A DNA stretch of 40,571 nt. It comes from a virus. Under the pieces are notes generated by a model. It saw nothing but the letters and a program-made list of their open reading frames with translations, was not told the DNA's origin and made no database searches. The translations under genes and the position numbers were made by a program. The stretch covers positions 1 to 40,571 of IMG/VR virus record IMGVR_UViG_3300012351_000002. One strand, 5' to 3'. Numbering within the stretch: the first letter of the stretch is position 1; every line of letters begins with the position of its first letter. Shown here piece after piece: positions 1 through 40,571 of the stretch.

Positions 1-123
1 CCGGCCTGTTCGGCTACACCAACGAGGAGACCTCAGCGGGCGTCCTGGCCGCGAGCATCGTCAGCTCCTCGGTGACCACGATGACGGCCAGCAAGCCCAT
101 CGGCGTGGGACATGTGCTGCGCG
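1..123. repeat. Direct terminal repeat, left copy
   Basis: These 123 bases are identical to 40449-40571 at the other end of the window. The reading frame of the connector gene continues cleanly across the join, so the repeat marks closure of a circular or circularly permuted genome of 40448 bp. An overlap of this size is most simply an assembly overlap. A true short terminal repeat cannot be excluded from sequence alone. Confidence 0.95.
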
Positions 124-650
124 ACGACTCCGAGCGCCTGATCGTCACCGAGAAATCGTTCATCGACTCCACTCAGACGGTCCTGACGCCGCTCACGGCG
201 AACCTGAACAATCAGGTCCTGGCCGTCACGGACGGTACGCAATTCCAGCTCCGCGAGTCTCTGCTGATCGACGCGGAACGCGTGCTCGTGACGGACATCG
301 CGGGCAACAACCTGATCATCAAGCGGGCTCAGCAGGGCACCACCCTCGCCGCGCACACGGCCAGTGCCATCCACTGGGGCAGGCTGCTGACGGTCACCCG
401 GGGCGCGCTGGGGACCACCGCCGCGGCGCACTCCAGTAGCGCCGCAGTAGTCCGATGGAAGCCCCCAGCGCTCGTGGAGCAACTGAACATCGCCTACGCC
501 CTGGACCGGGGATTGCAGGAGTCGTCCGGCTACTCGCGCACGGTGGGGTCCGGGGACAACGTGCGCAACGCCTCCGGGCGAGGTATTCGTGAGCTGGAGA
601 GCATGGTTCTCGCCGCGCACGGCCGGATGGCCCGGATGCGTGCCGTATGA
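1..650 (+). CDS. Head-tail connector protein, C-terminal part (gene cut by the window edge)
   Basis: This is the 3' part of a gene that starts at 40055; codons are in frame from base 3. Joined across the terminal repeat it encodes about 347 residues. The first part resembles phage head-tail adaptor proteins, which are helical, follow the capsid genes and dock under the portal. The C-terminal part has repeated beta-rich segments with the pattern ERVLVTDIAGNNLIIKRAQQ, typical of an added structural domain. The gene overlaps the next by the ATGA at 647-650. The connector role is inferred from gene order and general appearance; I see no diagnostic motif. Confidence 0.75.
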   Translation, partial: GLFGYTNEETSAGVLAASIVSSSVTTMTASKPIGVGHVLRDDSERLIVTEKSFIDSTQTVLTPLTANLNNQVLAVTDGTQFQLRESLLIDAERVLVTDIAGNNLIIKRAQQGTTLAAHTASAIHWGRLLTVTRGALGTTAAAHSSSAAVVRWKPPALVEQLNIAYALDRGLQESSGYSRTVGSGDNVRNASGRGIRELESMVLAAHGRMARMRAV

Positions 651-1033
651 ACAATGTGACGTTCACGTACCGCGGACCGGTGTTCGATGGTCGCGCCGAC
701 GCCATGATTGACCGGGCTGTGCGCGACTGGGAACATCATCTGGCCGAGGTGGGTGCCGACTACGTTCGCGCCGAGCTGGAGCGCGTGCTTCGCAAGGAGA
801 CCCCGTATTACCGGCTTCAGATCACCACCACCGAGTATCCAGGCCGCACGGTGATCAACGACGGCGGCGTGGTCTACGGTCCCTGGCTGGAGGGCACAGG
901 CTCGCGGAACAAGACCACCCGGTTCAAGGGATACGCGACGTTCCGCCGGATGGCCGAGAGGCTCAATGCCGAGGCGAAGCACATCCTTCAGCCGTACGCC
1001 GACATGCTGGTCGAGCGGATCAATCATGGCTGA
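647..1033 (+). CDS. HK97 gp10-like head-tail joining / tail completion protein
   Basis: 128 residues, starting at an ATGA overlap with the upstream gene. The stretch YGPWLEGTGSRN followed by TTRFKGYATFRR (about residues 78-103) is characteristic of the HK97 gp10-like neck family, which has a conserved glycine and aromatic pattern before a C-terminal helix. The protein would sit at the neck, between the connector and the tail terminator. Position between connector and tail terminator genes supports this. The family assignment is fairly firm; the exact neck position is inferred. Confidence 0.75.
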   Translation: MNNVTFTYRGPVFDGRADAMIDRAVRDWEHHLAEVGADYVRAELERVLRKETPYYRLQITTTEYPGRTVINDGGVVYGPWLEGTGSRNKTTRFKGYATFRRMAERLNAEAKHILQPYADMLVERINHG

Positions 1034-1199
1034 GCCGGAGACCATGGAGGAGCGGCGCCGGGACGCCGTCCAGCGGATGACGAACCTGTCCAGTCTCGAA
1101 TTCCCTCTGTACACGAAGCATGACTTCCTCGTGGTTCAGGTCTTCCTTCACGATCTTCATGCGCTGACCAGCGCGGCGGAGCCGAACTATGGCGCTTAA
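1026..1199 (+). CDS. Small hypothetical protein in the neck gene cluster
   Basis: 57 residues. The ATG at 1026 was chosen because it overlaps the upstream stop by 8 bp, as expected for translational coupling; a longer in-frame reading would run back into the gp10-like gene. The protein is acidic to neutral, with no membrane segment and no motif I recognise. It overlaps the next gene by 11 bp, so the four neck genes form one tightly coupled unit. Confidence 0.6.
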   Translation: MAEPETMEERRRDAVQRMTNLSSLEFPLYTKHDFLVVQVFLHDLHALTSAAEPNYGA

Positions 1200-1641
1200 C
1201 TCCTCCGTCCTGGTCAACGCGCTCGCCAGCCATGCCGCGGCCACTGGGCGATTTGATGTGGTTAACGGGCATGAACCGAAGAACGCGCCCGGTGGCAATC
1301 TTTCGTGCGCTATCTGGGTTCAGGACTACAAACCAGCCAGTTCCGGGCTCGCCTCCACATCGATGCGGCTCGTCTTCAACGTACGGCTCTACACGAGCAT
1401 GCTGCAAGAGCCCGTCGACATGATCGATCCCGACCTGCTTGACGCGACAGACCTCCTGCTAGCCGATTACATCGGCAACTTCACCATGGGTGGCCTGCTC
1501 CGCATGGTGGACGTGCGCGGTATTGACGGCAATCCGATTACCGCACAGGCAGGCTATCTGACGCAGGACGGCAAGGTGTATCGCGTCATGACCATCTTCA
1601 TTCCCCTCGTCATCAATGACGTGTATACGGAGTCCCCCTGA
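1189..1641 (+). CDS. Tail terminator-like protein
   Basis: 150 residues. The protein begins with a short helix containing LVNALASHAAATGRFDVV, then has alternating beta strands (MRLVFNVRLYT, RMVDVRGIDG) and ends in a strand. This pattern and length resemble tail terminator / minor tail proteins such as lambda gpU and HK97 gp10-neighbour families. It would cap the tail tube and join it to the head. It directly precedes the tail tube genes. Assignment is from position and general shape, not from catalytic residues. Confidence 0.6.
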   Translation: MALNSSVLVNALASHAAATGRFDVVNGHEPKNAPGGNLSCAIWVQDYKPASSGLASTSMRLVFNVRLYTSMLQEPVDMIDPDLLDATDLLLADYIGNFTMGGLLRMVDVRGIDGNPITAQAGYLTQDGKVYRVMTIFIPLVINDVYTESP

Positions 1642-1889
1642 TGGAGAATCTGAATCAGAAGCCGAGTGTCGGCCGAGTCGTTCATTACGTGGCTCGCGGG
1701 TCTGCCGACGGGAAGTTCCCGTCGGTGTGTCGCGCGGCCGACATCACCGAGATCCACGACGACGATATGGTCGGATTGATGGTCAAGAATCCGACCGGAC
1801 TGTTCTTCCGCTCGATCGCTGACGGCGGATGTCTGCATGATGAAGACGGCAAGTCCGGCGGAACCTGGCACTGGCCGGAGCGTGTCTGA
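1641..1889 (+). CDS. Conserved small actinophage protein (GGTWHWP type)
   Basis: 82 residues. It starts on the last base of the upstream stop and ends on the first base of the next start. The segments VHYVARGSADGKF, CRAADITEI, PTGLFFRS and GGTWHWPER look like a small conserved family found in the tail region of many actinobacterial phages and prophages. Its function is unknown. It appears to be soluble and mostly beta-structured. Its fixed place before a tube gene suggests a tail assembly or structural role, which is inference. Confidence 0.7.
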   Translation: MENLNQKPSVGRVVHYVARGSADGKFPSVCRAADITEIHDDDMVGLMVKNPTGLFFRSIADGGCLHDEDGKSGGTWHWPERV

Positions 1890-2617
1890 TGGCCAAAGAG
1901 TCCGGTCTCGGTGATGCTCTCTATCTGGACGAATACGACTTGACCGGGGATACCGGTGCAGTGTCCTCGATCAGTGCGCCGTTCGCGCCGTTGATCCTGA
2001 CGGGGATCGACAAGTACGCACCTGAGCGCAAAGCTGGACACGCCGATGGGAAGATCACGTGGCAGGCCTGGCACAACCCGGCCAACGCGCACGTGAAGCT
2101 CTCCGCCCTGCCGCGCACCGACGTTATCGGCAGCTACTTCCACGGTGGAGCAGTCGGCAATGTGGCAGCCTCGATGACCGCCTTGCAGGTGGCTTACAGC
2201 CCGAGCAGAGGTGCGGACGGTTCCCTGACGTTTGAAGTCGATTTGACCGCCGACGGCTTCGGGCTGGAATGGGGATTGCAGGGCACGGCGGGCAAACGAT
2301 CCGACACCATCGCCACCAACGGCGCTTCGATCAACAACGGTGCTGCTACGGCGTTCGGGCTCAACGCTTACCTGCATGTGTTTTCGTTTACCGGGACTTC
2401 GGTGACGATCACCATTCAGGACAGCGCGGACAACGCTTCGTTCGCTGCGCTGACCGGCGGAGCATTCAGCACGGTTACGGCCGCGGGCAAGGAGCGGATC
2501 GCCACCACCGCCACGCAGGCAGTCCGGCAGTACCTCCGGGTGATCACCGCAGGCACGTTCTCCCAGTGCACGTTCGCCGTGAACCTGGTCCGTAACAAAG
2601 CAGCGCTGGCCGCATGA
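1889..2617 (+). CDS. Tail tube-like protein 1 with C-terminal extension
   Basis: 242 residues. Residues about 1-130 look like a tail tube protein. They share with the protein at 3044-3454 the motif TGIDKYAPER (here) / TGIDKFAFER (there) and a later S.NRGADG / SPSRGADG segment, so the two are likely paralogues. Residues about 130-242 form an extra beta-rich, threonine/serine/alanine-rich domain (TSVTITIQDSADNASF) that could be exposed on the tail surface. The gene lies in the tail block ahead of the chaperone. Which of the two proteins makes the bulk of the tube cannot be told from sequence. Confidence 0.65.
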   Translation: MAKESGLGDALYLDEYDLTGDTGAVSSISAPFAPLILTGIDKYAPERKAGHADGKITWQAWHNPANAHVKLSALPRTDVIGSYFHGGAVGNVAASMTALQVAYSPSRGADGSLTFEVDLTADGFGLEWGLQGTAGKRSDTIATNGASINNGAATAFGLNAYLHVFSFTGTSVTITIQDSADNASFAALTGGAFSTVTAAGKERIATTATQAVRQYLRVITAGTFSQCTFAVNLVRNKAALAA

Positions 2618-3039
2618 TCACCCGGATGGATCCAGTCGGCCCGGTCACCGCATACCGGACGTACAAGGTGGGTGCGCCGCCGTCGCACTATCGCCCGGCC
2701 ACGTGCGCCGAGGTGGATTGCGACGACTGGCGCAACGGCTGGACCATGATCGTCGGCACTGCCGATCATGCTGTGCTGCACGCGGTCCGCTCCTCTGGCC
2801 GCCCATACAAAGAGACGATCGGCCCGTTCTCGGTGACGTTCGACTTCGAGCCAGGCGTGCCGTGCCGGACCCCGTCAGAGCATCGCATCCTGGAACGGCC
2901 AGAGCTGTATGTGGTGCGCGCCGGGGACTGGCGGGGTAATCCGACTGGCTTCCGGCGCCAGCATACCAAGCCAGAATTCTGGCTTGAGGAATTCGGCGAG
3001 CATCAGCAGAATCTCGCTGCAATGGTAGAGAGAGGATAG
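2614..3039 (+). CDS. Conserved actinophage tail-region protein of unknown function
   Basis: 141 residues, starting in an ATGA overlap with the tube-like gene. It contains the pattern CAEVDCDDWRNGW (about residues 30-42), then YVVRAGDWRGNP and EEFGEHQQNL near the end. This arrangement recurs in small proteins encoded between structural genes of Streptomyces phages. The two cysteines and the aromatic residues could bind metal or stabilise a small fold. No membrane segment or signal is present. Lying between two tube-like paralogues, it may help tail assembly, but that is inference. Confidence 0.6.
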   Translation: MITRMDPVGPVTAYRTYKVGAPPSHYRPATCAEVDCDDWRNGWTMIVGTADHAVLHAVRSSGRPYKETIGPFSVTFDFEPGVPCRTPSEHRILERPELYVVRAGDWRGNPTGFRRQHTKPEFWLEEFGEHQQNLAAMVERG

Positions 3040-3043
3040 GACA

Positions 3044-3454
3044 GTGGCCAAAGCAACCGGACTCGGATGGACCACGCTGAACATCGATGATGTCGGCGGT
3101 ACCCCGGTCGATCTGCGCAACGATTTCAACTCTGTCCAGTTCGCCACCCCGCTGGCGGTACAGGACGTGACGGGCATCGACAAGTTCGCCTTCGAGCGTC
3201 TCGCGCTCATGGTGGACATGTCGTTCACCGGCAACGGCGCGGCGATGAACGCAGCGGCCAGTAAGAGTCACGTCACGCTCGCCGATCCGACCAACCGGCG
3301 CACGCTGCGTACTACCACCATTGTGGTCAACGGCAAGACCCTTGCCGGGGAGATGCTGTTCACCGATTTCAGCTATAACCGCGGCGCCGATGGTGGCCTG
3401 CCCTTCACGGCGCCTGCCGTTCTGGCCGATGGAACCATTCCCGCCTGGACGTGA
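3044..3454 (+). CDS. Tail tube-like protein 2
   Basis: 136 residues with a GTG start at 3044, four bases after the upstream stop; the sequence AGAGAGGATAG ahead can act as a ribosome binding site. It begins MAKATGLGWTTLNIDD, closely like the start of the protein at 1889-2617 (MAKESGLGDALYLDE). It contains TGIDKFAFER and NRGADGGLPF in the same order. It is the shorter, single-domain member and resembles major tail tube proteins of small siphoviruses. It directly precedes the tail chaperone, the normal place for the major tail protein. Confidence 0.65.
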   Translation: MAKATGLGWTTLNIDDVGGTPVDLRNDFNSVQFATPLAVQDVTGIDKFAFERLALMVDMSFTGNGAAMNAAASKSHVTLADPTNRRTLRTTTIVVNGKTLAGEMLFTDFSYNRGADGGLPFTAPAVLADGTIPAWT

Positions 3455-3493
3455 CCGTCTAATAACCGAATAACGAGAAAGAGAGTCAAGGGG

Positions 3494-3907
3494 ATGGGAT
3501 TCAAGGCAAGGGTGTACAAGCTCACGTGGCCGGAAGGCCACGAGTTCCACGAGCTGGAGATCAGGCTATCAGGCATGACGGTCAAGGAATTGAAAAAGGT
3601 CTCGGCGATCGAGTCCTCGGAAGGCAAGACTTCCGAGGAGCGCGAAGAGGCGATCGACAGTTTGGTCGCCATCTTCGCCAAGCATCTGCTGTCTTGGACG
3701 TATGAGGACTACGAGGGTAACCCTGTTGGTACGACTGTCGAAGACGTGGCCAACGCTGATCTGCGGATTATTCTCCCTGCCGCCATGCGCTGGAGTACGG
3801 AGGTATCCCGTGTTCCCGACCCTTTGCCGTCCGGCTCACAGAATGGAGTGCAGCCCCCGGCGCCGTCCGTCCTGACGGATCTACCGTCACCGAGCCCGAT
3901 GAACTGA
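3494..3907 (+). CDS. Tail assembly chaperone, short (unshifted) form
   Basis: 137 residues. The ATG follows an AAGGGG ribosome binding site. The N-terminal part (WPEGHEFHELEIRLSGMTV, then a helical region rich in E and K) is typical of G-like chaperones that lie just before the tape measure. The last 27 residues or so are proline/serine-rich and look like the non-functional tail of the zero frame. A second product is expected by frameshifting. The protein binds the tape measure during tail assembly and is not kept in the virion. Confidence 0.8.
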   Translation: MGFKARVYKLTWPEGHEFHELEIRLSGMTVKELKKVSAIESSEGKTSEEREEAIDSLVAIFAKHLLSWTYEDYEGNPVGTTVEDVANADLRIILPAAMRWSTEVSRVPDPLPSGSQNGVQPPAPSVLTDLPSPSPMN

Positions 3908-4065
3908 TCTACGCACGTACGGTCATCGCTCTGGCGGACCGATGGAAGAAGCTGCCGGAAGAGATCGAGGCGATGGACGCGCACGGCCTGTATCTGCTGA
4001 ACGTGGTTGCGATGGGAACGCCAGTGAATAGCGAGGAAGGAGGATCGGAAGCTGATGAGTGGTAA
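3494..4065 (+). CDS. Tail assembly chaperone, -1 frameshifted G-T form
   Basis: At 3820-3826 the sequence C CCT TTG fits the X XXY YYZ slippery pattern in the frame of the short form. A -1 slip there would join 111 codons of the short form to an open frame running to the TAA at 4063-4065, giving about 190 residues. The downstream part (EWSAAPGAV, DELIYARTVIALADRWKKL, DAHGLYLLNVV) reads like real protein, with helix-forming sequence and good codon use. It ends 11 bases inside the tape measure gene. This arrangement matches the lambda G/GT system. Confidence 0.75.
3820..3826 (+). promoter_or_regulatory. Slippery heptamer C CCT TTG for -1 frameshift
   Basis: X XXY YYZ heptanucleotide in phase with the chaperone zero frame. 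Both tRNAs can re-pair well after slipping back (CCT to CCC, TTG to TTT). The -1 frame is open from 3760 to 4065, so the shift yields one continuous protein. It lies about 80 bases before the zero-frame stop. Confidence 0.65.
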
Positions 4066-6355
4066 TGAGATCGAAATCAAGGTCGATGTTGACAAAGTCA
4101 ACGCTGATCCTCTAGAGGCCGCATTCAAGCGAATTATCGATTCCGGCCAGAAGATGGGCTCTGGGGTCGGTCAGGGATCCGACCGGGCACGCGACGCTCT
4201 TGGTCGACTTGTCAAAACTAGCAACGACAGCGGCGATGCGGTACAAACCGCTACGGGATTCTTCGGCAACCTTCGCTCCAAGCTCATGGATCTTATGCCG
4301 TCAGCCGATGACGCCAAGAGTGCCCTCGCCAGTCTTGGTGGCGGAATGGCGTACCTGTCGTACGCTGTGATTCCCGCTGTAGCTGCGGGCCTGCTCGCGC
4401 TGGGACCCGCCCTCCTGGCCGTCGGAGGAATCGCCGGAGCAGCGACCACCGCGATTGCTGGCATGGGCGTGGCATTCGCCACCCTGGAGATCGGTCTCGG
4501 TGGCGTAGGGGATGCTTGGACCGCCTACACTCAGCAGGCCAAAACCGGTGGTGGAAGTTCAGCGGCGGCAGGTCAGGCCGCTGCTGCCGCCGCTGAAGCA
4601 GTCAAGAACGCTGAGTATTCGCTGACGCAAGCCAAGCTTGCCGCAACCCAAGCCTCCAAGGATTTGACCAAGGCGCGCGAAGACGAGCGCCTCCGGCTGA
4701 TCAATCTCTCCCTTTCGCTGCGTAGTCAGCGATTCGCCGAGGCGGATGCGGCCAAGAGTGTGCGCGAAGCTGAGGACAAGCTCAACGCGGCACGCGCGTA
4801 CGGCGTGGATAGCGCCATCAAGGATGCTCAGGATCAGCTCGATCGGGCAAAGCTTGCCTACGATGTCGAGCACGAGAAGATGAACGAGCTCAACGCCGAT
4901 CAGAAAAAGACCGCCAAGGATGGCGTAGAAGGCTCAGATCAGGTCACGGCAGCGAAGAAGCGGCAGTCGGACGCCAATCATCAAGTGGCGATGGCGGTCC
5001 AGTCCCTGGCCGATGCGCAGCGCGCGGCAGCGACTTCGGCAGGCGGTGCAGCAGGAGGTGTGAACGCCTTCAATGAGGCGATGAAGAAGCTCTCACCGAA
5101 TGCTCAGGCGTTCGTCCGGGAGATGATCTCGCTGTCGGAACGCTTCAAGGTCATCAAGATGCAGGTGCAGGACAAGCTGTTCGCCGGTCTTGACGTGACG
5201 CTGGAGAATCTCGCGCAGAAGTGGCTTCCGAAGCTCGGGCCGATGCTCGGCGGCATGGCCGACTCCCTGAACAAGGTAGCCAGGGGCATTGCCGGAGCGC
5301 TCGGCAATCCCGACTTCATGAAGGGCATGCAGACGGCTAGTAAGGCTTTTTCGGAATTCCTGACGTCCGATCTCAGCCCGGCCATCGATCATGTCATTCA
5401 TGCGTTCGGTGAGCTGGCGGGGGGGTCGACAGAACCGTTCAAGATCATCGGGGGTTGGATCAAGGACATCGCCGAGAAGTTCGATAAGTGGATCACTTCC
5501 GCATCCAAGTCCGGTCAGCTTAAGACCTTCATGCACGAGGCCGCCGACACGCTAAAGACCATTTGGGATATCGGTAAGAAAGCTTTGGGTATCGTCGGCC
5601 AGTTCATCGCCATTCTTTTTCCCGGTTCGAAGAAGAAGGGCGGCTCGACGCTCGACGCCATCGACGAAGCATTGGGAAACATCTCAAATTGGCTGAAAGA
5701 TCCAAAGAATCAGAAGCAGATAAAGGCCATTGAAGACGGCATCTTCCAATGGGCCGACGCCTTCGGTGAGGTGATCGGTATGGTCAATGATCTCAGGGGT
5801 TTGATCATTCCGGTCCTGAAACTCATTCAGGGCGTTATCTGGCTTCAACTCGTCCCGTTGAAGCTCCTAAAGGGTGTCTGGGATATGATCATCATATCCA
5901 TTAAATGGATTGGCAAGCACGGCCCCGGAATGTGGGACGGTATCAAGAACGCTTTCAGGTCGGCGATGAACTGGATCATCGACAGGTGGAATTCGCTTCA
6001 GTTCACCCTGCCCTCGATCAATATCTTCGGGAATGAGATTGGTGGTGGAACGATCGGCACGAGCCACATCAATCATATGGCTTCCGGTGGTGCCGGGGGC
6101 GGCATGGCGTGGGTTGGCGAGAATGGTCCTGAGCGTGTCCGGCTTCCCTACGGTTCCTCGGTGATGACCGCCGGAGATAGCGCACGCGCCCGCCAGACCG
6201 GCGGCCAGGGGGTCTCGGGCACGCTCCGGCTGTCGGTGGATGGATCCACCGAACGTGGCCTGATCCGTGAACTCCTCCGGCTCTTGCGCGTAGAGATCGC
6301 CACCTATCACAGCGGTAACGTGCAGCGTGCTCTTGGACAGGGGGCCGCGGCCTGA
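4055..6355 (+). CDS. Tape measure protein
   Basis: 766 residues, preceded by a strong AAGGAGG site. It sets tail length and would span the tube lumen. Residues about 98-150 are strongly hydrophobic (VIPAVAAGLLALGP and AGAATTAIAGMG). Residues about 170-310 are a charged alanine-rich coiled coil. A second hydrophobic stretch lies near 580-620. The C-terminus carries the MAWVGENGPERVRLPYGSSV pattern common at the end of actinophage tape measures. At this length the tail is short for a siphovirus. The start overlaps the frameshifted chaperone by 11 bases, which favours coupled translation. Confidence 0.92.
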   Translation: MSGNEIEIKVDVDKVNADPLEAAFKRIIDSGQKMGSGVGQGSDRARDALGRLVKTSNDSGDAVQTATGFFGNLRSKLMDLMPSADDAKSALASLGGGMAYLSYAVIPAVAAGLLALGPALLAVGGIAGAATTAIAGMGVAFATLEIGLGGVGDAWTAYTQQAKTGGGSSAAAGQAAAAAAEAVKNAEYSLTQAKLAATQASKDLTKAREDERLRLINLSLSLRSQRFAEADAAKSVREAEDKLNAARAYGVDSAIKDAQDQLDRAKLAYDVEHEKMNELNADQKKTAKDGVEGSDQVTAAKKRQSDANHQVAMAVQSLADAQRAAATSAGGAAGGVNAFNEAMKKLSPNAQAFVREMISLSERFKVIKMQVQDKLFAGLDVTLENLAQKWLPKLGPMLGGMADSLNKVARGIAGALGNPDFMKGMQTASKAFSEFLTSDLSPAIDHVIHAFGELAGGSTEPFKIIGGWIKDIAEKFDKWITSASKSGQLKTFMHEAADTLKTIWDIGKKALGIVGQFIAILFPGSKKKGGSTLDAIDEALGNISNWLKDPKNQKQIKAIEDGIFQWADAFGEVIGMVNDLRGLIIPVLKLIQGVIWLQLVPLKLLKGVWDMIIISIKWIGKHGPGMWDGIKNAFRSAMNWIIDRWNSLQFTLPSINIFGNEIGGGTIGTSHINHMASGGAGGGMAWVGENGPERVRLPYGSSVMTAGDSARARQTGGQGVSGTLRLSVDGSTERGLIRELLRLLRVEIATYHSGNVQRALGQGAAA

Positions 6356-9300
6356 TGGCCACCTCACACGCGCCCACAGACATCGATGCCGAGTTCTACA
6401 TCAATGGTGCATGGGTCAATACAATCAGCGGTAACGGATTCGCGCATCGCGTCCGGGGCACCGACGACAAGGCTGCCGTCACCATCACCCGGGGAACGGC
6501 TGACTACCAGGGCAGCGTCTCGGCGCAGACTGCGGCATTCTCGCTGAACAACCGGGACGGCCTGTTCACCGATGACAATCCACTGTCCCCACTGTTCGGG
6601 CTGTTCGGCCAGAACACCCGGGCGCGGCTCGGTGTGAAATCCGGCGGGACGTGGCAGGAATACCTCCGTATGCCGGACTACCGCAACACAGCCTCCCAGC
6701 AGTATGCGTACACCGCAGACAAGGCAACGCTCGACATCACCGGAGACATCGATATCCGGGTAGAATTCTCGCCCGCGTACACACGCGGCCGGGAGATGGT
6801 TCTCGCCAGTAAATGGAATACCAGCGGCAGTCAGCGTTCCTGGATGCTGCTCACTCAGCCGGACGGCGGCTTCAAGTTCTGGTCTTCCGCTGACGGTTCA
6901 GCCACGCTCGCCAAGACGACGACGGCGACGGTCATTGCCGAAGAGACCACGCGCGTGGCGGTCCGGTTGACGCTGGACGTCGACAACGGCGCAGCAGGAC
7001 GGGTATACACCTTCTATACGGCCAGCTCCATCTCTGGACCCTGGGTTTCTTTCTATACGGCCACTATCGCGGGCACGACGTCCATCTTCGCCAGCACGGC
7101 CAATCTAGAGATTGGTACCGCCGGAGGGGGTGGTACCGGCTTCACGACATCGGACACCTTCACCGGGAAGGTGCACGGGGCTGAGGTGTACAACGGCATC
7201 GCCGGGACACTCGTGGCCGATTTCAAGCCGAATGGCAAGACGGTGGAGGCCACCACCTGGGCAGACACGTGCGCCACACCCAACACGTGGCTGCTGAGCG
7301 GCTCTTATGCCCGGCTGGCGTCCGATCGGATCCGGGTGGCTGGAGAATTGCTCACCACGCCGTTGAACTGGGACAAGACCGGTGTCGACGTGCAGGTCCC
7401 GGTTGCCCTGGCGGGGATGCTCGCGCGGTACAGCGCGAACAAGAGCACGCTCGGCGGTTGCATCTACCGGTTTTACCGGAACAAGACTGAGGTGACCGAC
7501 TACTGGCCGTGCGAGGATGCGGCAGGATCAGCGCAAGCGGCCAGTGTAGTGACTGGCGGCGCGGCGGGCAAAGTATTCGATGTGACGTTTGGCTCGACGA
7601 CGGGCATGGACGGCACCACCGGAAGCCTCACCCTGAACACTGCATTGTCGAGTTTTGCGCGGTTTCAAGCAGGGCACAACCCGGGCTCTACGGGCAACAC
7701 GACGTCAATCTTCTATGTCCGGGTAAACGCCCTGCCCGCGGCGGAAACGGTGGTCAGCACGTCGTACGTGACCGGCGGGACGGTCCGGCAATGCCGATTC
7801 TTCATCGGCCCCACCACGTATCGGTTCGATCTGATCGACGCCGGGGGTGGTGTGATCTTCTCCGGCAACTCACTGTTCGGGGCCGGGGCATCTCCGCTGA
7901 ATCAGTGGATCGGCATGTCCATCAACTTCGCGCAGTCTGGCAGTAACTACATCGCCAACGCGGTATGGCATGCTGTCGGTGGCGATGTGTTCTTCAACGA
8001 CACTTTCGGTGGTTCGCCGTTCGCCGGTACGGCGGGTCAGTTCACCAGGAACAACTTCGTTGTGGGGGATGCCGCCCTGGCCGGTATGCAGATCGCTCAC
8101 GTGATTCTGACGCATGGCGCGAATCTGATCAATAGCAGCGTACTAGCCGACGCCAGCCGGGCGTTCACCGGGGAACTGTACGGTGTCAGGGCACAGCGGC
8201 TGTGTTCCGAGGAGAACGTCTATTTCCAGTGGCGTGGCGACCTGAACGACACGCAACCGGTCGGACCACAACCGGTCGGCACCCTGTACGACGTCCTTGT
8301 GGCAGGCCTCAAGGCTGCGGGCGGCATTCTCACGGACATCCGCGACATCCTTGGATTCGAGCTGATCACGCCGCGGTTCCTCGGCAACCGGCGCGGCCTG
8401 GTAATGGACTACTCCGCGTCTCATCTGGCTGATGTCCCTCTCCCTGTAACTGATACCCGCTATCTGGTCAACGACTTCACGGCCACCCGGGACGGTGGCT
8501 CCTCGGCCAGATATATAGCGGACGACGGGCGGCGCAAGAACGTCAACGATCCGCCCGCAGGGATCGGCAGGTGGGAGAAGTCCGATTCGTTCGGCGCGTA
8601 CGCCGACGATCAGATGCCGCTCATCGCCTCGCAACAGGTCTTTTTCGGCACGTGGGAAGAACGCCGCATCCCGAACCTGTCTATCCATCTGGGACGGTCT
8701 GAGATAGCGGGCTCGTCCGCCCTGCTGACGCGTGTCATATCCACCGACCTGGGCGATCCGGTGAATTTGACGGGACTATCCGCGTCGCCGCTGCCACCAA
8801 ACGACCTGCTGACTGTGATCTACGGATACACCGAGACGATTGCCGGTTTCCAGTGGGAGATCGTGGCGAACACCGTCCCCGCGGGGCCGTATCAGGTGCC
8901 GATCCTGGGGGACTACTCCGGAAGAATTCCCGTACTGGACGTGACAGATTCGACGCACACCACCCTGCACGGGGGGGTCACCTCTGGTGCTACTTCGTTC
9001 ACGGCTAAAACTCGCGTCGATACCGGGCCGGGAGCGGTCACGGCGTGGGTGGACACGACGAACTACCCGTCCGATATCGGCAGCGGTGTGACGATCGATG
9101 TCGATGTAGATGGGGAGCGGATTACGGTCTCGTCCATCACAGCACCAGCATCCAGCGGAGCATTGGTCAGTGGCGGATTCGAGTCCGGCGTGACGGGCTG
9201 GGCTGCGACGAGCGCCACGCTGACCCAGTCCAGCACGTTCGCGTTCGCAGGCACTTTCTCTGCGCTGATCACCGTGACGGGTTCTCCCGCGACGGCCCTG

Positions 9301-9717
9301 CTGCGCACCACCTCCGCCAACTGCGTACCCGTGGTGCCTGGCGTGACGTATACCGCCACCGCCGAGGTTCGCAGCACGGCCACCATCACCGTGGCGGCCA
9401 CCATCGATTGGTACACCTCATCGCTGGTGTACATCAGCAGCAACGGAACCGGCTCGTCTCTGACGTCCGGGGCGTTTGCGCTGCGGACCGCCACGGGGGC
9501 AGCCCCGGCCAATGCTGCATTCGCCAGTTACGGCACAACCATTTCGGGATCTCCCGCGACCGGTACGTTGCTGTATTCGGATGCGATTGACTTCACGACG
9601 GCGGCATACAACTATCAGACGTTTACGGTGACGCGCGCGGTCAACGGCATCGCCAAGGCGCATCTGACGGATGCCGGGGTTTCGCTGTTCAACCCGTTCT
9701 ATCTAGGTCTGGAGTAA
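6355..9717 (+). CDS. Large minor tail / tail-tip protein with LamG-like and carbohydrate-binding-like domains
   Basis: 1120 residues, beginning on the base after the tape measure frame closes. The N-terminus (FSLNNRDGLFTDDNPLSPL) is typical of the big tail-tip proteins that follow actinophage tape measures and combine distal-tail and baseplate functions. Residues about 110-300 form a LamG/concanavalin-like sandwich. Residues about 933-1085 (GGFESGVTGWAATSA through TLLYSDAIDF) look like a CBM4/9-type carbohydrate-binding module. That module interrupts a domain whose flanks are ERITVSSI and QTFTVTRAVNGIAKAH. The protein probably contacts the cell surface. Confidence 0.82.
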   Translation: MATSHAPTDIDAEFYINGAWVNTISGNGFAHRVRGTDDKAAVTITRGTADYQGSVSAQTAAFSLNNRDGLFTDDNPLSPLFGLFGQNTRARLGVKSGGTWQEYLRMPDYRNTASQQYAYTADKATLDITGDIDIRVEFSPAYTRGREMVLASKWNTSGSQRSWMLLTQPDGGFKFWSSADGSATLAKTTTATVIAEETTRVAVRLTLDVDNGAAGRVYTFYTASSISGPWVSFYTATIAGTTSIFASTANLEIGTAGGGGTGFTTSDTFTGKVHGAEVYNGIAGTLVADFKPNGKTVEATTWADTCATPNTWLLSGSYARLASDRIRVAGELLTTPLNWDKTGVDVQVPVALAGMLARYSANKSTLGGCIYRFYRNKTEVTDYWPCEDAAGSAQAASVVTGGAAGKVFDVTFGSTTGMDGTTGSLTLNTALSSFARFQAGHNPGSTGNTTSIFYVRVNALPAAETVVSTSYVTGGTVRQCRFFIGPTTYRFDLIDAGGGVIFSGNSLFGAGASPLNQWIGMSINFAQSGSNYIANAVWHAVGGDVFFNDTFGGSPFAGTAGQFTRNNFVVGDAALAGMQIAHVILTHGANLINSSVLADASRAFTGELYGVRAQRLCSEENVYFQWRGDLNDTQPVGPQPVGTLYDVLVAGLKAAGGILTDIRDILGFELITPRFLGNRRGLVMDYSASHLADVPLPVTDTRYLVNDFTATRDGGSSARYIADDGRRKNVNDPPAGIGRWEKSDSFGAYADDQMPLIASQQVFFGTWEERRIPNLSIHLGRSEIAGSSALLTRVISTDLGDPVNLTGLSASPLPPNDLLTVIYGYTETIAGFQWEIVANTVPAGPYQVPILGDYSGRIPVLDVTDSTHTTLHGGVTSGATSFTAKTRVDTGPGAVTAWVDTTNYPSDIGSGVTIDVDVDGERITVSSITAPASSGALVSGGFESGVTGWAATSATLTQSSTFAFAGTFSALITVTGSPATALLRTTSANCVPVVPGVTYTATAEVRSTATITVAATIDWYTSSLVYISSNGTGSSLTSGAFALRTATGAAPANAAFASYGTTISGSPATGTLLYSDAIDFTTAAYNYQTFTVTRAVNGIAKAHLTDAGVSLFNPFYLGLE

Positions 9718-9718
9718 G

Positions 9719-10243
9719 ATGTCCACCACCTACGCCGTCGGCCAGCGGCTGACCGCCACCATCCTGCAAGCCCTGGCCGACGCCACCGTCAACCGGCCCG
9801 TATGCAGGCTCATCCAGCAATCCGCCCAGTCCCTGGCCGACAACGCGGACACTGCACTGGTATTCGGTGCCGGATCCGAGGATGTCGACACGTCCGGCGC
9901 GCACGATGAGGTCACGAACAATACACGGATCACTCCGACCAAGGCCGGGTATTACACGTTCTACGCCTTGCTGTTCGTGGTGGCTGCGACCGATTACGTG
10001 AACCTTCAGATCTACGTCAAGAAGAATGCAACAACCATTCTCCCCTCGTCCAGCAGGCAGGGTCCGAATGCAACATCCGGTTCCAGGTCGGTTCAGATCG
10101 TCGTGCCGTCGATCCCTATGAACGGCACGACGGACTTCATGGAGGCATTCGGCAACCAGGACTCGTCGGGTAGCCACAACACGGCCAGCTCGGGCAGCAA
10201 CACGTCATGTTTGTTCGGTATGGTGTACGAGCGAGACCTGTAG
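9719..10243 (+). CDS. Minor tail protein with C1q/TNF-like beta domain
   Basis: 174 residues. It starts two bases after the tail-tip gene. Residues about 1-40 are helical (GQRLTATILQALADATVNRP). The remainder is beta-rich with TPTKAGYYTFYALLFVV and ends in SCLFGMVYERDL, the order seen in C1q/TNF-like trimeric domains at the tips of phage fibres. It probably forms a receptor-binding or stabilising knob. The lack of any enzymatic motif and the position at the end of the tail block support this. Confidence 0.65.
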   Translation: MSTTYAVGQRLTATILQALADATVNRPVCRLIQQSAQSLADNADTALVFGAGSEDVDTSGAHDEVTNNTRITPTKAGYYTFYALLFVVAATDYVNLQIYVKKNATTILPSSSRQGPNATSGSRSVQIVVPSIPMNGTTDFMEAFGNQDSSGSHNTASSGSNTSCLFGMVYERDL

Positions 10244-10254
10244 AAGGAGGCGTC

Positions 10255-10545
10255 ATGCTCAGACCGGAACCGATGGAGATCCGCGCACACGATGATGCGG
10301 GTATCGACAATGACGTCGTCGCCACACACGAGCAGGTGGTGGCCGTCATGAACAGCGCGTTTGTGGATTATCGCCCGTTCGATCCGGACAGCGTGACGCC
10401 GCTGCCGGACGAGGGGCCGTACATGTGGACTATCCCTGTCCCGCAGCCGCTCTGGTATATCTGGGACGATAATCCGGACGGCACCACCACCACCGCCAAC
10501 GCGACGATCGACGGTCACAACTTCACGATGTTCTTCCGGCCGTAG
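10255..10545 (+). CDS. Small tail-end protein, unknown
   Basis: 96 residues. The ATG at 10255 is preferred because AAGGAGG lies directly upstream at a good distance. It is acidic and aromatic (PQPLWYIWDDNPDG, GHNFTMFFRP) with no recognised domain. It sits between the last fibre-like gene and the endolysin. Proteins of this size and place in Streptomyces phages are usually unassigned tail accessories. Confidence 0.6.
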   Translation: MLRPEPMEIRAHDDAGIDNDVVATHEQVVAVMNSAFVDYRPFDPDSVTPLPDEGPYMWTIPVPQPLWYIWDDNPDGTTTTANATIDGHNFTMFFRP

Positions 10546-10581
10546 GTTACGCTGCACGCCAGGAAGGGGGAAAGCAGTCTG

Positions 10582-11568
10582 ATGACAGTCTTCGGCTGGG
10601 ATATGTCGCATTTTGACTCTCCGTCGATTGGCGGCGCGATCGCTGACGGCATTCAGTTCGTCACGCACAAGGCAGGCGGAGACAGCAACGATGCTGAACT
10701 CGGCGCATGGTGGGACGGCGTCAAGGGCCTGGATCCGCGCGTCTGCCTCCTCGGTGCCTACTGGGTACTATATCCGGGCACTCCCGCCAGCCGGGCTGAC
10801 TCGTTCATCGCCCGGCTTGATTCCCAGTGCCCCGGCTGGCGGGACCGGCCGTTCCTGCTCCAGGTGGACTGTGAGAAGTGGAACGGTGATCCGGGCACGG
10901 TGCCCGGCAAGAGCGACATCAGGTCGTTCTGTGACCGGCTGGTGCAGCGGATGCCGAAGCTGCGGCCGGTCGTCTACGCCCCCAAGTGGGTATACGGGAG
11001 CATGCTGGACGGGCTCGACTACCCGCTCTGGGCCAGCTCCTACGTGACCGGGCAGGGCGGTTTCAAGGCGCTCTACCCCGGCGACGGGGATTCGCGCTGG
11101 AACGCGTACAGCGGCCAGAGGCCTGCCATCTTGCAGTACACGTCATCGGCCACCATCGGTGGCCAGACATTCTCCGATGCCAACGCCTTCCGGGGCACGC
11201 TGGCACAACTGACGGCGCTCGTCGCGCCTGGATGGAGTGACATGGCAACGCTCGACGCCGAAGATCTGGCCAACATCCGTAACGCTATCTGGGGCTACGA
11301 TCTGGACCCCTCGTCCGGTAACAGCTACAGCGCGGGCGGTGCGCTCTGGACAGTGTTCGGCCGGACCGGGGAACTGAACGCCCTGCCCGCACAGCTCGAC
11401 GCACTGAATGCCGCCGTCGCGGCGATCCCCGGCACGGACGCTGCCGCCCTGGCCGCCGAGGTAGTGGCAGGGGTGCTCGCAGGCCTGACCCCGGAGGTCA
11501 TTGCAGCGATCCCCGCGGAGCTGGCGCAGCAGGTGGTGGACGCCTTCTCGCAGCGCCTGGCTACGTAG
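10582..11568 (+). CDS. Endolysin, GH25-type muramidase
   Basis: 328 residues. The start follows a GGAAGGGGGAAAG site. Residues 1-210 resemble glycoside hydrolase family 25 lysozymes, which cut the MurNAc-GlcNAc bond of peptidoglycan. GWDMSHF supplies the first acidic residue (D7), QVDCEKW supplies D96 and E98, and YAPKWVYG fits the following barrel strand. Residues about 260-328 are alanine-rich and helical (TLDAEDLANIRNAIWGYD, VVAGVLAGLTPEV) and may bind the wall or oligomerise. No signal peptide is present, so it depends on a holin for release. The three small membrane-protein genes downstream fit a lysis cassette. Confidence 0.85.
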   Translation: MTVFGWDMSHFDSPSIGGAIADGIQFVTHKAGGDSNDAELGAWWDGVKGLDPRVCLLGAYWVLYPGTPASRADSFIARLDSQCPGWRDRPFLLQVDCEKWNGDPGTVPGKSDIRSFCDRLVQRMPKLRPVVYAPKWVYGSMLDGLDYPLWASSYVTGQGGFKALYPGDGDSRWNAYSGQRPAILQYTSSATIGGQTFSDANAFRGTLAQLTALVAPGWSDMATLDAEDLANIRNAIWGYDLDPSSGNSYSAGGALWTVFGRTGELNALPAQLDALNAAVAAIPGTDAAALAAEVVAGVLAGLTPEVIAAIPAELAQQVVDAFSQRLAT

Positions 11569-11570
11569 AG

Positions 11571-11597
11571 TACCGGCCCTCAGCCACCCTGCCGGTA
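11571..11597 (+). terminator. Short hairpin after the endolysin gene
   Basis: TACCGGC at 11571-11577 pairs with GCCGGTA at 11591-11597 around a 13-nt loop, just after the endolysin stop. There is no T-run, so it is a weak terminator or an mRNA-stabilising hairpin. Confidence 0.35.
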
Positions 11598-11639
11598 AGA
11601 TCCACTAGGAAAGCACGTGCGGGGAAAGGCGGATCATGC

Positions 11640-11909
11640 GTGAGCACACGCACACGCAAGTTGAACTGGTTCACGGTTTTCAAGGACGTGACCTCCTATC
11701 TGGGAGGCTGGGCGCTGATCGGGTATCAGGCGCTGGCCGTCCCACCGAAGGACGTGAACGTGTGGTTTCTCATTCTGGGCGGGTCACTGATCGGAGTGCC
11801 TGGGATCGCCGAGATCATCGCCTGGCGAAGGGATACGGCAAACTCCGGTGGATTGCTTCCTCCGCCGGACTCGGCATTGCCGCAATCCTCCTCATCGTCC
11901 ACCACCTGA
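11640..11909 (+). CDS. Lysis-cassette membrane protein (holin candidate)
   Basis: 89 residues with a GTG start at 11640. It starts KLNWFTVFKDVTSYLGGWAL and has two hydrophobic segments at about residues 20-34 and 42-62 (VWFLILGGSLIGVPGIAEII), followed by a proline/serine-rich tail. This matches a family of small membrane proteins found just after the endolysin in Streptomyces phages. It may be a holin or a holin partner. Another reading frame overlaps it, but this frame has the family features. Confidence 0.7.
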   Translation: MSTRTRKLNWFTVFKDVTSYLGGWALIGYQALAVPPKDVNVWFLILGGSLIGVPGIAEIIAWRRDTANSGGLLPPPDSALPQSSSSSTT

Positions 11910-11924
11910 TCGGGGGGTGAGCAG

Positions 11925-12212
11925 ATGCCGGGAGCTCCGGGGTGGCGCATCTGGCTGGTCACCGTGATTACCCTGATCGGCGGTATGGTGCTCAGCGTAT
12001 ACGTGAGCATCCATACTGCCGACGAGAATACCCAGCAGAGCATTCAGCGCGCACGAGCCGCGGGCGCTGAGCAGCAGCGTGTCGTATGCGGACTCATCAG
12101 CAGCATTCTGGACGCATATAAAGAGACGCCACCACCTACGGTGACCGGCAAGAACGTCGCCAATGCGTGGCTGGAGGAATACCGGATCATCGGCTGTCTA
12201 CCCCGGAGATGA
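11925..12212 (+). CDS. Membrane-anchored lysis-cassette protein
   Basis: 95 residues. One N-terminal membrane helix (residues about 8-29, LVTVITLIGGMVLSVYVSI) is followed by an outward-facing helical region with ETPPPTVTGKNVANAW and a terminal cysteine segment (YRIIGC). This layout recurs beside endolysin and holin genes in actinophages. Its role is unknown; a spanin-like or regulatory role in lysis is possible but not shown. The previous gene ends 15 bases upstream. Confidence 0.65.
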   Translation: MPGAPGWRIWLVTVITLIGGMVLSVYVSIHTADENTQQSIQRARAAGAEQQRVVCGLISSILDAYKETPPPTVTGKNVANAWLEEYRIIGCLPRR

Positions 12213-12218
12213 GCAATC

Positions 12219-12443
12219 ATGCCAGACCAAGCAGATCTCGGCAACGGTGTCAAGCGCGAGAGTAAGCGCGCCCTGCTCGTGCAGTTCGTTCTGTCCATCG
12301 CCGCCACTGCGGCCATCGGCTATCTTGGCACGCTCGATCTGAGCACGCTCCCCGGCTGGCTGACCGGAGCTGCCACCCTAGCCGTCTCCACGGCCGTCGG
12401 CTATCTCGTGGCGTACAAGACGAAAAACCCTGCCGTTCAGTAG
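12219..12443 (+). CDS. Holin, two membrane helices
   Basis: 74 residues. A short charged N-terminus (GVKRESKRALLVQF) leads into two hydrophobic helices (about residues 23-40 and 48-66) with a proline turn between them and a positively charged end (YKTKNPAVQ). Size, topology and place match class II-like holins of Streptomyces phages, which form the membrane lesion releasing the endolysin. The stop TAG at 12441-12443 overlaps the end of the convergent minus-strand gene by 7 bp. Confidence 0.7.
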   Translation: MPDQADLGNGVKRESKRALLVQFVLSIAATAAIGYLGTLDLSTLPGWLTGAATLAVSTAVGYLVAYKTKNPAVQ

Positions 12444-13015
12444 TCCTCGATCCGGAACGGTGTTTCGACGGCGATCCGCCGTTCCGGATCCCAGACCAGC
12501 TCGATGCCGCGCCGGTTCCATGGATCCAGGCCACCCCACACGGCCCCCCACGCCCCGGCAGGCTGCTCCTGAGTCAGCACCCACGGGCGGCAGATGGAGT
12601 CCCTGATCGGGCACGGTCCGGCGTTGCACAGGCGCCTGGCACGCTCCCGATCATGAATACCCGCCTGACTGGATTCGGTGTTCATGCCCGCCAGGGCAGC
12701 CCTCTGGCCGCGAACCGTGGTGCATGCTCCACCGGTGAAATCCGGATAGTTCTGTGCGTCGATCGGCTTGGCGACAGCCACCTTCATCTTTGGTCCGCGA
12801 TACCGAGGCTCCGGCACGTCAAACTTCCGATTCTCGCCCGAGCTGGCCCGGAATATATCGGCCAGATAGTTTGCCCGCGGGCACGTGCAACCCCCGCCCT
12901 TCCGGTGAATCCGGCGCACTGCACTCAGCGTGTTATGACTGGATGCCGAGCAATAGGCGGAGATCGCCCACGGCCCTCCGCCCGGCAAGCCTGCATATCC
13001 TGGCGATTTAGGCAT
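12437..13015 (-). CDS. WhiB-like iron-sulfur protein, divergent
   Basis: 192 residues. The C-terminal half resembles WhiB (Wbl) proteins: C98, C130, C135 and C142 could bind a [4Fe-4S] cluster, followed by the turn motif GAVWGG (residues 157-162) and basic residues. The central spacing is C-x4-C-x6-C instead of the usual C-x2-C-x5-C. Two extra cysteines (C43, C45) lie in an unfamiliar N-terminal half. Wbl proteins are actinobacterial transcription regulators, and phage copies can interfere with host division or superinfection. The start has GGTGGGAG upstream. It is the last gene of the leftward block. Confidence 0.55.
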   Translation of the reverse strand: MPKSPGYAGLPGGGPWAISAYCSASSHNTLSAVRRIHRKGGGCTCPRANYLADIFRASSGENRKFDVPEPRYRGPKMKVAVAKPIDAQNYPDFTGGACTTVRGQRAALAGMNTESSQAGIHDRERARRLCNAGPCPIRDSICRPWVLTQEQPAGAWGAVWGGLDPWNRRGIELVWDPERRIAVETPFRIEDY

Positions 13016-13151
13016 CGACGCGCTCCCACCTGATCACTAACAATGGGACTGGGCAAAAGTAGATCGCGCGAGGCGCTACATATATGCCAATCCAGACGTC
13101 TCTTGGTTCGATGTATAGGGAAAGGCGACCAAAATGCAGGCGTCCGGGCAT
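13008..13151 (-). CDS. Small conserved actinophage protein, 47 residues
   Basis: The frame encodes MPGRLHFGRLSLYIEPRD at its start, then VWIGIYVAPRAIYFCPV and VIRWERVDA. This resembles a small family repeatedly found in Streptomyces phages, with the same order of LHLGRL, PRD.WIG, YVAP and CP.P segments. The ATG at 13151 follows immediately on the stop of the upstream gene, and the TAA at 13010-13008 overlaps the start of the WhiB-like gene, so the three are translationally linked. Its function is unknown. Confidence 0.75.
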   Translation of the reverse strand: MPGRLHFGRLSLYIEPRDVWIGIYVAPRAIYFCPVPLLVIRWERVDA

Positions 13152-13352
13152 TCAGTCCTCCATTCCGTCTGCACACGGGATCAGGGCGAACAGCGGCAGG
13201 ACGCCGTGCTGAACGAACACTCCGCGCTTCACCAGTTTGCGCGCCGCCCGGATCTCCCGATAATCGCCCACCCATATGAGATTCGCGCGGCTCGCCTTGC
13301 CCCGGTCGATCAGCCGCTGCTGAATCGGCCCGATCTCAGTCGGCTTATGCAT
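13152..13352 (-). CDS. Small basic protein, unknown
   Basis: 66 residues from the ATG at 13352, which has GGGAGAAGAG upstream. It contains IGPIQQRLIDRGKASRANLI, then REIRAARKLVKRG, and a hydrophobic end (VLPLFALIPC). It is rich in arginine and lysine. This could be a compact helical, nucleic-acid-binding fold, but no family is recognised. Confidence 0.55.
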   Translation of the reverse strand: MHKPTEIGPIQQRLIDRGKASRANLIWVGDYREIRAARKLVKRGVFVQHGVLPLFALIPCADGMED

Positions 13353-13521
13353 CGCTCTTCTCCCACCATCGTCCCCCGCGGCGGACGACCGTTCTGAAGC
13401 AGGTAGGGCACATGCCGACATGCATGCCATCAAAATCGAGCGGTAGCTTGATTACATGATGCGCTCTAGGGGGCTGACCGAATTTGTAATGTTCGATGTG
13501 CACCACGCGTGCGCCGATCAT
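13345..13521 (-). CDS. Small CPTC-containing protein
   Basis: 58 residues. The ATG at 13521 overlaps the upstream stop (ATGA). The C-terminal half has MCPTCFRTVVRRGGRWW, half of a zinc-ribbon knuckle; histidines in the N-terminal half (VVHIEHYKF, RAHHVIKL) could supply the remaining ligands. It is probably a tiny metal-binding protein. Its function is unknown. Confidence 0.55.
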   Translation of the reverse strand: MIGARVVHIEHYKFGQPPRAHHVIKLPLDFDGMHVGMCPTCFRTVVRRGGRWWEKSDA

Positions 13522-13856
13522 CGAGCACCTTCCGCGTACATGCGCTCCAGCAGAGCGACCGTCTCGGCTCTGCGATCCTCCGGATATGACCATCTGTCGA
13601 TTCCGGCCTGCCGATCGGAGCAATGCGTCTTGAAGTCCTCCAAGCCGCCGATCTTGCGCAGCTTGATCAGATCATTCATGCCGAAATCGTCAAACGGTTC
13701 GGGGCACGAACACCCGGCACCCTCACCGTATACGAACGCGCCATCGGATTCACGCTTCCAGACGACGGTAAGGTCGAACTGGTAATTACCATCGGACCAG
13801 TCGATCTCGCCGATCGTCGCGAGTCCATACTTCTCCGGCTGTGAGTAGATGGTCAT
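13518..13856 (-). CDS. Conserved actinophage protein with GCSCPEPF motif
   Basis: 112 residues. It starts MTIYSQPEKYGLATIGEIDW and contains GCSCPEPFDDFGMNDLI (about residues 48-64), then an acidic helical C-terminus. Proteins with this layout are common single-copy genes in actinobacterial phages and appear to match a domain of unknown function (I believe DUF7574). Soluble. Overlaps neighbours by four bases at both ends, showing an operon. Confidence 0.65.
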   Translation of the reverse strand: MTIYSQPEKYGLATIGEIDWSDGNYQFDLTVVWKRESDGAFVYGEGAGCSCPEPFDDFGMNDLIKLRKIGGLEDFKTHCSDRQAGIDRWSYPEDRRAETVALLERMYAEGAR

Positions 13857-14197
13857 CGTGATTGCGCCTTCTCGGTCAGCGCGAATACCAGCGCCGTGAA
13901 ACCGCCTCCCGAGACCATCATCGCAACGGATGCCAGGGCATGCACGTAGGGCAGTTCCGCGGCCGGGAGATCGGTCACGTTCATGAAATGCACACCCACC
14001 ATGGCATTACCAATGGCGCCGATCATGCAAAATAGGCGCGCGGCCCGATCCTGCCACAGACTCCAGCGCCGGATCTTGAGATTCTCGGAGGTCTCGTCCG
14101 TCCTGGCCGCTGTCGGCCAGCGAAGCTCATCGTGCGCGTACAGCGTGGTGCGGGACTCCAGCCCCGGATAGGGCCGGTAATCGATCTCCGTGCTCAT
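13853..14197 (-). CDS. Small membrane protein, two helices
   Basis: 114 residues. The first half is soluble and charged (GLESRTTLYAHDELRW). Two membrane helices follow at about residues 55-74 (FCMIGAIGNAMVGVHFM) and 84-107 (ALASVAMMVSGGGFTALVFA). The start has GAGGAGAAGAGGAG upstream. It is the first gene after the promoter at 14279-14307. Its function is unknown; small phage membrane proteins of this kind sometimes block superinfection, but nothing here shows it. Confidence 0.65.
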   Translation of the reverse strand: MSTEIDYRPYPGLESRTTLYAHDELRWPTAARTDETSENLKIRRWSLWQDRAARLFCMIGAIGNAMVGVHFMNVTDLPAAELPYVHALASVAMMVSGGGFTALVFALTEKAQSR

Positions 14198-14225
14198 GAC
14201 TCCTCTTCTCCTCAGGTTCGATGTC

Positions 14226-14270
14226 CGCCCGGAGCAGTTACTAGCGTGCTCACTGGCCGCTCCGGGCGGC
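14226..14270 (-). promoter_or_regulatory. 5' leader hairpin of the leftmost minus-strand operon
   Basis: CCGCCCGGAGC at 14226-14236 pairs perfectly with GCTCCGGGCGG at 14260-14270 across a 23-nt loop. It lies between the putative transcription start (about 14272) and the ribosome binding site of the gene starting at 14197. It would form at the very 5' end of the mRNA and could attenuate or stabilise it. Confidence 0.5.
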
Positions 14271-14275
14271 TCAAC

Positions 14276-14307
14276 CTCAGTTTACTTCACCACTGAACGA
14301 GAAACAA
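14276..14307 (-). promoter_or_regulatory. Promoter with overlapping dyad operator
   Basis: On the minus strand a -35-like TTGTTT (14307-14302), 17 bp, then TAAACT (14284-14279). The dyad CTCAGT-N10-ACTGAA (14276-14297) covers the -10 and spacer. The -35 lies inside the stem of the terminator at 14297-14344, so upstream termination and new initiation share bases. Confidence 0.55.
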
Positions 14308-14344
14308 CCCCCCGCGTCCGAAGACATGAAGGGTTGTTTCTCGT
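14297..14344 (-). terminator. Terminator after the I36 inhibitor gene
   Basis: A perfect 14-bp stem: ACGAGAAACAACCC at 14297-14310 and its complement at 14331-14344, with a 20-nt loop. It lies 45 bp after the stop of the minus-strand gene ending at 14389. The AT-containing foot of the stem gives a partial T-tract on the minus strand. Confidence 0.65.
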
Positions 14345-14388
14345 CCGGCGCGGCCTTCCCCGGCGATCCCCGGACCCGCGCCGGTTGA

Positions 14389-14760
14389 TCAGTTGGAACG
14401 GAAGTACGAGGTGATGTCGTTGTTGAAGGCCGTACTCATCGCGCCCCTGCTGAGCGGATAGATGTGTCCCGGCGTGGTCTCGCACGAGCCCCCGTCGTAC
14501 ACGAACCAGTCGCTCAGCGAATTGTTGATGATGTAGGAGGCCTTGTTCCTGCTGGCCGTGGAGAGCTGGTAGCACACGGTCTGAGCATGCCCGGTCACCG
14601 ATGCCCATGCCAGGAAGCCGGTCCCGTCCGCGTTGTCGTACCAGCAGATATAGCCGGAAGGGCAGGCCGTGTCCGCGAACGCTGCCCCCGGTTCGCATCC
14701 CTGATCCAGTCCGACGGCCAGAAGGGCGACGGCGAGCAACGAGGTGATCTTCTTGAACAT
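14389..14760 (-). CDS. Secreted protein of the peptidase inhibitor I36 type
   Basis: 123 residues. It has a clear signal peptide (MFKKITSLLAVALLAVGL, cleavage probably after AFA at residue 29). The mature part reads CPSGYICWYDNADGTGF, with further cysteines at 63 and 93 and the KASYIINNSLSDWFVY segment. This is the beta/gamma-crystallin-like pattern of family I36, whose type member is the Streptomyces metalloproteinase inhibitor SMPI. AGGAG lies upstream. It would act outside the cell and is not needed to build a virion, so it is likely cargo. It is the last gene before a terminator, and a papain-like hydrolase gene precedes it. Actual inhibitory activity is not shown. Confidence 0.7.
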   Translation of the reverse strand: MFKKITSLLAVALLAVGLDQGCEPGAAFADTACPSGYICWYDNADGTGFLAWASVTGHAQTVCYQLSTASRNKASYIINNSLSDWFVYDGGSCETTPGHIYPLSRGAMSTAFNNDITSYFRSN

Positions 14761-14768
14761 GGATTCTC

Positions 14769-15356
14769 CTAGGGCTTGATGACTTGAGTACCGGGCAGCG
14801 ACAGCAGGCGCCCGTACAGCGCCGATGGCGTGACGTCCTGCGGAAGCCTGCCATCCGTGAACATGTGGAACCCGGCATCGCTGAGCGCCTGGTCGGCCAG
14901 TTGCGAGCAGATCATGTGCTCGCTGGAGGTCACGTACTCCCGGACCGACAGCGGATCGATACCAAGCCGGAGCGCGGTCAGCGCCGCGTAGTCCAGGAAG
15001 GAATACGGCGTGCCGAGATAGCTCACAGCCGCTGCGGCAACTCGCAGCGCCATGCCGTTGTAACCGGCGACGTATGCGGGTCGGAGGTAGGCGTAATCCT
15101 TCGTCCAGTAGTCCGCGGTCAGCTCGACATCCTCGGCGCCGCCCGGCATGGCCTGCATGAGCCGGGGACCCGCGCGGAGGACGCCGGGAGTGCCGTACAT
15201 GTCCTTGGCTGCTTGCACCACCACACCGACATGGTGCGGGTAGCCCGGCTGGCCGAGGAACGTCTGACCGGCCAGGATCAGCAGGTCCGCGCTCCACGGC
15301 GTGACATGCCGGGCGAACATGATGTCCCCCGGCAGCAGGTCGGCGAGGGCGCTCAC
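14769..15356 (-). CDS. Permuted papain-like (YiiX/NlpC-P60-type) hydrolase
   Basis: 195 residues from a GTG at 15356 that overlaps the upstream stop (GTGA) and has GGAGG just before it. The order LLPGDIMFAR, then PHHVGVVVQA, then YLGTPYSFLDYAAL, then MICSQLADQAL is that of circularly permuted papain-fold enzymes: the histidine of HHVG comes before the nucleophile cysteine of ICSQL. Such enzymes cut amide or ester bonds in lipids, peptides or cell-wall material. No signal peptide is seen, so it probably acts in the cell or as a delivered protein. Confidence 0.65.
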   Translation of the reverse strand: MSALADLLPGDIMFARHVTPWSADLLILAGQTFLGQPGYPHHVGVVVQAAKDMYGTPGVLRAGPRLMQAMPGGAEDVELTADYWTKDYAYLRPAYVAGYNGMALRVAAAAVSYLGTPYSFLDYAALTALRLGIDPLSVREYVTSSEHMICSQLADQALSDAGFHMFTDGRLPQDVTPSALYGRLLSLPGTQVIKP

Positions 15357-15565
15357 GCCTCCGTCCAGCCGGGAAGCGGATCGTACGGTTCTGGCACCCT
15401 GACCGGACTGGACAGGAGGCCAGAACCGCACGTCTTGCAACGCAAGCCTTGCGGCCACTGAACGACTCCCGGCGCGATGATCGGGATCGGGATGATCGTG
15501 TCCGCCGAAGACTCGCATTCATCGTTCACGCACTGCACTCGCAGATGTTTCGCTCGATCGCTCAT
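15353..15565 (-). CDS. Zinc-ribbon protein
   Basis: 70 residues. The ATG at 15565 has GAGGGGATGAG upstream. Two cysteine pairs (CVNDEC and CKTC) flank a 30-residue hydrophobic middle (IIPIPIIAPGVVQW), a zinc-ribbon layout. Its function is unknown. It is translationally coupled to the papain-like hydrolase gene. Confidence 0.6.
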   Translation of the reverse strand: MSDRAKHLRVQCVNDECESSADTIIPIPIIAPGVVQWPQGLRCKTCGSGLLSSPVRVPEPYDPLPGWTEA

Positions 15566-15636
15566 CTCATCCCCTCGATGACGAACCGCCCCAGACGGCA
15601 TGCCATGCAAGGCAAGATTCCGGGGCGGAGACTCGG

Positions 15637-15942
15637 TCAGTCCTGCGACGGCTCGATCAGGCTCGGCACTGCCGAGGCGGCAACCCGCACACGCTCCGAG
15701 CGGATCTTCTTCTTCAGCAGGAGTTCGACGACTTCAAGGTCACCGGTGATCGACAGCACGGTGCGCACGTCGTCGCCGTTGATGCCCTGCGTCTCGGTGA
15801 ACGTGGCCGAGAAGGTGGCATCAACGGTCTCCGCCGGGAACTTCCGGACGGCGTAGGCGATGATGTCCAGATCCCCCGCCACGTAGGTGACGAAGTCCTT
15901 GGTCTCCGCGTTGGTGACCGACAGCAGATAAGCGCCGCTCAT
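15637..15942 (-). CDS. Hypothetical protein, 101 residues
   Basis: The protein is threonine/valine-rich and probably beta-stranded in the first half (LLSVTNAETKDFVTYVAGDL, ATFSATFTET), then has a helical charged segment (VVELLLKKKIRSERVRV). AGAGAGGAAC lies upstream. No family is recognised. It stands behind a pair of strong hairpins and may be controlled by them. Confidence 0.55.
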   Translation of the reverse strand: MSGAYLLSVTNAETKDFVTYVAGDLDIIAYAVRKFPAETVDATFSATFTETQGINGDDVRTVLSITGDLEVVELLLKKKIRSERVRVAASAVPSLIEPSQD

Positions 15943-15974
15943 GTGTTCCTCTCTTCACGGCACTCTGCCGCTCT

Positions 15975-16022
15975 GCTGACTTTGCCTCACGGGAAAGTTC
16001 TGTGGCATGAGGCAAAGTCAGC
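15975..16022 (-). repeat. Perfect 15-bp inverted repeat in a 5' leader
   Basis: GCTGACTTTGCCTCA (15975-15989) and its exact complement (16008-16022) with an 18-nt loop. It lies 32 bp ahead of the start at 15942. It could be a transcript hairpin or a protein-binding dyad; it lacks a T-run. Confidence 0.6.
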
Positions 16023-16041
16023 ACAACGTCAGGATCCGTGA

Positions 16042-16097
16042 CCCGCCCCGGATTACGCACTTAAGCCAGAGGAGCAGAGTCCTCTTACCGGGGCGGG
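16042..16097 (-). terminator. Branched GC-rich terminator after gene 16111-16683
   Basis: CCCGCCCCGG (16042-16051) pairs with CCGGGGCGGG (16088-16097). A second small stem, AGAGGA/TCCTCT (16068-16085), forms inside the loop. It lies 14 bp after the stop of the minus-strand gene. GC-rich stems without a T-run are common terminators in actinobacteria. Confidence 0.6.
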
Positions 16098-16110
16098 CGC
16101 TTTCAGCGGA

Positions 16111-16683
16111 TCAAGCGATTGTGGCGGACCAGAGCCACGCCTCGAAGTCGCCCTTGATCGTCTTGCCGGTCCGGGTGAGCGTCAGGCGCTTGCCGACGAG
16201 CTGGATCCGGTTCGACAACTTCGCGTCCCGGATGGCCGCCTTGATGGCCGTGAGCTGCGCACCGGAGGCGAACACGCCCCGGAGACCTTCGTCCGAGTCG
16301 ATGCCTTTGTCCAGGAGCTCCGCCTGACTGAGCCGGTAGTCCGTCTGGAGCACGAACACCGTATCCATGCACGGACTGAGCGGCTTGCCGTCCGGTCCGG
16401 TGGTCTTCTCGGTGGGCTTTCCGTCAGCCCCCCAGAACTTCAGGGCTCCGACTCCGCCTGCCTTGTAGAAGCGGGACTGCCGGTCTTCCGGCGCCTTGGT
16501 GATGACGCCGGTCCGCGACGTGCCGACACCCATTGTCTTGTCGAACAGCGAGACGAGTTTCTCGCCACCGAACAGGGGGTCGTACCCCTCGTTGTTCCCG
16601 GTGAGCTGATCGGTCTGCGGAGCGTTGCTCTGCGGTCCGGCCGCGGCTACTGCCGCCGCTGCCTCAGCAAATGCACTGGTCAT
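16111..16683 (-). CDS. Conserved actinophage protein, possible single-strand DNA-binding role
   Basis: 190 residues. After an alanine-rich start it reads LFGGEKLVSLFDKTMGVGT, a QSRFYKAGGVGALKFWG segment and DTVFVLQTDYRL, and ends VGKRLTLTRTGKTIKGDFEA then WLWSATIA. Strand-rich proteins with this order are frequent in Streptomyces phages near recombination and helicase genes, and I suspect an OB-like fold. I cannot see a diagnostic ssDNA-binding motif. It stands alone between two hairpins, suggesting its own level of expression. Confidence 0.6.
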   Translation of the reverse strand: MTSAFAEAAAAVAAAGPQSNAPQTDQLTGNNEGYDPLFGGEKLVSLFDKTMGVGTSRTGVITKAPEDRQSRFYKAGGVGALKFWGADGKPTEKTTGPDGKPLSPCMDTVFVLQTDYRLSQAELLDKGIDSDEGLRGVFASGAQLTAIKAAIRDAKLSNRIQLVGKRLTLTRTGKTIKGDFEAWLWSATIA

Positions 16684-16724
16684 GCGTGGTTCCCTTCGAA
16701 AGTATCTAGAGGTATTCGGTTGGT

Positions 16725-16778
16725 GGTGAGAAGCGGTACAGGTCCCGACAATCGACGGTTAATGTACCGCTTCTCACC
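16725..16778 (-). terminator. Perfect 16-bp stem-loop after the tRNA-like cluster
   Basis: GGTGAGAAGCGGTACA (16725-16740) is exactly complementary to 16763-16778, with a 22-nt loop. On the minus strand it follows the tRNA-like cluster and lies 41 bp before the start at 16683. It may end the tRNA transcript or control the next gene. There is no clear T-run. Confidence 0.55.
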
Positions 16779-16883
16779 GGCTAGATCAGAGCTGGCGCTC
16801 CGATCTTAGCGGTATTGCAGTCTTTCCGTTGGCCCTCCGCTCATGATCGGAGCACTTGTCCTCATGGCGAACCACAGAACCGC
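16779..16883. other. Non-coding stretch next to the tRNA-like cluster
   Basis: I see no convincing gene, ribosome binding site or repeat here. Together with the hairpin at 16725-16778 and the tRNA-like elements to 17395 it makes a gene-free interval of about 760 bases (16684-17447). Confidence 0.5.
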
Positions 16884-16945
16884 GCCACCGCCGGGAGTCG
16901 AACCCGGCCTAACGCCTTCCGGCTTCCCATACCGGGTACGGTGGC
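16884..16945 (-). tRNA. tRNA-like element, probably Pro(GGG), apparently lacking a D-arm
   Basis: Only 62 nt long. GCCACCG and CGGTGGC form a perfect 7-bp acceptor stem. CCGGG-TTCGACT-CCCGG is a canonical T-arm. The only 5-bp stem with a 7-nt loop and a U33 equivalent is CCGGT-ATGGGAA-GCCGG, giving anticodon GGG. Only three bases lie between acceptor and anticodon stem, so no D-arm remains, and the variable region is 11 nt. CCA is not encoded. An alternative fold with a small D-arm leaves no proper anticodon loop. Confidence 0.5.
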
Positions 16946-17099
16946 ATATTCAGTTGTGATGCACTGGCCTAACCTCCTACCAGCATGCGAGACCCGCGAA
17001 ATTATGAGCCATGCAGCCCGGTCGCCGCGTGCTCCGCCAGCCTTCATCTGCATTGACGGTCCGTTCGGTTCCCGGTGCCTCGCTTCCCTTGCTGTGCGC

Positions 17100-17188
17100 G
17101 ATCGAGGGAGGAATCGAACCTCCAGCCCCTCGCGGCTCAACCCCGGTCAAGAGGCGAGTCCCGCTCGGCTGACCCAGCAGACACGATC
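17100..17188 (-). tRNA. tRNA-like element with canonical T-arm, isotype unresolved
   Basis: GGAGG-TTCGATT-CCTCC is a perfect T-arm. The following CTCGATC pairs with GATCGTG 89 nt upstream at six of seven positions, giving an acceptor stem. The body contains AGCCGAGCGG, like a D-loop, and CCTCTTGACC, where anticodons CTT, TGA or GAC can be drawn, but none gives a full 5-bp stem with a 7-nt loop. The length fits a long-variable-arm tRNA or a degenerate copy. Confidence 0.4.
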
Positions 17189-17235
17189 TGTTGCCCGAAC
17201 TCAAGCGCTGACTAGGCGCCGAATTAGTATTCCGT

Positions 17236-17297
17236 GCCCCTGCCGGGAATCGAACCCGGCGCGTCGCCTTGCGTGCGGCAACATGCCATTTGGGGGC
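17236..17297 (-). tRNA. tRNA-like element with canonical T-arm, short body
   Basis: CCGGG-TTCGATT-CCCGG is a perfect T-arm, and GGGGC after it pairs with GCCCC 62 nt upstream (five pairs). The body holds GGC-ATGTT-GCC and the pair GTTGCC/GGCGAC around an 8-nt loop, which do not match normal D and anticodon arms. Like its neighbour at 16884-16945 it is about 10 nt too short for a normal tRNA. Isotype not assignable. Confidence 0.4.
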
Positions 17298-17315
17298 TTA
17301 CCAGGCAGAGAACGG

Positions 17316-17395
17316 GATCCGGGAGGGACTTGCACCCTCTAGCCAAAATCGCTAATCACTTGAAACCGAATCAGTTCCGGCAGCGCTACCGGTTC
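17316..17395 (-). ncRNA. tRNA-like element nearest the promoter, with outer 12-bp clamp
   Basis: GAGGG-TGCAAGT-CCCTC resembles a T-arm with a non-standard loop. GAACCGG and CCGGATC form an acceptor-like stem (six of seven pairs). Outside it, GGCAGAGAGCGG (17411-17400) pairs with CCGTTCTCTGCC (17315-17304), a 12-bp stem that clamps the element. It is first in the transcript from the promoter at 17423-17451. No standard anticodon arm could be drawn. Confidence 0.35.
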
Positions 17396-17422
17396 CGTTC
17401 CGCTCTCTGCCTTACGAGAGGA

Positions 17423-17456
17423 ACTCTACGCGTCCTCAGTCCTGAAGTCAACCGGA
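17423..17456 (-). promoter_or_regulatory. Promoter for the tRNA-like cluster, with operator-like site
   Basis: Minus strand TTGACT (17451-17446), exactly 17 bp, TAGAGT (17428-17423). The dyad family site CTCAGT-N10-ACCGGA (17435-17456), one half perfect, covers the -35 and spacer. It overlaps the 3' end of the upstream gene. Confidence 0.6.
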
Positions 17457-17708
17457 TTCGCCAAGATCTTTGAGAAGTTCCTTCGAGACGCGCCAGACGT
17501 CCCCGTCCGGCACCCATGGCCAGACCTTCACGCGAAGGCCGAAGCACGAGTCATCGAAGACCGGATCGCGTCCGTGCAGGTTGCTCATGTCGCACAGAGC
17601 GTCCCAGGTCGGCCGCGACATGCGGAACTCGAAGATGAAGCGTTCCTCCGGCAGGATCGCCACGTACTGCTCGGCGATGTGCTTCATGAGATCCCAGCCC
17701 TGCCTCAT
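17448..17708 (-). CDS. Hypothetical protein, 86 residues
   Basis: The ATG at 17708 overlaps the upstream stop (ATGA), which is why a longer reading frame is not used. It contains MKHIAEQYVAILPEERFIFE, then MSRPTWDALCDM and VPDGDVWRVSKEL. It is acidic and probably alpha/beta. No family is recognised. It is coupled to the RecB-like nuclease, suggesting a DNA-metabolism or regulatory link by context only. Confidence 0.6.
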   Translation of the reverse strand: MRQGWDLMKHIAEQYVAILPEERFIFEFRMSRPTWDALCDMSNLHGRDPVFDDSCFGLRVKVWPWVPDGDVWRVSKELLKDLGESG

Positions 17709-18682
17709 GCCCGCACCCACGCCGACCTGCTCTCGCGCTCCGTGCTCTTGCCGAAGCTGCGCAGCTTGATGATCCGAGCGGCGAGCTGCGCGGCCTCCCA
17801 CCCGTTGACCAAATCGGCGCGCTCCAGTCTGGCCGGGGCACCGTCGGACGGCACGTGCAGGATGACGCCTTCCGTCAGATCGACGTAGTTCACCGGTCCC
17901 GGCTCGTAGCTCTGGCCACCATCCGGTGACCACTGATCAGTGAGCATCCACTCCGCCCACGCGTAGGTGGCGAGCTGAGCATCGACGGTCATCCACGAGT
18001 AGAAGGGGGTCGCCTTCGTCTTCAGATCGGCCATCAGCAGGCGTCCAGTCTTCTCCTCACGCAGCACATCGTCGAACTTGCCGACGGCGCCAACGATGGT
18101 GTTCCGGACGATTCGCTCCGACAGGCGGGGCACGCGCTTCAGCCCGGCATCGGCCAGAAGGGCCTCCGCGTCCACCACGCACGCCTGAATGCCCGGCGTG
18201 CCGATGAGCTGATCGGTCTTGCCGCGGTGCTCCCAGGCGGTGTGCCGGTTGGTGCCCCGCTGCGCGGCGGCGCCCGCTTTGGCGACCTGCTTCGCCCGGC
18301 CGATGAGCGAGAGTTCCTGCTTCTTCTGATCGTGCGGCGCTCCCGCGAGCGCCTCCTTCAGCTCCGGGTAATCGCGTAGAAGCTCGAAGTTCACTCCCGC
18401 ATCTCTCGCCTGATGCACCAGAAGAACAAGCTCCTCATACAGCTCCGGCGAGAGCGCGAGCCCGATCAGCCCCATCCCCTGCTCCCATACGTTCAGCGCC
18501 CGGGTGTCCTCGAAGGCGCCGACCAAGTTGGTCACCCGGGTGATCCCCCGCGGGACGTAGTTTCCTCCCGATTTCGTGCCCTGTTCTCCCGGCAGGAGCG
18601 GCATGTGGTACCGGCCGCGGTAAGTGCGGCCGAAGACCTTCTCGGCGGTCTCATTCGCCTGCATGAACAGTTGATCAGTCAC
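17705..18682 (-). CDS. PD-(D/E)XK exonuclease of the RecB/Cas4-like family
   Basis: 325 residues. GTNRH (143-147), GKFDDVL (201-207) and LLMADLKTK (215-223) give the acid ... D-x-K core of the RecB/Cas4-like nuclease fold. The four cysteines of a Cas4 iron-sulfur cluster are absent; only one cysteine is seen. Such nucleases in phages usually process DNA ends for recombination or replication. It overlaps the upstream gene by 8 bp and lies in the same leftward unit as the helicase at 19634-21517. I am confident in the fold, less so in the exact role. Confidence 0.75.
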   Translation of the reverse strand: MTDQLFMQANETAEKVFGRTYRGRYHMPLLPGEQGTKSGGNYVPRGITRVTNLVGAFEDTRALNVWEQGMGLIGLALSPELYEELVLLVHQARDAGVNFELLRDYPELKEALAGAPHDQKKQELSLIGRAKQVAKAGAAAQRGTNRHTAWEHRGKTDQLIGTPGIQACVVDAEALLADAGLKRVPRLSERIVRNTIVGAVGKFDDVLREEKTGRLLMADLKTKATPFYSWMTVDAQLATYAWAEWMLTDQWSPDGGQSYEPGPVNYVDLTEGVILHVPSDGAPARLERADLVNGWEAAQLAARIIKLRSFGKSTERESRSAWVRA

Positions 18683-19007
18683 GCCGGATCCTCCAGATGT
18701 ACTGGTTCATGTTTATGAAAGAATATTCGACCCAGTCCACTTTCGGGTTGTCGATGTCTACCACCGTTGCACCCATGTATTTCGCCTGATCCGCCGCCGT
18801 ATCCTTTAGATACTTCAGGAGTTTAGGGGTAATCGTCAATTCCGCAGGGACGGAGATTTTAACCTCACCCCAGCGCGTGACGTAGTCACGGTCGATGATG
18901 GCGAGCACGGATTTCAGGCCGACTTCGATGGCGTGCGCATCGGTCGCGGTGATCTCTGGTTCTCCCGCAAACGCGTAGATCATCTCGTCGGTTACTTCGA
19001 TGGTCAT
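18675..19007 (-). CDS. Hypothetical protein, 110 residues
   Basis: It begins MTIEVTDEMIYAFAGEPEI, then DAHAIEVGLKSVLAIIDRDY, and ends in an aromatic segment (EYSFINMNQYIWRIRRD). It is acidic, soluble and of mixed secondary structure. GGAGGGAATT lies upstream. No family is recognised. It is translationally coupled to the nuclease. Confidence 0.6.
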   Translation of the reverse strand: MTIEVTDEMIYAFAGEPEITATDAHAIEVGLKSVLAIIDRDYVTRWGEVKISVPAELTITPKLLKYLKDTAADQAKYMGATVVDIDNPKVDWVEYSFINMNQYIWRIRRD

Positions 19008-19021
19008 GCTGGAATTCCCTC

Positions 19022-19252
19022 CTATCGATTGAGCTTGAGTCCGGCGTTGCGCAGGCGTGCCCGGACGTTGGGCAGCTCCCGGGAATCGCCAGGGGTGCCA
19101 CTGGTCGTGATCGTCGTACCGGCGGGGGATCGCCAGAGCAGGTGACCGGAGCCGGACATGGTGATCGTCCAGCGCTGCCGCCTGGCCGCTTTGGCGAGTC
19201 CCCGGAGTGGCTCGGGAATGCGTACCCGGCGATGACCGTGACCGGAAGTCAT
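19022..19252 (-). CDS. HicA-like small protein (dsRBD-type fold)
   Basis: 76 residues, basic. RRQRWTITMSGSGHLLWRSP followed by TPGDSRELPNVRARLRNAGL matches the pattern of HicA mRNA interferases: beta strands, a glycine-rich loop ending in the catalytic-type histidine (GSGH), and a C-terminal helix. HicA toxins cut mRNA and are normally paired with a HicB antitoxin. Neither neighbour looks like HicB, so this is a solitary phage version. Toxicity is not shown. Confidence 0.6.
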   Translation of the reverse strand: MTSGHGHRRVRIPEPLRGLAKAARRQRWTITMSGSGHLLWRSPAGTTITTSGTPGDSRELPNVRARLRNAGLKLNR

Positions 19253-19443
19253 CGGAGATCTAGCGGGGCTACGTGCAAGTCTTCGTCATCCCAGACAGCC
19301 CGGAAAGGTGAATTGACTTGACGGACTTGACCGACCAGCATGTCCCGCGCTTGCCGGGCCTGCTCCTCGGAGCTGAACAACTCGATCAGCTCCCATTCGT
19401 TATATGGGTCTGCTCGCGACGAATACAAGCACCAGATCTTCAT
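19249..19443 (-). CDS. Small hypothetical protein, 64 residues
   Basis: The ATG at 19443 was chosen over one eight codons earlier because GGAGGAGAG lies directly upstream. It reads MKIWCLYSSRADPYNEWELI, then ELFSSEEQARQARDMLV, and ends LHVAPLDLR. This is the layout of small beta-alpha-beta phage proteins. Function unknown. Confidence 0.55.
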   Translation of the reverse strand: MKIWCLYSSRADPYNEWELIELFSSEEQARQARDMLVGQVRQVNSPFRAVWDDEDLHVAPLDLR

Positions 19444-19637
19444 GATCTCTCCTCCAATTCTTTCCATTCGCCACCATTGACGCGTACGAGATGGATCACG
19501 ACAGTCCCAGGATCCGATAACCGTTCGAAGTACTGGGTTATGCCAGCAAAGCAGTGATTAGGATGACTTGTCCGAGGCACGGTGTCGATAATTTGGCCAT
19601 TACTGCGAATTAGACGATGAATCCATTCGGTGGTCAC
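19440..19637 (-). CDS. Small hypothetical protein, 65 residues
   Basis: It reads MTTEWIHRLIRSNGQIIDTV at the start and FERLSDPGTVVIHLVRVNGG near the end. It is probably alpha/beta. Its start overlaps the helicase stop and its end overlaps the next start, so it belongs to the helicase operon. No family is recognised. Confidence 0.55.
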   Translation of the reverse strand: MTTEWIHRLIRSNGQIIDTVPRTSHPNHCFAGITQYFERLSDPGTVVIHLVRVNGGEWKELEERS

Positions 19638-21517
19638 GACTCACCTCTCATCGATTGCATGAAGGCGACCACCGGATCGATCCGGCGGGACGCGATGTGC
19701 ACCGAGATCAGATCCGATACGTCACCCTTGGTCATCTCCCCGGTCACCACGATGCCCATTCTGGCCGCGGTAGCCTTCTGCGCATCGGAGACCTCACCAC
19801 GCCGCCAGGACTTCTTCTTCCCGGCCAGAGAGAGGGCGGCCGGACCACCGAGTTCCTCCATGACCTCCTCCGCCCACGAGCACGCCATGTCCAGCGGCAG
19901 GCCCTGATGTTCGGTGACATCCCCCTGTGCGCCTGCATGATTGCCGCCGCAACCGCATGTGCGCCCGGGCAGGACGTAGGTGTCTTGCCCGGGGCATCCG
20001 GCGAACAGGAAGCCTGCGGGGGACTGAGTCAGCCACGCCACGTCGTACGCGCCCGGTGTCTCGGACTCGACGATCAGCACGTAGGCTTCCTTGCCGACCG
20101 GCAGGAAGTAGGTCCCGCCGCTCGTCTTCAGCCACGCGCCGACGCCGGTCCGGGCGAGCGGATCGAAGTCTTCCGCAGCCACCGCGCCGTAGTACTGCTC
20201 CTGCTGAAGCTGTCCGCCCTCCGCTTCCTCCATGGCCTCGATGGCGTCTTCCATCTCCAGCAGGGAGAGATCGTCATCGTCGATCTCCTCCACATCCGGC
20301 CGACTGGAGAGATCGATCAGTGTCCGGAGATTGTGCGTGCGCGAGACTCCAACGACGTCCAGAACGAGACAGTCCCCACGCGCATCCGATGGAAGCGAAA
20401 GGTCCGGGCGGAGCCCGCGACCGACCATTTGCTGATAGAGAGGAGCGGACTGAGTCGGGCGGGCGTTGACGACACACGAAACCGTAGGTTCATCGAATCC
20501 TTCCGTCAGGACTCCGCAGTTGTGCACTACCTGAATCTCTCCGGCGTGCAACTTCTTGAGAATGAGCCGACGCTCCTCACGAGGCGTGCCACCATGCACT
20601 ACTGCCGAAGGAATGCCAGCCTCGTTGAACGCTTCCGCGCCATGACGGGCCGTCTCGACCAGCGGCCAGAAAGTGAGTCCCTTACGATCGGACGCGTGCT
20701 CAAGGTAGGCGTTAGCGATGACGCTAGGCGCGAGCGCCTTATCCAGAGCATCGCCGAGAGCTGCATCTTGATAATCTCCTCCACTCTTCTTGACGGCGCT
20801 CAGGTCGAGATCCGGCACCACGATGCGCTTGCCGCGGACGTCGAGCAGGTAGCCGCGGCGGATGCCGAACGCAATGCCGCGCTGGAACGTGCACTCCTGC
20901 CAGACGTCGGAGAGCTTCTGCCGGTCCCCGCGGGCGAGGGTCGCCGTGAAACCGGCGACCTTGACGGCGGTCTCTCCGCCGTTGTACAAGCCGGTTCCCC
21001 GGCAGTCCCAGCACTTCCCGCAGGTGTCCGCGCCGCCCGCGCCGGTTCCGCGACACTCCGAGCAGTCGGCGGGGAATGCCCCGAAATGCGTGAAGATGTC
21101 TTTGTACGTTTTCGCCACGGCATGATGCGCTTCATCACATATGAGAAGTCCCACGTTGCGAATCTGGTTGCGGCGCTTGGCGGAGCGCAACGATTGGACC
21201 GAGGCCACGATCACCCTGGCCGTGATCTCGTTGCGCTCCGCCTTGACGATGCCTGCATGCAGTGCGGGCGCGACGTCCTTGATCTTCTTGTACGCCTGCT
21301 GCACGAGTTCGTCGGTGTGCACGAGCACGAGCACGCGCTTGCTGACGTTGCTCTGCACCCATTGAGCGATCAGGTGCGCGAAGATTACCGTCTTGCCGAG
21401 CCCGGTCGCGAGCATCATCGGGACTCGCGTGTCACCTCCGTCCCAGCGCCGATGCAGATCGGCGATGGCCTCTAGCTGATAGTCACGCAATGGCAGGATC
21501 GCCGAGTGCCGGTTCAT
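19634..21517 (-). CDS. DEAH-type superfamily 2 helicase with DnaJ-like zinc insert
   Basis: 627 residues from the ATG at 21517, which overlaps the upstream stop. The start LRDYQLEAI is a Q-like motif. Walker A is ATGLGKT (37-43), motif II DEAH (128-131), motif III TAT (191-193) and motif VI QMVGRGLRPD. Between motifs II and III lies CSECRGTG ... CWDCRGTG (152-176), a CxxCxGxG zinc-knuckle pair like DnaJ. The C-terminal 200 residues include an acidic stretch and CGCGGNHAG. The protein resembles phage helicases of the RadD/type III restriction-like group and probably remodels DNA in replication or recombination. Confidence 0.82.
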   Translation of the reverse strand: MNRHSAILPLRDYQLEAIADLHRRWDGGDTRVPMMLATGLGKTVIFAHLIAQWVQSNVSKRVLVLVHTDELVQQAYKKIKDVAPALHAGIVKAERNEITARVIVASVQSLRSAKRRNQIRNVGLLICDEAHHAVAKTYKDIFTHFGAFPADCSECRGTGAGGADTCGKCWDCRGTGLYNGGETAVKVAGFTATLARGDRQKLSDVWQECTFQRGIAFGIRRGYLLDVRGKRIVVPDLDLSAVKKSGGDYQDAALGDALDKALAPSVIANAYLEHASDRKGLTFWPLVETARHGAEAFNEAGIPSAVVHGGTPREERRLILKKLHAGEIQVVHNCGVLTEGFDEPTVSCVVNARPTQSAPLYQQMVGRGLRPDLSLPSDARGDCLVLDVVGVSRTHNLRTLIDLSSRPDVEEIDDDDLSLLEMEDAIEAMEEAEGGQLQQEQYYGAVAAEDFDPLARTGVGAWLKTSGGTYFLPVGKEAYVLIVESETPGAYDVAWLTQSPAGFLFAGCPGQDTYVLPGRTCGCGGNHAGAQGDVTEHQGLPLDMACSWAEEVMEELGGPAALSLAGKKKSWRRGEVSDAQKATAARMGIVVTGEMTKGDVSDLISVHIASRRIDPVVAFMQSMRGES

Positions 21518-21975
21518 GAGATCCGTCCCGCCGTCTCGCAATCGTGCGGCATCCCGCCCGTCACGCCGCACGCTGGACACTTCGCCTCTAGTCCCTGAAC
21601 TTGCCGTGTGGTCAGCTCCGCCAGCCACACGCGCGCCGCCGGGGCTTTTAGTGGGGAGCGATATCCGATGGTGATACCGGCCGCCTTCAGCACGGCATTA
21701 GCCTTTTGAAGTTTCTGCTCCCAGGCGTGTTGCTCTGGAGTGACGAAACGGTTGTTGCTGCTTGGATAGTCTTCGTTTCCCTCGTCCTGCGCGTCACGCC
21801 GCATACGCCAAGAGGTCCCGTTACCACTCAGCTCGACCCACACGCGAGAAGCCTTGACCACATGCGCGGTGACTGGCTCCCTCTCTGCGCCCCGCAAACG
21901 GGATCGCAAGATGATGACCTCGTCCCCTGCCTTGATCTCGCCGAGCAGGGGACGTTCGTTACTGAAGCTCTCCAT
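21514..21975 (-). CDS. Conserved protein with small beta barrel and C-terminal zinc knuckle
   Basis: 153 residues. Residues 15-60 (AGDEVIILRSR, THVVKASRVWVELSGNGTSW-like strands) suggest an SH3/KOW-like barrel. Residues 85-115 are helical. The end, CPACGVTGGMPHDC, is a zinc-binding knuckle. Its start is only 7 nt from the -10 box, so the mRNA should be leaderless. It is the first gene of the unit that includes the helicase. Its function is unknown; nucleic-acid binding is likely from the architecture. Confidence 0.65.
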   Translation of the reverse strand: MESFSNERPLLGEIKAGDEVIILRSRLRGAEREPVTAHVVKASRVWVELSGNGTSWRMRRDAQDEGNEDYPSSNNRFVTPEQHAWEQKLQKANAVLKAAGITIGYRSPLKAPAARVWLAELTTRQVQGLEAKCPACGVTGGMPHDCETAGRIS

Positions 21976-21979
21976 GCTG

Positions 21980-22012
21980 GTCAGTCTACTTCACTACTGA
22001 GTGCCCTGTCAA
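21980..22012 (-). promoter_or_regulatory. Strong leaderless promoter with dyad operator
   Basis: Minus strand TTGACA (22012-22007), 18 bp, TAGACT (21988-21983), then 7 nt to the ATG at 21975. The dyad GTCAGT-N10-ACTGAG (21980-22001) covers the -10 and start. The promoter lies inside the 3' end of the upstream gene. Confidence 0.75.
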
Positions 22013-22274
22013 GAAGGCGGGCGAACGTCTCGTCCCGCTCCTGATCGCTCTCGAAGTAGCCGCGCATCGGATCGAACTCGTTGCAGACGTCCACCTCGTG
22101 ATCCATCCGGCCCATGGTCTGCTCATAGAACACGCCGAGAGCGAGGCTCGCCCGCCCGAAGCGCATCCGGAAGTAGAACCATTGGCCATCGGTGAGCAAG
22201 CCTTTCCACTGCTCAGGGCAGGCGCTCGTGACCATGTCCTGAACATTGATCATCGGGTGGTGAATGACGGTCAT
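21981..22274 (-). CDS. Hypothetical protein, 97 residues
   Basis: It contains CPEQWKGLLTDGQWFYFRMR, then ALGVFYEQTMGRMDHEVDV and RGYFESDQERDETFARLL. It is acidic and aromatic. The start overlaps the previous stop (ATGA). Similar small proteins with a QWFYFR.R pattern occur in Streptomyces phages, but none has a known role that I recall. Its 3' end carries the next promoter. Confidence 0.55.
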   Translation of the reverse strand: MTVIHHPMINVQDMVTSACPEQWKGLLTDGQWFYFRMRFGRASLALGVFYEQTMGRMDHEVDVCNEFDPMRGYFESDQERDETFARLLDRALSSEVD

Positions 22275-22849
22275 CGCCGCTTGACCTCCGTCACGCCTGG
22301 GAAGTCCTGCTGAAGGGCGAGCACGGCGCGCCGCTCCGGCGTGCACCAGATCTCGCACGGGGTGTTCGGCGGGTACTCCAGGAATCCGGGGTTCGCGGCC
22401 AGATCGAGCCGGACCTCCGTGTGCCTCCATGGCGTCGGATGCCAGTAGTTCTCCGTGTTCACGTACCACACCCCCGAGCCGGAGCGGAGCACGTCCGTCT
22501 CCTCGGTACCGATCCGGATCCGGTCCCCGGCCAGGCAATAGAGCAGGACCGCGGATTCCCAGGCGGGAGGTACGTAGTCCAATCCGCCGCGGCATCCCTC
22601 CGAGGCGCAGTTTCCGAAGGCGGCCGGATCGCAGGAGCACGCGCCTGATTCCGGGGAGAATTCCGCAGTCAGTTGTGCTGTACGCACGGGCTGGCGAGCG
22701 CTGCTCAGCCGGTAGGTGGCGGCTCCGAGCATGACCAAGACGTCGACGACGGAAGCGGGCAGGTTTCCACTGCCAGGCAATGGGTCGGCCAGTATGGCGG
22801 TCCGCCAGGCGAGCGCCGCATCGACGACGGCCTTCTCCTCGGGGGTCAT
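22271..22849 (-). CDS. Hypothetical cysteine-rich protein, 192 residues
   Basis: Residues 1-60 are helical (VVDAALAWRTAILADPL). A cluster of four cysteines follows (CSCDPAAFGNCASEGC, residues about 71-86), which could bind zinc. The C-terminal half has GVWYVNTENYWHPTPWRHTE and a further cysteine pair (CEIWC). Overlaps its neighbours by four bases. Function unknown. Confidence 0.6.
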   Translation of the reverse strand: MTPEEKAVVDAALAWRTAILADPLPGSGNLPASVVDVLVMLGAATYRLSSARQPVRTAQLTAEFSPESGACSCDPAAFGNCASEGCRGGLDYVPPAWESAVLLYCLAGDRIRIGTEETDVLRSGSGVWYVNTENYWHPTPWRHTEVRLDLAANPGFLEYPPNTPCEIWCTPERRAVLALQQDFPGVTEVKRR

Positions 22850-23268
22850 GGCAGGACCTCGGTGACCGGACCGAGGCTGTCAAGGATGTACCAGATCGAC
22901 ATCCCGTCATGGGATTCGAACTCGGGAGAATCCCAGCGCTCCGGCCTCCGCGTCCACACATATCCGTCGGCATCCTTGATCTGGAGAATATCGGATGGAA
23001 TGTCATCGCCCCTGCCGAATACGCGCGCACATCGTGCAGGAATAGGGATCGGCTTAGTCTCTCCGGTGCCCTGCTTGAAAGCAGTTGCCGCGTCGATGGC
23101 GACGCTCAGCGCGTCCCGGAAAGCGGTCAGCTCATCCAGCTCCCACGTTTGCGCGATCGTTGCGCCGTCCGGCTTGATGAGGATACGTGTGTCATCCCCG
23201 GAAGTAACGACGATCGACCGGATGCCGGGAATCTCGGTGATGACGATGTCACCCCTGCTGATCTTCAT
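22846..23268 (-). CDS. Hypothetical protein, 140 residues
   Basis: Begins MKISRGDIVITEIPGIRSIV, suggesting an N-terminal beta barrel, followed by a helix (LDELTAFRDALSVAIDAATA) and a strand-rich end (DADGYVWTRRPERWDS). Soluble. No recognised family. Lies in the leftward early unit, three bases after the preceding stop. Confidence 0.55.
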   Translation of the reverse strand: MKISRGDIVITEIPGIRSIVVTSGDDTRILIKPDGATIAQTWELDELTAFRDALSVAIDAATAFKQGTGETKPIPIPARCARVFGRGDDIPSDILQIKDADGYVWTRRPERWDSPEFESHDGMSIWYILDSLGPVTEVLP

Positions 23269-23271
23269 GGC

Positions 23272-23919
23272 TCAGCTCTCTTCAGTGATGGCGATGAGTG
23301 CGGCCAGAGTGCCCGGCAGGTCGCGCCGACGCCAATAGGCGGCATTGGATACGGAATCTGCAGCCAAGGCTGCATAGGTTATGGCATCGGCTGCACGGGT
23401 TGCTGCATCGGCTGCACGGGTTGCTGCATCGGCTGCACGGGTTGCTGCATCGGCCGCGACATGGGCTGTGGCGGATGTTCGCTCCGTCAGCATCCGCTCC
23501 CAGGCGGGTTGTGCGGAGCCGGGAATCGAGGCAAGCACCGCTTCATCGCTCAGCGCCCCCCACATCCAGTTCAGCAGGAAATCTACCCGGCGGCGAGTAA
23601 CTTCCGGCCCGGCTGCGGATCCGGCGATACCGGCCGCGGCTTCCCGCCAGGCCATGGAATTGCGGATCTTGTCCGGCATGGCGTCCTGAATCCGGATTAC
23701 CCAGCAGCGAATCACTTCGCAGATACACGGATGCGGGCCGTCGTCCAGCTTGCCGGTCAGCGTGAGCAGGATCTCGGAGATTGTGCATGCCTCGCCGGAG
23801 CCGGGAATCTTTGCACTTCCCCGCCCGGTGATCAGCGTGAGCCCGGAAGAGGTCAGGGCCGCACGGACGGCGGCGCGCTGCTCCGGTGTAAGGAATGAAG
23901 GGCTGGTCTCGGTGGTCAT
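23272..23919 (-). CDS. Alanine-repeat protein with heptad tandem repeat
   Basis: 215 residues. The N-terminal part (SFLTPEQRAAVRAAL, LTGKLDDGPHPCICEVI, VDFLLNWMWGALSDEAVL) resembles a family common in Streptomyces phages. From about residue 150 it has an AADAATR heptad repeated in tandem and then a helical end with AAYWRRRDLPGTLAALIA. The repeats should form a long alanine-rich helix. Function unknown. The repeat number is likely to vary between related phages because the DNA units are identical. Confidence 0.6.
   Translation of the reverse strand: MTTETSPSFLTPEQRAAVRAALTSSGLTLITGRGSAKIPGSGEACTISEILLTLTGKLDDGPHPCICEVIRCWVIRIQDAMPDKIRNSMAWREAAAGIAGSAAGPEVTRRRVDFLLNWMWGALSDEAVLASIPGSAQPAWERMLTERTSATAHVAADAATRAADAATRAADAATRAADAITYAALAADSVSNAAYWRRRDLPGTLAALIAITEES
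23384..23454 (-). repeat. 21-bp tandem repeat inside a gene
   Basis: Three identical 21-bp units (23384-23404, 23405-23425, 23426-23446) and eight bases of a fourth. Plus-strand unit GCATCGGCTGCACGGGTTGCT. They encode the AADAATR heptads and keep the frame. Confidence 0.9.
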
Positions 23920-23930
23920 CGGAATCTCCT

Positions 23931-24236
23931 CTACTTCGGTTGCGGAAAATTGAGATTGGTCAGATCGCCCTTGGCGATGATGATCTGACTAAGCGGCTTG
24001 CCTTCCCGGAACGCGTTCCATGCCCGGATGAACAGAGCGAGTTGTTCTGGACGGCTGATCCGGTCGAGACGGATGCGCGCCATCCGGTTACGCAAGGTCA
24101 GCACAGCGGAGCGATCCGGCAGGTTTGCGCCGGAGATGTACTGATCGAAGAACTGATGTGCCCGCTCCTGTGTGCCTGCTCCTGCTTGATATTCGAGTAC
24201 AGGGGTCACGGTGACCCGCGTATAGGAGATAGGCAT
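23931..24236 (-). CDS. First gene of the leftward early unit, unknown
   Basis: 101 residues. The ATG at 24236 was chosen because AGGAG lies 11 nt upstream, inside the mRNA leader predicted from the -10 at 24283-24278. It reads MPISYTRVTVTPVLEYQAG, then ERAHQFFDQYISGANLP, RLDRISRPEQLALFIRAWNA and IIIAKGDLTNLNF. It is small, soluble and alpha/beta. As the first product of the leftward transcript under a double operator it may be an early regulator, but that is inference from position. Confidence 0.6.
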   Translation of the reverse strand: MPISYTRVTVTPVLEYQAGAGTQERAHQFFDQYISGANLPDRSAVLTLRNRMARIRLDRISRPEQLALFIRAWNAFREGKPLSQIIIAKGDLTNLNFPQPK

Positions 24237-24248
24237 GATGACACGCTC

Positions 24249-24270
24249 CTCAGTCGGAAGTCGTACTGAC
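24249..24270. promoter_or_regulatory. Operator O1 of the divergent control region
   Basis: CTCAGT-cggaagtcgt-ACTGAC, a near-perfect member of the dyad family. It lies just downstream of the predicted start of the leftward transcript (about 24271), where a bound protein would block it. Confidence 0.65.
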
Positions 24271-24277
24271 GAGGGGT

Positions 24278-24307
24278 ACCGTAGCACATGCTCAGTTGAC
24301 TTCGCAA
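24278..24307 (-). promoter_or_regulatory. Leftward early promoter
   Basis: Minus strand TTGCGA (24307-24302), 18 bp, TACGGT (24283-24278). It starts the leftward gene block, with operator O1 directly downstream and O2 (24291-24312) over its upstream half. Confidence 0.5.
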
Positions 24308-24325
24308 CCAGGTTGCGGGCATGAT
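24291..24325 (+). promoter_or_regulatory. Rightward early promoter with operator O2
   Basis: TTGACT (24296-24301), 18 bp, CATGAT (24320-24325). The operator CTCAGT-N10-ACCAGG (24291-24312; left half perfect, right half poor) contains the -35. It is back-to-back with the leftward promoter. Confidence 0.55.
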
Positions 24326-24369
24326 GGGAGCATGATCCGGAGACACCGGGCGATGAGGGAGGTGGGCAG

Positions 24370-24684
24370 ATGCCCCCGGTCTACAAGGAGCAGACACAGT
24401 TGCTGATCGCTCCGCATCTCAAGACGCGGCTGGAGGCGCTCGCGCTGCTGCGGGACGAGAGTCAGGCGGACGTGTCGCGCTGGCTGATCGAAGCGGCGCT
24501 GCCCATGCTGGAGAACTCGCACTCCGGCCAGCTCAGCCAGCTCCGCGAGGCGCTGGAGGCGATGGGCGTGGACTACAGTGCCGCAGTGCATGCCATGTTC
24601 ACCACCAAGCCGCGGATCCGGCTGGCCGACCTGCTCCAGGAGGACGGCGCGCCGCGCATGCAGTTCCCCGGCGTCATCCGCTGA
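24370..24684 (+). CDS. Ribbon-helix-helix regulator candidate
   Basis: 104 residues, ATG preceded by GGGAGG seven bases upstream. Residues about 7-45 fit the RHH (Arc/CopG) pattern: a short strand (TQLLIAPHLK), then helix RLEALALLRDESQ and helix VSRWLIEAALPML. A helical C-terminus (LREALEAMGVDYSAAVHA) could serve for oligomerisation. RHH proteins bind dyad operators as dimers of dimers. The gene lies immediately beside the double operator at 24249-24312, which makes it the best candidate for binding the genome-wide dyad. It is followed by a strong terminator, so it is a one-gene unit. Confidence 0.6.
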   Translation: MPPVYKEQTQLLIAPHLKTRLEALALLRDESQADVSRWLIEAALPMLENSHSGQLSQLREALEAMGVDYSAAVHAMFTTKPRIRLADLLQEDGAPRMQFPGVIR

Positions 24685-24708
24685 CGTAAGCTGCCCCGCA
24701 CGAACGAG

Positions 24709-24741
24709 ACGAGGACCGGAGCGTGATGCTCCGGTCCTCGT
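24709..24741 (+). terminator. Terminator after the RHH regulator
   Basis: Perfect 14-bp stem, ACGAGGACCGGAGC (24709-24722) with its complement (24728-24741), loop GTGAT. It lies 25 bp after the stop. There is no T-run, as is usual in actinobacterial terminators. Confidence 0.7.
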
Positions 24742-24793
24742 GAAGTCTCTGCCCAGGAGACGACCCTGTTCAACCCAGCGAAAAGGATAGCAG

Positions 24794-26866
24794 ATGGATG
24801 TAACCGGACGCGGCTGGACTCCGGAGGAGACCGAAGCCCTCAAGATCGCCGGAGAGATGATCGACGCCGGTATCCCGGTGTTCGCGGCTGCACCCAACCC
24901 GGACCGGCCCGGGACGTACTACCTGCCGAAAGAGTGGGAGAAGACGGTCCCCTCGCGCACGTGGCTGGAACGGTGGCGGCCAGGGTGGGCGCTCGGGGCC
25001 GTCGGCGGCCACGTGGCGGACTTCCTGGACTTCGATCCGCGCAACGGCGGAGACCAGTCGCTGAAAGAGCTGGAGATCCAGGGGCAGGTGCCCCGGGTGT
25101 TCGGCGTGCAGAGCACGCCGTCCGGCGGGACGCACCTGATGATCAGTCTCACCGGGGAACGCAAGTCGACAGGGTTCATGCCGGGAGTCGATCTCCAGTC
25201 CGGCAACGCGGAGGGATTCGGGCGGGGATTCGTCTACATCGCGCCCACCGTGCGCCCTAGCAAGGCACCGGAGACGCTCGGCGAACTCCGGGCGTATACC
25301 TGGGAGCAGGCTCCCGATCTGGGATACCTGAAGGAGTTCGCACCCGGCGCGGATGACACCCTGGACGGCGTGATTGCCCGGGTGCATGCGGCCCGTGCAA
25401 CCCCTCCTGAGCTGCGGCGCAACCCCATGCAACCCGGTGCAACCCCTGCCGACTCGCTCTTCGCGCAGGCCTCGCGGACCGGCGTGCGGGAATTCACCAC
25501 CGATCAGGCGAGGGAGTTCTGTGAGCCTCATCTGGAAGCACTCCAGAAGGCTCCGATCGGCCAGATAGAGGAGAGCGCCAACCGGGCTGCGGTGGCATTG
25601 GCGCACTTCGTGCCGGAGGTGTGGACTGCGGAGTTCGCCTTCTCCGTGCTGAGCATCGCGCTGAGTGCTACCGCCTACGATCCGGCGCATCCGGCCAGTA
25701 GCTGGGCGGCGGAGAAGTTCCGGGCAGTGCTCGACGGCACCCGGCCTGCACTGGACGACTGGAAGGCCGTACTCCGGCCGTCCGTGACGGAGGTGACGGC
25801 TGCGGAGCCTGCGCCGGATGCGGTAGCCGCGCTGCTGGCGGAGATGCGCAAGCCTGCCGGGATCATCGCGCAGGCCCCGCCGAAGTATCTGATCAAAGGC
25901 CTGCTGAACATGGACTCGGAGTCCTGGATCATCGGCGAGCCCGGCAGTAAGAAGAGCTTCGTGGCGGCCGACATGGCAGCTCATGTGGCCGCGGGGTTGT
26001 CCTGGCAGGGGCTGAAGGTGCGGCAGGGGGGGGTCGTGATGATCGTGGCGGAGGGTGGCGGAGGGCTGGGGCCGCGGCTGAAGGCGTGGGAGAAGGAACA
26101 CGGGGGGGCGGCGATGAGCGACCGGATCGACATCCTCACCCGGCCAGTGCAGGCCGCGGACGCGAAGGCCTGGGCGGTGCTGCGAGAGGCGTGCAGACGG
26201 CTGGCACCCGTGCTCGTGGTGATCGACACGCAGGCGCGCGTGACGGTCGGGCTGGAGGAGAACTCGGCCAAAGAGATGGGCATCTACGTGGAAGCGGTGC
26301 GTTCGATCCGGGAGGCGACCGGGGCGTGCGTGCTGACCGTGCATCACACCGGGCGCAAGGGCGGGGACGCGCGGGGGTCGAGCGCGATCGACGGCGCGCA
26401 GCACACGGAGCTGAAGGTCTCCTCGGCCAGAGGATCACTCGACGGGGTGCTGTCCGGCGAGAAACAGAAGGACATGGCGATCATGGACGACATCGGGCTG
26501 CGCTTCGCAGTGCACGATGTGGACAAGGACGACGACGGGGAGGTGGTATCCTCGCTCGCGCTGATCTCCGGAGAGTTCCGCAAGCGTGCAGGCCGCGGGG
26601 ACGCGCTCGCGCAGGAGGCGTGGGAGAAGGACAGCCCGAGCGTCACGGACATGGTGCTCAGGGCGCTGAGCGATCATGGGCTGGACCGGGGCGTGACCAA
26701 GAGCGAGGCACGGGCTGTGATCGTCGAGCGTTTCTACGGGGGTGTGTCCGAGCGTCTCAAGAAGTCGACGTGGACGTCGGCATGGAACCGGGCGTTGCAA
26801 CGGGATTCGGTGGTCAACGTCGGTGGGGAGCGATTCACGGTGACGGCACTTGACGCTGATGAGTAG
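24794..26866 (+). CDS. Bifunctional primase-polymerase / RepA-like helicase
   Basis: 690 residues. The N-terminal 190 residues look like a prim-pol (archaeo-eukaryotic primase) domain: FLDFDPR (77-83) provides the metal-binding acidic pair, TPSGGTHL (108-115) the next motif. The C-terminal part is a RecA-like hexameric helicase: IIGEPGSKKS (about 379-388) is the Walker A and VLVVIDTQAR (about 470-480) the Walker B, with HHTGRKGGDARGSSA after it. It would unwind and prime the phage DNA. No phage polymerase is present, so host polymerase must extend. AAAGGAT precedes the start. Four iteron-like motifs lie within the gene at 25396-25445. Confidence 0.82.
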   Translation: MDVTGRGWTPEETEALKIAGEMIDAGIPVFAAAPNPDRPGTYYLPKEWEKTVPSRTWLERWRPGWALGAVGGHVADFLDFDPRNGGDQSLKELEIQGQVPRVFGVQSTPSGGTHLMISLTGERKSTGFMPGVDLQSGNAEGFGRGFVYIAPTVRPSKAPETLGELRAYTWEQAPDLGYLKEFAPGADDTLDGVIARVHAARATPPELRRNPMQPGATPADSLFAQASRTGVREFTTDQAREFCEPHLEALQKAPIGQIEESANRAAVALAHFVPEVWTAEFAFSVLSIALSATAYDPAHPASSWAAEKFRAVLDGTRPALDDWKAVLRPSVTEVTAAEPAPDAVAALLAEMRKPAGIIAQAPPKYLIKGLLNMDSESWIIGEPGSKKSFVAADMAAHVAAGLSWQGLKVRQGGVVMIVAEGGGGLGPRLKAWEKEHGGAAMSDRIDILTRPVQAADAKAWAVLREACRRLAPVLVVIDTQARVTVGLEENSAKEMGIYVEAVRSIREATGACVLTVHHTGRKGGDARGSSAIDGAQHTELKVSSARGSLDGVLSGEKQKDMAIMDDIGLRFAVHDVDKDDDGEVVSSLALISGEFRKRAGRGDALAQEAWEKDSPSVTDMVLRALSDHGLDRGVTKSEARAVIVERFYGGVSERLKKSTWTSAWNRALQRDSVVNVGGERFTVTALDADE
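25396..25445 (+). repeat. Iteron-like repeats inside the primase/helicase gene
   Basis: TGCAACCC at 25396-25403, 25428-25435 and 25438-25445, plus a CGCAACCC variant at 25418-25425. The segment CTCCTGAGCTGCGG between the first two copies is found again at 27748-27761, so a block of about 30 bp is shared with the candidate origin. Confidence 0.75.
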
Positions 26867-26887
26867 CTAGCTAGTACTAACTATACT
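26865..26887 (+). promoter_or_regulatory. AT-rich promoter-like patch with palindromes
   Basis: TAGCTAGCTA and TAGTACTA palindromes lead into a good -10 box TATACT (26882-26887), but no good -35 at the right distance. It stands out from the surrounding GC-rich DNA. The terminator at 26905-26939 follows at once, so it may act with attenuation. Confidence 0.35.
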
Positions 26888-26904
26888 TAGGTCATGTGAT
26901 ACGG

Positions 26905-26939
26905 AAAGGGCACCGCTCCTGTCCGAGCGGTGCCCTTTT
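26905..26939 (+). terminator. Rho-independent terminator after the primase/helicase gene
   Basis: Perfect 14-bp stem AAAGGGCACCGCTC (26905-26918) with 26925-26938, six-base loop, and a T-run (26936-26939). It is the most canonical terminator in the window. Confidence 0.9.
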
Positions 26940-26958
26940 ATCGAGAGGTGGAACAACC

Positions 26959-27621
26959 ATGTCCGATATTACCCCCTTCAATTTCGAGGGTCACGGCCTG
27001 CGCTGGACCATGATCGAGGGACAGCCCTGGTTCGCCATCGTGGATGTGTGCAAGGTGCTGGGCATCATCAACCCGAGCATGGTCGGCGATCGGCTTGACT
27101 CCGATGACCTCAGCGCGATTGGACTCATCGACTCGATGGGTCGTGAGCAGCGGACTCGCATCACCAACGAGTCGGGGCTGTATGAGTTGATCATCAGATC
27201 GAACAAGCCGGACGCCAAGCGCTTCCGGCGCTGGATCACTTCTGAGGTACTCCCTGCCCTGCGGCGTACTGGCTCGTACTCGATCATGCCGGTCGAGCCG
27301 GAGGACGACCTCGATCTGATGGTCAAGGCTATCGGTCATATCAGGGAGCATCGCCAGCGTATCGCCAGCCTGGAGAGCGGTCAGCGCGAGCTTGCCGCGA
27401 AGGTGAGTGCGTCGGCAGGCGAGTACGACGAGTTCACCACGCTGGCGTACGCGAAGCTGAACGGTCTGCCGACCGACCGGGTGAGCTGCCAGAAGCACGG
27501 GTTGCGTGCGACCGGGCTCATGAAGCAGAGGGGCGGTGCTCCACGCAAGGTGCAGGACGCGACTTTCGGGGCAATCAACGTGTATCCGCTGGGGATCCTG
27601 CACGAGACGGCGGGCGGGTAA
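26959..27621 (+). CDS. BRO-N / antirepressor-type protein
   Basis: 220 residues. The ATG at 26959 is preferred because an earlier in-frame ATG lies within the terminator and GAGAGGTGG lies just upstream. Residues 1-105 match the BRO-N domain: FNFEGHGLRWTMIEGQPWFA, then DVCKVLGI, NESGLYELIIRS, and FRRWITSEVLPALRRTGSY. The C-terminal part is a helical DNA-binding-like region (SLESGQRELAAKV, CQKHGLRATGLMKQ). Such proteins antagonise phage repressors or bind DNA to control replication. It lies between the terminator and the iteron array. Confidence 0.82.
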   Translation: MSDITPFNFEGHGLRWTMIEGQPWFAIVDVCKVLGIINPSMVGDRLDSDDLSAIGLIDSMGREQRTRITNESGLYELIIRSNKPDAKRFRRWITSEVLPALRRTGSYSIMPVEPEDDLDLMVKAIGHIREHRQRIASLESGQRELAAKVSASAGEYDEFTTLAYAKLNGLPTDRVSCQKHGLRATGLMKQRGGAPRKVQDATFGAINVYPLGILHETAGG

Positions 27622-27642
27622 TTGTCCTAGTTTGCCCCGGAC
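27622..27642 (+). other. Short spacer between antirepressor gene and iteron array
   Basis: I see no feature in these bases. Confidence 0.4.
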
Positions 27643-27696
27643 GCACAGGGGGGTTGCACTATTGTCACGCGACAAGGTAGTGCAACCCCCCTGTGC
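27643..27696 (+). repeat. 19-bp-arm hairpin at the edge of the candidate origin
   Basis: GCACAGGGGGGTTGCACTA (27643-27661) is perfectly complementary to 27678-27696. Inside, TTGTC-ACGC-GACAA (27662-27675) continues the stem, with a two-base bulge (GG). Each arm contains one iteron (TGCAACCC) in inverted orientation. It is the longest inverted repeat I found. Confidence 0.85.
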
Positions 27697-27860
27697 ATAC
27701 CCCCTGAATACCCCCCTGCGTGTAGGAGTGCAACCCTAGTGCAACCCCTCCTGAGCTGCGGTGCAACCCTTTGCAACCCTAGTGCAACCCCCTCTGCAAC
27801 CCATCGATGGGTATCGTGCAACCCCTCCCTCCCCTCCTCTAGGAGGGAGGGGTGCAACCC
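27651..27860 (+). other. Candidate replication origin: ten TGCAACCC iterons
   Basis: Nine direct copies of TGCAACCC (27681, 27729, 27740, 27762, 27772, 27783, 27795, 27817, 27853) and one inverted copy (27651-27658) lie in 210 bp without a gene. The longer shared form is AGTGCAACCC. A pyrimidine/purine inverted repeat (27822-27852) is included. The array lies beside the primase/helicase and antirepressor genes. Iteron arrays bind initiator proteins at origins of many phages and plasmids; that role here is inferred. Confidence 0.6.
27822..27852. repeat. Polypyrimidine/polypurine inverted repeat
   Basis: CCCCTCCCTCC (27822-27832) and GGAGGGAGGGG (27842-27852) are perfect complements, loop of 9. 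The minus strand has four runs of two to four G within 18 bases (from 27839 down), so hairpin, triplex or G-quadruplex structures are possible. Confidence 0.6.
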
Positions 27861-27896
27861 ACGGCAAGATCATCTTTCCCCTTGAAACCTCTACTT

Positions 27897-27930
27897 CTCA
27901 GTTGACTTATCCACTGGCCGATGAGAGACT
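27897..27930 (+). promoter_or_regulatory. Leaderless promoter with dyad operator
   Basis: TTGACT (27902-27907), 17 bp, GAGACT (27925-27930), then 6 nt to the ATG at 27937. The dyad CTCAGT-N10-ACTGGC (27897-27918) contains the -35. Confidence 0.65.
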
Positions 27931-27936
27931 CGATCC

Positions 27937-28488
27937 ATGAGCGAACCAGGCGAGATGAACGATGCAGACGAAACCACCGAGACCACCGACCGGTACGTGA
28001 TCGAGATCGAGGAGGACTTCGTCCGCGTCACGGACACCAGCCCGGTCTTCTGGCCGGGCAGCAGCATGCGGAAGCCGGATCGGATCGCAGAGATCTTCGA
28101 AGGACCGGACCGGCTCCTGCTGGCCGCCGGGCGCGCGGCGGAACTGAACGCCGGGAAGCCGGAGTTGCCGCCCCCCGGCGACTCGCGAGACCCGCGCGAG
28201 TTCCTGACCAAGACGCTTCCGGCGTACGCCCGGGTTCAGCGGCTGGCGAGCATGCTGACCGAGGCTGCGGACGTCGAGCGGCGCGCCGGAGAGCTCCTGC
28301 TGGCCGATGAGGCGATCCTGGACCGGGCGCGTTCGCTCCGGATGCGACTGGAAATGGCCTTGAGAGACGCGCAGAGCGCCGAAACGGCTGAGACGGTGCA
28401 CCGGGACACCCGGGAGGCCCTGCGCCCCCCTCTGGCCGCTTCAGGGCGCGCGCCGGTATCGGCTCTCAGCAAGCCCGGACCGTACTAG
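27937..28488 (+). CDS. Hypothetical early protein, 183 residues
   Basis: The ATG is 6 nt from the -10 box, so the mRNA is probably leaderless. The N-terminal 45 residues are acidic (MSEPGEMNDADETTETTDRY) and lead to a short beta region. The middle is helical (LLLAAGRAAELNAG, VQRLASMLTEAADVERRAG), perhaps coiled coil. The end is proline/serine-rich. No recognised domain. Its place beside the origin and the RusA gene suggests a role in replication or early takeover. Confidence 0.6.
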   Translation: MSEPGEMNDADETTETTDRYVIEIEEDFVRVTDTSPVFWPGSSMRKPDRIAEIFEGPDRLLLAAGRAAELNAGKPELPPPGDSRDPREFLTKTLPAYARVQRLASMLTEAADVERRAGELLLADEAILDRARSLRMRLEMALRDAQSAETAETVHRDTREALRPPLAASGRAPVSALSKPGPY

Positions 28489-28550
28489 GGTGACCTGAGG
28501 TACCAACCGGCCACGTCCGGCGCTCTACGGCCAGCACAGAGGGCGCGCGG

Positions 28551-28592
28551 GGCATCCTGTTCGAATCCTCGGACGGGTCAGAACAGGATGCC
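28551..28592 (+). terminator. Stem-loop between early genes
   Basis: Perfect 12-bp stem, GGCATCCTGTTC (28551-28562) with 28581-28592, 18-nt loop. It lies 62 bp after the stop at 28488 and ahead of the next promoter; probably terminates the upstream transcript. The loop-side TTCGAAT is T-loop-like by chance. Confidence 0.5.
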
Positions 28593-28599
28593 AAGCTCA

Positions 28600-28633
28600 A
28601 TCAGTTGACATCTGAACTGAGCACGCGTAGACT
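28600..28633 (+). promoter_or_regulatory. Consensus leaderless promoter with dyad operator
   Basis: TTGACA (28605-28610), 17 bp, TAGACT (28628-28633), 6 nt to the ATG at 28640. The dyad ATCAGT-N10-ACTGAG (28600-28621) covers the -35. It is the best match to a sigma-70 consensus in the window. Confidence 0.8.
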
Positions 28634-28639
28634 GATCGC

Positions 28640-28843
28640 ATGAACAAGTTGAGCGAAGCCGCAGAGTCCGCCCTGATCGCCGCGAAGTGCAACCGGCAGG
28701 GTACGGTGGTGACGGCGGACGCGGTAGTGATTACCGAGCTTTTCGACCAGGGCCTCGTCGGCGCCGGTGACGGCCTGACCCGCAAGGGCACGATCGCTCG
28801 CGAGCGGCTCGTGCTGGCGCGCGAGGAAGCCGCCTTCGCATGA
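28640..28843 (+). CDS. Small early protein, 67 residues
   Basis: A leaderless start. It contains SEAAESALIAAKCNRQGTVV, ADAVVITELFDQGLVGAGDG and LTRKGTIARERLVLA. The order helix, turn, helix, then a basic helix suggests a small winged-helix-like protein, and G..LTRKGTI resembles a wing segment. No family assigned. It overlaps the RusA-like gene by 4 bases. Confidence 0.55.
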   Translation: MNKLSEAAESALIAAKCNRQGTVVTADAVVITELFDQGLVGAGDGLTRKGTIARERLVLAREEAAFA

Positions 28844-29289
28844 CCCTGGCCGACTTCGAGGTCCACGGGCGCCCGCGCACGAAGGGATCACTCAAGGTGA
28901 TCACTCCGCGCGGGCGGCGCCCGATCCTGGCCGAGGATCATGCGCACTCGGCACCATGGCGCAAGCGGATCAAGGTTGCTATTCAGACCAAATATCCGGA
29001 AACGCTGCAAATCGGGCATGTGCCGATAACCGTGCCGATCATGGTTTCGGCTCAGTTCTGGTTCGAGCGCGAGGGGCCTTCAGCGCGCCACCTCGGCTGG
29101 CCAGTCGTGAATGCAGGTGTGAATGCGAACGGTGATCTCGACAAACTTCTGCGCAATCTGCTGGACGCCATGAAGGATGCTCGATTGATCGCTGACGATT
29201 CGCTCGTCGTATCGATCACCACATCCAAGAAATGGACTCGGCCGGATCAATTGCCAGGAATCGATGTATGGGTGAGTGAGGCAGTATGA
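28840..29289 (+). CDS. rusA: RusA-like Holliday junction resolvase
   Basis: 149 residues. FEVHGRPRTKGSLKV near the start and NGDLDKLLRNLLDAMKDARL then IADDSLVVSITTSKKW (residues 97-132) match RusA. The catalytic acidic residues would be D99, D101 and D119/D120, with K130. RusA dimers cut four-way junctions made in recombination and replication, which also clears DNA for packaging. The ATGA overlap with the preceding gene shows co-expression from the promoter at 28605. Confidence 0.85.
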   Translation: MTLADFEVHGRPRTKGSLKVITPRGRRPILAEDHAHSAPWRKRIKVAIQTKYPETLQIGHVPITVPIMVSAQFWFEREGPSARHLGWPVVNAGVNANGDLDKLLRNLLDAMKDARLIADDSLVVSITTSKKWTRPDQLPGIDVWVSEAV

Positions 29290-29840
29290 AATACAGCTAT
29301 GTCCCGGAGTCGGGTCCGGCCAGTGACGCATGGGATCCGTTCTATATCACGCGTGAGCCTTTCCCGGAGCCGCGGAGCACTTCCCGGGTACCTCTGCGCG
29401 ACCGGATTCAGGCACCGATGCCCGTGCTGAAGCTGGCCGGGTTCGCTCGCGAGCACTCCTGGGAGGTCCGCACGCAGTACTCCCGGGGATGCATGCCGCA
29501 CGTCACTACAGGCAGACCGGGTGCGCTGAAGGAGCTGATCGGCCTGCGGTTCGGCGCGCATCCGATGACCGACCGGCAGGCGTATGCGGTCTACTCCCGC
29601 CCGGCGATGGCCGGAGCGGTGTGGACATGGTCGAGCGTGATGATCTGGGGGCCGGACCTGCCGCCGTTCAGTGGATGCGGGATCATCGAACTCAAGGCCT
29701 ATCTGATGATGTGCGCCGAGACGGACGGTGTGCCCATGAATCGATGGGTGCGCGACCTGAAGAGTATCGCCGAGAACGCGGCGAAGCTGCGCGCCGACAA
29801 GCCGAAGCCTGCCGCGAAGCCACGGGAGGGGATGTCCTGA
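29286..29840 (+). CDS. Hypothetical protein, 184 residues
   Basis: Overlaps the RusA gene by ATGA. It contains VLKLAGFAREHSWEVRTQYS, then RGCMPHVTTG, FGAHPMTDRQAYAVY and AVWTWSSVMIWGPD. The aromatic beta segment in the middle and the helical lysine/proline-rich C-terminus (LRADKPKPAAKPREG) are visible. Similar proteins accompany resolvase genes in Streptomyces phages; I do not know the function. Confidence 0.6.
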   Translation: MKYSYVPESGPASDAWDPFYITREPFPEPRSTSRVPLRDRIQAPMPVLKLAGFAREHSWEVRTQYSRGCMPHVTTGRPGALKELIGLRFGAHPMTDRQAYAVYSRPAMAGAVWTWSSVMIWGPDLPPFSGCGIIELKAYLMMCAETDGVPMNRWVRDLKSIAENAAKLRADKPKPAAKPREGMS

Positions 29841-29893
29841 GAGGAGAATGTTGAAACGTGTCATAGCTCAGATGGTGCACTTCAGTGGTACTC

Positions 29894-29927
29894 TTCAGTT
29901 GTGAAGTGGACTGAAGCCATGTAGACT
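29894..29927 (+). promoter_or_regulatory. Leaderless promoter with dyad operator
   Basis: TTGTGA (29899-29904), 17 bp, TAGACT (29922-29927), 6 nt to the ATG at 29934. The dyad TTCAGT-N10-ACTGAA (29894-29915) covers the -35. A second TTCAGT lies at 29881. Confidence 0.7.
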
Positions 29928-29933
29928 ACTGGT

Positions 29934-30173
29934 ATGACGATGAAGCGGAACGCCAAGACCGAGGTTCAGAACGCAACCCGGAGCCTGGACGCGGTCCGCA
30001 GCGTCAGCCCGAAGCAGATCGCGAAGTTCGGCAAGTATCTCCCCCTCGAAGAGGGCCGGGCCTACCTGGTCAAGATGGCCCGGGATACGCGGACGCACGG
30101 CCGGACGCGAGCGAGTGTTACTGAAGCCAAGGCCGCGGCGCGGCGCACAGCCGGGCGGCGCCGGGTGTTCTGA
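29934..30173 (+). CDS. Small basic protein, 79 residues
   Basis: Leaderless start. Strongly positive: MKRNAKTEVQNATRSLDAV, then VSPKQIAKFGKYLPLEEG and a C-terminus rich in R and K (RTRASVTEAKAAARRTAGRR). It is likely to bind nucleic acid. No recognised domain. Confidence 0.55.
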   Translation: MTMKRNAKTEVQNATRSLDAVRSVSPKQIAKFGKYLPLEEGRAYLVKMARDTRTHGRTRASVTEAKAAARRTAGRRRVF

Positions 30174-30182
30174 GCGGAGGAG

Positions 30183-30198
30183 TTGCCCGAAAGGGCAA
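30183..30198 (+). terminator. Small GAAA-tetraloop hairpin
   Basis: TTGCCC (30183-30188), GAAA loop, GGGCAA (30193-30198), then ACTTTC. It lies nine bases after the stop at 30173. Compact, probably a terminator. Confidence 0.55.
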
Positions 30199-30208
30199 AC
30201 TTTCGTGC

Positions 30209-30240
30209 AATGCTATGATGTGCATGTGCACACATGGTAG
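30209..30240 (+). promoter_or_regulatory. Possible promoter ahead of the small terminase
   Basis: TATGAT (about 30213-30218) is a good -10 box; no clear -35 lies 17 bp upstream. A TGTGCACA palindrome follows. Weak evidence. Confidence 0.3.
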
Positions 30241-30282
30241 AGTGACGGTTCCATGATCATTTAGTGAGCGAAGGTCGGGGGC

Positions 30283-30753
30283 ATGGCGTCTTCAGGTCAT
30301 GCTGAAGGGCTCAGCGAAGTAGAAGCCGAGATCTACCGGCTTACGGTGGTCAACCGGCTGAGCCAAACGGCGATTGCCGAGCGTCTCGATATGACGCAGC
30401 AGAATGTCTCGTATCATCTCAAGGCCGCGCGTGCCAAACTTCCGCCGGTCGATCTGGATGCCATTCGCCGAGAGAGTCTCGAAATGCATCTCGCTATTCA
30501 GCGCAGGGCGCTCGATCTGGCCGAGATGGACGGCGCGCCGGTTACCGCGGGCAAGGATGGCGATCTCGTGGTCGATCCGAAGACCGGTCAGCACGTCCGG
30601 GACTATTCGCTGAGACTTCAAGCATTCGAAGCCGCGCGCAAATCGGACGTCGAGATCCGCAAGCTCTACGGCCTGGACGCGGCCAGCAAGACCGAGGTCA
30701 GCGGCTCGGTGCGGTACGAGGTGGCATCCGTTGATCTTGATGCGCTCAGTTGA
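30283..30753 (+). CDS. terS: Terminase small subunit-like HTH protein
   Basis: 156 residues. Residues about 15-50 form a helix-turn-helix (VVNRLSQTAIAERLDMTQQ then NVSYHLKAARAKL), followed by helices and a C-terminal strand region (SGSVRYEVASVDLDAL). Small terminase subunits recognise the packaging site and have this layout. It immediately precedes the large subunit. The HTH could also belong to a transcription regulator, but position and length favour terminase. Confidence 0.7.
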   Translation: MASSGHAEGLSEVEAEIYRLTVVNRLSQTAIAERLDMTQQNVSYHLKAARAKLPPVDLDAIRRESLEMHLAIQRRALDLAEMDGAPVTAGKDGDLVVDPKTGQHVRDYSLRLQAFEAARKSDVEIRKLYGLDAASKTEVSGSVRYEVASVDLDALS

Positions 30754-30785
30754 CATCAGCACGTTTTATGGCGCGTAGCTAGTCT
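30745..30785 (+). promoter_or_regulatory. Dyad half-site and possible leaderless promoter for terminase
   Basis: CTCAGTTGACA (30745-30755) has the left half and TTGACA of the operator family, but the right half is lost (ACGTTT). A -10-like TAGTCT lies at 30780-30785, exactly 6 nt from the ATG at 30792. The TTGACA is 24 bp from that -10, too far for a normal promoter. Confidence 0.4.
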
Positions 30786-30791
30786 CAACAC

Positions 30792-32204
30792 ATGACCCAT
30801 GCGATCAAGCAACTCCGGCTTCGGGGCGCGGCTCATCAAGTCTTGACGAATCGCGCCAAAGAGTTGCTGATCGCCGGTCCTGCGGGCACGGGCAAGAGCT
30901 TCGCGTGCCTCTGGAAAGTCCACCTGATGGCGCTTCAGAATGGCCAGTGCCCCAAGGGCTGCACGGTCGAGCACGAGCATCGCACCGCTGGCATGAAGGC
31001 GCTGCTCGTGCGCAAGACACACGTCTCGCTCACCGCTACCGGGCTGGCCACTTTCCGGGACCACATCTTGCCCGAAGCGCTCGCTTCCGGGCTCGTGCGC
31101 TGGTTCGGCGGCAGCGGGGAGAAGCCGCCCGGCTACATCTACGCCAACGGCAGCACGGTGTCGGTGGGTGGCATGGACAACCCGACGAAGATCATGTCCA
31201 GCGAGTACGACCTGATCTATGTCCAGGAGGCCACCGAGTTCACGCCGGACGACTGGGAGAAATGCACAACGCGTCTGCGTAACGGTGTCGTGTCGTTTCA
31301 GCAGCTTCTCGCGGACTGCAACCCGGAGGGGCCGGACCACTGGCTGAAGAAGCGCTGCGACGACGGTCAGACCACCATGCTGTACGCGCTGCACACCGAT
31401 AACCCGAAGCTCTTCGATGACGCCGGTCAGCCCACCGTCAAGGGCGCCGAGTATCTCGACACGCTGAGCAAGCTGACCGGCGTGCGGCGCCATCGGCTGT
31501 ACGGCGGTATCTGGGCCGCGGCCGAGGGCGTCATCTACGAGAACTGGAATCCTGCGGTTCATCTCATCGATCGCAAACGCTTCCACTTCGACTGGACGCG
31601 CGTGTGGGCGATCGACTTCGGGTACACGAATCCGTTTGTCTGGCAGCAGTGGGTGATCGATCCCGACGGCCGGTTGATCTTGGAGAAGGAGATCTACCGG
31701 TCCGGGCGCATCGTGGCGGATCATGCGCAGGAGATCTTGAAGGTGGTCACGGCCAACGCAGACCGGGCATACCTGCCGGACGGGAAGATCGATCCGGGCA
31801 AGTCGTATTGGATCTACCCGCGCCCGCTGAAGATCATCTGCGATCACGATGCTGAGGACCGCGCCACGCTGGAACGCGAACTTGACATGGGCACCACTGC
31901 CGCGGTCAAGACGGTGTCCGATGGCATTCAGGCCATGATGCAGCGCCTGGAGGTCCAGCCTGACGGGCGCGCCCGGATGGAGATCTGCCGGGACGCCCTG
32001 ACGGACCGGGATGCCCCTCTGGCCGATCGTGGCCTGCCGCTGGGCTTCGTCGGCGAGATTCCCGGCTACACCTGGGAGCCCGCGCCGGACGGCAAGCCGA
32101 GCAAGGACCGGCCGCTGAAGGTGAACGATCACGCGATGGACGCTGCACGCTACGTGGTAGCCGATCAGGATCTGCACTCGACCTACCGGGTGCGCTACTT
32201 GTGA
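30792..32204 (+). CDS. terL: Terminase large subunit
   Basis: 470 residues. AGPAGTGKS (28-36) is the Walker A, LIYVQEATEF (about 141-150) the Walker B with catalytic glutamate, and AIDFGYTNP (about 272-281) opens the RNase H-like nuclease domain; NDHAMDAARY (about 443-452) holds a late acidic residue. The enzyme drives ATP-dependent DNA packaging into the prohead and cuts the concatemer. The family fits phages with headful or cohesive-end packaging; the sequence alone does not say which. Confidence 0.93.
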   Translation: MTHAIKQLRLRGAAHQVLTNRAKELLIAGPAGTGKSFACLWKVHLMALQNGQCPKGCTVEHEHRTAGMKALLVRKTHVSLTATGLATFRDHILPEALASGLVRWFGGSGEKPPGYIYANGSTVSVGGMDNPTKIMSSEYDLIYVQEATEFTPDDWEKCTTRLRNGVVSFQQLLADCNPEGPDHWLKKRCDDGQTTMLYALHTDNPKLFDDAGQPTVKGAEYLDTLSKLTGVRRHRLYGGIWAAAEGVIYENWNPAVHLIDRKRFHFDWTRVWAIDFGYTNPFVWQQWVIDPDGRLILEKEIYRSGRIVADHAQEILKVVTANADRAYLPDGKIDPGKSYWIYPRPLKIICDHDAEDRATLERELDMGTTAAVKTVSDGIQAMMQRLEVQPDGRARMEICRDALTDRDAPLADRGLPLGFVGEIPGYTWEPAPDGKPSKDRPLKVNDHAMDAARYVVADQDLHSTYRVRYL

Positions 32205-32231
32205 TCTTGCTCAGTAGCAATGTAGACTGAG
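32199..32231 (+). promoter_or_regulatory. Leaderless promoter with perfect dyad operator
   Basis: TTGTGA (32199-32204, overlapping the terminase stop), 18 bp, TAGACT (32223-32228), 6 nt to the ATG at 32235. CTCAGT-agcaatgtag-ACTGAG (32210-32231) is the only member of the family with both halves perfect. Confidence 0.7.
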
Positions 32232-32234
32232 TGC

Positions 32235-32609
32235 ATGGAAGCAGGCGAATATTCATACACGGTGTATGCGTTGCGCTGCGCGAACGGCGCGATAGATCGG
32301 CATCAACTCACTCAGCGCAGCGTTTATCTCAGGTGCCTAGCTGATTTAGAGCGTCACGACGCGAACCGCGAATGCGGACCGCATGCGCTACTCAGCGCTA
32401 CGGTCAGTCGTTCGCCGTGGGCGCTAGCCGTAGTTCCGGCTGAATCTCCGGAGGAGACCGTCAGGATCAAGGCCCTGAATAACGCCTGCCCGCGTTGCAA
32501 TGCTCCCGCGCACGCGCTCTGCGTGAACCTGGCAGAGCGACGTCGCGACGTCGTGGCGTTCACCAAGTGGCCACATGCTCAGCGCATCGAGTTGCTGGGG
32601 AGATTTTAG
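32235..32609 (+). CDS. Cysteine-containing hypothetical protein, 124 residues
   Basis: Leaderless start. Residues about 80-110 hold NNACPRCNAPAHALCVNLAE, a zinc-ribbon-like CxxC ... C pattern also seen in small phage proteins that end in a KWPHAQR segment, as here (FTKWPHAQRIEL). The first 80 residues are unremarkable. Function unknown. It is the first of several tiny genes between terminase and portal. Confidence 0.6.
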   Translation: MEAGEYSYTVYALRCANGAIDRHQLTQRSVYLRCLADLERHDANRECGPHALLSATVSRSPWALAVVPAESPEETVRIKALNNACPRCNAPAHALCVNLAERRRDVVAFTKWPHAQRIELLGRF

Positions 32610-32624
32610 ATATGAGGGGATGAG

Positions 32625-32786
32625 ATGGCGAAGAAAGGCACAGGATTCGTGCCGTGCACGTCGTGCGGCGGCTCGGGTGCTACGACCGTTACGGAGATAT
32701 ACACGGACGGAAAGGGAAAAACTCAGACACGTGTAGTTCGAAAGGTCTGCACGTCGTGTGGCGGTAGCGGCGGATACCACGTCTAG
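32625..32786 (+). CDS. DnaJ-type zinc-knuckle mini-protein, 53 residues
   Basis: ATG with GGGGATGAG upstream. It encodes FVPCTSCGGSGATTV and KVCTSCGGSGGYHV around a short hairpin (YTDGKGKTQTRVV): two CxxCxGxG motifs, the zinc-binding unit of DnaJ. It is essentially one DnaJ zinc module on its own, without a J domain. It may be a small chaperone-like or nucleic-acid-binding protein. Function unknown. Confidence 0.75.
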   Translation: MAKKGTGFVPCTSCGGSGATTVTEIYTDGKGKTQTRVVRKVCTSCGGSGGYHV

Positions 32787-32797
32787 TAGGGGGCAGC

Positions 32798-32965
32798 ATG
32801 GCAAAGAAAAGCTATGTCCACGTGGTGGACAGCAAAGGTAAGCCGAAGATCGTCGAGCAGAAGAAACACCCCGTCCGCGGAATGCGCGGAATCGATCCTG
32901 AATACGACGTGCATTCGTTCACCGAAGGACCGATCGCCCGGCTGCTCAGCCGGAAGAAGAAATGA
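32798..32965 (+). CDS. Small lysine-rich protein, 55 residues
   Basis: Starts MAKKSYVHVVDSKGKPKIVE, then HPVRGMRGIDPEYDVHSFTE and ends in LLSRKKK. GGGGGCAGC precedes it. The good codon use and the ATGA overlap with the next gene support it as real. Unknown function. Confidence 0.6.
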   Translation: MAKKSYVHVVDSKGKPKIVEQKKHPVRGMRGIDPEYDVHSFTEGPIARLLSRKKK

Positions 32966-33117
32966 CGGAGGAGCCGAAACGTCAGCGGTTCCTCGGAGAC
33001 GGAAGGAAAAGCGATCGCTGGCTTTCCCCCTCCCAGCCGTACACCGGTGACGGCCGTACGCGCCGGAAGGACATCGCGGACAAGCCGAAGCTCGACAAGA
33101 AGCTGAAAGGAAAGTGA
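32962..33117 (+). CDS. Small basic protein, 51 residues
   Basis: Starts at the ATGA overlap (32962). Reads MTEEPKRQRFLGDGRKSDRW, then LSPSQPYTGDGRTRRKDI and a lysine-rich end. Probably disordered and nucleic-acid-binding. Unknown function. Confidence 0.55.
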   Translation: MTEEPKRQRFLGDGRKSDRWLSPSQPYTGDGRTRRKDIADKPKLDKKLKGK

Positions 33118-33296
33118 TGATGATGGCACTGCGTGGAAAGATCTCCGATCGGATCCGGTCCGGTGAGATCCCCCTCGACACGGTCATGGTGGACCGGCCG
33201 GATCTTCAGCCTGAGCCTAAGGCAGATTCGGTGAAGCACGCCGGAGGACGCGGGCTCGGTAACGGCGCCAACCGGGATGGGACGCGCAAGAAGTAG
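33117..33296 (+). CDS. Small hypothetical protein, 59 residues
   Basis: Three consecutive ATG codons (33117, 33120, 33123) overlap the upstream stop; AAAGGAAAG lies before them. Reads MALRGKISDRIRSGEIPLDT, then DRPDLQPEPKAD and a basic glycine-rich end (GRGLGNGANRDGTRKK). It ends just before a strong terminator. Unknown function. Confidence 0.6.
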   Translation: MMMALRGKISDRIRSGEIPLDTVMVDRPDLQPEPKADSVKHAGGRGLGNGANRDGTRKK

Positions 33297-33322
33297 ACTC
33301 GGCTCGGCCCTTGCTCGGTCCG

Positions 33323-33354
33323 CAAACGCCCGGTACTTCGGTATCGGGCGTTTG
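33323..33354 (+). terminator. Strong terminator before the portal block
   Basis: 14-bp stem with one G-T pair (33323-33336 with 33341-33354) closed by a TTCG tetraloop, ending in GTTTG. It separates the tiny-gene cluster from the head genes. Confidence 0.8.
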
Positions 33355-33372
33355 TGCTGTACAGTGCCCGGC

Positions 33373-33428
33373 GAGAGGTTGATCGTCTGCGCGGACTCTT
33401 CCAGCCCATGAGCAGACGATCCCCTCTC
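33373..33428 (+). repeat. Long imperfect hairpin upstream of the head genes
   Basis: GATCGTCTGC (33381-33390) with GCAGACGATC (33412-33421), extended by GAGAGG (33373-33378) and CCTCTC (33423-33428) across a small internal loop. It lies between the terminator and the next gene; it may be a 5' leader structure or binding site. No promoter motif was seen near it. Confidence 0.6.
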
Positions 33429-33448
33429 ACCAAAACAAGGGGTGAGGG

Positions 33449-33622
33449 TTGGACTGGAGCAAGCTCGCCGCAATCCGCACCATCCTGCTCGTGCTGGCCG
33501 GTTTCACGGCCATCGCTGGAGGCGTCTTCTACTACTCCACCGGCGCGGGCCTGATCACCTCGGGCGTGCTCGCCGTCGCGCTTGCCTACCTCACCGACGT
33601 CCAGGCAGTGCGCAGGCCATGA
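33449..33622 (+). CDS. Small two-helix membrane protein before the portal
   Basis: 57 residues from a TTG at 33449, preceded by GGGGTGAGGG. Reads DWSKLAAIRTILLVLAGFTA, then a turn with YYSTGAGL and a second helix (ITSGVLAVALAYLTD). Two membrane helices are clear. The stop overlaps the portal start (ATGA). Position just before a portal is seen in other actinophages, function unknown. Confidence 0.6.
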   Translation: MDWSKLAAIRTILLVLAGFTAIAGGVFYYSTGAGLITSGVLAVALAYLTDVQAVRRP

Positions 33623-34917
33623 GTCTCCGCGGCGCGCTCGTGCGCAATAGCCTGCCCGTGCCGATCGTCTCGCGCACCGCATCCCGGTATTCGTGGCTGG
33701 CGCGGCGTCGTGTCACTGACGAAGGCATGCTGTCCACCTACGAGACGGTGGGCACGATCTTCGGGATCGTGCACTCCTTGGCCGTCGCTACCGCCAAAGC
33801 CGATTGGCACCTGTACAAGACGGCCAAGAGCGGACTCGACGAGGACCGCGTGGAGGTCACCAGTCACGCGTGCGCCGACTTGTGGAACATGCCGAACAAG
33901 TTCATGCCGCGGCGCCGGTTTCTGGAGACGGCGCAGCAGCACATTGATCTGACCGGCGAGTCCGACATCCTCACCAGCTCGATCGGGCTTTCCGGCAAGA
34001 AGATCCCGATCGAGCTTTGGCCGATGCGCCCGGACCGCATTCAGCCCGTGCCGGATCCGTACGAATTCCTCGCAGGCTATATCTACACGAGTGTCGACGG
34101 CGACGAGATCCCGCTGGAGATCACCGAGTGCCTGCCGATTCTCATGCCGAATCCGCGCAACCCGTACCGCGGCCTCGGCCCCGTGCAATCGATCATGGCA
34201 ACGGCGCAGTCGGCCAAGGCGCACGAGGACTGGGATCTGGCATTCTTCGAGAACAGCGCCGAACCGGGTGGCATCATCGAAGTGCCGAGCGCACTCAGCG
34301 ATGCCAGTTTCGATCAGCTCCGGGACCGGTGGGCAGCCACTCACCAGGGCGTAAGCAAATCCCACCGTGTCGCCATCCTGGAAAACGGGATGAAGTGGGT
34401 GGACCGCTCCTACACACAGCGGGACATGCAATTCGTCGAGGCGCGTGAGGTCAAGCGGGACACCATCCTGGAGGCGTTCGGCTTCCCCAAGCCGATGCTC
34501 GGTATCACCTCGGACGTCAATCGGGCCAACGCCGAAGCGGCCGAATACGTCTTCTCCAAGTGGCTGATCTCCGAGCGGCTCGACCGCTGGCGGGACTGGC
34601 TGAACTTCCAGCTCCTGCCGCTGTACGGCTCGACCGGCCAGGGGCTGGAGTGGGACTACGACTCGCCCGTCTCCGAGAACAGCGATGCCGAGAACGCGGC
34701 GGTCAAGGCGCGCAGCGATGCCGCAGTGGCGATGGCGGGCGCCGGTTTCGATGCCGCCGAGACGCTGCAATGGCTGGATATGCCGGAGATCCCCTACGAA
34801 AAACCGGCGCCGCCATCTATCGTGCAGGTGCACGGCGCGCCGCAAGATCCGAACGTAGATTCGACTCAAGACCCCGGGGCACCTGATGGCGAAGCGCTGG
34901 GAAGCGGTGGAGCATGA
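33619..34917 (+). CDS. Portal protein
   Basis: 432 residues from the ATG at 33619, in an ATGA overlap with the membrane protein. NPRNPYRGLGPVQSIMATA, FFENSAEPGGIIEVP and FGFPKPMLGI match the HK97-type portal family, with the core helical and stem regions. The portal forms the dodecameric ring through which the terminase drives DNA. An acidic, proline-rich C-terminus follows. Confidence 0.9.
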   Translation: MSLRGALVRNSLPVPIVSRTASRYSWLARRRVTDEGMLSTYETVGTIFGIVHSLAVATAKADWHLYKTAKSGLDEDRVEVTSHACADLWNMPNKFMPRRRFLETAQQHIDLTGESDILTSSIGLSGKKIPIELWPMRPDRIQPVPDPYEFLAGYIYTSVDGDEIPLEITECLPILMPNPRNPYRGLGPVQSIMATAQSAKAHEDWDLAFFENSAEPGGIIEVPSALSDASFDQLRDRWAATHQGVSKSHRVAILENGMKWVDRSYTQRDMQFVEAREVKRDTILEAFGFPKPMLGITSDVNRANAEAAEYVFSKWLISERLDRWRDWLNFQLLPLYGSTGQGLEWDYDSPVSENSDAENAAVKARSDAAVAMAGAGFDAAETLQWLDMPEIPYEKPAPPSIVQVHGAPQDPNVDSTQDPGAPDGEALGSGGA

Positions 34918-35956
34918 AGACGGAAACGAGTGCGGCCCCTGTAACGCCATCGACGGAACCCTGTACCGGAACCGGGAAGACGCCTACGCGGACTACCCCG
35001 GAGGGGTCGGCTACAAGGATTGCGTCGGCGCGAAGTACGGCAATGCGTGCCGTGGGAAAGTGGTCAAGCGTCGCGGTGCGGAGCGGAGTGATCAGGGCAT
35101 GACCGATACTCGCCTGCTCAATAACTTCCGTGCGCTGCTCACCGAGCGTGCAGCGTTCATGGCGAAACAAAAGCCCGTAGCGCGTGCGCTTAAGCCCGGC
35201 CAGGACTGGTTCTCGATCAAGAACGTGTCCGCCGATGAGGCGTCGATCCACATCTTCGACGAGATCGGCTTCTGGGGGACCACGGCGCAGAGCATGGTGG
35301 ATCAGCTCAACGCCATCACCACACCGAAGATCACGGTGTATGTGAACTCGCCGGGCGGGGACGTGTTCGACGGCATCGCCATCCACACGGCGCTCGCCAT
35401 GTCCAAGGCGCACGTCACCACCTTCAACACCGGTATCGCAGCGTCCGCGGCCAGCTACATCATGATGGCGGGCGACACGATCAAGACGGCGCGCAACGCC
35501 ATGTGGATGCTGCACGACGCGTCCGGCATGACCTGGGGTAACGCCACTACTCATCGCGCGCAAGCCGATCTTCTGGACAAATTGTCCATGAACATCGCGG
35601 ACATGTACGCGTTGCAGGCGGGCGGGACACAGTCCGAGTGGTTTGCTCGCATGGAGAACACCGAGACGTGGTACACGGGCGAAGAGGCGCTGAAAGCCGG
35701 TCTCGCCGATGAGATGACCGATCCGGATGAGCCCGACGAGAAGGACGATTCCGTCATGTCCGAATCGAATCGCCTGTCCGTCGCGGTGTTCAACTACGCC
35801 GGGCGCGCGCAAGCCCCGGCTCCCGATGTTTCACGTGAAACAGTGCCCGCCGTAGTGCAGCACTATCTGATCGAGGACTCCTCGTCCGAGGACAAGGCGC
35901 AAGACATGCTCGCCTTCCTGGCCGAGCGCATCCGCTCTGGAAAGGGGCAGGCATGA
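34886..35956 (+). CDS. ClpP-type prohead protease with N-terminal cysteine domain
   Basis: 356 residues. Residues 100-280 match ClpP/S14 proteases used for capsid maturation: VNSPGGDVFDGIAIH, then the nucleophile S187 in GIAASAASY and H210 in MWMLHDAS. Residues 1-60 (RWEAVEHEDGNECGPCNAID, YPGGVGYKDCVG, CRGKVVKRR) resemble the cysteine domain usually found at the C-terminus of MuF-type head proteins. Another start, ATG at 35099 with GCGGAGTG before it, would give the protease alone. The C-terminus is acidic. It overlaps the portal gene by 32 bp and the capsid gene by 4. Confidence 0.85.
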   Translation: MAKRWEAVEHEDGNECGPCNAIDGTLYRNREDAYADYPGGVGYKDCVGAKYGNACRGKVVKRRGAERSDQGMTDTRLLNNFRALLTERAAFMAKQKPVARALKPGQDWFSIKNVSADEASIHIFDEIGFWGTTAQSMVDQLNAITTPKITVYVNSPGGDVFDGIAIHTALAMSKAHVTTFNTGIAASAASYIMMAGDTIKTARNAMWMLHDASGMTWGNATTHRAQADLLDKLSMNIADMYALQAGGTQSEWFARMENTETWYTGEEALKAGLADEMTDPDEPDEKDDSVMSESNRLSVAVFNYAGRAQAPAPDVSRETVPAVVQHYLIEDSSSEDKAQDMLAFLAERIRSGKGQA

Positions 35957-37314
35957 CCGCACCGGTAATTCCGCAGAGTTCGGAAGAGCTCGCGGAGATG
36001 ATCGCCGACCGTAAGGTGATCAGCGAGGTTCTCAACGCCGAGGACAGGACCCTCTGGCCGAAGCTGATGACCGCGTACGCCAACAAGGTCAACAAGGTGG
36101 ACCGGGACGTCGAGCGGCAGATCTCGGAGCAGATCGAGCGCACCTGGGCGTCGTTCGCGAAGGAAAACTTCGCGGACATGCGGCGCCCGGACATGCGGCC
36201 TGCGACCGGTGCCGACGCGCGCGCGGCGCGCCAGACCGGCAACGCCTACATGAAGCACACCCCCGGCACCAAGCTGAACGGCAAGTTCGGCTCGCTGATG
36301 GGCTTCATCGACATCGTCACCGGTGACCCGCGCGATCCCGAGACATCCGGTCTCCGCAAGGAGATCCGGGACGCGATGAGTTCGACCGACCCTTCGCTCG
36401 GCGGCTTCCTGATCCCGGAGGAGTTCCGCACGCAGCTCATGGAGGTGGCGCTCGATGAGGCCGTCGTCCGGCCGCGCGCGACCGTCATCCCGATGAGCAC
36501 CCTGCGGACGTCGATCCCGTTCGTGGACGTCACCTCCAACGCCACCACGGTTTCCGGCGGCATCATCGGCTACTGGACCGAGGAAGGGGCCGCGCTGACC
36601 GCGTCCCAGCCGAAGTTCGGCCGGGTGGCGCTGGAGGCGAAGAAGCTCACGGCGTATACCGAGATCCCGAACGAGCTGCGGCAGGACTCGAATCCGGCCG
36701 CAGAGGCGTACGCGCGCACCGCGTTCCCGAAGGCTGTTGCGGCCTTCGAGGACTACGCGTTCCTGCTTGGCACTGGGGTTGGTGAGCCGCTCGGCGTGTT
36801 CAATGCGACCAACGCGGCGATCGTCGCGACGGCGGCCGAGAGCGGCCAGACGTCCCTGACCATCGTGTGGGAGAACATCATCAAGATGTACGCCCGCATG
36901 CTGCCCGAGGCGCTCAACCGGGCCGTGTGGGTCGTCAGCAACGACACCCTTCCGCAGCTCATGACCACCGCGCTGACCGTGGGCGTCGGCGGCGCGCCGA
37001 TCGGCATGGCCAACTTCGACGGCACTTCCGGCCCGGTCCTCTCGCTGCTCGGCCGCCCGGTCGTCGTCTCCCAGCGGGTCAACAAGCTCGGCCTTCAGGG
37101 GGACATCTCGTTCGTCGACTTCTCGCAGTACCTCATCGGTGACCGGATGGCGATGTCCGCCGAACTGTCCACCGATTACAAGTTCGCGAACGACTCGACC
37201 GCGTTCCGGTTCATCGAGCGCGTTGACGGCCGCCCGTGGGTGCAGTCAGCCATCACCCCCCGCAACGGTGGTGCGACGCTCAGCCCGTACGTTCAGCTTG
37301 CCGCGCGCCCGTAA
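35953..37314 (+). CDS. Major capsid protein, HK97 fold
   Basis: 453 residues. About 115 N-terminal residues are charged and helical, a scaffold-like delta domain that the protease would remove. The core begins near DPSLGGFLIPEEFRTQLM and continues VIPMSTLRTSIPFVD, then GEPLGVFNATNA, WVVSNDTLPQLM and VVVSQRVNKLG, the order of HK97-type capsid proteins. It builds the icosahedral head. It follows directly on the protease gene. Confidence 0.93.
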   Translation: MTAPVIPQSSEELAEMIADRKVISEVLNAEDRTLWPKLMTAYANKVNKVDRDVERQISEQIERTWASFAKENFADMRRPDMRPATGADARAARQTGNAYMKHTPGTKLNGKFGSLMGFIDIVTGDPRDPETSGLRKEIRDAMSSTDPSLGGFLIPEEFRTQLMEVALDEAVVRPRATVIPMSTLRTSIPFVDVTSNATTVSGGIIGYWTEEGAALTASQPKFGRVALEAKKLTAYTEIPNELRQDSNPAAEAYARTAFPKAVAAFEDYAFLLGTGVGEPLGVFNATNAAIVATAAESGQTSLTIVWENIIKMYARMLPEALNRAVWVVSNDTLPQLMTTALTVGVGGAPIGMANFDGTSGPVLSLLGRPVVVSQRVNKLGLQGDISFVDFSQYLIGDRMAMSAELSTDYKFANDSTAFRFIERVDGRPWVQSAITPRNGGATLSPYVQLAARP

Positions 37315-37326
37315 CTCCTGATCCGG

Positions 37327-37361
37327 GGGCCGGAGCGTACCTCATCCCCACGCTCCGGCCC
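37327..37361 (+). terminator. Stem-loop after the capsid gene
   Basis: Perfect 12-bp stem GGGCCGGAGCGT (37327-37338) with 37350-37361, 11-nt loop. It lies 12 bp after the stop. It may partly terminate transcription or protect the capsid mRNA 3' end. No T-run. Confidence 0.6.
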
Positions 37362-37422
37362 TCACTTCCGCACCACCCGATAGTCCGGCAGTCACGCCCC
37401 GGGCGCCCCCTAGGAGGTAACA

Positions 37423-37857
37423 GTGAGCTCCATGAATCCTCTCGGCCGCACGCACAATGCGGCGGTCAGCGTCACCACCGCGGCGAAGCGGGTCAACTTG
37501 AAGGACTGCTCCGGCGTCCTGTTCTATCTGACCAACTCGTCCGGCGCCACCGCAGCGACCTTCAGCGAGTCGAACGCCGCATCCGGCGGTACCACGCAGG
37601 CTCTCGCGGCGATCACCGAGTATTGGACGCAGGCCACCGGTACCGGGGTGTGGACGCGCAGCACACAGGCCGCCGCGTCCACCATCACCAGCATCAACGC
37701 CGTCGGCGCACTGCACGCAGTCTACATTCCGCAAGGCGCGCTGTCGGACGGCTTCGGCTACCTGTCGGCCAGCCACGCAACGGGTACCTTCCTCATGGTG
37801 CTCTCCGACCTGGATGTCAAGCGGGTCCCGCAGAACCTCGCGGACGTGACGGTATGA
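37423..37857 (+). CDS. Head accessory / decoration-like protein
   Basis: 144 residues from a GTG at 37423, five bases after AGGAGG. Alanine/threonine/serine-rich and mostly beta (HNAAVSVTTAAKRVNLKDCS, VLFYLTNSSGATAATF, GTFLMVLSDLDVKRVP). Proteins of this type follow capsid genes in Streptomyces phages and are likely to cement or decorate the head. Role inferred from position. Confidence 0.6.
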   Translation: MSSMNPLGRTHNAAVSVTTAAKRVNLKDCSGVLFYLTNSSGATAATFSESNAASGGTTQALAAITEYWTQATGTGVWTRSTQAAASTITSINAVGALHAVYIPQGALSDGFGYLSASHATGTFLMVLSDLDVKRVPQNLADVTV

Positions 37858-38315
37858 CCTCCATCGTCAAGACCACCTCGTACCGGGACCTCGCATTCGG
37901 GGTCAAGGTCGACAAGGCGACCGCCGTGCTTCCGGCTACTGCCTATGGCACGCTGTTCACCGTTTCCGGCGGCCGGGTGCTCATCACCGGCCTCATCGGC
38001 GAGTTCACCATCGCCGCGGACGCCACCGCCACCACCGTCAAGGTGACCGGTACGCCGACCACGGGAACCGCCGTGGATTGGTGCACCGCCACTGCCGTGA
38101 CCTCCAAGGAGATCGGCGCTCAGATGACCCTCCCGGCTGCCGCGGGCGGCGCGCTGGTCGTCACCAATGCCGGAGCGGGCGGGCAGATACAGTGCAAGAG
38201 CCCGTTTGTCGCGGCCATCGGTACGATCGGTATTACCACGTCGGCCACGAACGCGGGTTCGGCCAAATGGACGGTCTTCTACGTCCCCCTGGATGCGGCA
38301 GGCGTTCTCGCATAG
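37854..38315 (+). CDS. Head accessory protein 2
   Basis: 153 residues, overlapping the previous gene by ATGA. Beta-rich: FGVKVDKATAVLPATAYGTL, VSGGRVLITGLIGEFTI, TATTVKVTGTPTTGTAVDWC, TNAGSAKWTVFYVPLD. It resembles small virion surface proteins of actinophages. No recognised domain. Confidence 0.6.
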   Translation: MTSIVKTTSYRDLAFGVKVDKATAVLPATAYGTLFTVSGGRVLITGLIGEFTIAADATATTVKVTGTPTTGTAVDWCTATAVTSKEIGAQMTLPAAAGGALVVTNAGAGGQIQCKSPFVAAIGTIGITTSATNAGSAKWTVFYVPLDAAGVLA

Positions 38316-38321
38316 CCCCTT

Positions 38322-38369
38322 CCGTCCGGGACGTAGGATTCTCCCCACAGACCCTTACGTCCCGGACGG
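38322..38369 (+). repeat. Perfect 14-bp stem-loop touching the next ribosome binding site
   Basis: CCGTCCGGGACGTA (38322-38335) with 38356-38369, 20-nt loop. The 3' arm runs into GGGAGG (38368-38373), the ribosome binding site of the next gene. It may terminate transcription partly or limit translation of the gene at 38379. Confidence 0.6.
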
Positions 38370-38378
38370 GAGGCACGG

Positions 38379-38534
38379 ATGCCGAAGATCGATGCCACGG
38401 ACCGAGTCACGGACGCCTCGCAAGAACCGTCTCAGCCGGTAGACGAACCGGCGGAGTATGAAGCGCCTCCGGCGCCGCCCGAGCTGGCCGAACCCGAAGA
38501 GCCCGAGAAGCCGAAGCGCACGACACGCAAGTAG
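38379..38534 (+). CDS. Small proline/glutamate-rich protein, 51 residues
   Basis: Reads MPKIDATDRVTDASQEPSQP, then an acidic proline repeat (PAEYEAPPAPPELAEPEE) and a basic end (KPKRTTRK). It is low-complexity and probably disordered. The ribosome binding site GGGAGG and in-line spacing to the next gene make it likely to be real. Function unknown. Confidence 0.6.
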   Translation: MPKIDATDRVTDASQEPSQPVDEPAEYEAPPAPPELAEPEEPEKPKRTTRK

Positions 38535-38543
38535 GGAGTGGCA

Positions 38544-38972
38544 GTGTCCAACGGGTATTTCACCTCCGCGGCCGAAGGGTTCATCTCGGGCCTGCTCGAT
38601 CTGGACACTGCCACGATCAAGGCCGGATTCGTGCGCGGCTACACGTTCTCGGCGGCGCACGTGTTCGTCTCCGACGTCACCGGATCCGGGGGTGTCTTCA
38701 ACGGCACCCCCGTTCAGCTCACTGGTATCACCGTGACCGGTGGCGTGTTCGACGCGGCGGACTCCTCGATCACCACCACCGCTAGCGCCGTCAACCACGG
38801 CATCCTGCTCTTTCAGTCGAGCGCGGTTACCGGTGGCGCCGACGTGGCAGCATCCGTGCAACGGATCATCGCCTACTACGACGCCGGTACCGGCCTGCCC
38901 GTGCAGCCGGGGACCACGTCGACGCCGATCACGTGGGACAACGGGACGAATCGTATCGTCAAGGTCGGCTGA
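38544..38972 (+). CDS. Minor head-region protein
   Basis: 142 residues. The GTG at 38544 is preferred to one two codons earlier because AGGGAG then sits at normal distance. Reads NGYFTSAAEGFISGLLDLDT, then AAHVFVSDVTGSGGVFNG, VNHGILLFQSSAVTGG and TPITWDNGTNRIVKVG. This pattern is typical of small proteins encoded after actinophage capsids. Probably a virion component. Confidence 0.65.
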   Translation: MSNGYFTSAAEGFISGLLDLDTATIKAGFVRGYTFSAAHVFVSDVTGSGGVFNGTPVQLTGITVTGGVFDAADSSITTTASAVNHGILLFQSSAVTGGADVAASVQRIIAYYDAGTGLPVQPGTTSTPITWDNGTNRIVKVG

Positions 38973-38975
38973 GAC

Positions 38976-39941
38976 ATGCCGGTCACCGCGCCGTTCGTCA
39001 CCGGAACGCCGCAAAGCTTCTCGTTCACGGCCACCGGGACCGTGGTCACGTACACCGGTGGCGGGACAGCCAACGCCACCACGTATGACGTCCTGAGCAT
39101 CAACTCGGACAACACGGTGACCACGCCGTCCGGCTGGACGCTGGCCACGAGCCGTGTCGTCAACCAGGGTGCATACATCTTCTACAAGTCTGGCGGGACG
39201 ACCACCGCGACCATCGACCTAGGTGGTGGCATCTCGACGTCCACCGATGCGTTGTGGGTGCGGATCACCAACTCGGCGGGCGCCGACTCCGGCGCCACCA
39301 CCGTTACTGGAGTCGACGGTTCGCCAGGAACCAGCTCGTTTGCGCTGACCTCTGCCGCGCTGTCCACGAGTACCGAGCTTGCGCTCATGTTCATGGCAGG
39401 GCACAACTTCTCTAGCGCGCCGACGTCTCCATCATGGTCGAGCGGCTATACGGAGCAGTGTGAGGCCACCATCGGGACCGGTGGTTCCGGCACGTATGGC
39501 AATGTCGGAGTCAAGACCCCCGCGGGGACCGCGGCCGAGTCGCCGTCTGTGAGCTGGACGAACTCCGTCACCAACCGGTATTCACTGTTCGTGGCGTTCC
39601 TCGGGTTCGACGCCGGGGGAACGATCACCCCGGACGGCATCCATATCCCGATTGCCCTGGGATCGCCTTCCGTCTCGGCGGCAATCACGGTGAGCCCATC
39701 CGGTCTGGCTGTCCCGGTTGCTCTCGGCGCGCCTGCCGTCGGAACCGGAGCCGTTGTCACCACCGTGCCGGGCGGATCGTGGTGGACGCTGAAGGCCATC
39801 GATGATACCAACATCGAGAACGCCCGGCAGGAGTGGCGCGAGGGACCGGTTGCCTGCCCGAACGACGGCGAGCCGCTGCTCTGGGATCCCCGGCTGAAGA
39901 AACGCCGCTGCCCGTATGACGGCTGGATTTCTCCCCGGTAG
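38976..39941 (+). CDS. Virion surface protein with C-terminal zinc-ribbon segment
   Basis: 321 residues. Residues 1-210 are a serine/threonine-rich beta sandwich (TPQSFSFTATGTVVTYTGGG, TTSTATIDLGGG-like strands). Residues about 210-260 contain two similar short units (GIHIPIALGSPSVSAAITVS and GLAVPVALGAPAVGTGA). The last 45 residues have ARQEWREGPVACPNDGEPLL and CPYDGWISPR, two CPxDG knuckles that could bind zinc. The same end segment is known at the C-terminus of other actinophage head proteins. A head fibre or surface role is inferred. Confidence 0.6.
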   Translation: MPVTAPFVTGTPQSFSFTATGTVVTYTGGGTANATTYDVLSINSDNTVTTPSGWTLATSRVVNQGAYIFYKSGGTTTATIDLGGGISTSTDALWVRITNSAGADSGATTVTGVDGSPGTSSFALTSAALSTSTELALMFMAGHNFSSAPTSPSWSSGYTEQCEATIGTGGSGTYGNVGVKTPAGTAAESPSVSWTNSVTNRYSLFVAFLGFDAGGTITPDGIHIPIALGSPSVSAAITVSPSGLAVPVALGAPAVGTGAVVTTVPGGSWWTLKAIDDTNIENARQEWREGPVACPNDGEPLLWDPRLKKRRCPYDGWISPR

Positions 39942-39986
39942 TGCTACCATCCGGATCATCATGTAATGCCCCCGCTGATCATGATG

Positions 39987-40014
39987 AAGGCGGGTCCCCG
40001 CTAGGATCCGCCTT
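39987..40014 (+). terminator. Terminator between head and connector genes
   Basis: 11-bp stem AAGGCGGGTCC (39987-39997) with 40004-40014 (one G-T pair), loop CCGCTA, then T. A competing pair TCATCATG/CATGATGA lies just upstream (about 39957-39986), so two alternative structures are possible. Confidence 0.65.
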
Positions 40015-40054
40015 TCAGCACCACCCCACCGCGAATGCATGGTGAGGATCAGGA

Positions 40055-40571
40055 ATGGCGCTTGCCCCGTACACCAGCCGTGAGGCTGTGATGGATGCTC
40101 TCGACGTCAAGGCGTCCGCCTACACGTCAGCGCAGATCGACCGGGCAATCGACAGTGGCGCGGAAGGTGTCGACTCCCTCTGCAACCGCAGCTTCCTCCC
40201 GATCCTCACCACCAAGTCATTCCAGTATCCGGACGTTGCGCAGGACGAGGCGTGGACGCTATGGCTGGATGCGAGCACGCTGGTCTCGCTGACCACGCTG
40301 GTCAGTGGCGGCGTGACGATCCCCGCCTCCGGCTACTACCTAGAACCGAACGAATACGGTCCTCCATTCGACCGGATCGAGATCAACCGGGGATCGAGCT
40401 ACGGCTTTTCCGGCGGATCCGGCGGTCCTCAGCGCGCCACCGTGGCGACCGGCCTGTTCGGCTACACCAACGAGGAGACCTCAGCGGGCGTCCTGGCCGC
40501 GAGCATCGTCAGCTCCTCGGTGACCACGATGACGGCCAGCAAGCCCATCGGCGTGGGACATGTGCTGCGCG
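40055..40571 (+). CDS. Head-tail connector protein, N-terminal part (gene cut by the window edge)
   Basis: The ATG at 40055 follows GGTGAGGATCAGGA. The first 132 codons lead exactly into the frame read from base 3 of the window. The N-terminal sequence YTSREAVMDALDVKASAYTS, QIDRAIDSGAEGVDSLCNRS and LDASTLVSLTTLVSGGVTIP is the helical pattern of phage head-tail connectors, in which a conserved cysteine-arginine segment precedes a beta insertion. See the entry at 1-650 for the rest. Confidence 0.8.
   Translation, partial: MALAPYTSREAVMDALDVKASAYTSAQIDRAIDSGAEGVDSLCNRSFLPILTTKSFQYPDVAQDEAWTLWLDASTLVSLTTLVSGGVTIPASGYYLEPNEYGPPFDRIEINRGSSYGFSGGSGGPQRATVATGLFGYTNEETSAGVLAASIVSSSVTTMTASKPIGVGHVLR
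40449..40571. repeat. Direct terminal repeat, right copy
   Basis: Identical to 1-123; it closes the genome into a circle of 40448 bp. Confidence 0.95.

Follow-up and report, generated by a model that had tools for sequence, protein, structure and literature searches.

Ten palindromic sites on the promoters of a tailed phage as candidate operators of one RHH-like repressor

Ten 22-bp dyads in a phage genome are very probably the operators of a single repressor, a 104-aa RHH-like protein, which would exclude RNA polymerase from the promoters concerned. The window, i.e., the whole 40,571-bp stretch of DNA analyzed here, is an entire IMG/VR virus record with 63% GC. Because its ends share an exact 123-bp overlap, it is probably a complete, circularly assembled tailed-phage genome of ~40.4 kb. 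The genes for head, tail, and lysis occupy the arc from 32.8 kb through the junction to 13.8 kb and are read rightward; those for replication and early functions form two arms, one leftward (24.2 to 13.9 kb) and one rightward (24.4 to 32 kb). The portal protein has its nearest match among known phages in a Streptomyces phage (43%), and a DNA similarity search against phages returned no match. The relevant features are as follows, with operators given without strand.

Operator 1, 14276..14297: probable −10 TAAACT inside (minus strand); upstream of the small membrane-protein gene 13853-14197(−)
Operator 2, 17435..17456: over the −35 TTGACT of a promoter on the minus strand (N17, TAGAGT) whose transcript is non-coding and tRNA-like
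tRNA-like stretch, 16690..17430, minus strand: downstream of operator 2
Operator 3, 21980..22001: holds the −10 TAGACT of the promoter of 21514-21975(−), with TTGACA at −35
Operator 4, 24249..24270: just downstream of the −10 of a leftward promoter (predicted TTGCGA-N18-TACGGT), before gene 23931-24236(−)
Operator 5, 24291..24312: TTGACTTCGCAA; rightward −35 TTGACT (RHH gene) and, on the other strand, leftward −35 TTGCGA
RHH-like candidate repressor, 24370..24684, plus strand: 104 aa; starts 58 bp after operator 5
Primase-polymerase/helicase gene (PrimHel), 24794..26866, plus strand: directly downstream of the repressor gene wherever the contigs of family members extend to it
BRO-type antirepressor gene, 26896-27621
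Operator 6, 27897..27918: over the −35 TTGACT of a probable leaderless promoter (N17, GAGACT, N6, ATG 27937)
Operator 7, 28600..28621: over the −35 TTGACA, followed by N17, TAGACT, N6, ATG 28640
Operator 8, 29894..29915: over the −35 TTGTGA, followed by N17, TAGACT, N6, ATG 29934
Operator 9, 30745..30766: one half degraded; TTGACA upstream of the terminase large subunit gene 30792-32204
Operator 10, 32210..32231: perfect arms; −10 TAGACT of a probable leaderless promoter for 32235-32609, the last before the head genes

An earlier sequence-only reading had listed these ten dyads, and we found every 22-mer at its position. A loose scan for CTCAGT-N10-ACTGAG with up to three mismatches returned 18 matches against 13.7 expected, which is not significant because this pattern takes no account of the conserved core. 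When scored with a symmetric 22-column matrix, the ten sites are the top ten in the genome, scoring 14.8-29.6 bits (operator 7 highest), with the next match at 8.2 bits and only 0.45 matches above 12 bits in shuffled sequence. Upon leave-one-out scanning, eight sites kept ranks of 1-10, and 30745 and 24249 ranked 14 and 19. A matrix built only from relatives (68 sites, ten relatives) placed nine window sites at ranks 1-9 and 24249 at rank 12; this check is strong but not wholly independent, as the 68 sites were gathered with a matrix that included those of the window. None of the ten lies inside a gene: eight fall entirely between genes, and the other two each share 9 bases with the end of a gene, a placement for which ~14% of 22-base positions would qualify under our own gene calls. 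Nine either coincide with a promoter or have a start codon no more than 58 bp away, the exception being 14276 at 79 bp, and the tail and lysis block is free of sites, as the reading had stated.

The consensus pooled from the window and two relatives (G001 and G002) approximates yCAGTTGACA-TGTCAACTGr. Its strongest columns are the arms CAGT/ACTG, which lie outside the −35 hexamer, and its core reads as a −35 hexamer on both strands. In the majority of sites, a −10 follows the embedded TTGACA or TTGACT after 17-18 bp. In sites 21980, 32210, 14276, and G001 25891, arm and core read instead as a −10, TAGACT or TAAACT. The geometry at G001 25891 is identical to that of operator 3, and the −10 geometry at G001 18246 is identical to that of operator 1. 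The reading had assigned a promoter box to nine sites; a clear hexamer pair is present at about eight, whereas TTGACA at 30745 lacks a well-spaced −10 and 14276 is weak. The conserved center, which it gave as TGACTTC or the complement, is TTGAC[A/T]TC, i.e., the −35 hexamer.

The product of 24370-24684 is in all likelihood the repressor that shuts off these promoters, its own included, because the site co-occurs with homologues of this protein in at least ten related phages. Among relatives identified through the terminase, G001 (50%) and G002 (38%) encode a homologue and carry 11 and 8 sites, respectively; G003 and G012 have no operator sites and no match to the window protein. We scanned 2.9 million viral contigs with the exact operator pattern and took in the high-GC contigs among the matches listed. 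Among these, all four contigs with multiple sites (G015, G016, G017, and G019) encode a homologue (E 3e-5 to 3e-17). The three listed contigs with a single convincing site (G018, G020, and G021) have none, and neither do any of the 40 other listed pattern-match contigs.

In the reciprocal direction, a scan with the protein only yielded four new contigs (L237, L239, L240, and L241), in all of which an operator precedes the gene by 41-97 bp; they carry 2-8 sites each, compared to ~0 in shuffles. The dyad thus recurs in related phages, and the reading's nomination of this gene product as the binder appears right as far as the two-way DNA and protein searches reach. Because a pattern-based scan recovers a relative only if the chosen peptides are retained in it, sampling of the family is incomplete; an alignment of eight sequences (A2) proved too diverse for scanning, and sub-alignments were used. 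No homologue emerged from 50,697 phage records, nor from chosen-peptide scans of 72,556 plasmids and the GTDB species genomes.

Gene order is conserved as well. The RHH-like gene precedes PrimHel in 11/11 members whose contig reaches that far, and the divergent promoter retains its two operators, spaced 42, 43, 39, and 39 bp apart in the window, G001, G015, and G016, respectively. Operator 5 lies over the −35 of the RHH gene's own promoter, and the same arrangement is found in G001. A more distant relative, G004, encodes a diverged homologue (E 9e-6) and has a diverged repeated promoter site, CTCATACAGTTGTCAACTA. De novo dyad searches in G003, G004, and G012 gave mostly GC-rich noise; the G004 operator emerged from its promoter sequences, and no operator set was recovered from those of G003 and G012. 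Counting against the assignment, G012 has an RHH-like ORF at the syntenic position without a recognizable operator set. Across the genomes compared, no other gene is distributed like the RHH-like gene relative to the sites.

RHH proteins share a β-strand ahead of two helices and dimerize through a β-sheet formed between the subunits, which contacts the major groove. The evidence that this protein is RHH-like (MetJ/Arc/CopG) is good but not conclusive. Pfam RHH_1 matches 2 of 12 family members (best E 1.5e-4), the window protein itself not among them, and a family profile search gave a weak match to the CopG-family chain 7by2 (E 0.012). AlphaFold modeled the monomer with a pLDDT of 87 and helices at 15-28 and 32-50 after a short N-terminal stretch. 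Foldseek returned many RHH structures (VapB, CopASO, MatP, CdbA, and CopG) among weak matches, none below E 0.001. The assignment as RHH-like draws on these four lines together.

From the site family, promoter overlap, gene order, and protein co-occurrence, which are all read from sequence, we infer a model for binding, oligomeric state, repression, and purpose. The protein would bind the palindrome, of which the consensus above is the ideal form, as a dimer or a pair of dimers. Once bound, it would keep RNA polymerase off the promoter, because the palindrome contains the −35 TTGACA or, in the other register, the −10 TAGACT. The divergent region 24236-24370 would serve as the control hub: operator 5 spans the −35 of the leftward operon and that of the repressor's rightward operon, which is predicted to continue into the primase-helicase gene. 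As this operator covers the −35 of the shared operon, the repressor would hold down the synthesis of both itself and the replication protein, in the manner of CopG in pMV158. Through the remaining sites, repression would also reach the leftward promoters and the promoters ahead of the terminase and head genes.

The purpose may be to cap early expression and replication and to block a second genome. The reading had proposed a genome-wide repressor regulon, which the site family and protein co-occurrence support, acting on early promoters of both strands. Both strands are indeed covered, but the set extends beyond early genes: 30745 lies on the terminase promoter, and 32210 on the final promoter ahead of the structural genes. 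This inclusion of late functions makes a simple early-to-late switch a poorer fit than a governor of the entire program or an immunity or carrier state. We tentatively raise a further possibility, which we hold to be on balance improbable: that a CopG-like governor acts as the master repressor of a tailed-phage lineage without integrase or partition genes, maintaining a self-limiting, plasmid-like carrier state in which replication, packaging, and head transcription are capped, related incoming phages are blocked, and a tRNA-like non-coding transcript belongs to the regulon.

A temperate or formerly temperate immunity system, in which the RHH protein would keep a prophage silent as a maintenance repressor of the L5 Rep or SSV1 F55 kind, shares the operator-repressor claim with our preferred explanation and differs in purpose. 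Genome-wide coverage that includes the terminase and head promoters speaks for it, as do the BRO-type antirepressor gene at 26896-27621 and the capability of RHH repressors for such a role, exemplified by F55 (PMC5569661). We nevertheless consider it unlikely. No tyrosine integrase, serine integrase, or ParA was matched by PF00589, PF00239, or PF13614 in the records to which each profile was applied, and the chosen-peptide scans found no relative in GTDB species genomes or plasmids. Furthermore, the repressor gene lies inside the replication operon, under the same operator, and a repressor encoded by the first gene of the replication operon that it is predicted to repress is unlike a maintenance repressor. 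The temperate or formerly temperate character suggested by the reading thus found no positive evidence.

Without any repressor, the palindrome could be a mere promoter motif for the host or a phage-modified RNA polymerase, given the TTGACA or TAGACT inside it and the location of sites at start codons. This seems very improbable, as the best-conserved bases are the arms outside the −35 hexamer, the motif falls at the −35, at the −10, or beyond, and it co-occurs with one protein family. RHH proteins function in plasmid partition, and the gene adjoins a replication gene, so we also weighed centromere-like partition or replication sites for an RHH ParB-like protein; with no ParA match and with sites dispersed one per promoter rather than clustered, this alternative, too, seems very improbable. 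Binding by another phage protein is comparably improbable: BRO, TerS, and ProQ-like genes are present, beside some sites, but BRO is absent from G001, G002, G015, and G016, which all have sites, TerS (like PrimHel) is present in the site-free G003 and G012, and the ProQ-like gene occurs among relatives only in G001.

With the single RHH-like repressor as the preferred reading, the closest parallel in layout is a plasmid system. The CopG operator overlaps the −35 of its promoter. In pMV158, CopG is a small RHH autorepressor whose gene lies directly upstream of repB, is cotranscribed with it, and yields a product that represses the operon (PMC5717011). The window is similar in that an RHH-like gene directly precedes a replication gene, with a predicted operator on its own −35. 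It differs in that CopG controls one promoter of a small plasmid, whereas here about ten promoters of a tailed phage would be controlled, and in that the operator sequence and the C-terminal part of the protein are unrelated.

The reading had likened the sites to stoperators, which block elongation. Cluster A phages such as L5 combine one repressor with many genome-wide copies of its site, and site and repressor diverge together (PMC6550527, PMC9283540). The window family shares a single site type spread across the genome and the joint divergence of site and repressor. However, L5 sites are 13 bp long and asymmetric, follow the direction of transcription, and for the most part lie away from promoters (PMC9283540, PMC6550527), in contrast to the unoriented 22-bp dyads on promoters of both strands. 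The L5 repressor is a monomeric two-domain HTH protein with a stoperator domain, and the window protein is not of that type; Cluster A phages also have an integrase or parABS, and the window phage has no integrase or ParA match. Given palindromic, unoriented sites that sit on promoters and a predicted repressor that is not an HTH/stoperator-domain protein, we do not regard the window system as a member of the L5 system.

Other repressors resemble parts of the arrangement. The repressor of Streptomyces phage phiC31 binds many palindromic sites (conserved inverted repeats) at early promoters; it differs in not being known as an RHH protein and in belonging to an integrating temperate phage. In phage P22, the small RHH repressor Arc occupies a dyad operator of ~21 bp as two dimers. 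Unlike the proposed regulon, Arc acts at one control region and not genome-wide, and we claim no sequence kinship between it and the window protein. The archaeal viral RHH regulators SvtR of SIRV1 and F55 of SSV1 repress their own and several other viral promoters (PMC5569661), which makes them functional parallels, with archaeal transcription machinery, few sites, and other sequences as differences.

The principle is therefore already known; what is new is the protein family, its operator, and the phage-wide reach. The analysis provides a concrete candidate repressor-operator pair for a phage lineage known here from metagenomes only, and the series of homologues, in which protein and operator diverge, makes the evolution of RHH specificity testable. 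If real, a repressor regulon that limits itself, in phages with neither integrase nor partition genes, would be relevant to the persistence of apparently virulent phages.

Two further features of the promoters may be noted. The −10 is often followed by 6 or 7 bases and then ATG (27937, 28640, 29934, 32235, and 21975), which suggests that the corresponding mRNAs are leaderless. Downstream of operator 2, the tRNA-like stretch lacks a long ORF and contains three tRNA-like T-arms (GGTTCRAnTCC); an Rfam search at the gathering threshold gave no match. Operator 2 itself has counterparts in relatives, at G001 21984 and G002 2280.

Downstream of operator 2 (17435), the window contains a stretch that lacks a long ORF and carries tRNA-like features.

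16690-17430, minus strand: stretch without a long ORF, with three tRNA-like T-arms (GGTTCRAnTCC)

This stretch also has tRNA-like folds, and neither ARAGORN nor Rfam at the gathering threshold returned a match to it. In all nine genomes examined, a tRNA-like T-arm lies at most ~1 kb downstream of an operator, with several of these elements being called as odd tRNAs.

tRNA-like elements in related phage contigs
G001, 21226-21296
G002, 1326-1395
G016, 21540-21622
G017, 13712-13792
G019, 32330-32410
L240, 1544-1630

G004 (loci L091-L093 joined), a relative with a diverged repressor homologue, carries a separate repeated promoter element of the CTCATACAGTTGTCAACTA type (27608, 29476, 29920, 30516, 33234, 37384 and 43051), which, judging from sequence, is a natural specificity variant. 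In the terminase relative L094/G012, the syntenic place upstream of the primase-polymerase/helicase gene is taken by an ORF whose N-terminus (KSVQTGIGFPRETLQRIDRLRAVFGKSRS...) is RHH-like; no operator for this ORF was recognised there.

At window starts 27937, 28640, 29934 and 32235 (plus strand) and 21975 (minus strand), a TAGACT/GAGACT -10 box precedes the start codon by six or seven bases, a spacing that implies leaderless transcripts. An exact 123-bp overlap between the record ends (1-123 = 40449-40571) makes a circular assembly probable.

Two further window genes are as follows.

14389-15522, minus strand: ORF with a C-terminal match to peptidase inhibitor family I36 (E 1.6e-7)
23272-23919, minus strand: protein with an alanine-rich repeat (AADAATRAADAATR...)

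A signal-like stretch precedes the I36-matching part of the former, possibly a secreted accessory protein; the latter gene contains DNA repeats at ~23390-23460.

What the first reader, a model, noticed from the sequence alone, without database searches (positions are those of the whole stretch)
16884..17411. A cluster of non-canonical tRNA-like elements
Four elements on the minus strand share good T-arms and acceptor stems, but at least two are about 62 nt long. The Pro(GGG)-like one (16884-16945) seems to have no D-arm. All follow one promoter (17423-17451). Phage tRNAs are common, but D-arm-less forms outside mitochondria are rare. They could be functional minimal tRNAs, decoys for host anticodon nucleases, or decaying genes.
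Basis: partly seen in the sequence, partly recalled or inferred. Interest (0 to 1): 0.65.

Follow-up and report, generated by a model that had tools for sequence, protein, structure and literature searches.

The report
Phage array of non-decoding tRNA-like RNAs
This virus of bacteria, and a family of uncultured relatives, carries a run of small RNAs that copy the end of a transfer RNA that host enzymes handle but lack the part that reads the genetic code, so they are probably imitations or decoys and not translation parts.

Summary
In detail: four tRNA-like RNAs (17236-17297, 17100-17188, 16884-16945, and 17316-17372 nested in a 17303-17412 helix) lie on the minus strand behind one promoter. 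ARAGORN and Rfam find no tRNA here. The 'Pro(GGG)' label fails: that GGG sits in a small stem, and no 7-nt anticodon loop exists.

Related uncultured phages carry arrays at the same spot, between an exonuclease gene and an SSB-like gene. T-arm plus acceptor modules number 24 in 16.9 kb against 0.17 expected. In 43 curated elements a canonical anticodon arm is possible in 3, against 36 of 38 control phage tRNAs. The family's 13 ARAGORN calls have U33 twice, both spurious; controls 64 of 65. Element 3 belongs to a covarying RNA family (14 of 26 pairs with two-sided changes, 0/500 shuffles); a model built without the window finds it at E=2e-10. Element 4 has a compensated homologue. A second conserved RNA lies between them.

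So these are neither decaying genes nor decoding tRNAs but maintained non-decoding tRNA mimics. Decoys for factors or toxins that read the acceptor/T half is my leading mechanism, and it is untested. No published description was found in ten searches.

The parts
17423..17451 (-). Promoter-like site TTGACT-17-TAGAGT at the head of the array
   Evidence: 1 found, shuffles mean 0.2; similar sequence at the same place in L004 (aligned to the window) and among L005, L009, L091, L090, L096
17303..17412 (-). E1 outer element: 13-nt helix (arms 17400-17412 / 17303-17315) closing a hairpin and the nested tRNA-like unit
   Evidence: inverted repeat I21; minimum-energy fold of the region
17316..17372 (-). 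E1 tRNA-like unit: acceptor GATTCGG/CCGGATC, T-arm with loop TGCAAGT, one 4-bp hairpin with a 7-nt loop, no anticodon arm that passes the test
17236..17297 (-). E2 tRNA-like unit (62 nt): perfect T-arm, 5 of 7 acceptor pairs, no canonical D-arm, one hairpin with an 8-nt loop
   Evidence: weak mascRNA-menRNA match 17.3 bits over 17236-17282
17100..17188 (-). E3 tRNA-like unit with a long irregular middle; member of a covarying family in 7 phages
   Evidence: alignment A6, folding and pair counts, leave-one-out covariance model 53.7 bits, E 2.3e-10
16962..17096 (-). Second conserved structured RNA (ncRNA-A, AGCAAGGGAAG... RNA), not tRNA-like
   Evidence: BLAST between clusters, alignment of 8 phages, covariation
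16884..16945 (-).
   Evidence: homologue in L005 with 6 compensated pairs of 19, none broken
16725..16778 (-). 16-bp perfect hairpin (arms 16725-16740 / 16763-16778) between the array and the downstream gene
   Evidence: inverted repeat I5
16111..16683 (-). Downstream gene (190 aa, phrog_1911, SSB/OB-like fold by weak structural match)
   Evidence: gene order kept in relatives
17705..18682 (-). Upstream gene: exonuclease
   Evidence: phrog_466 E 1.3e-42; used to find relatives

Best explanation
The window holds one member of a phage-family-specific array of maintained, non-decoding tRNA-like RNAs. Each unit keeps the tRNA 'top half' (acceptor stem stacked on the T-arm, CCA not encoded) and has lost, closed or replaced the anticodon arm, often the D-arm too; a second structured RNA lies among them. 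Shown here: the units, their conservation by compensatory change, their family-wide lack of a decoding loop, the shared promoter and gene order. Inferred: one transcript is cut by host RNase P and the tRNA 3'-end enzymes, which recognise this half; the products carry CCA and are stable. Most likely role (inferred, not shown): they imitate tRNA for proteins that read the acceptor/T half, acting as decoys that protect real tRNAs during infection, for example from immune toxins that modify or cut the tRNA 3' end.
For: 24 modules against 0.17 expected, 1 antisense. Canonical anticodon arm possible in 3 of 43 curated elements from 21 contigs, against 36 of 38 annotated tRNAs of Streptomyces phage Jay2Jay. 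ARAGORN calls in 26 family loci: 13, of which 2 have U33 and both are spurious; controls: 28 of 29 in other helicase-sharing loci and 36 of 36 in Jay2Jay. E3 family: 26 pairs, 14 with two-sided changes, 94.9% of cells paired, 0/500 shuffles on all measures; leave-one-out model finds E3 at 2.3e-10 while Jay2Jay tRNAs score at most 16.7 bits. E4 and its L005 homologue: 6 of 19 pairs compensated, none broken. ncRNA-A: 9 of 20 pairs with two-sided changes. Discriminator followed by CG in 38 of 43 (background CG 10.7%), a shared 3' context. Acceptor-reading toxins are in print: FaRel2 inspects the acceptor stem (PMC11559606), MenT extends acceptor ends (PMC10435456, PMC11541572) (search listings); Cas12a3 cuts tRNA tails (PMC12851939, abstract).
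Against: No transcription, processing or binding data; the decoy step has no direct support. Only 1 of 43 units has G3:U70, so AlaRS minihelix charging is not suggested. E2 has only 5 of 7 acceptor pairs. The region as a whole does not fold better than shuffles in this window. A few units keep recognisable anticodon loops (L003 4757-4850; L092 3864-3935), see rivals. The host is unknown (no host genome matched), so no particular toxin can be named.
Confidence: 0.45

Rival explanations
1. Scaffold or punctuation: the tRNA top half serves only to have the transcript cut and its ends protected, while the variable arms and ncRNA-A are the working parts, possibly as a long leader of the downstream SSB-like gene.
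For: The array lies in sense just ahead of the same gene in the relatives where both are held; variable arms are themselves structured, e.g. GNRA-capped arms in L101/L006 with compensated pairs; the non-tRNA RNA ncRNA-A is in the same arrays and conserved.
Against: No target complementarity or protein partner was looked for or found; middle parts differ greatly between units, so one shared cargo function is not obvious; L007 lacks units between the two genes.
Confidence: 0.3
2. Real but interrupted tRNAs: a normal anticodon loop carries an insert after nucleotide 38 that is removed or tolerated, so that some units decode.
For: Three of 43 units have a 5-bp stem, a U33/R37/A38 loop and an insert after 38 (window E3 13 nt, L003 24 nt, L092 2 nt), 0.12 expected in shuffles, 0 units for inserts before 32 (test designed after seeing L003 and L092). 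ARAGORN with inserts allowed names L003 Lys(UUU), L092 Ser(AGA), L097 Ala(CGC).
Against: Homologues L006 and L101 get different anticodons (Phe, Pro); the shortest units (47-62 nt) show no anticodon arm; bacteria are not known to remove such short tRNA inserts (general knowledge).
Confidence: 0.08
3. Decaying tRNA genes of a phage that no longer needs them.
For: Mismatches in E2's acceptor; great variety between phages; no member passes as a normal tRNA in this window.
Against: Compensatory changes keep acceptor and T-stems; the same loss of the decoding loop in 40 of 43 units with intact top halves is not what random decay gives; conserved middle sequences in E4/L005 and in the E3 family.
Confidence: 0.05
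4. Decoding minimal tRNAs of mitochondrial type (D-armless).
For: 62-nt units with good acceptor and T-arm.
Against: Mitochondrial D-armless tRNAs keep the anticodon arm (general knowledge); here the anticodon arm is missing.
Confidence: 0.02

Closest known systems
Phage tRNA arrays with altered anticodon loops (van den Berg et al. 2023, PMC10264068; passages seen)
   Same: tRNA gene clusters of phages (mycobacteriophages) whose anticodon loops differ from those of host tRNAs
   Different: Those are tRNAs with loop mutations; here the loop is absent, closed or replaced, and ARAGORN sees nothing in this window
mascRNA/menRNA (Rfam RF01684)
   Same: Short tRNA-like RNA with acceptor and T-arm and reduced other arms; window E2 and E4 are weak matches (17.3 and 18.5 bits, gathering 42.5)
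   Different: 3' ends of animal long RNAs, single copy (recalled); the window units are below the family threshold
Viral tRNA-like RNAs of gammaherpesvirus MHV68 (recalled; only a search listing of PMC12239594 was seen)
   Same: A viral cluster of tRNA-like RNAs thought not to be charged (recalled)
   Different: Animal virus, linked to microRNA precursors (recalled); no sequence comparison made
GOLLD and ROOL large RNAs (PMC12286853, search listing)
   Same: Structured noncoding RNAs, in phages often near tRNA genes (recalled)
   Different: Large and not tRNA-like (recalled); no Rfam match here

Membership tests
Canonical tRNA (RF00005) | Acceptor stem of 7 bp and T-arm of 5 bp with T-loop | tested here: met
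   T-stem 5/5 in all four window units; acceptor 7/7, 5/7, 6/7, 7/7: met in full by E1 and E4, nearly by E3, poorly by E2
Canonical tRNA (RF00005) | Anticodon arm of 5 bp with 7-nt loop, U33 and purine 37 | tested here: not met
   E1, E2, E4 none; E3 only in a register at odds with its family structure; 3 of 43 overall against 36 of 38 controls
Canonical tRNA (RF00005) | Covariance-model score above gathering | tested here: not met
   0 matches in the window; no RF00005 row even at E 10 in 16650-17500. Relatives L009, L003, L004 do pass, 47-50 bits
Mitochondrial-type D-armless tRNA | D-arm absent, anticodon arm kept | tested here: not met
   anticodon arm absent in E2 and E4
mascRNA/menRNA (RF01684) | Family covariance score at gathering | tested here: not met
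   18.5 and 17.3 bits against 42.5
tRNA-Sec (RF01852) | Family covariance score at gathering | tested here: not met
   20.7, 17.8, 15.6 bits against 47
E3 family defined here (L100, L104, L108, L113, L114, L117) | Shared covarying structure | tested here: met
   leave-one-out model, 53.7 bits, E 2.3e-10
tRNA decoys / tRNA-toxin sponges | Binds or is modified by a tRNA-reading factor in place of tRNA | not testable with these tools
   needs biochemistry

The most novel reading that the evidence does not exclude
A new class of phage counter-defence RNA: promoter-driven arrays of anticodon-less tRNA mimics that soak up host immune effectors acting on the tRNA acceptor end (toxSAS pyrophosphorylases, MenT/AbiEii nucleotidyltransferases, tail-cutting nucleases), with a second conserved RNA of unknown role in the same transcript.
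Probability: 0.2. Interest if true: 0.92.

Novelty: new variant of a known kind. Interest (0 to 1): 0.72.

Why it matters
Phage tRNAs are normally explained by codon supply or by replacing tRNAs cut at the anticodon. RNAs that keep only the end read by processing enzymes, EF-Tu and acceptor-directed toxins cannot do either, and would show that phages use tRNA shape itself. In this window they are invisible to ARAGORN and Rfam, so such arrays may be more common than known. It also gives a direct test of whether acceptor-end toxins are countered by RNA decoys.

Tried and rejected
Chance: rejected. Ordinary tRNAs missed by the finder: rejected. Rfam families: none at gathering; weak ones at E up to 10 below threshold. 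Intron-like inserts: partly supported in a few units, inconsistent between homologues. Isolated phages: no DNA match, no protein match for the downstream gene, only distant exonucleases, 25-31% identical in the 30 rows listed of 139; Corynebacterium phage EmiRose has the same gene order but no array by eye in its gap. Host: exonuclease search of genome contigs found no relative; a pattern search gave L120 and L121, neither with the exonuclease, helicase or downstream gene at a significant score, read as chance. L102, L103, L105 were read as chance matches of the ncRNA-A pattern in coding DNA. An ncRNA-A alignment without the window (A10) misaligned two rows and was not used. The downstream protein's structure search gave SSB folds first but E 0.055, not significant.

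Counts and rows dropped: the 43 elements were picked by scanner and by eye from 21 contigs; possible further units (L006 12088-12165, L096 5272-5339, L091 5902-5957, a doubtful one in L104, units cut by contig ends in L090 and L106) and the near-identical array of L111 (copy of L091) were left out, so 3 of 43 is not an unbiased frequency; one search is the less biased test. Elements of the E3 family count seven times in the 43. Some tails were noticed by eye before the CG count. One search was a mis-parsed ARAGORN run (reported 0 for 74 loci) and is superseded.

Full report
Setting. The window is a whole IMG/VR record of 40,571 bases with head, packaging, helicase, primase-polymerase and exonuclease genes. 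Relatives of its exonuclease in isolated phages are mostly in Streptomyces, Mycobacterium, Gordonia and Corynebacterium phages, at about 25-31% identity in the rows listed, so an actinobacterial host is likely but not shown. The reported stretch is in the gap between the exonuclease (17705-18682, minus) and a 190-residue protein (16111-16683, minus).

Check of the observation. ARAGORN finds no tRNA in the window and Rfam none at gathering score. Yet four stretches pair as acceptor plus T-arm on the minus strand: E1 17316-17372, E2 17236-17297, E3 17100-17188, E4 16884-16945. The T-stems are perfect, the acceptors 7/7, 5/7, 6/7, 7/7. E1 is enclosed in a 13-nt outer helix. The promoter-like site at 17451-17423 is the only one in 1.1 kb. 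E4's supposed GGG anticodon is the 3' side of a three-pair hairpin, so it is not a proline tRNA.

Relatives. The downstream protein led to L003, which has a similar but different set of units at the same place (fold z -3.75). A helicase alignment, exonuclease alignments and DNA patterns gave the 26 related loci used. Downstream of the exonuclease most have the same kind of promoter followed by small structured RNAs. Curated units come from 21 contigs, window included. L007 has none between the two genes.

More than chance. A strict scanner (5-bp T-stem around a T-loop, adjacent 7-nt strand pairing 12-100 nt upstream) found 24 modules in 16,894 bases of 17 cluster regions; 200 dinucleotide shuffles gave 0.17 on average and 2 at most; the antisense strand gave 1; the rest of the same loci gave 9 in 389,950 strand-bases.

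No decoding loop. Among 43 curated units, a 5-bp arm (at least 4 pairs) with a 7-nt loop, U33 and purine 37 at the right place is possible in 3; the same test passes 36 of the 38 annotated tRNAs in the stretch of Streptomyces phage Jay2Jay fetched. The 3 (window E3, L100, L104) belong to one family. A less biased test uses only ARAGORN's own calls: 13 in 26 family loci, with U33 in 2, one taking a T-arm for the anticodon arm (L003) and one inside the helicase match (L023). Other helicase-sharing loci have U33 in 28 of 29 calls and Jay2Jay in 36 of 36. Examples of what replaces the anticodon arm: GNRA-capped arms (L006, L101), a closed loop (L009), 3-nt loops (L008, L091), a 94-nt unit with a long hairpin (L003), and a 47-nt unit with only a 16-nt linker (L104).

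Maintained by selection. E3 aligns with six other phages. Of 26 pairs, 14 show changes on both sides, 94.9% of cells pair, no shuffle of 500 reaches any of the five values, and slid structures fall to 36-51% paired. A covariance model from the six others, window left out, finds E3 at 53.7 bits, E 2.3e-10 in 344 kb; it also gives E4 24.8 bits (E 0.0033) and a stretch over E2 19.8 bits (E 0.058), while Jay2Jay tRNAs reach 16.7 at most. E4 aligns with a unit of L005: 19 pairs, 6 compensated, none broken, and a shared middle sequence. Units of L101/L006, L097/L099 and of L095/L096/L097/L108 show compensated acceptor and T-stem pairs. These last sets are small (2 to 4 sequences), without shuffle controls, and some acceptor cells are broken or gapped.

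A second RNA. Between E3 and E4 (16962-17096) lies a different conserved RNA aligned from 8 phages: 20 pairs, 9 with two-sided changes, no shuffle of 500 reaching four of the five measures and 1 reaching the fifth. It is not in Rfam at gathering. In L090, L096, L104, L106 and L108 it comes first behind the promoter; in the window it lies downstream of E3.

How it may work. Shown: real, conserved, tRNA-like, non-decoding units in an array behind one promoter, same strand and place. Inferred: processing by RNase P and the 3'-end enzymes, since these read the acceptor/T stack (general knowledge). Only one of the 43 units (L097 3604-3685) is followed by ACC, so CCA would have to be added; 38 of 43 have CG after the discriminator, a shared 3' context whose meaning is open. 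Such RNAs could occupy any protein that reads that half. [quoted passage not shown] PMC10435456, PMC11541572) (all from the listing), Cas12a3 cuts tRNA tails (PMC12851939, abstract). Decoy action is therefore plausible, not shown. The chief rival is that the top half is only a processing and stability device.

Interrupted-tRNA reading. Three units including E3 can be read as a normal loop with an insert after nucleotide 38, and ARAGORN with inserts allowed names a few, but homologues get different anticodons and the shortest units show no anticodon arm at all. I keep it at 8%.

Literature. Ten searches in the held open-access library gave no listing that describes anticodon-less tRNA-like arrays in phages; most papers of subscription journals are not in it. 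The nearest is the proposal that phage tRNAs evade anticodon nucleases by loop mutations (PMC10264068, passages), whose text does not contain the word decoy.

Verdict. Observation confirmed, interpretation partly supported; new variant of a known kind (phage tRNA arrays, viral tRNA-like RNAs), with a mechanism that needs the bench.

Noticed in passing
window 16962-17096 (-); L004 11118-11266; L005 10856-11012; L090, L096, L104, L106, L108: A second conserved structured noncoding RNA (AGCAAGGGAAG...GCCGGTAGGTGGTTAGGCCGGTG) with covarying closing helix, absent from Rfam at gathering.
   Followed up: yes
window 16725-16778: Perfect 16-bp hairpin just before the SSB-like gene; relatives L003, L113, L114, L116, L117 have a GAGGGGCGG...CCGCCCCTC-type helix at about the same place.
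   Followed up: no
L092 3566-3649, L101 5222-5305, L008 10263-10282: Another recurrent RNA, a long hairpin around GATCCACGGGAAGGG, close behind the promoter in some relatives.
   Followed up: no
L004 11931-11987, L005 11095-11160, L091 5700-5758: Recurrent AGTCCGTCA...TAGAGCGGAC element between tRNA-like units.
   Followed up: partly
window 16948-16959 (-) and spacers in L005, L009, L091, L096, L097, L108: Spacer CACAACTGAAT or a close variant recurs between RNA units of different phages, possibly a processing site.
   Followed up: no
L116 5290-5461: tRNA-like unit with normal acceptor, D-arm and T-arm but a middle of 141 nt, that is about 100 nt inserted in the anticodon arm.
   Followed up: partly
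L099 4679-5600: Exonuclease gene interrupted by a stretch of about 900 bases that looks like an intein.
   Followed up: no
window 17448-17933 (-): ORF of 161 aa without family reaching from inside the exonuclease to the promoter; in L004 and L005 the promoter follows the exonuclease directly.
   Followed up: no
window 14389-15522 (-): Protein with a C-terminal match to peptidase inhibitor I36 (E 1.6e-07).
   Followed up: no
window 26896-27621 (+): Anti-repressor Ant-like protein (phrog_130, E 1.5e-45), hinting at a temperate life style.
   Followed up: no
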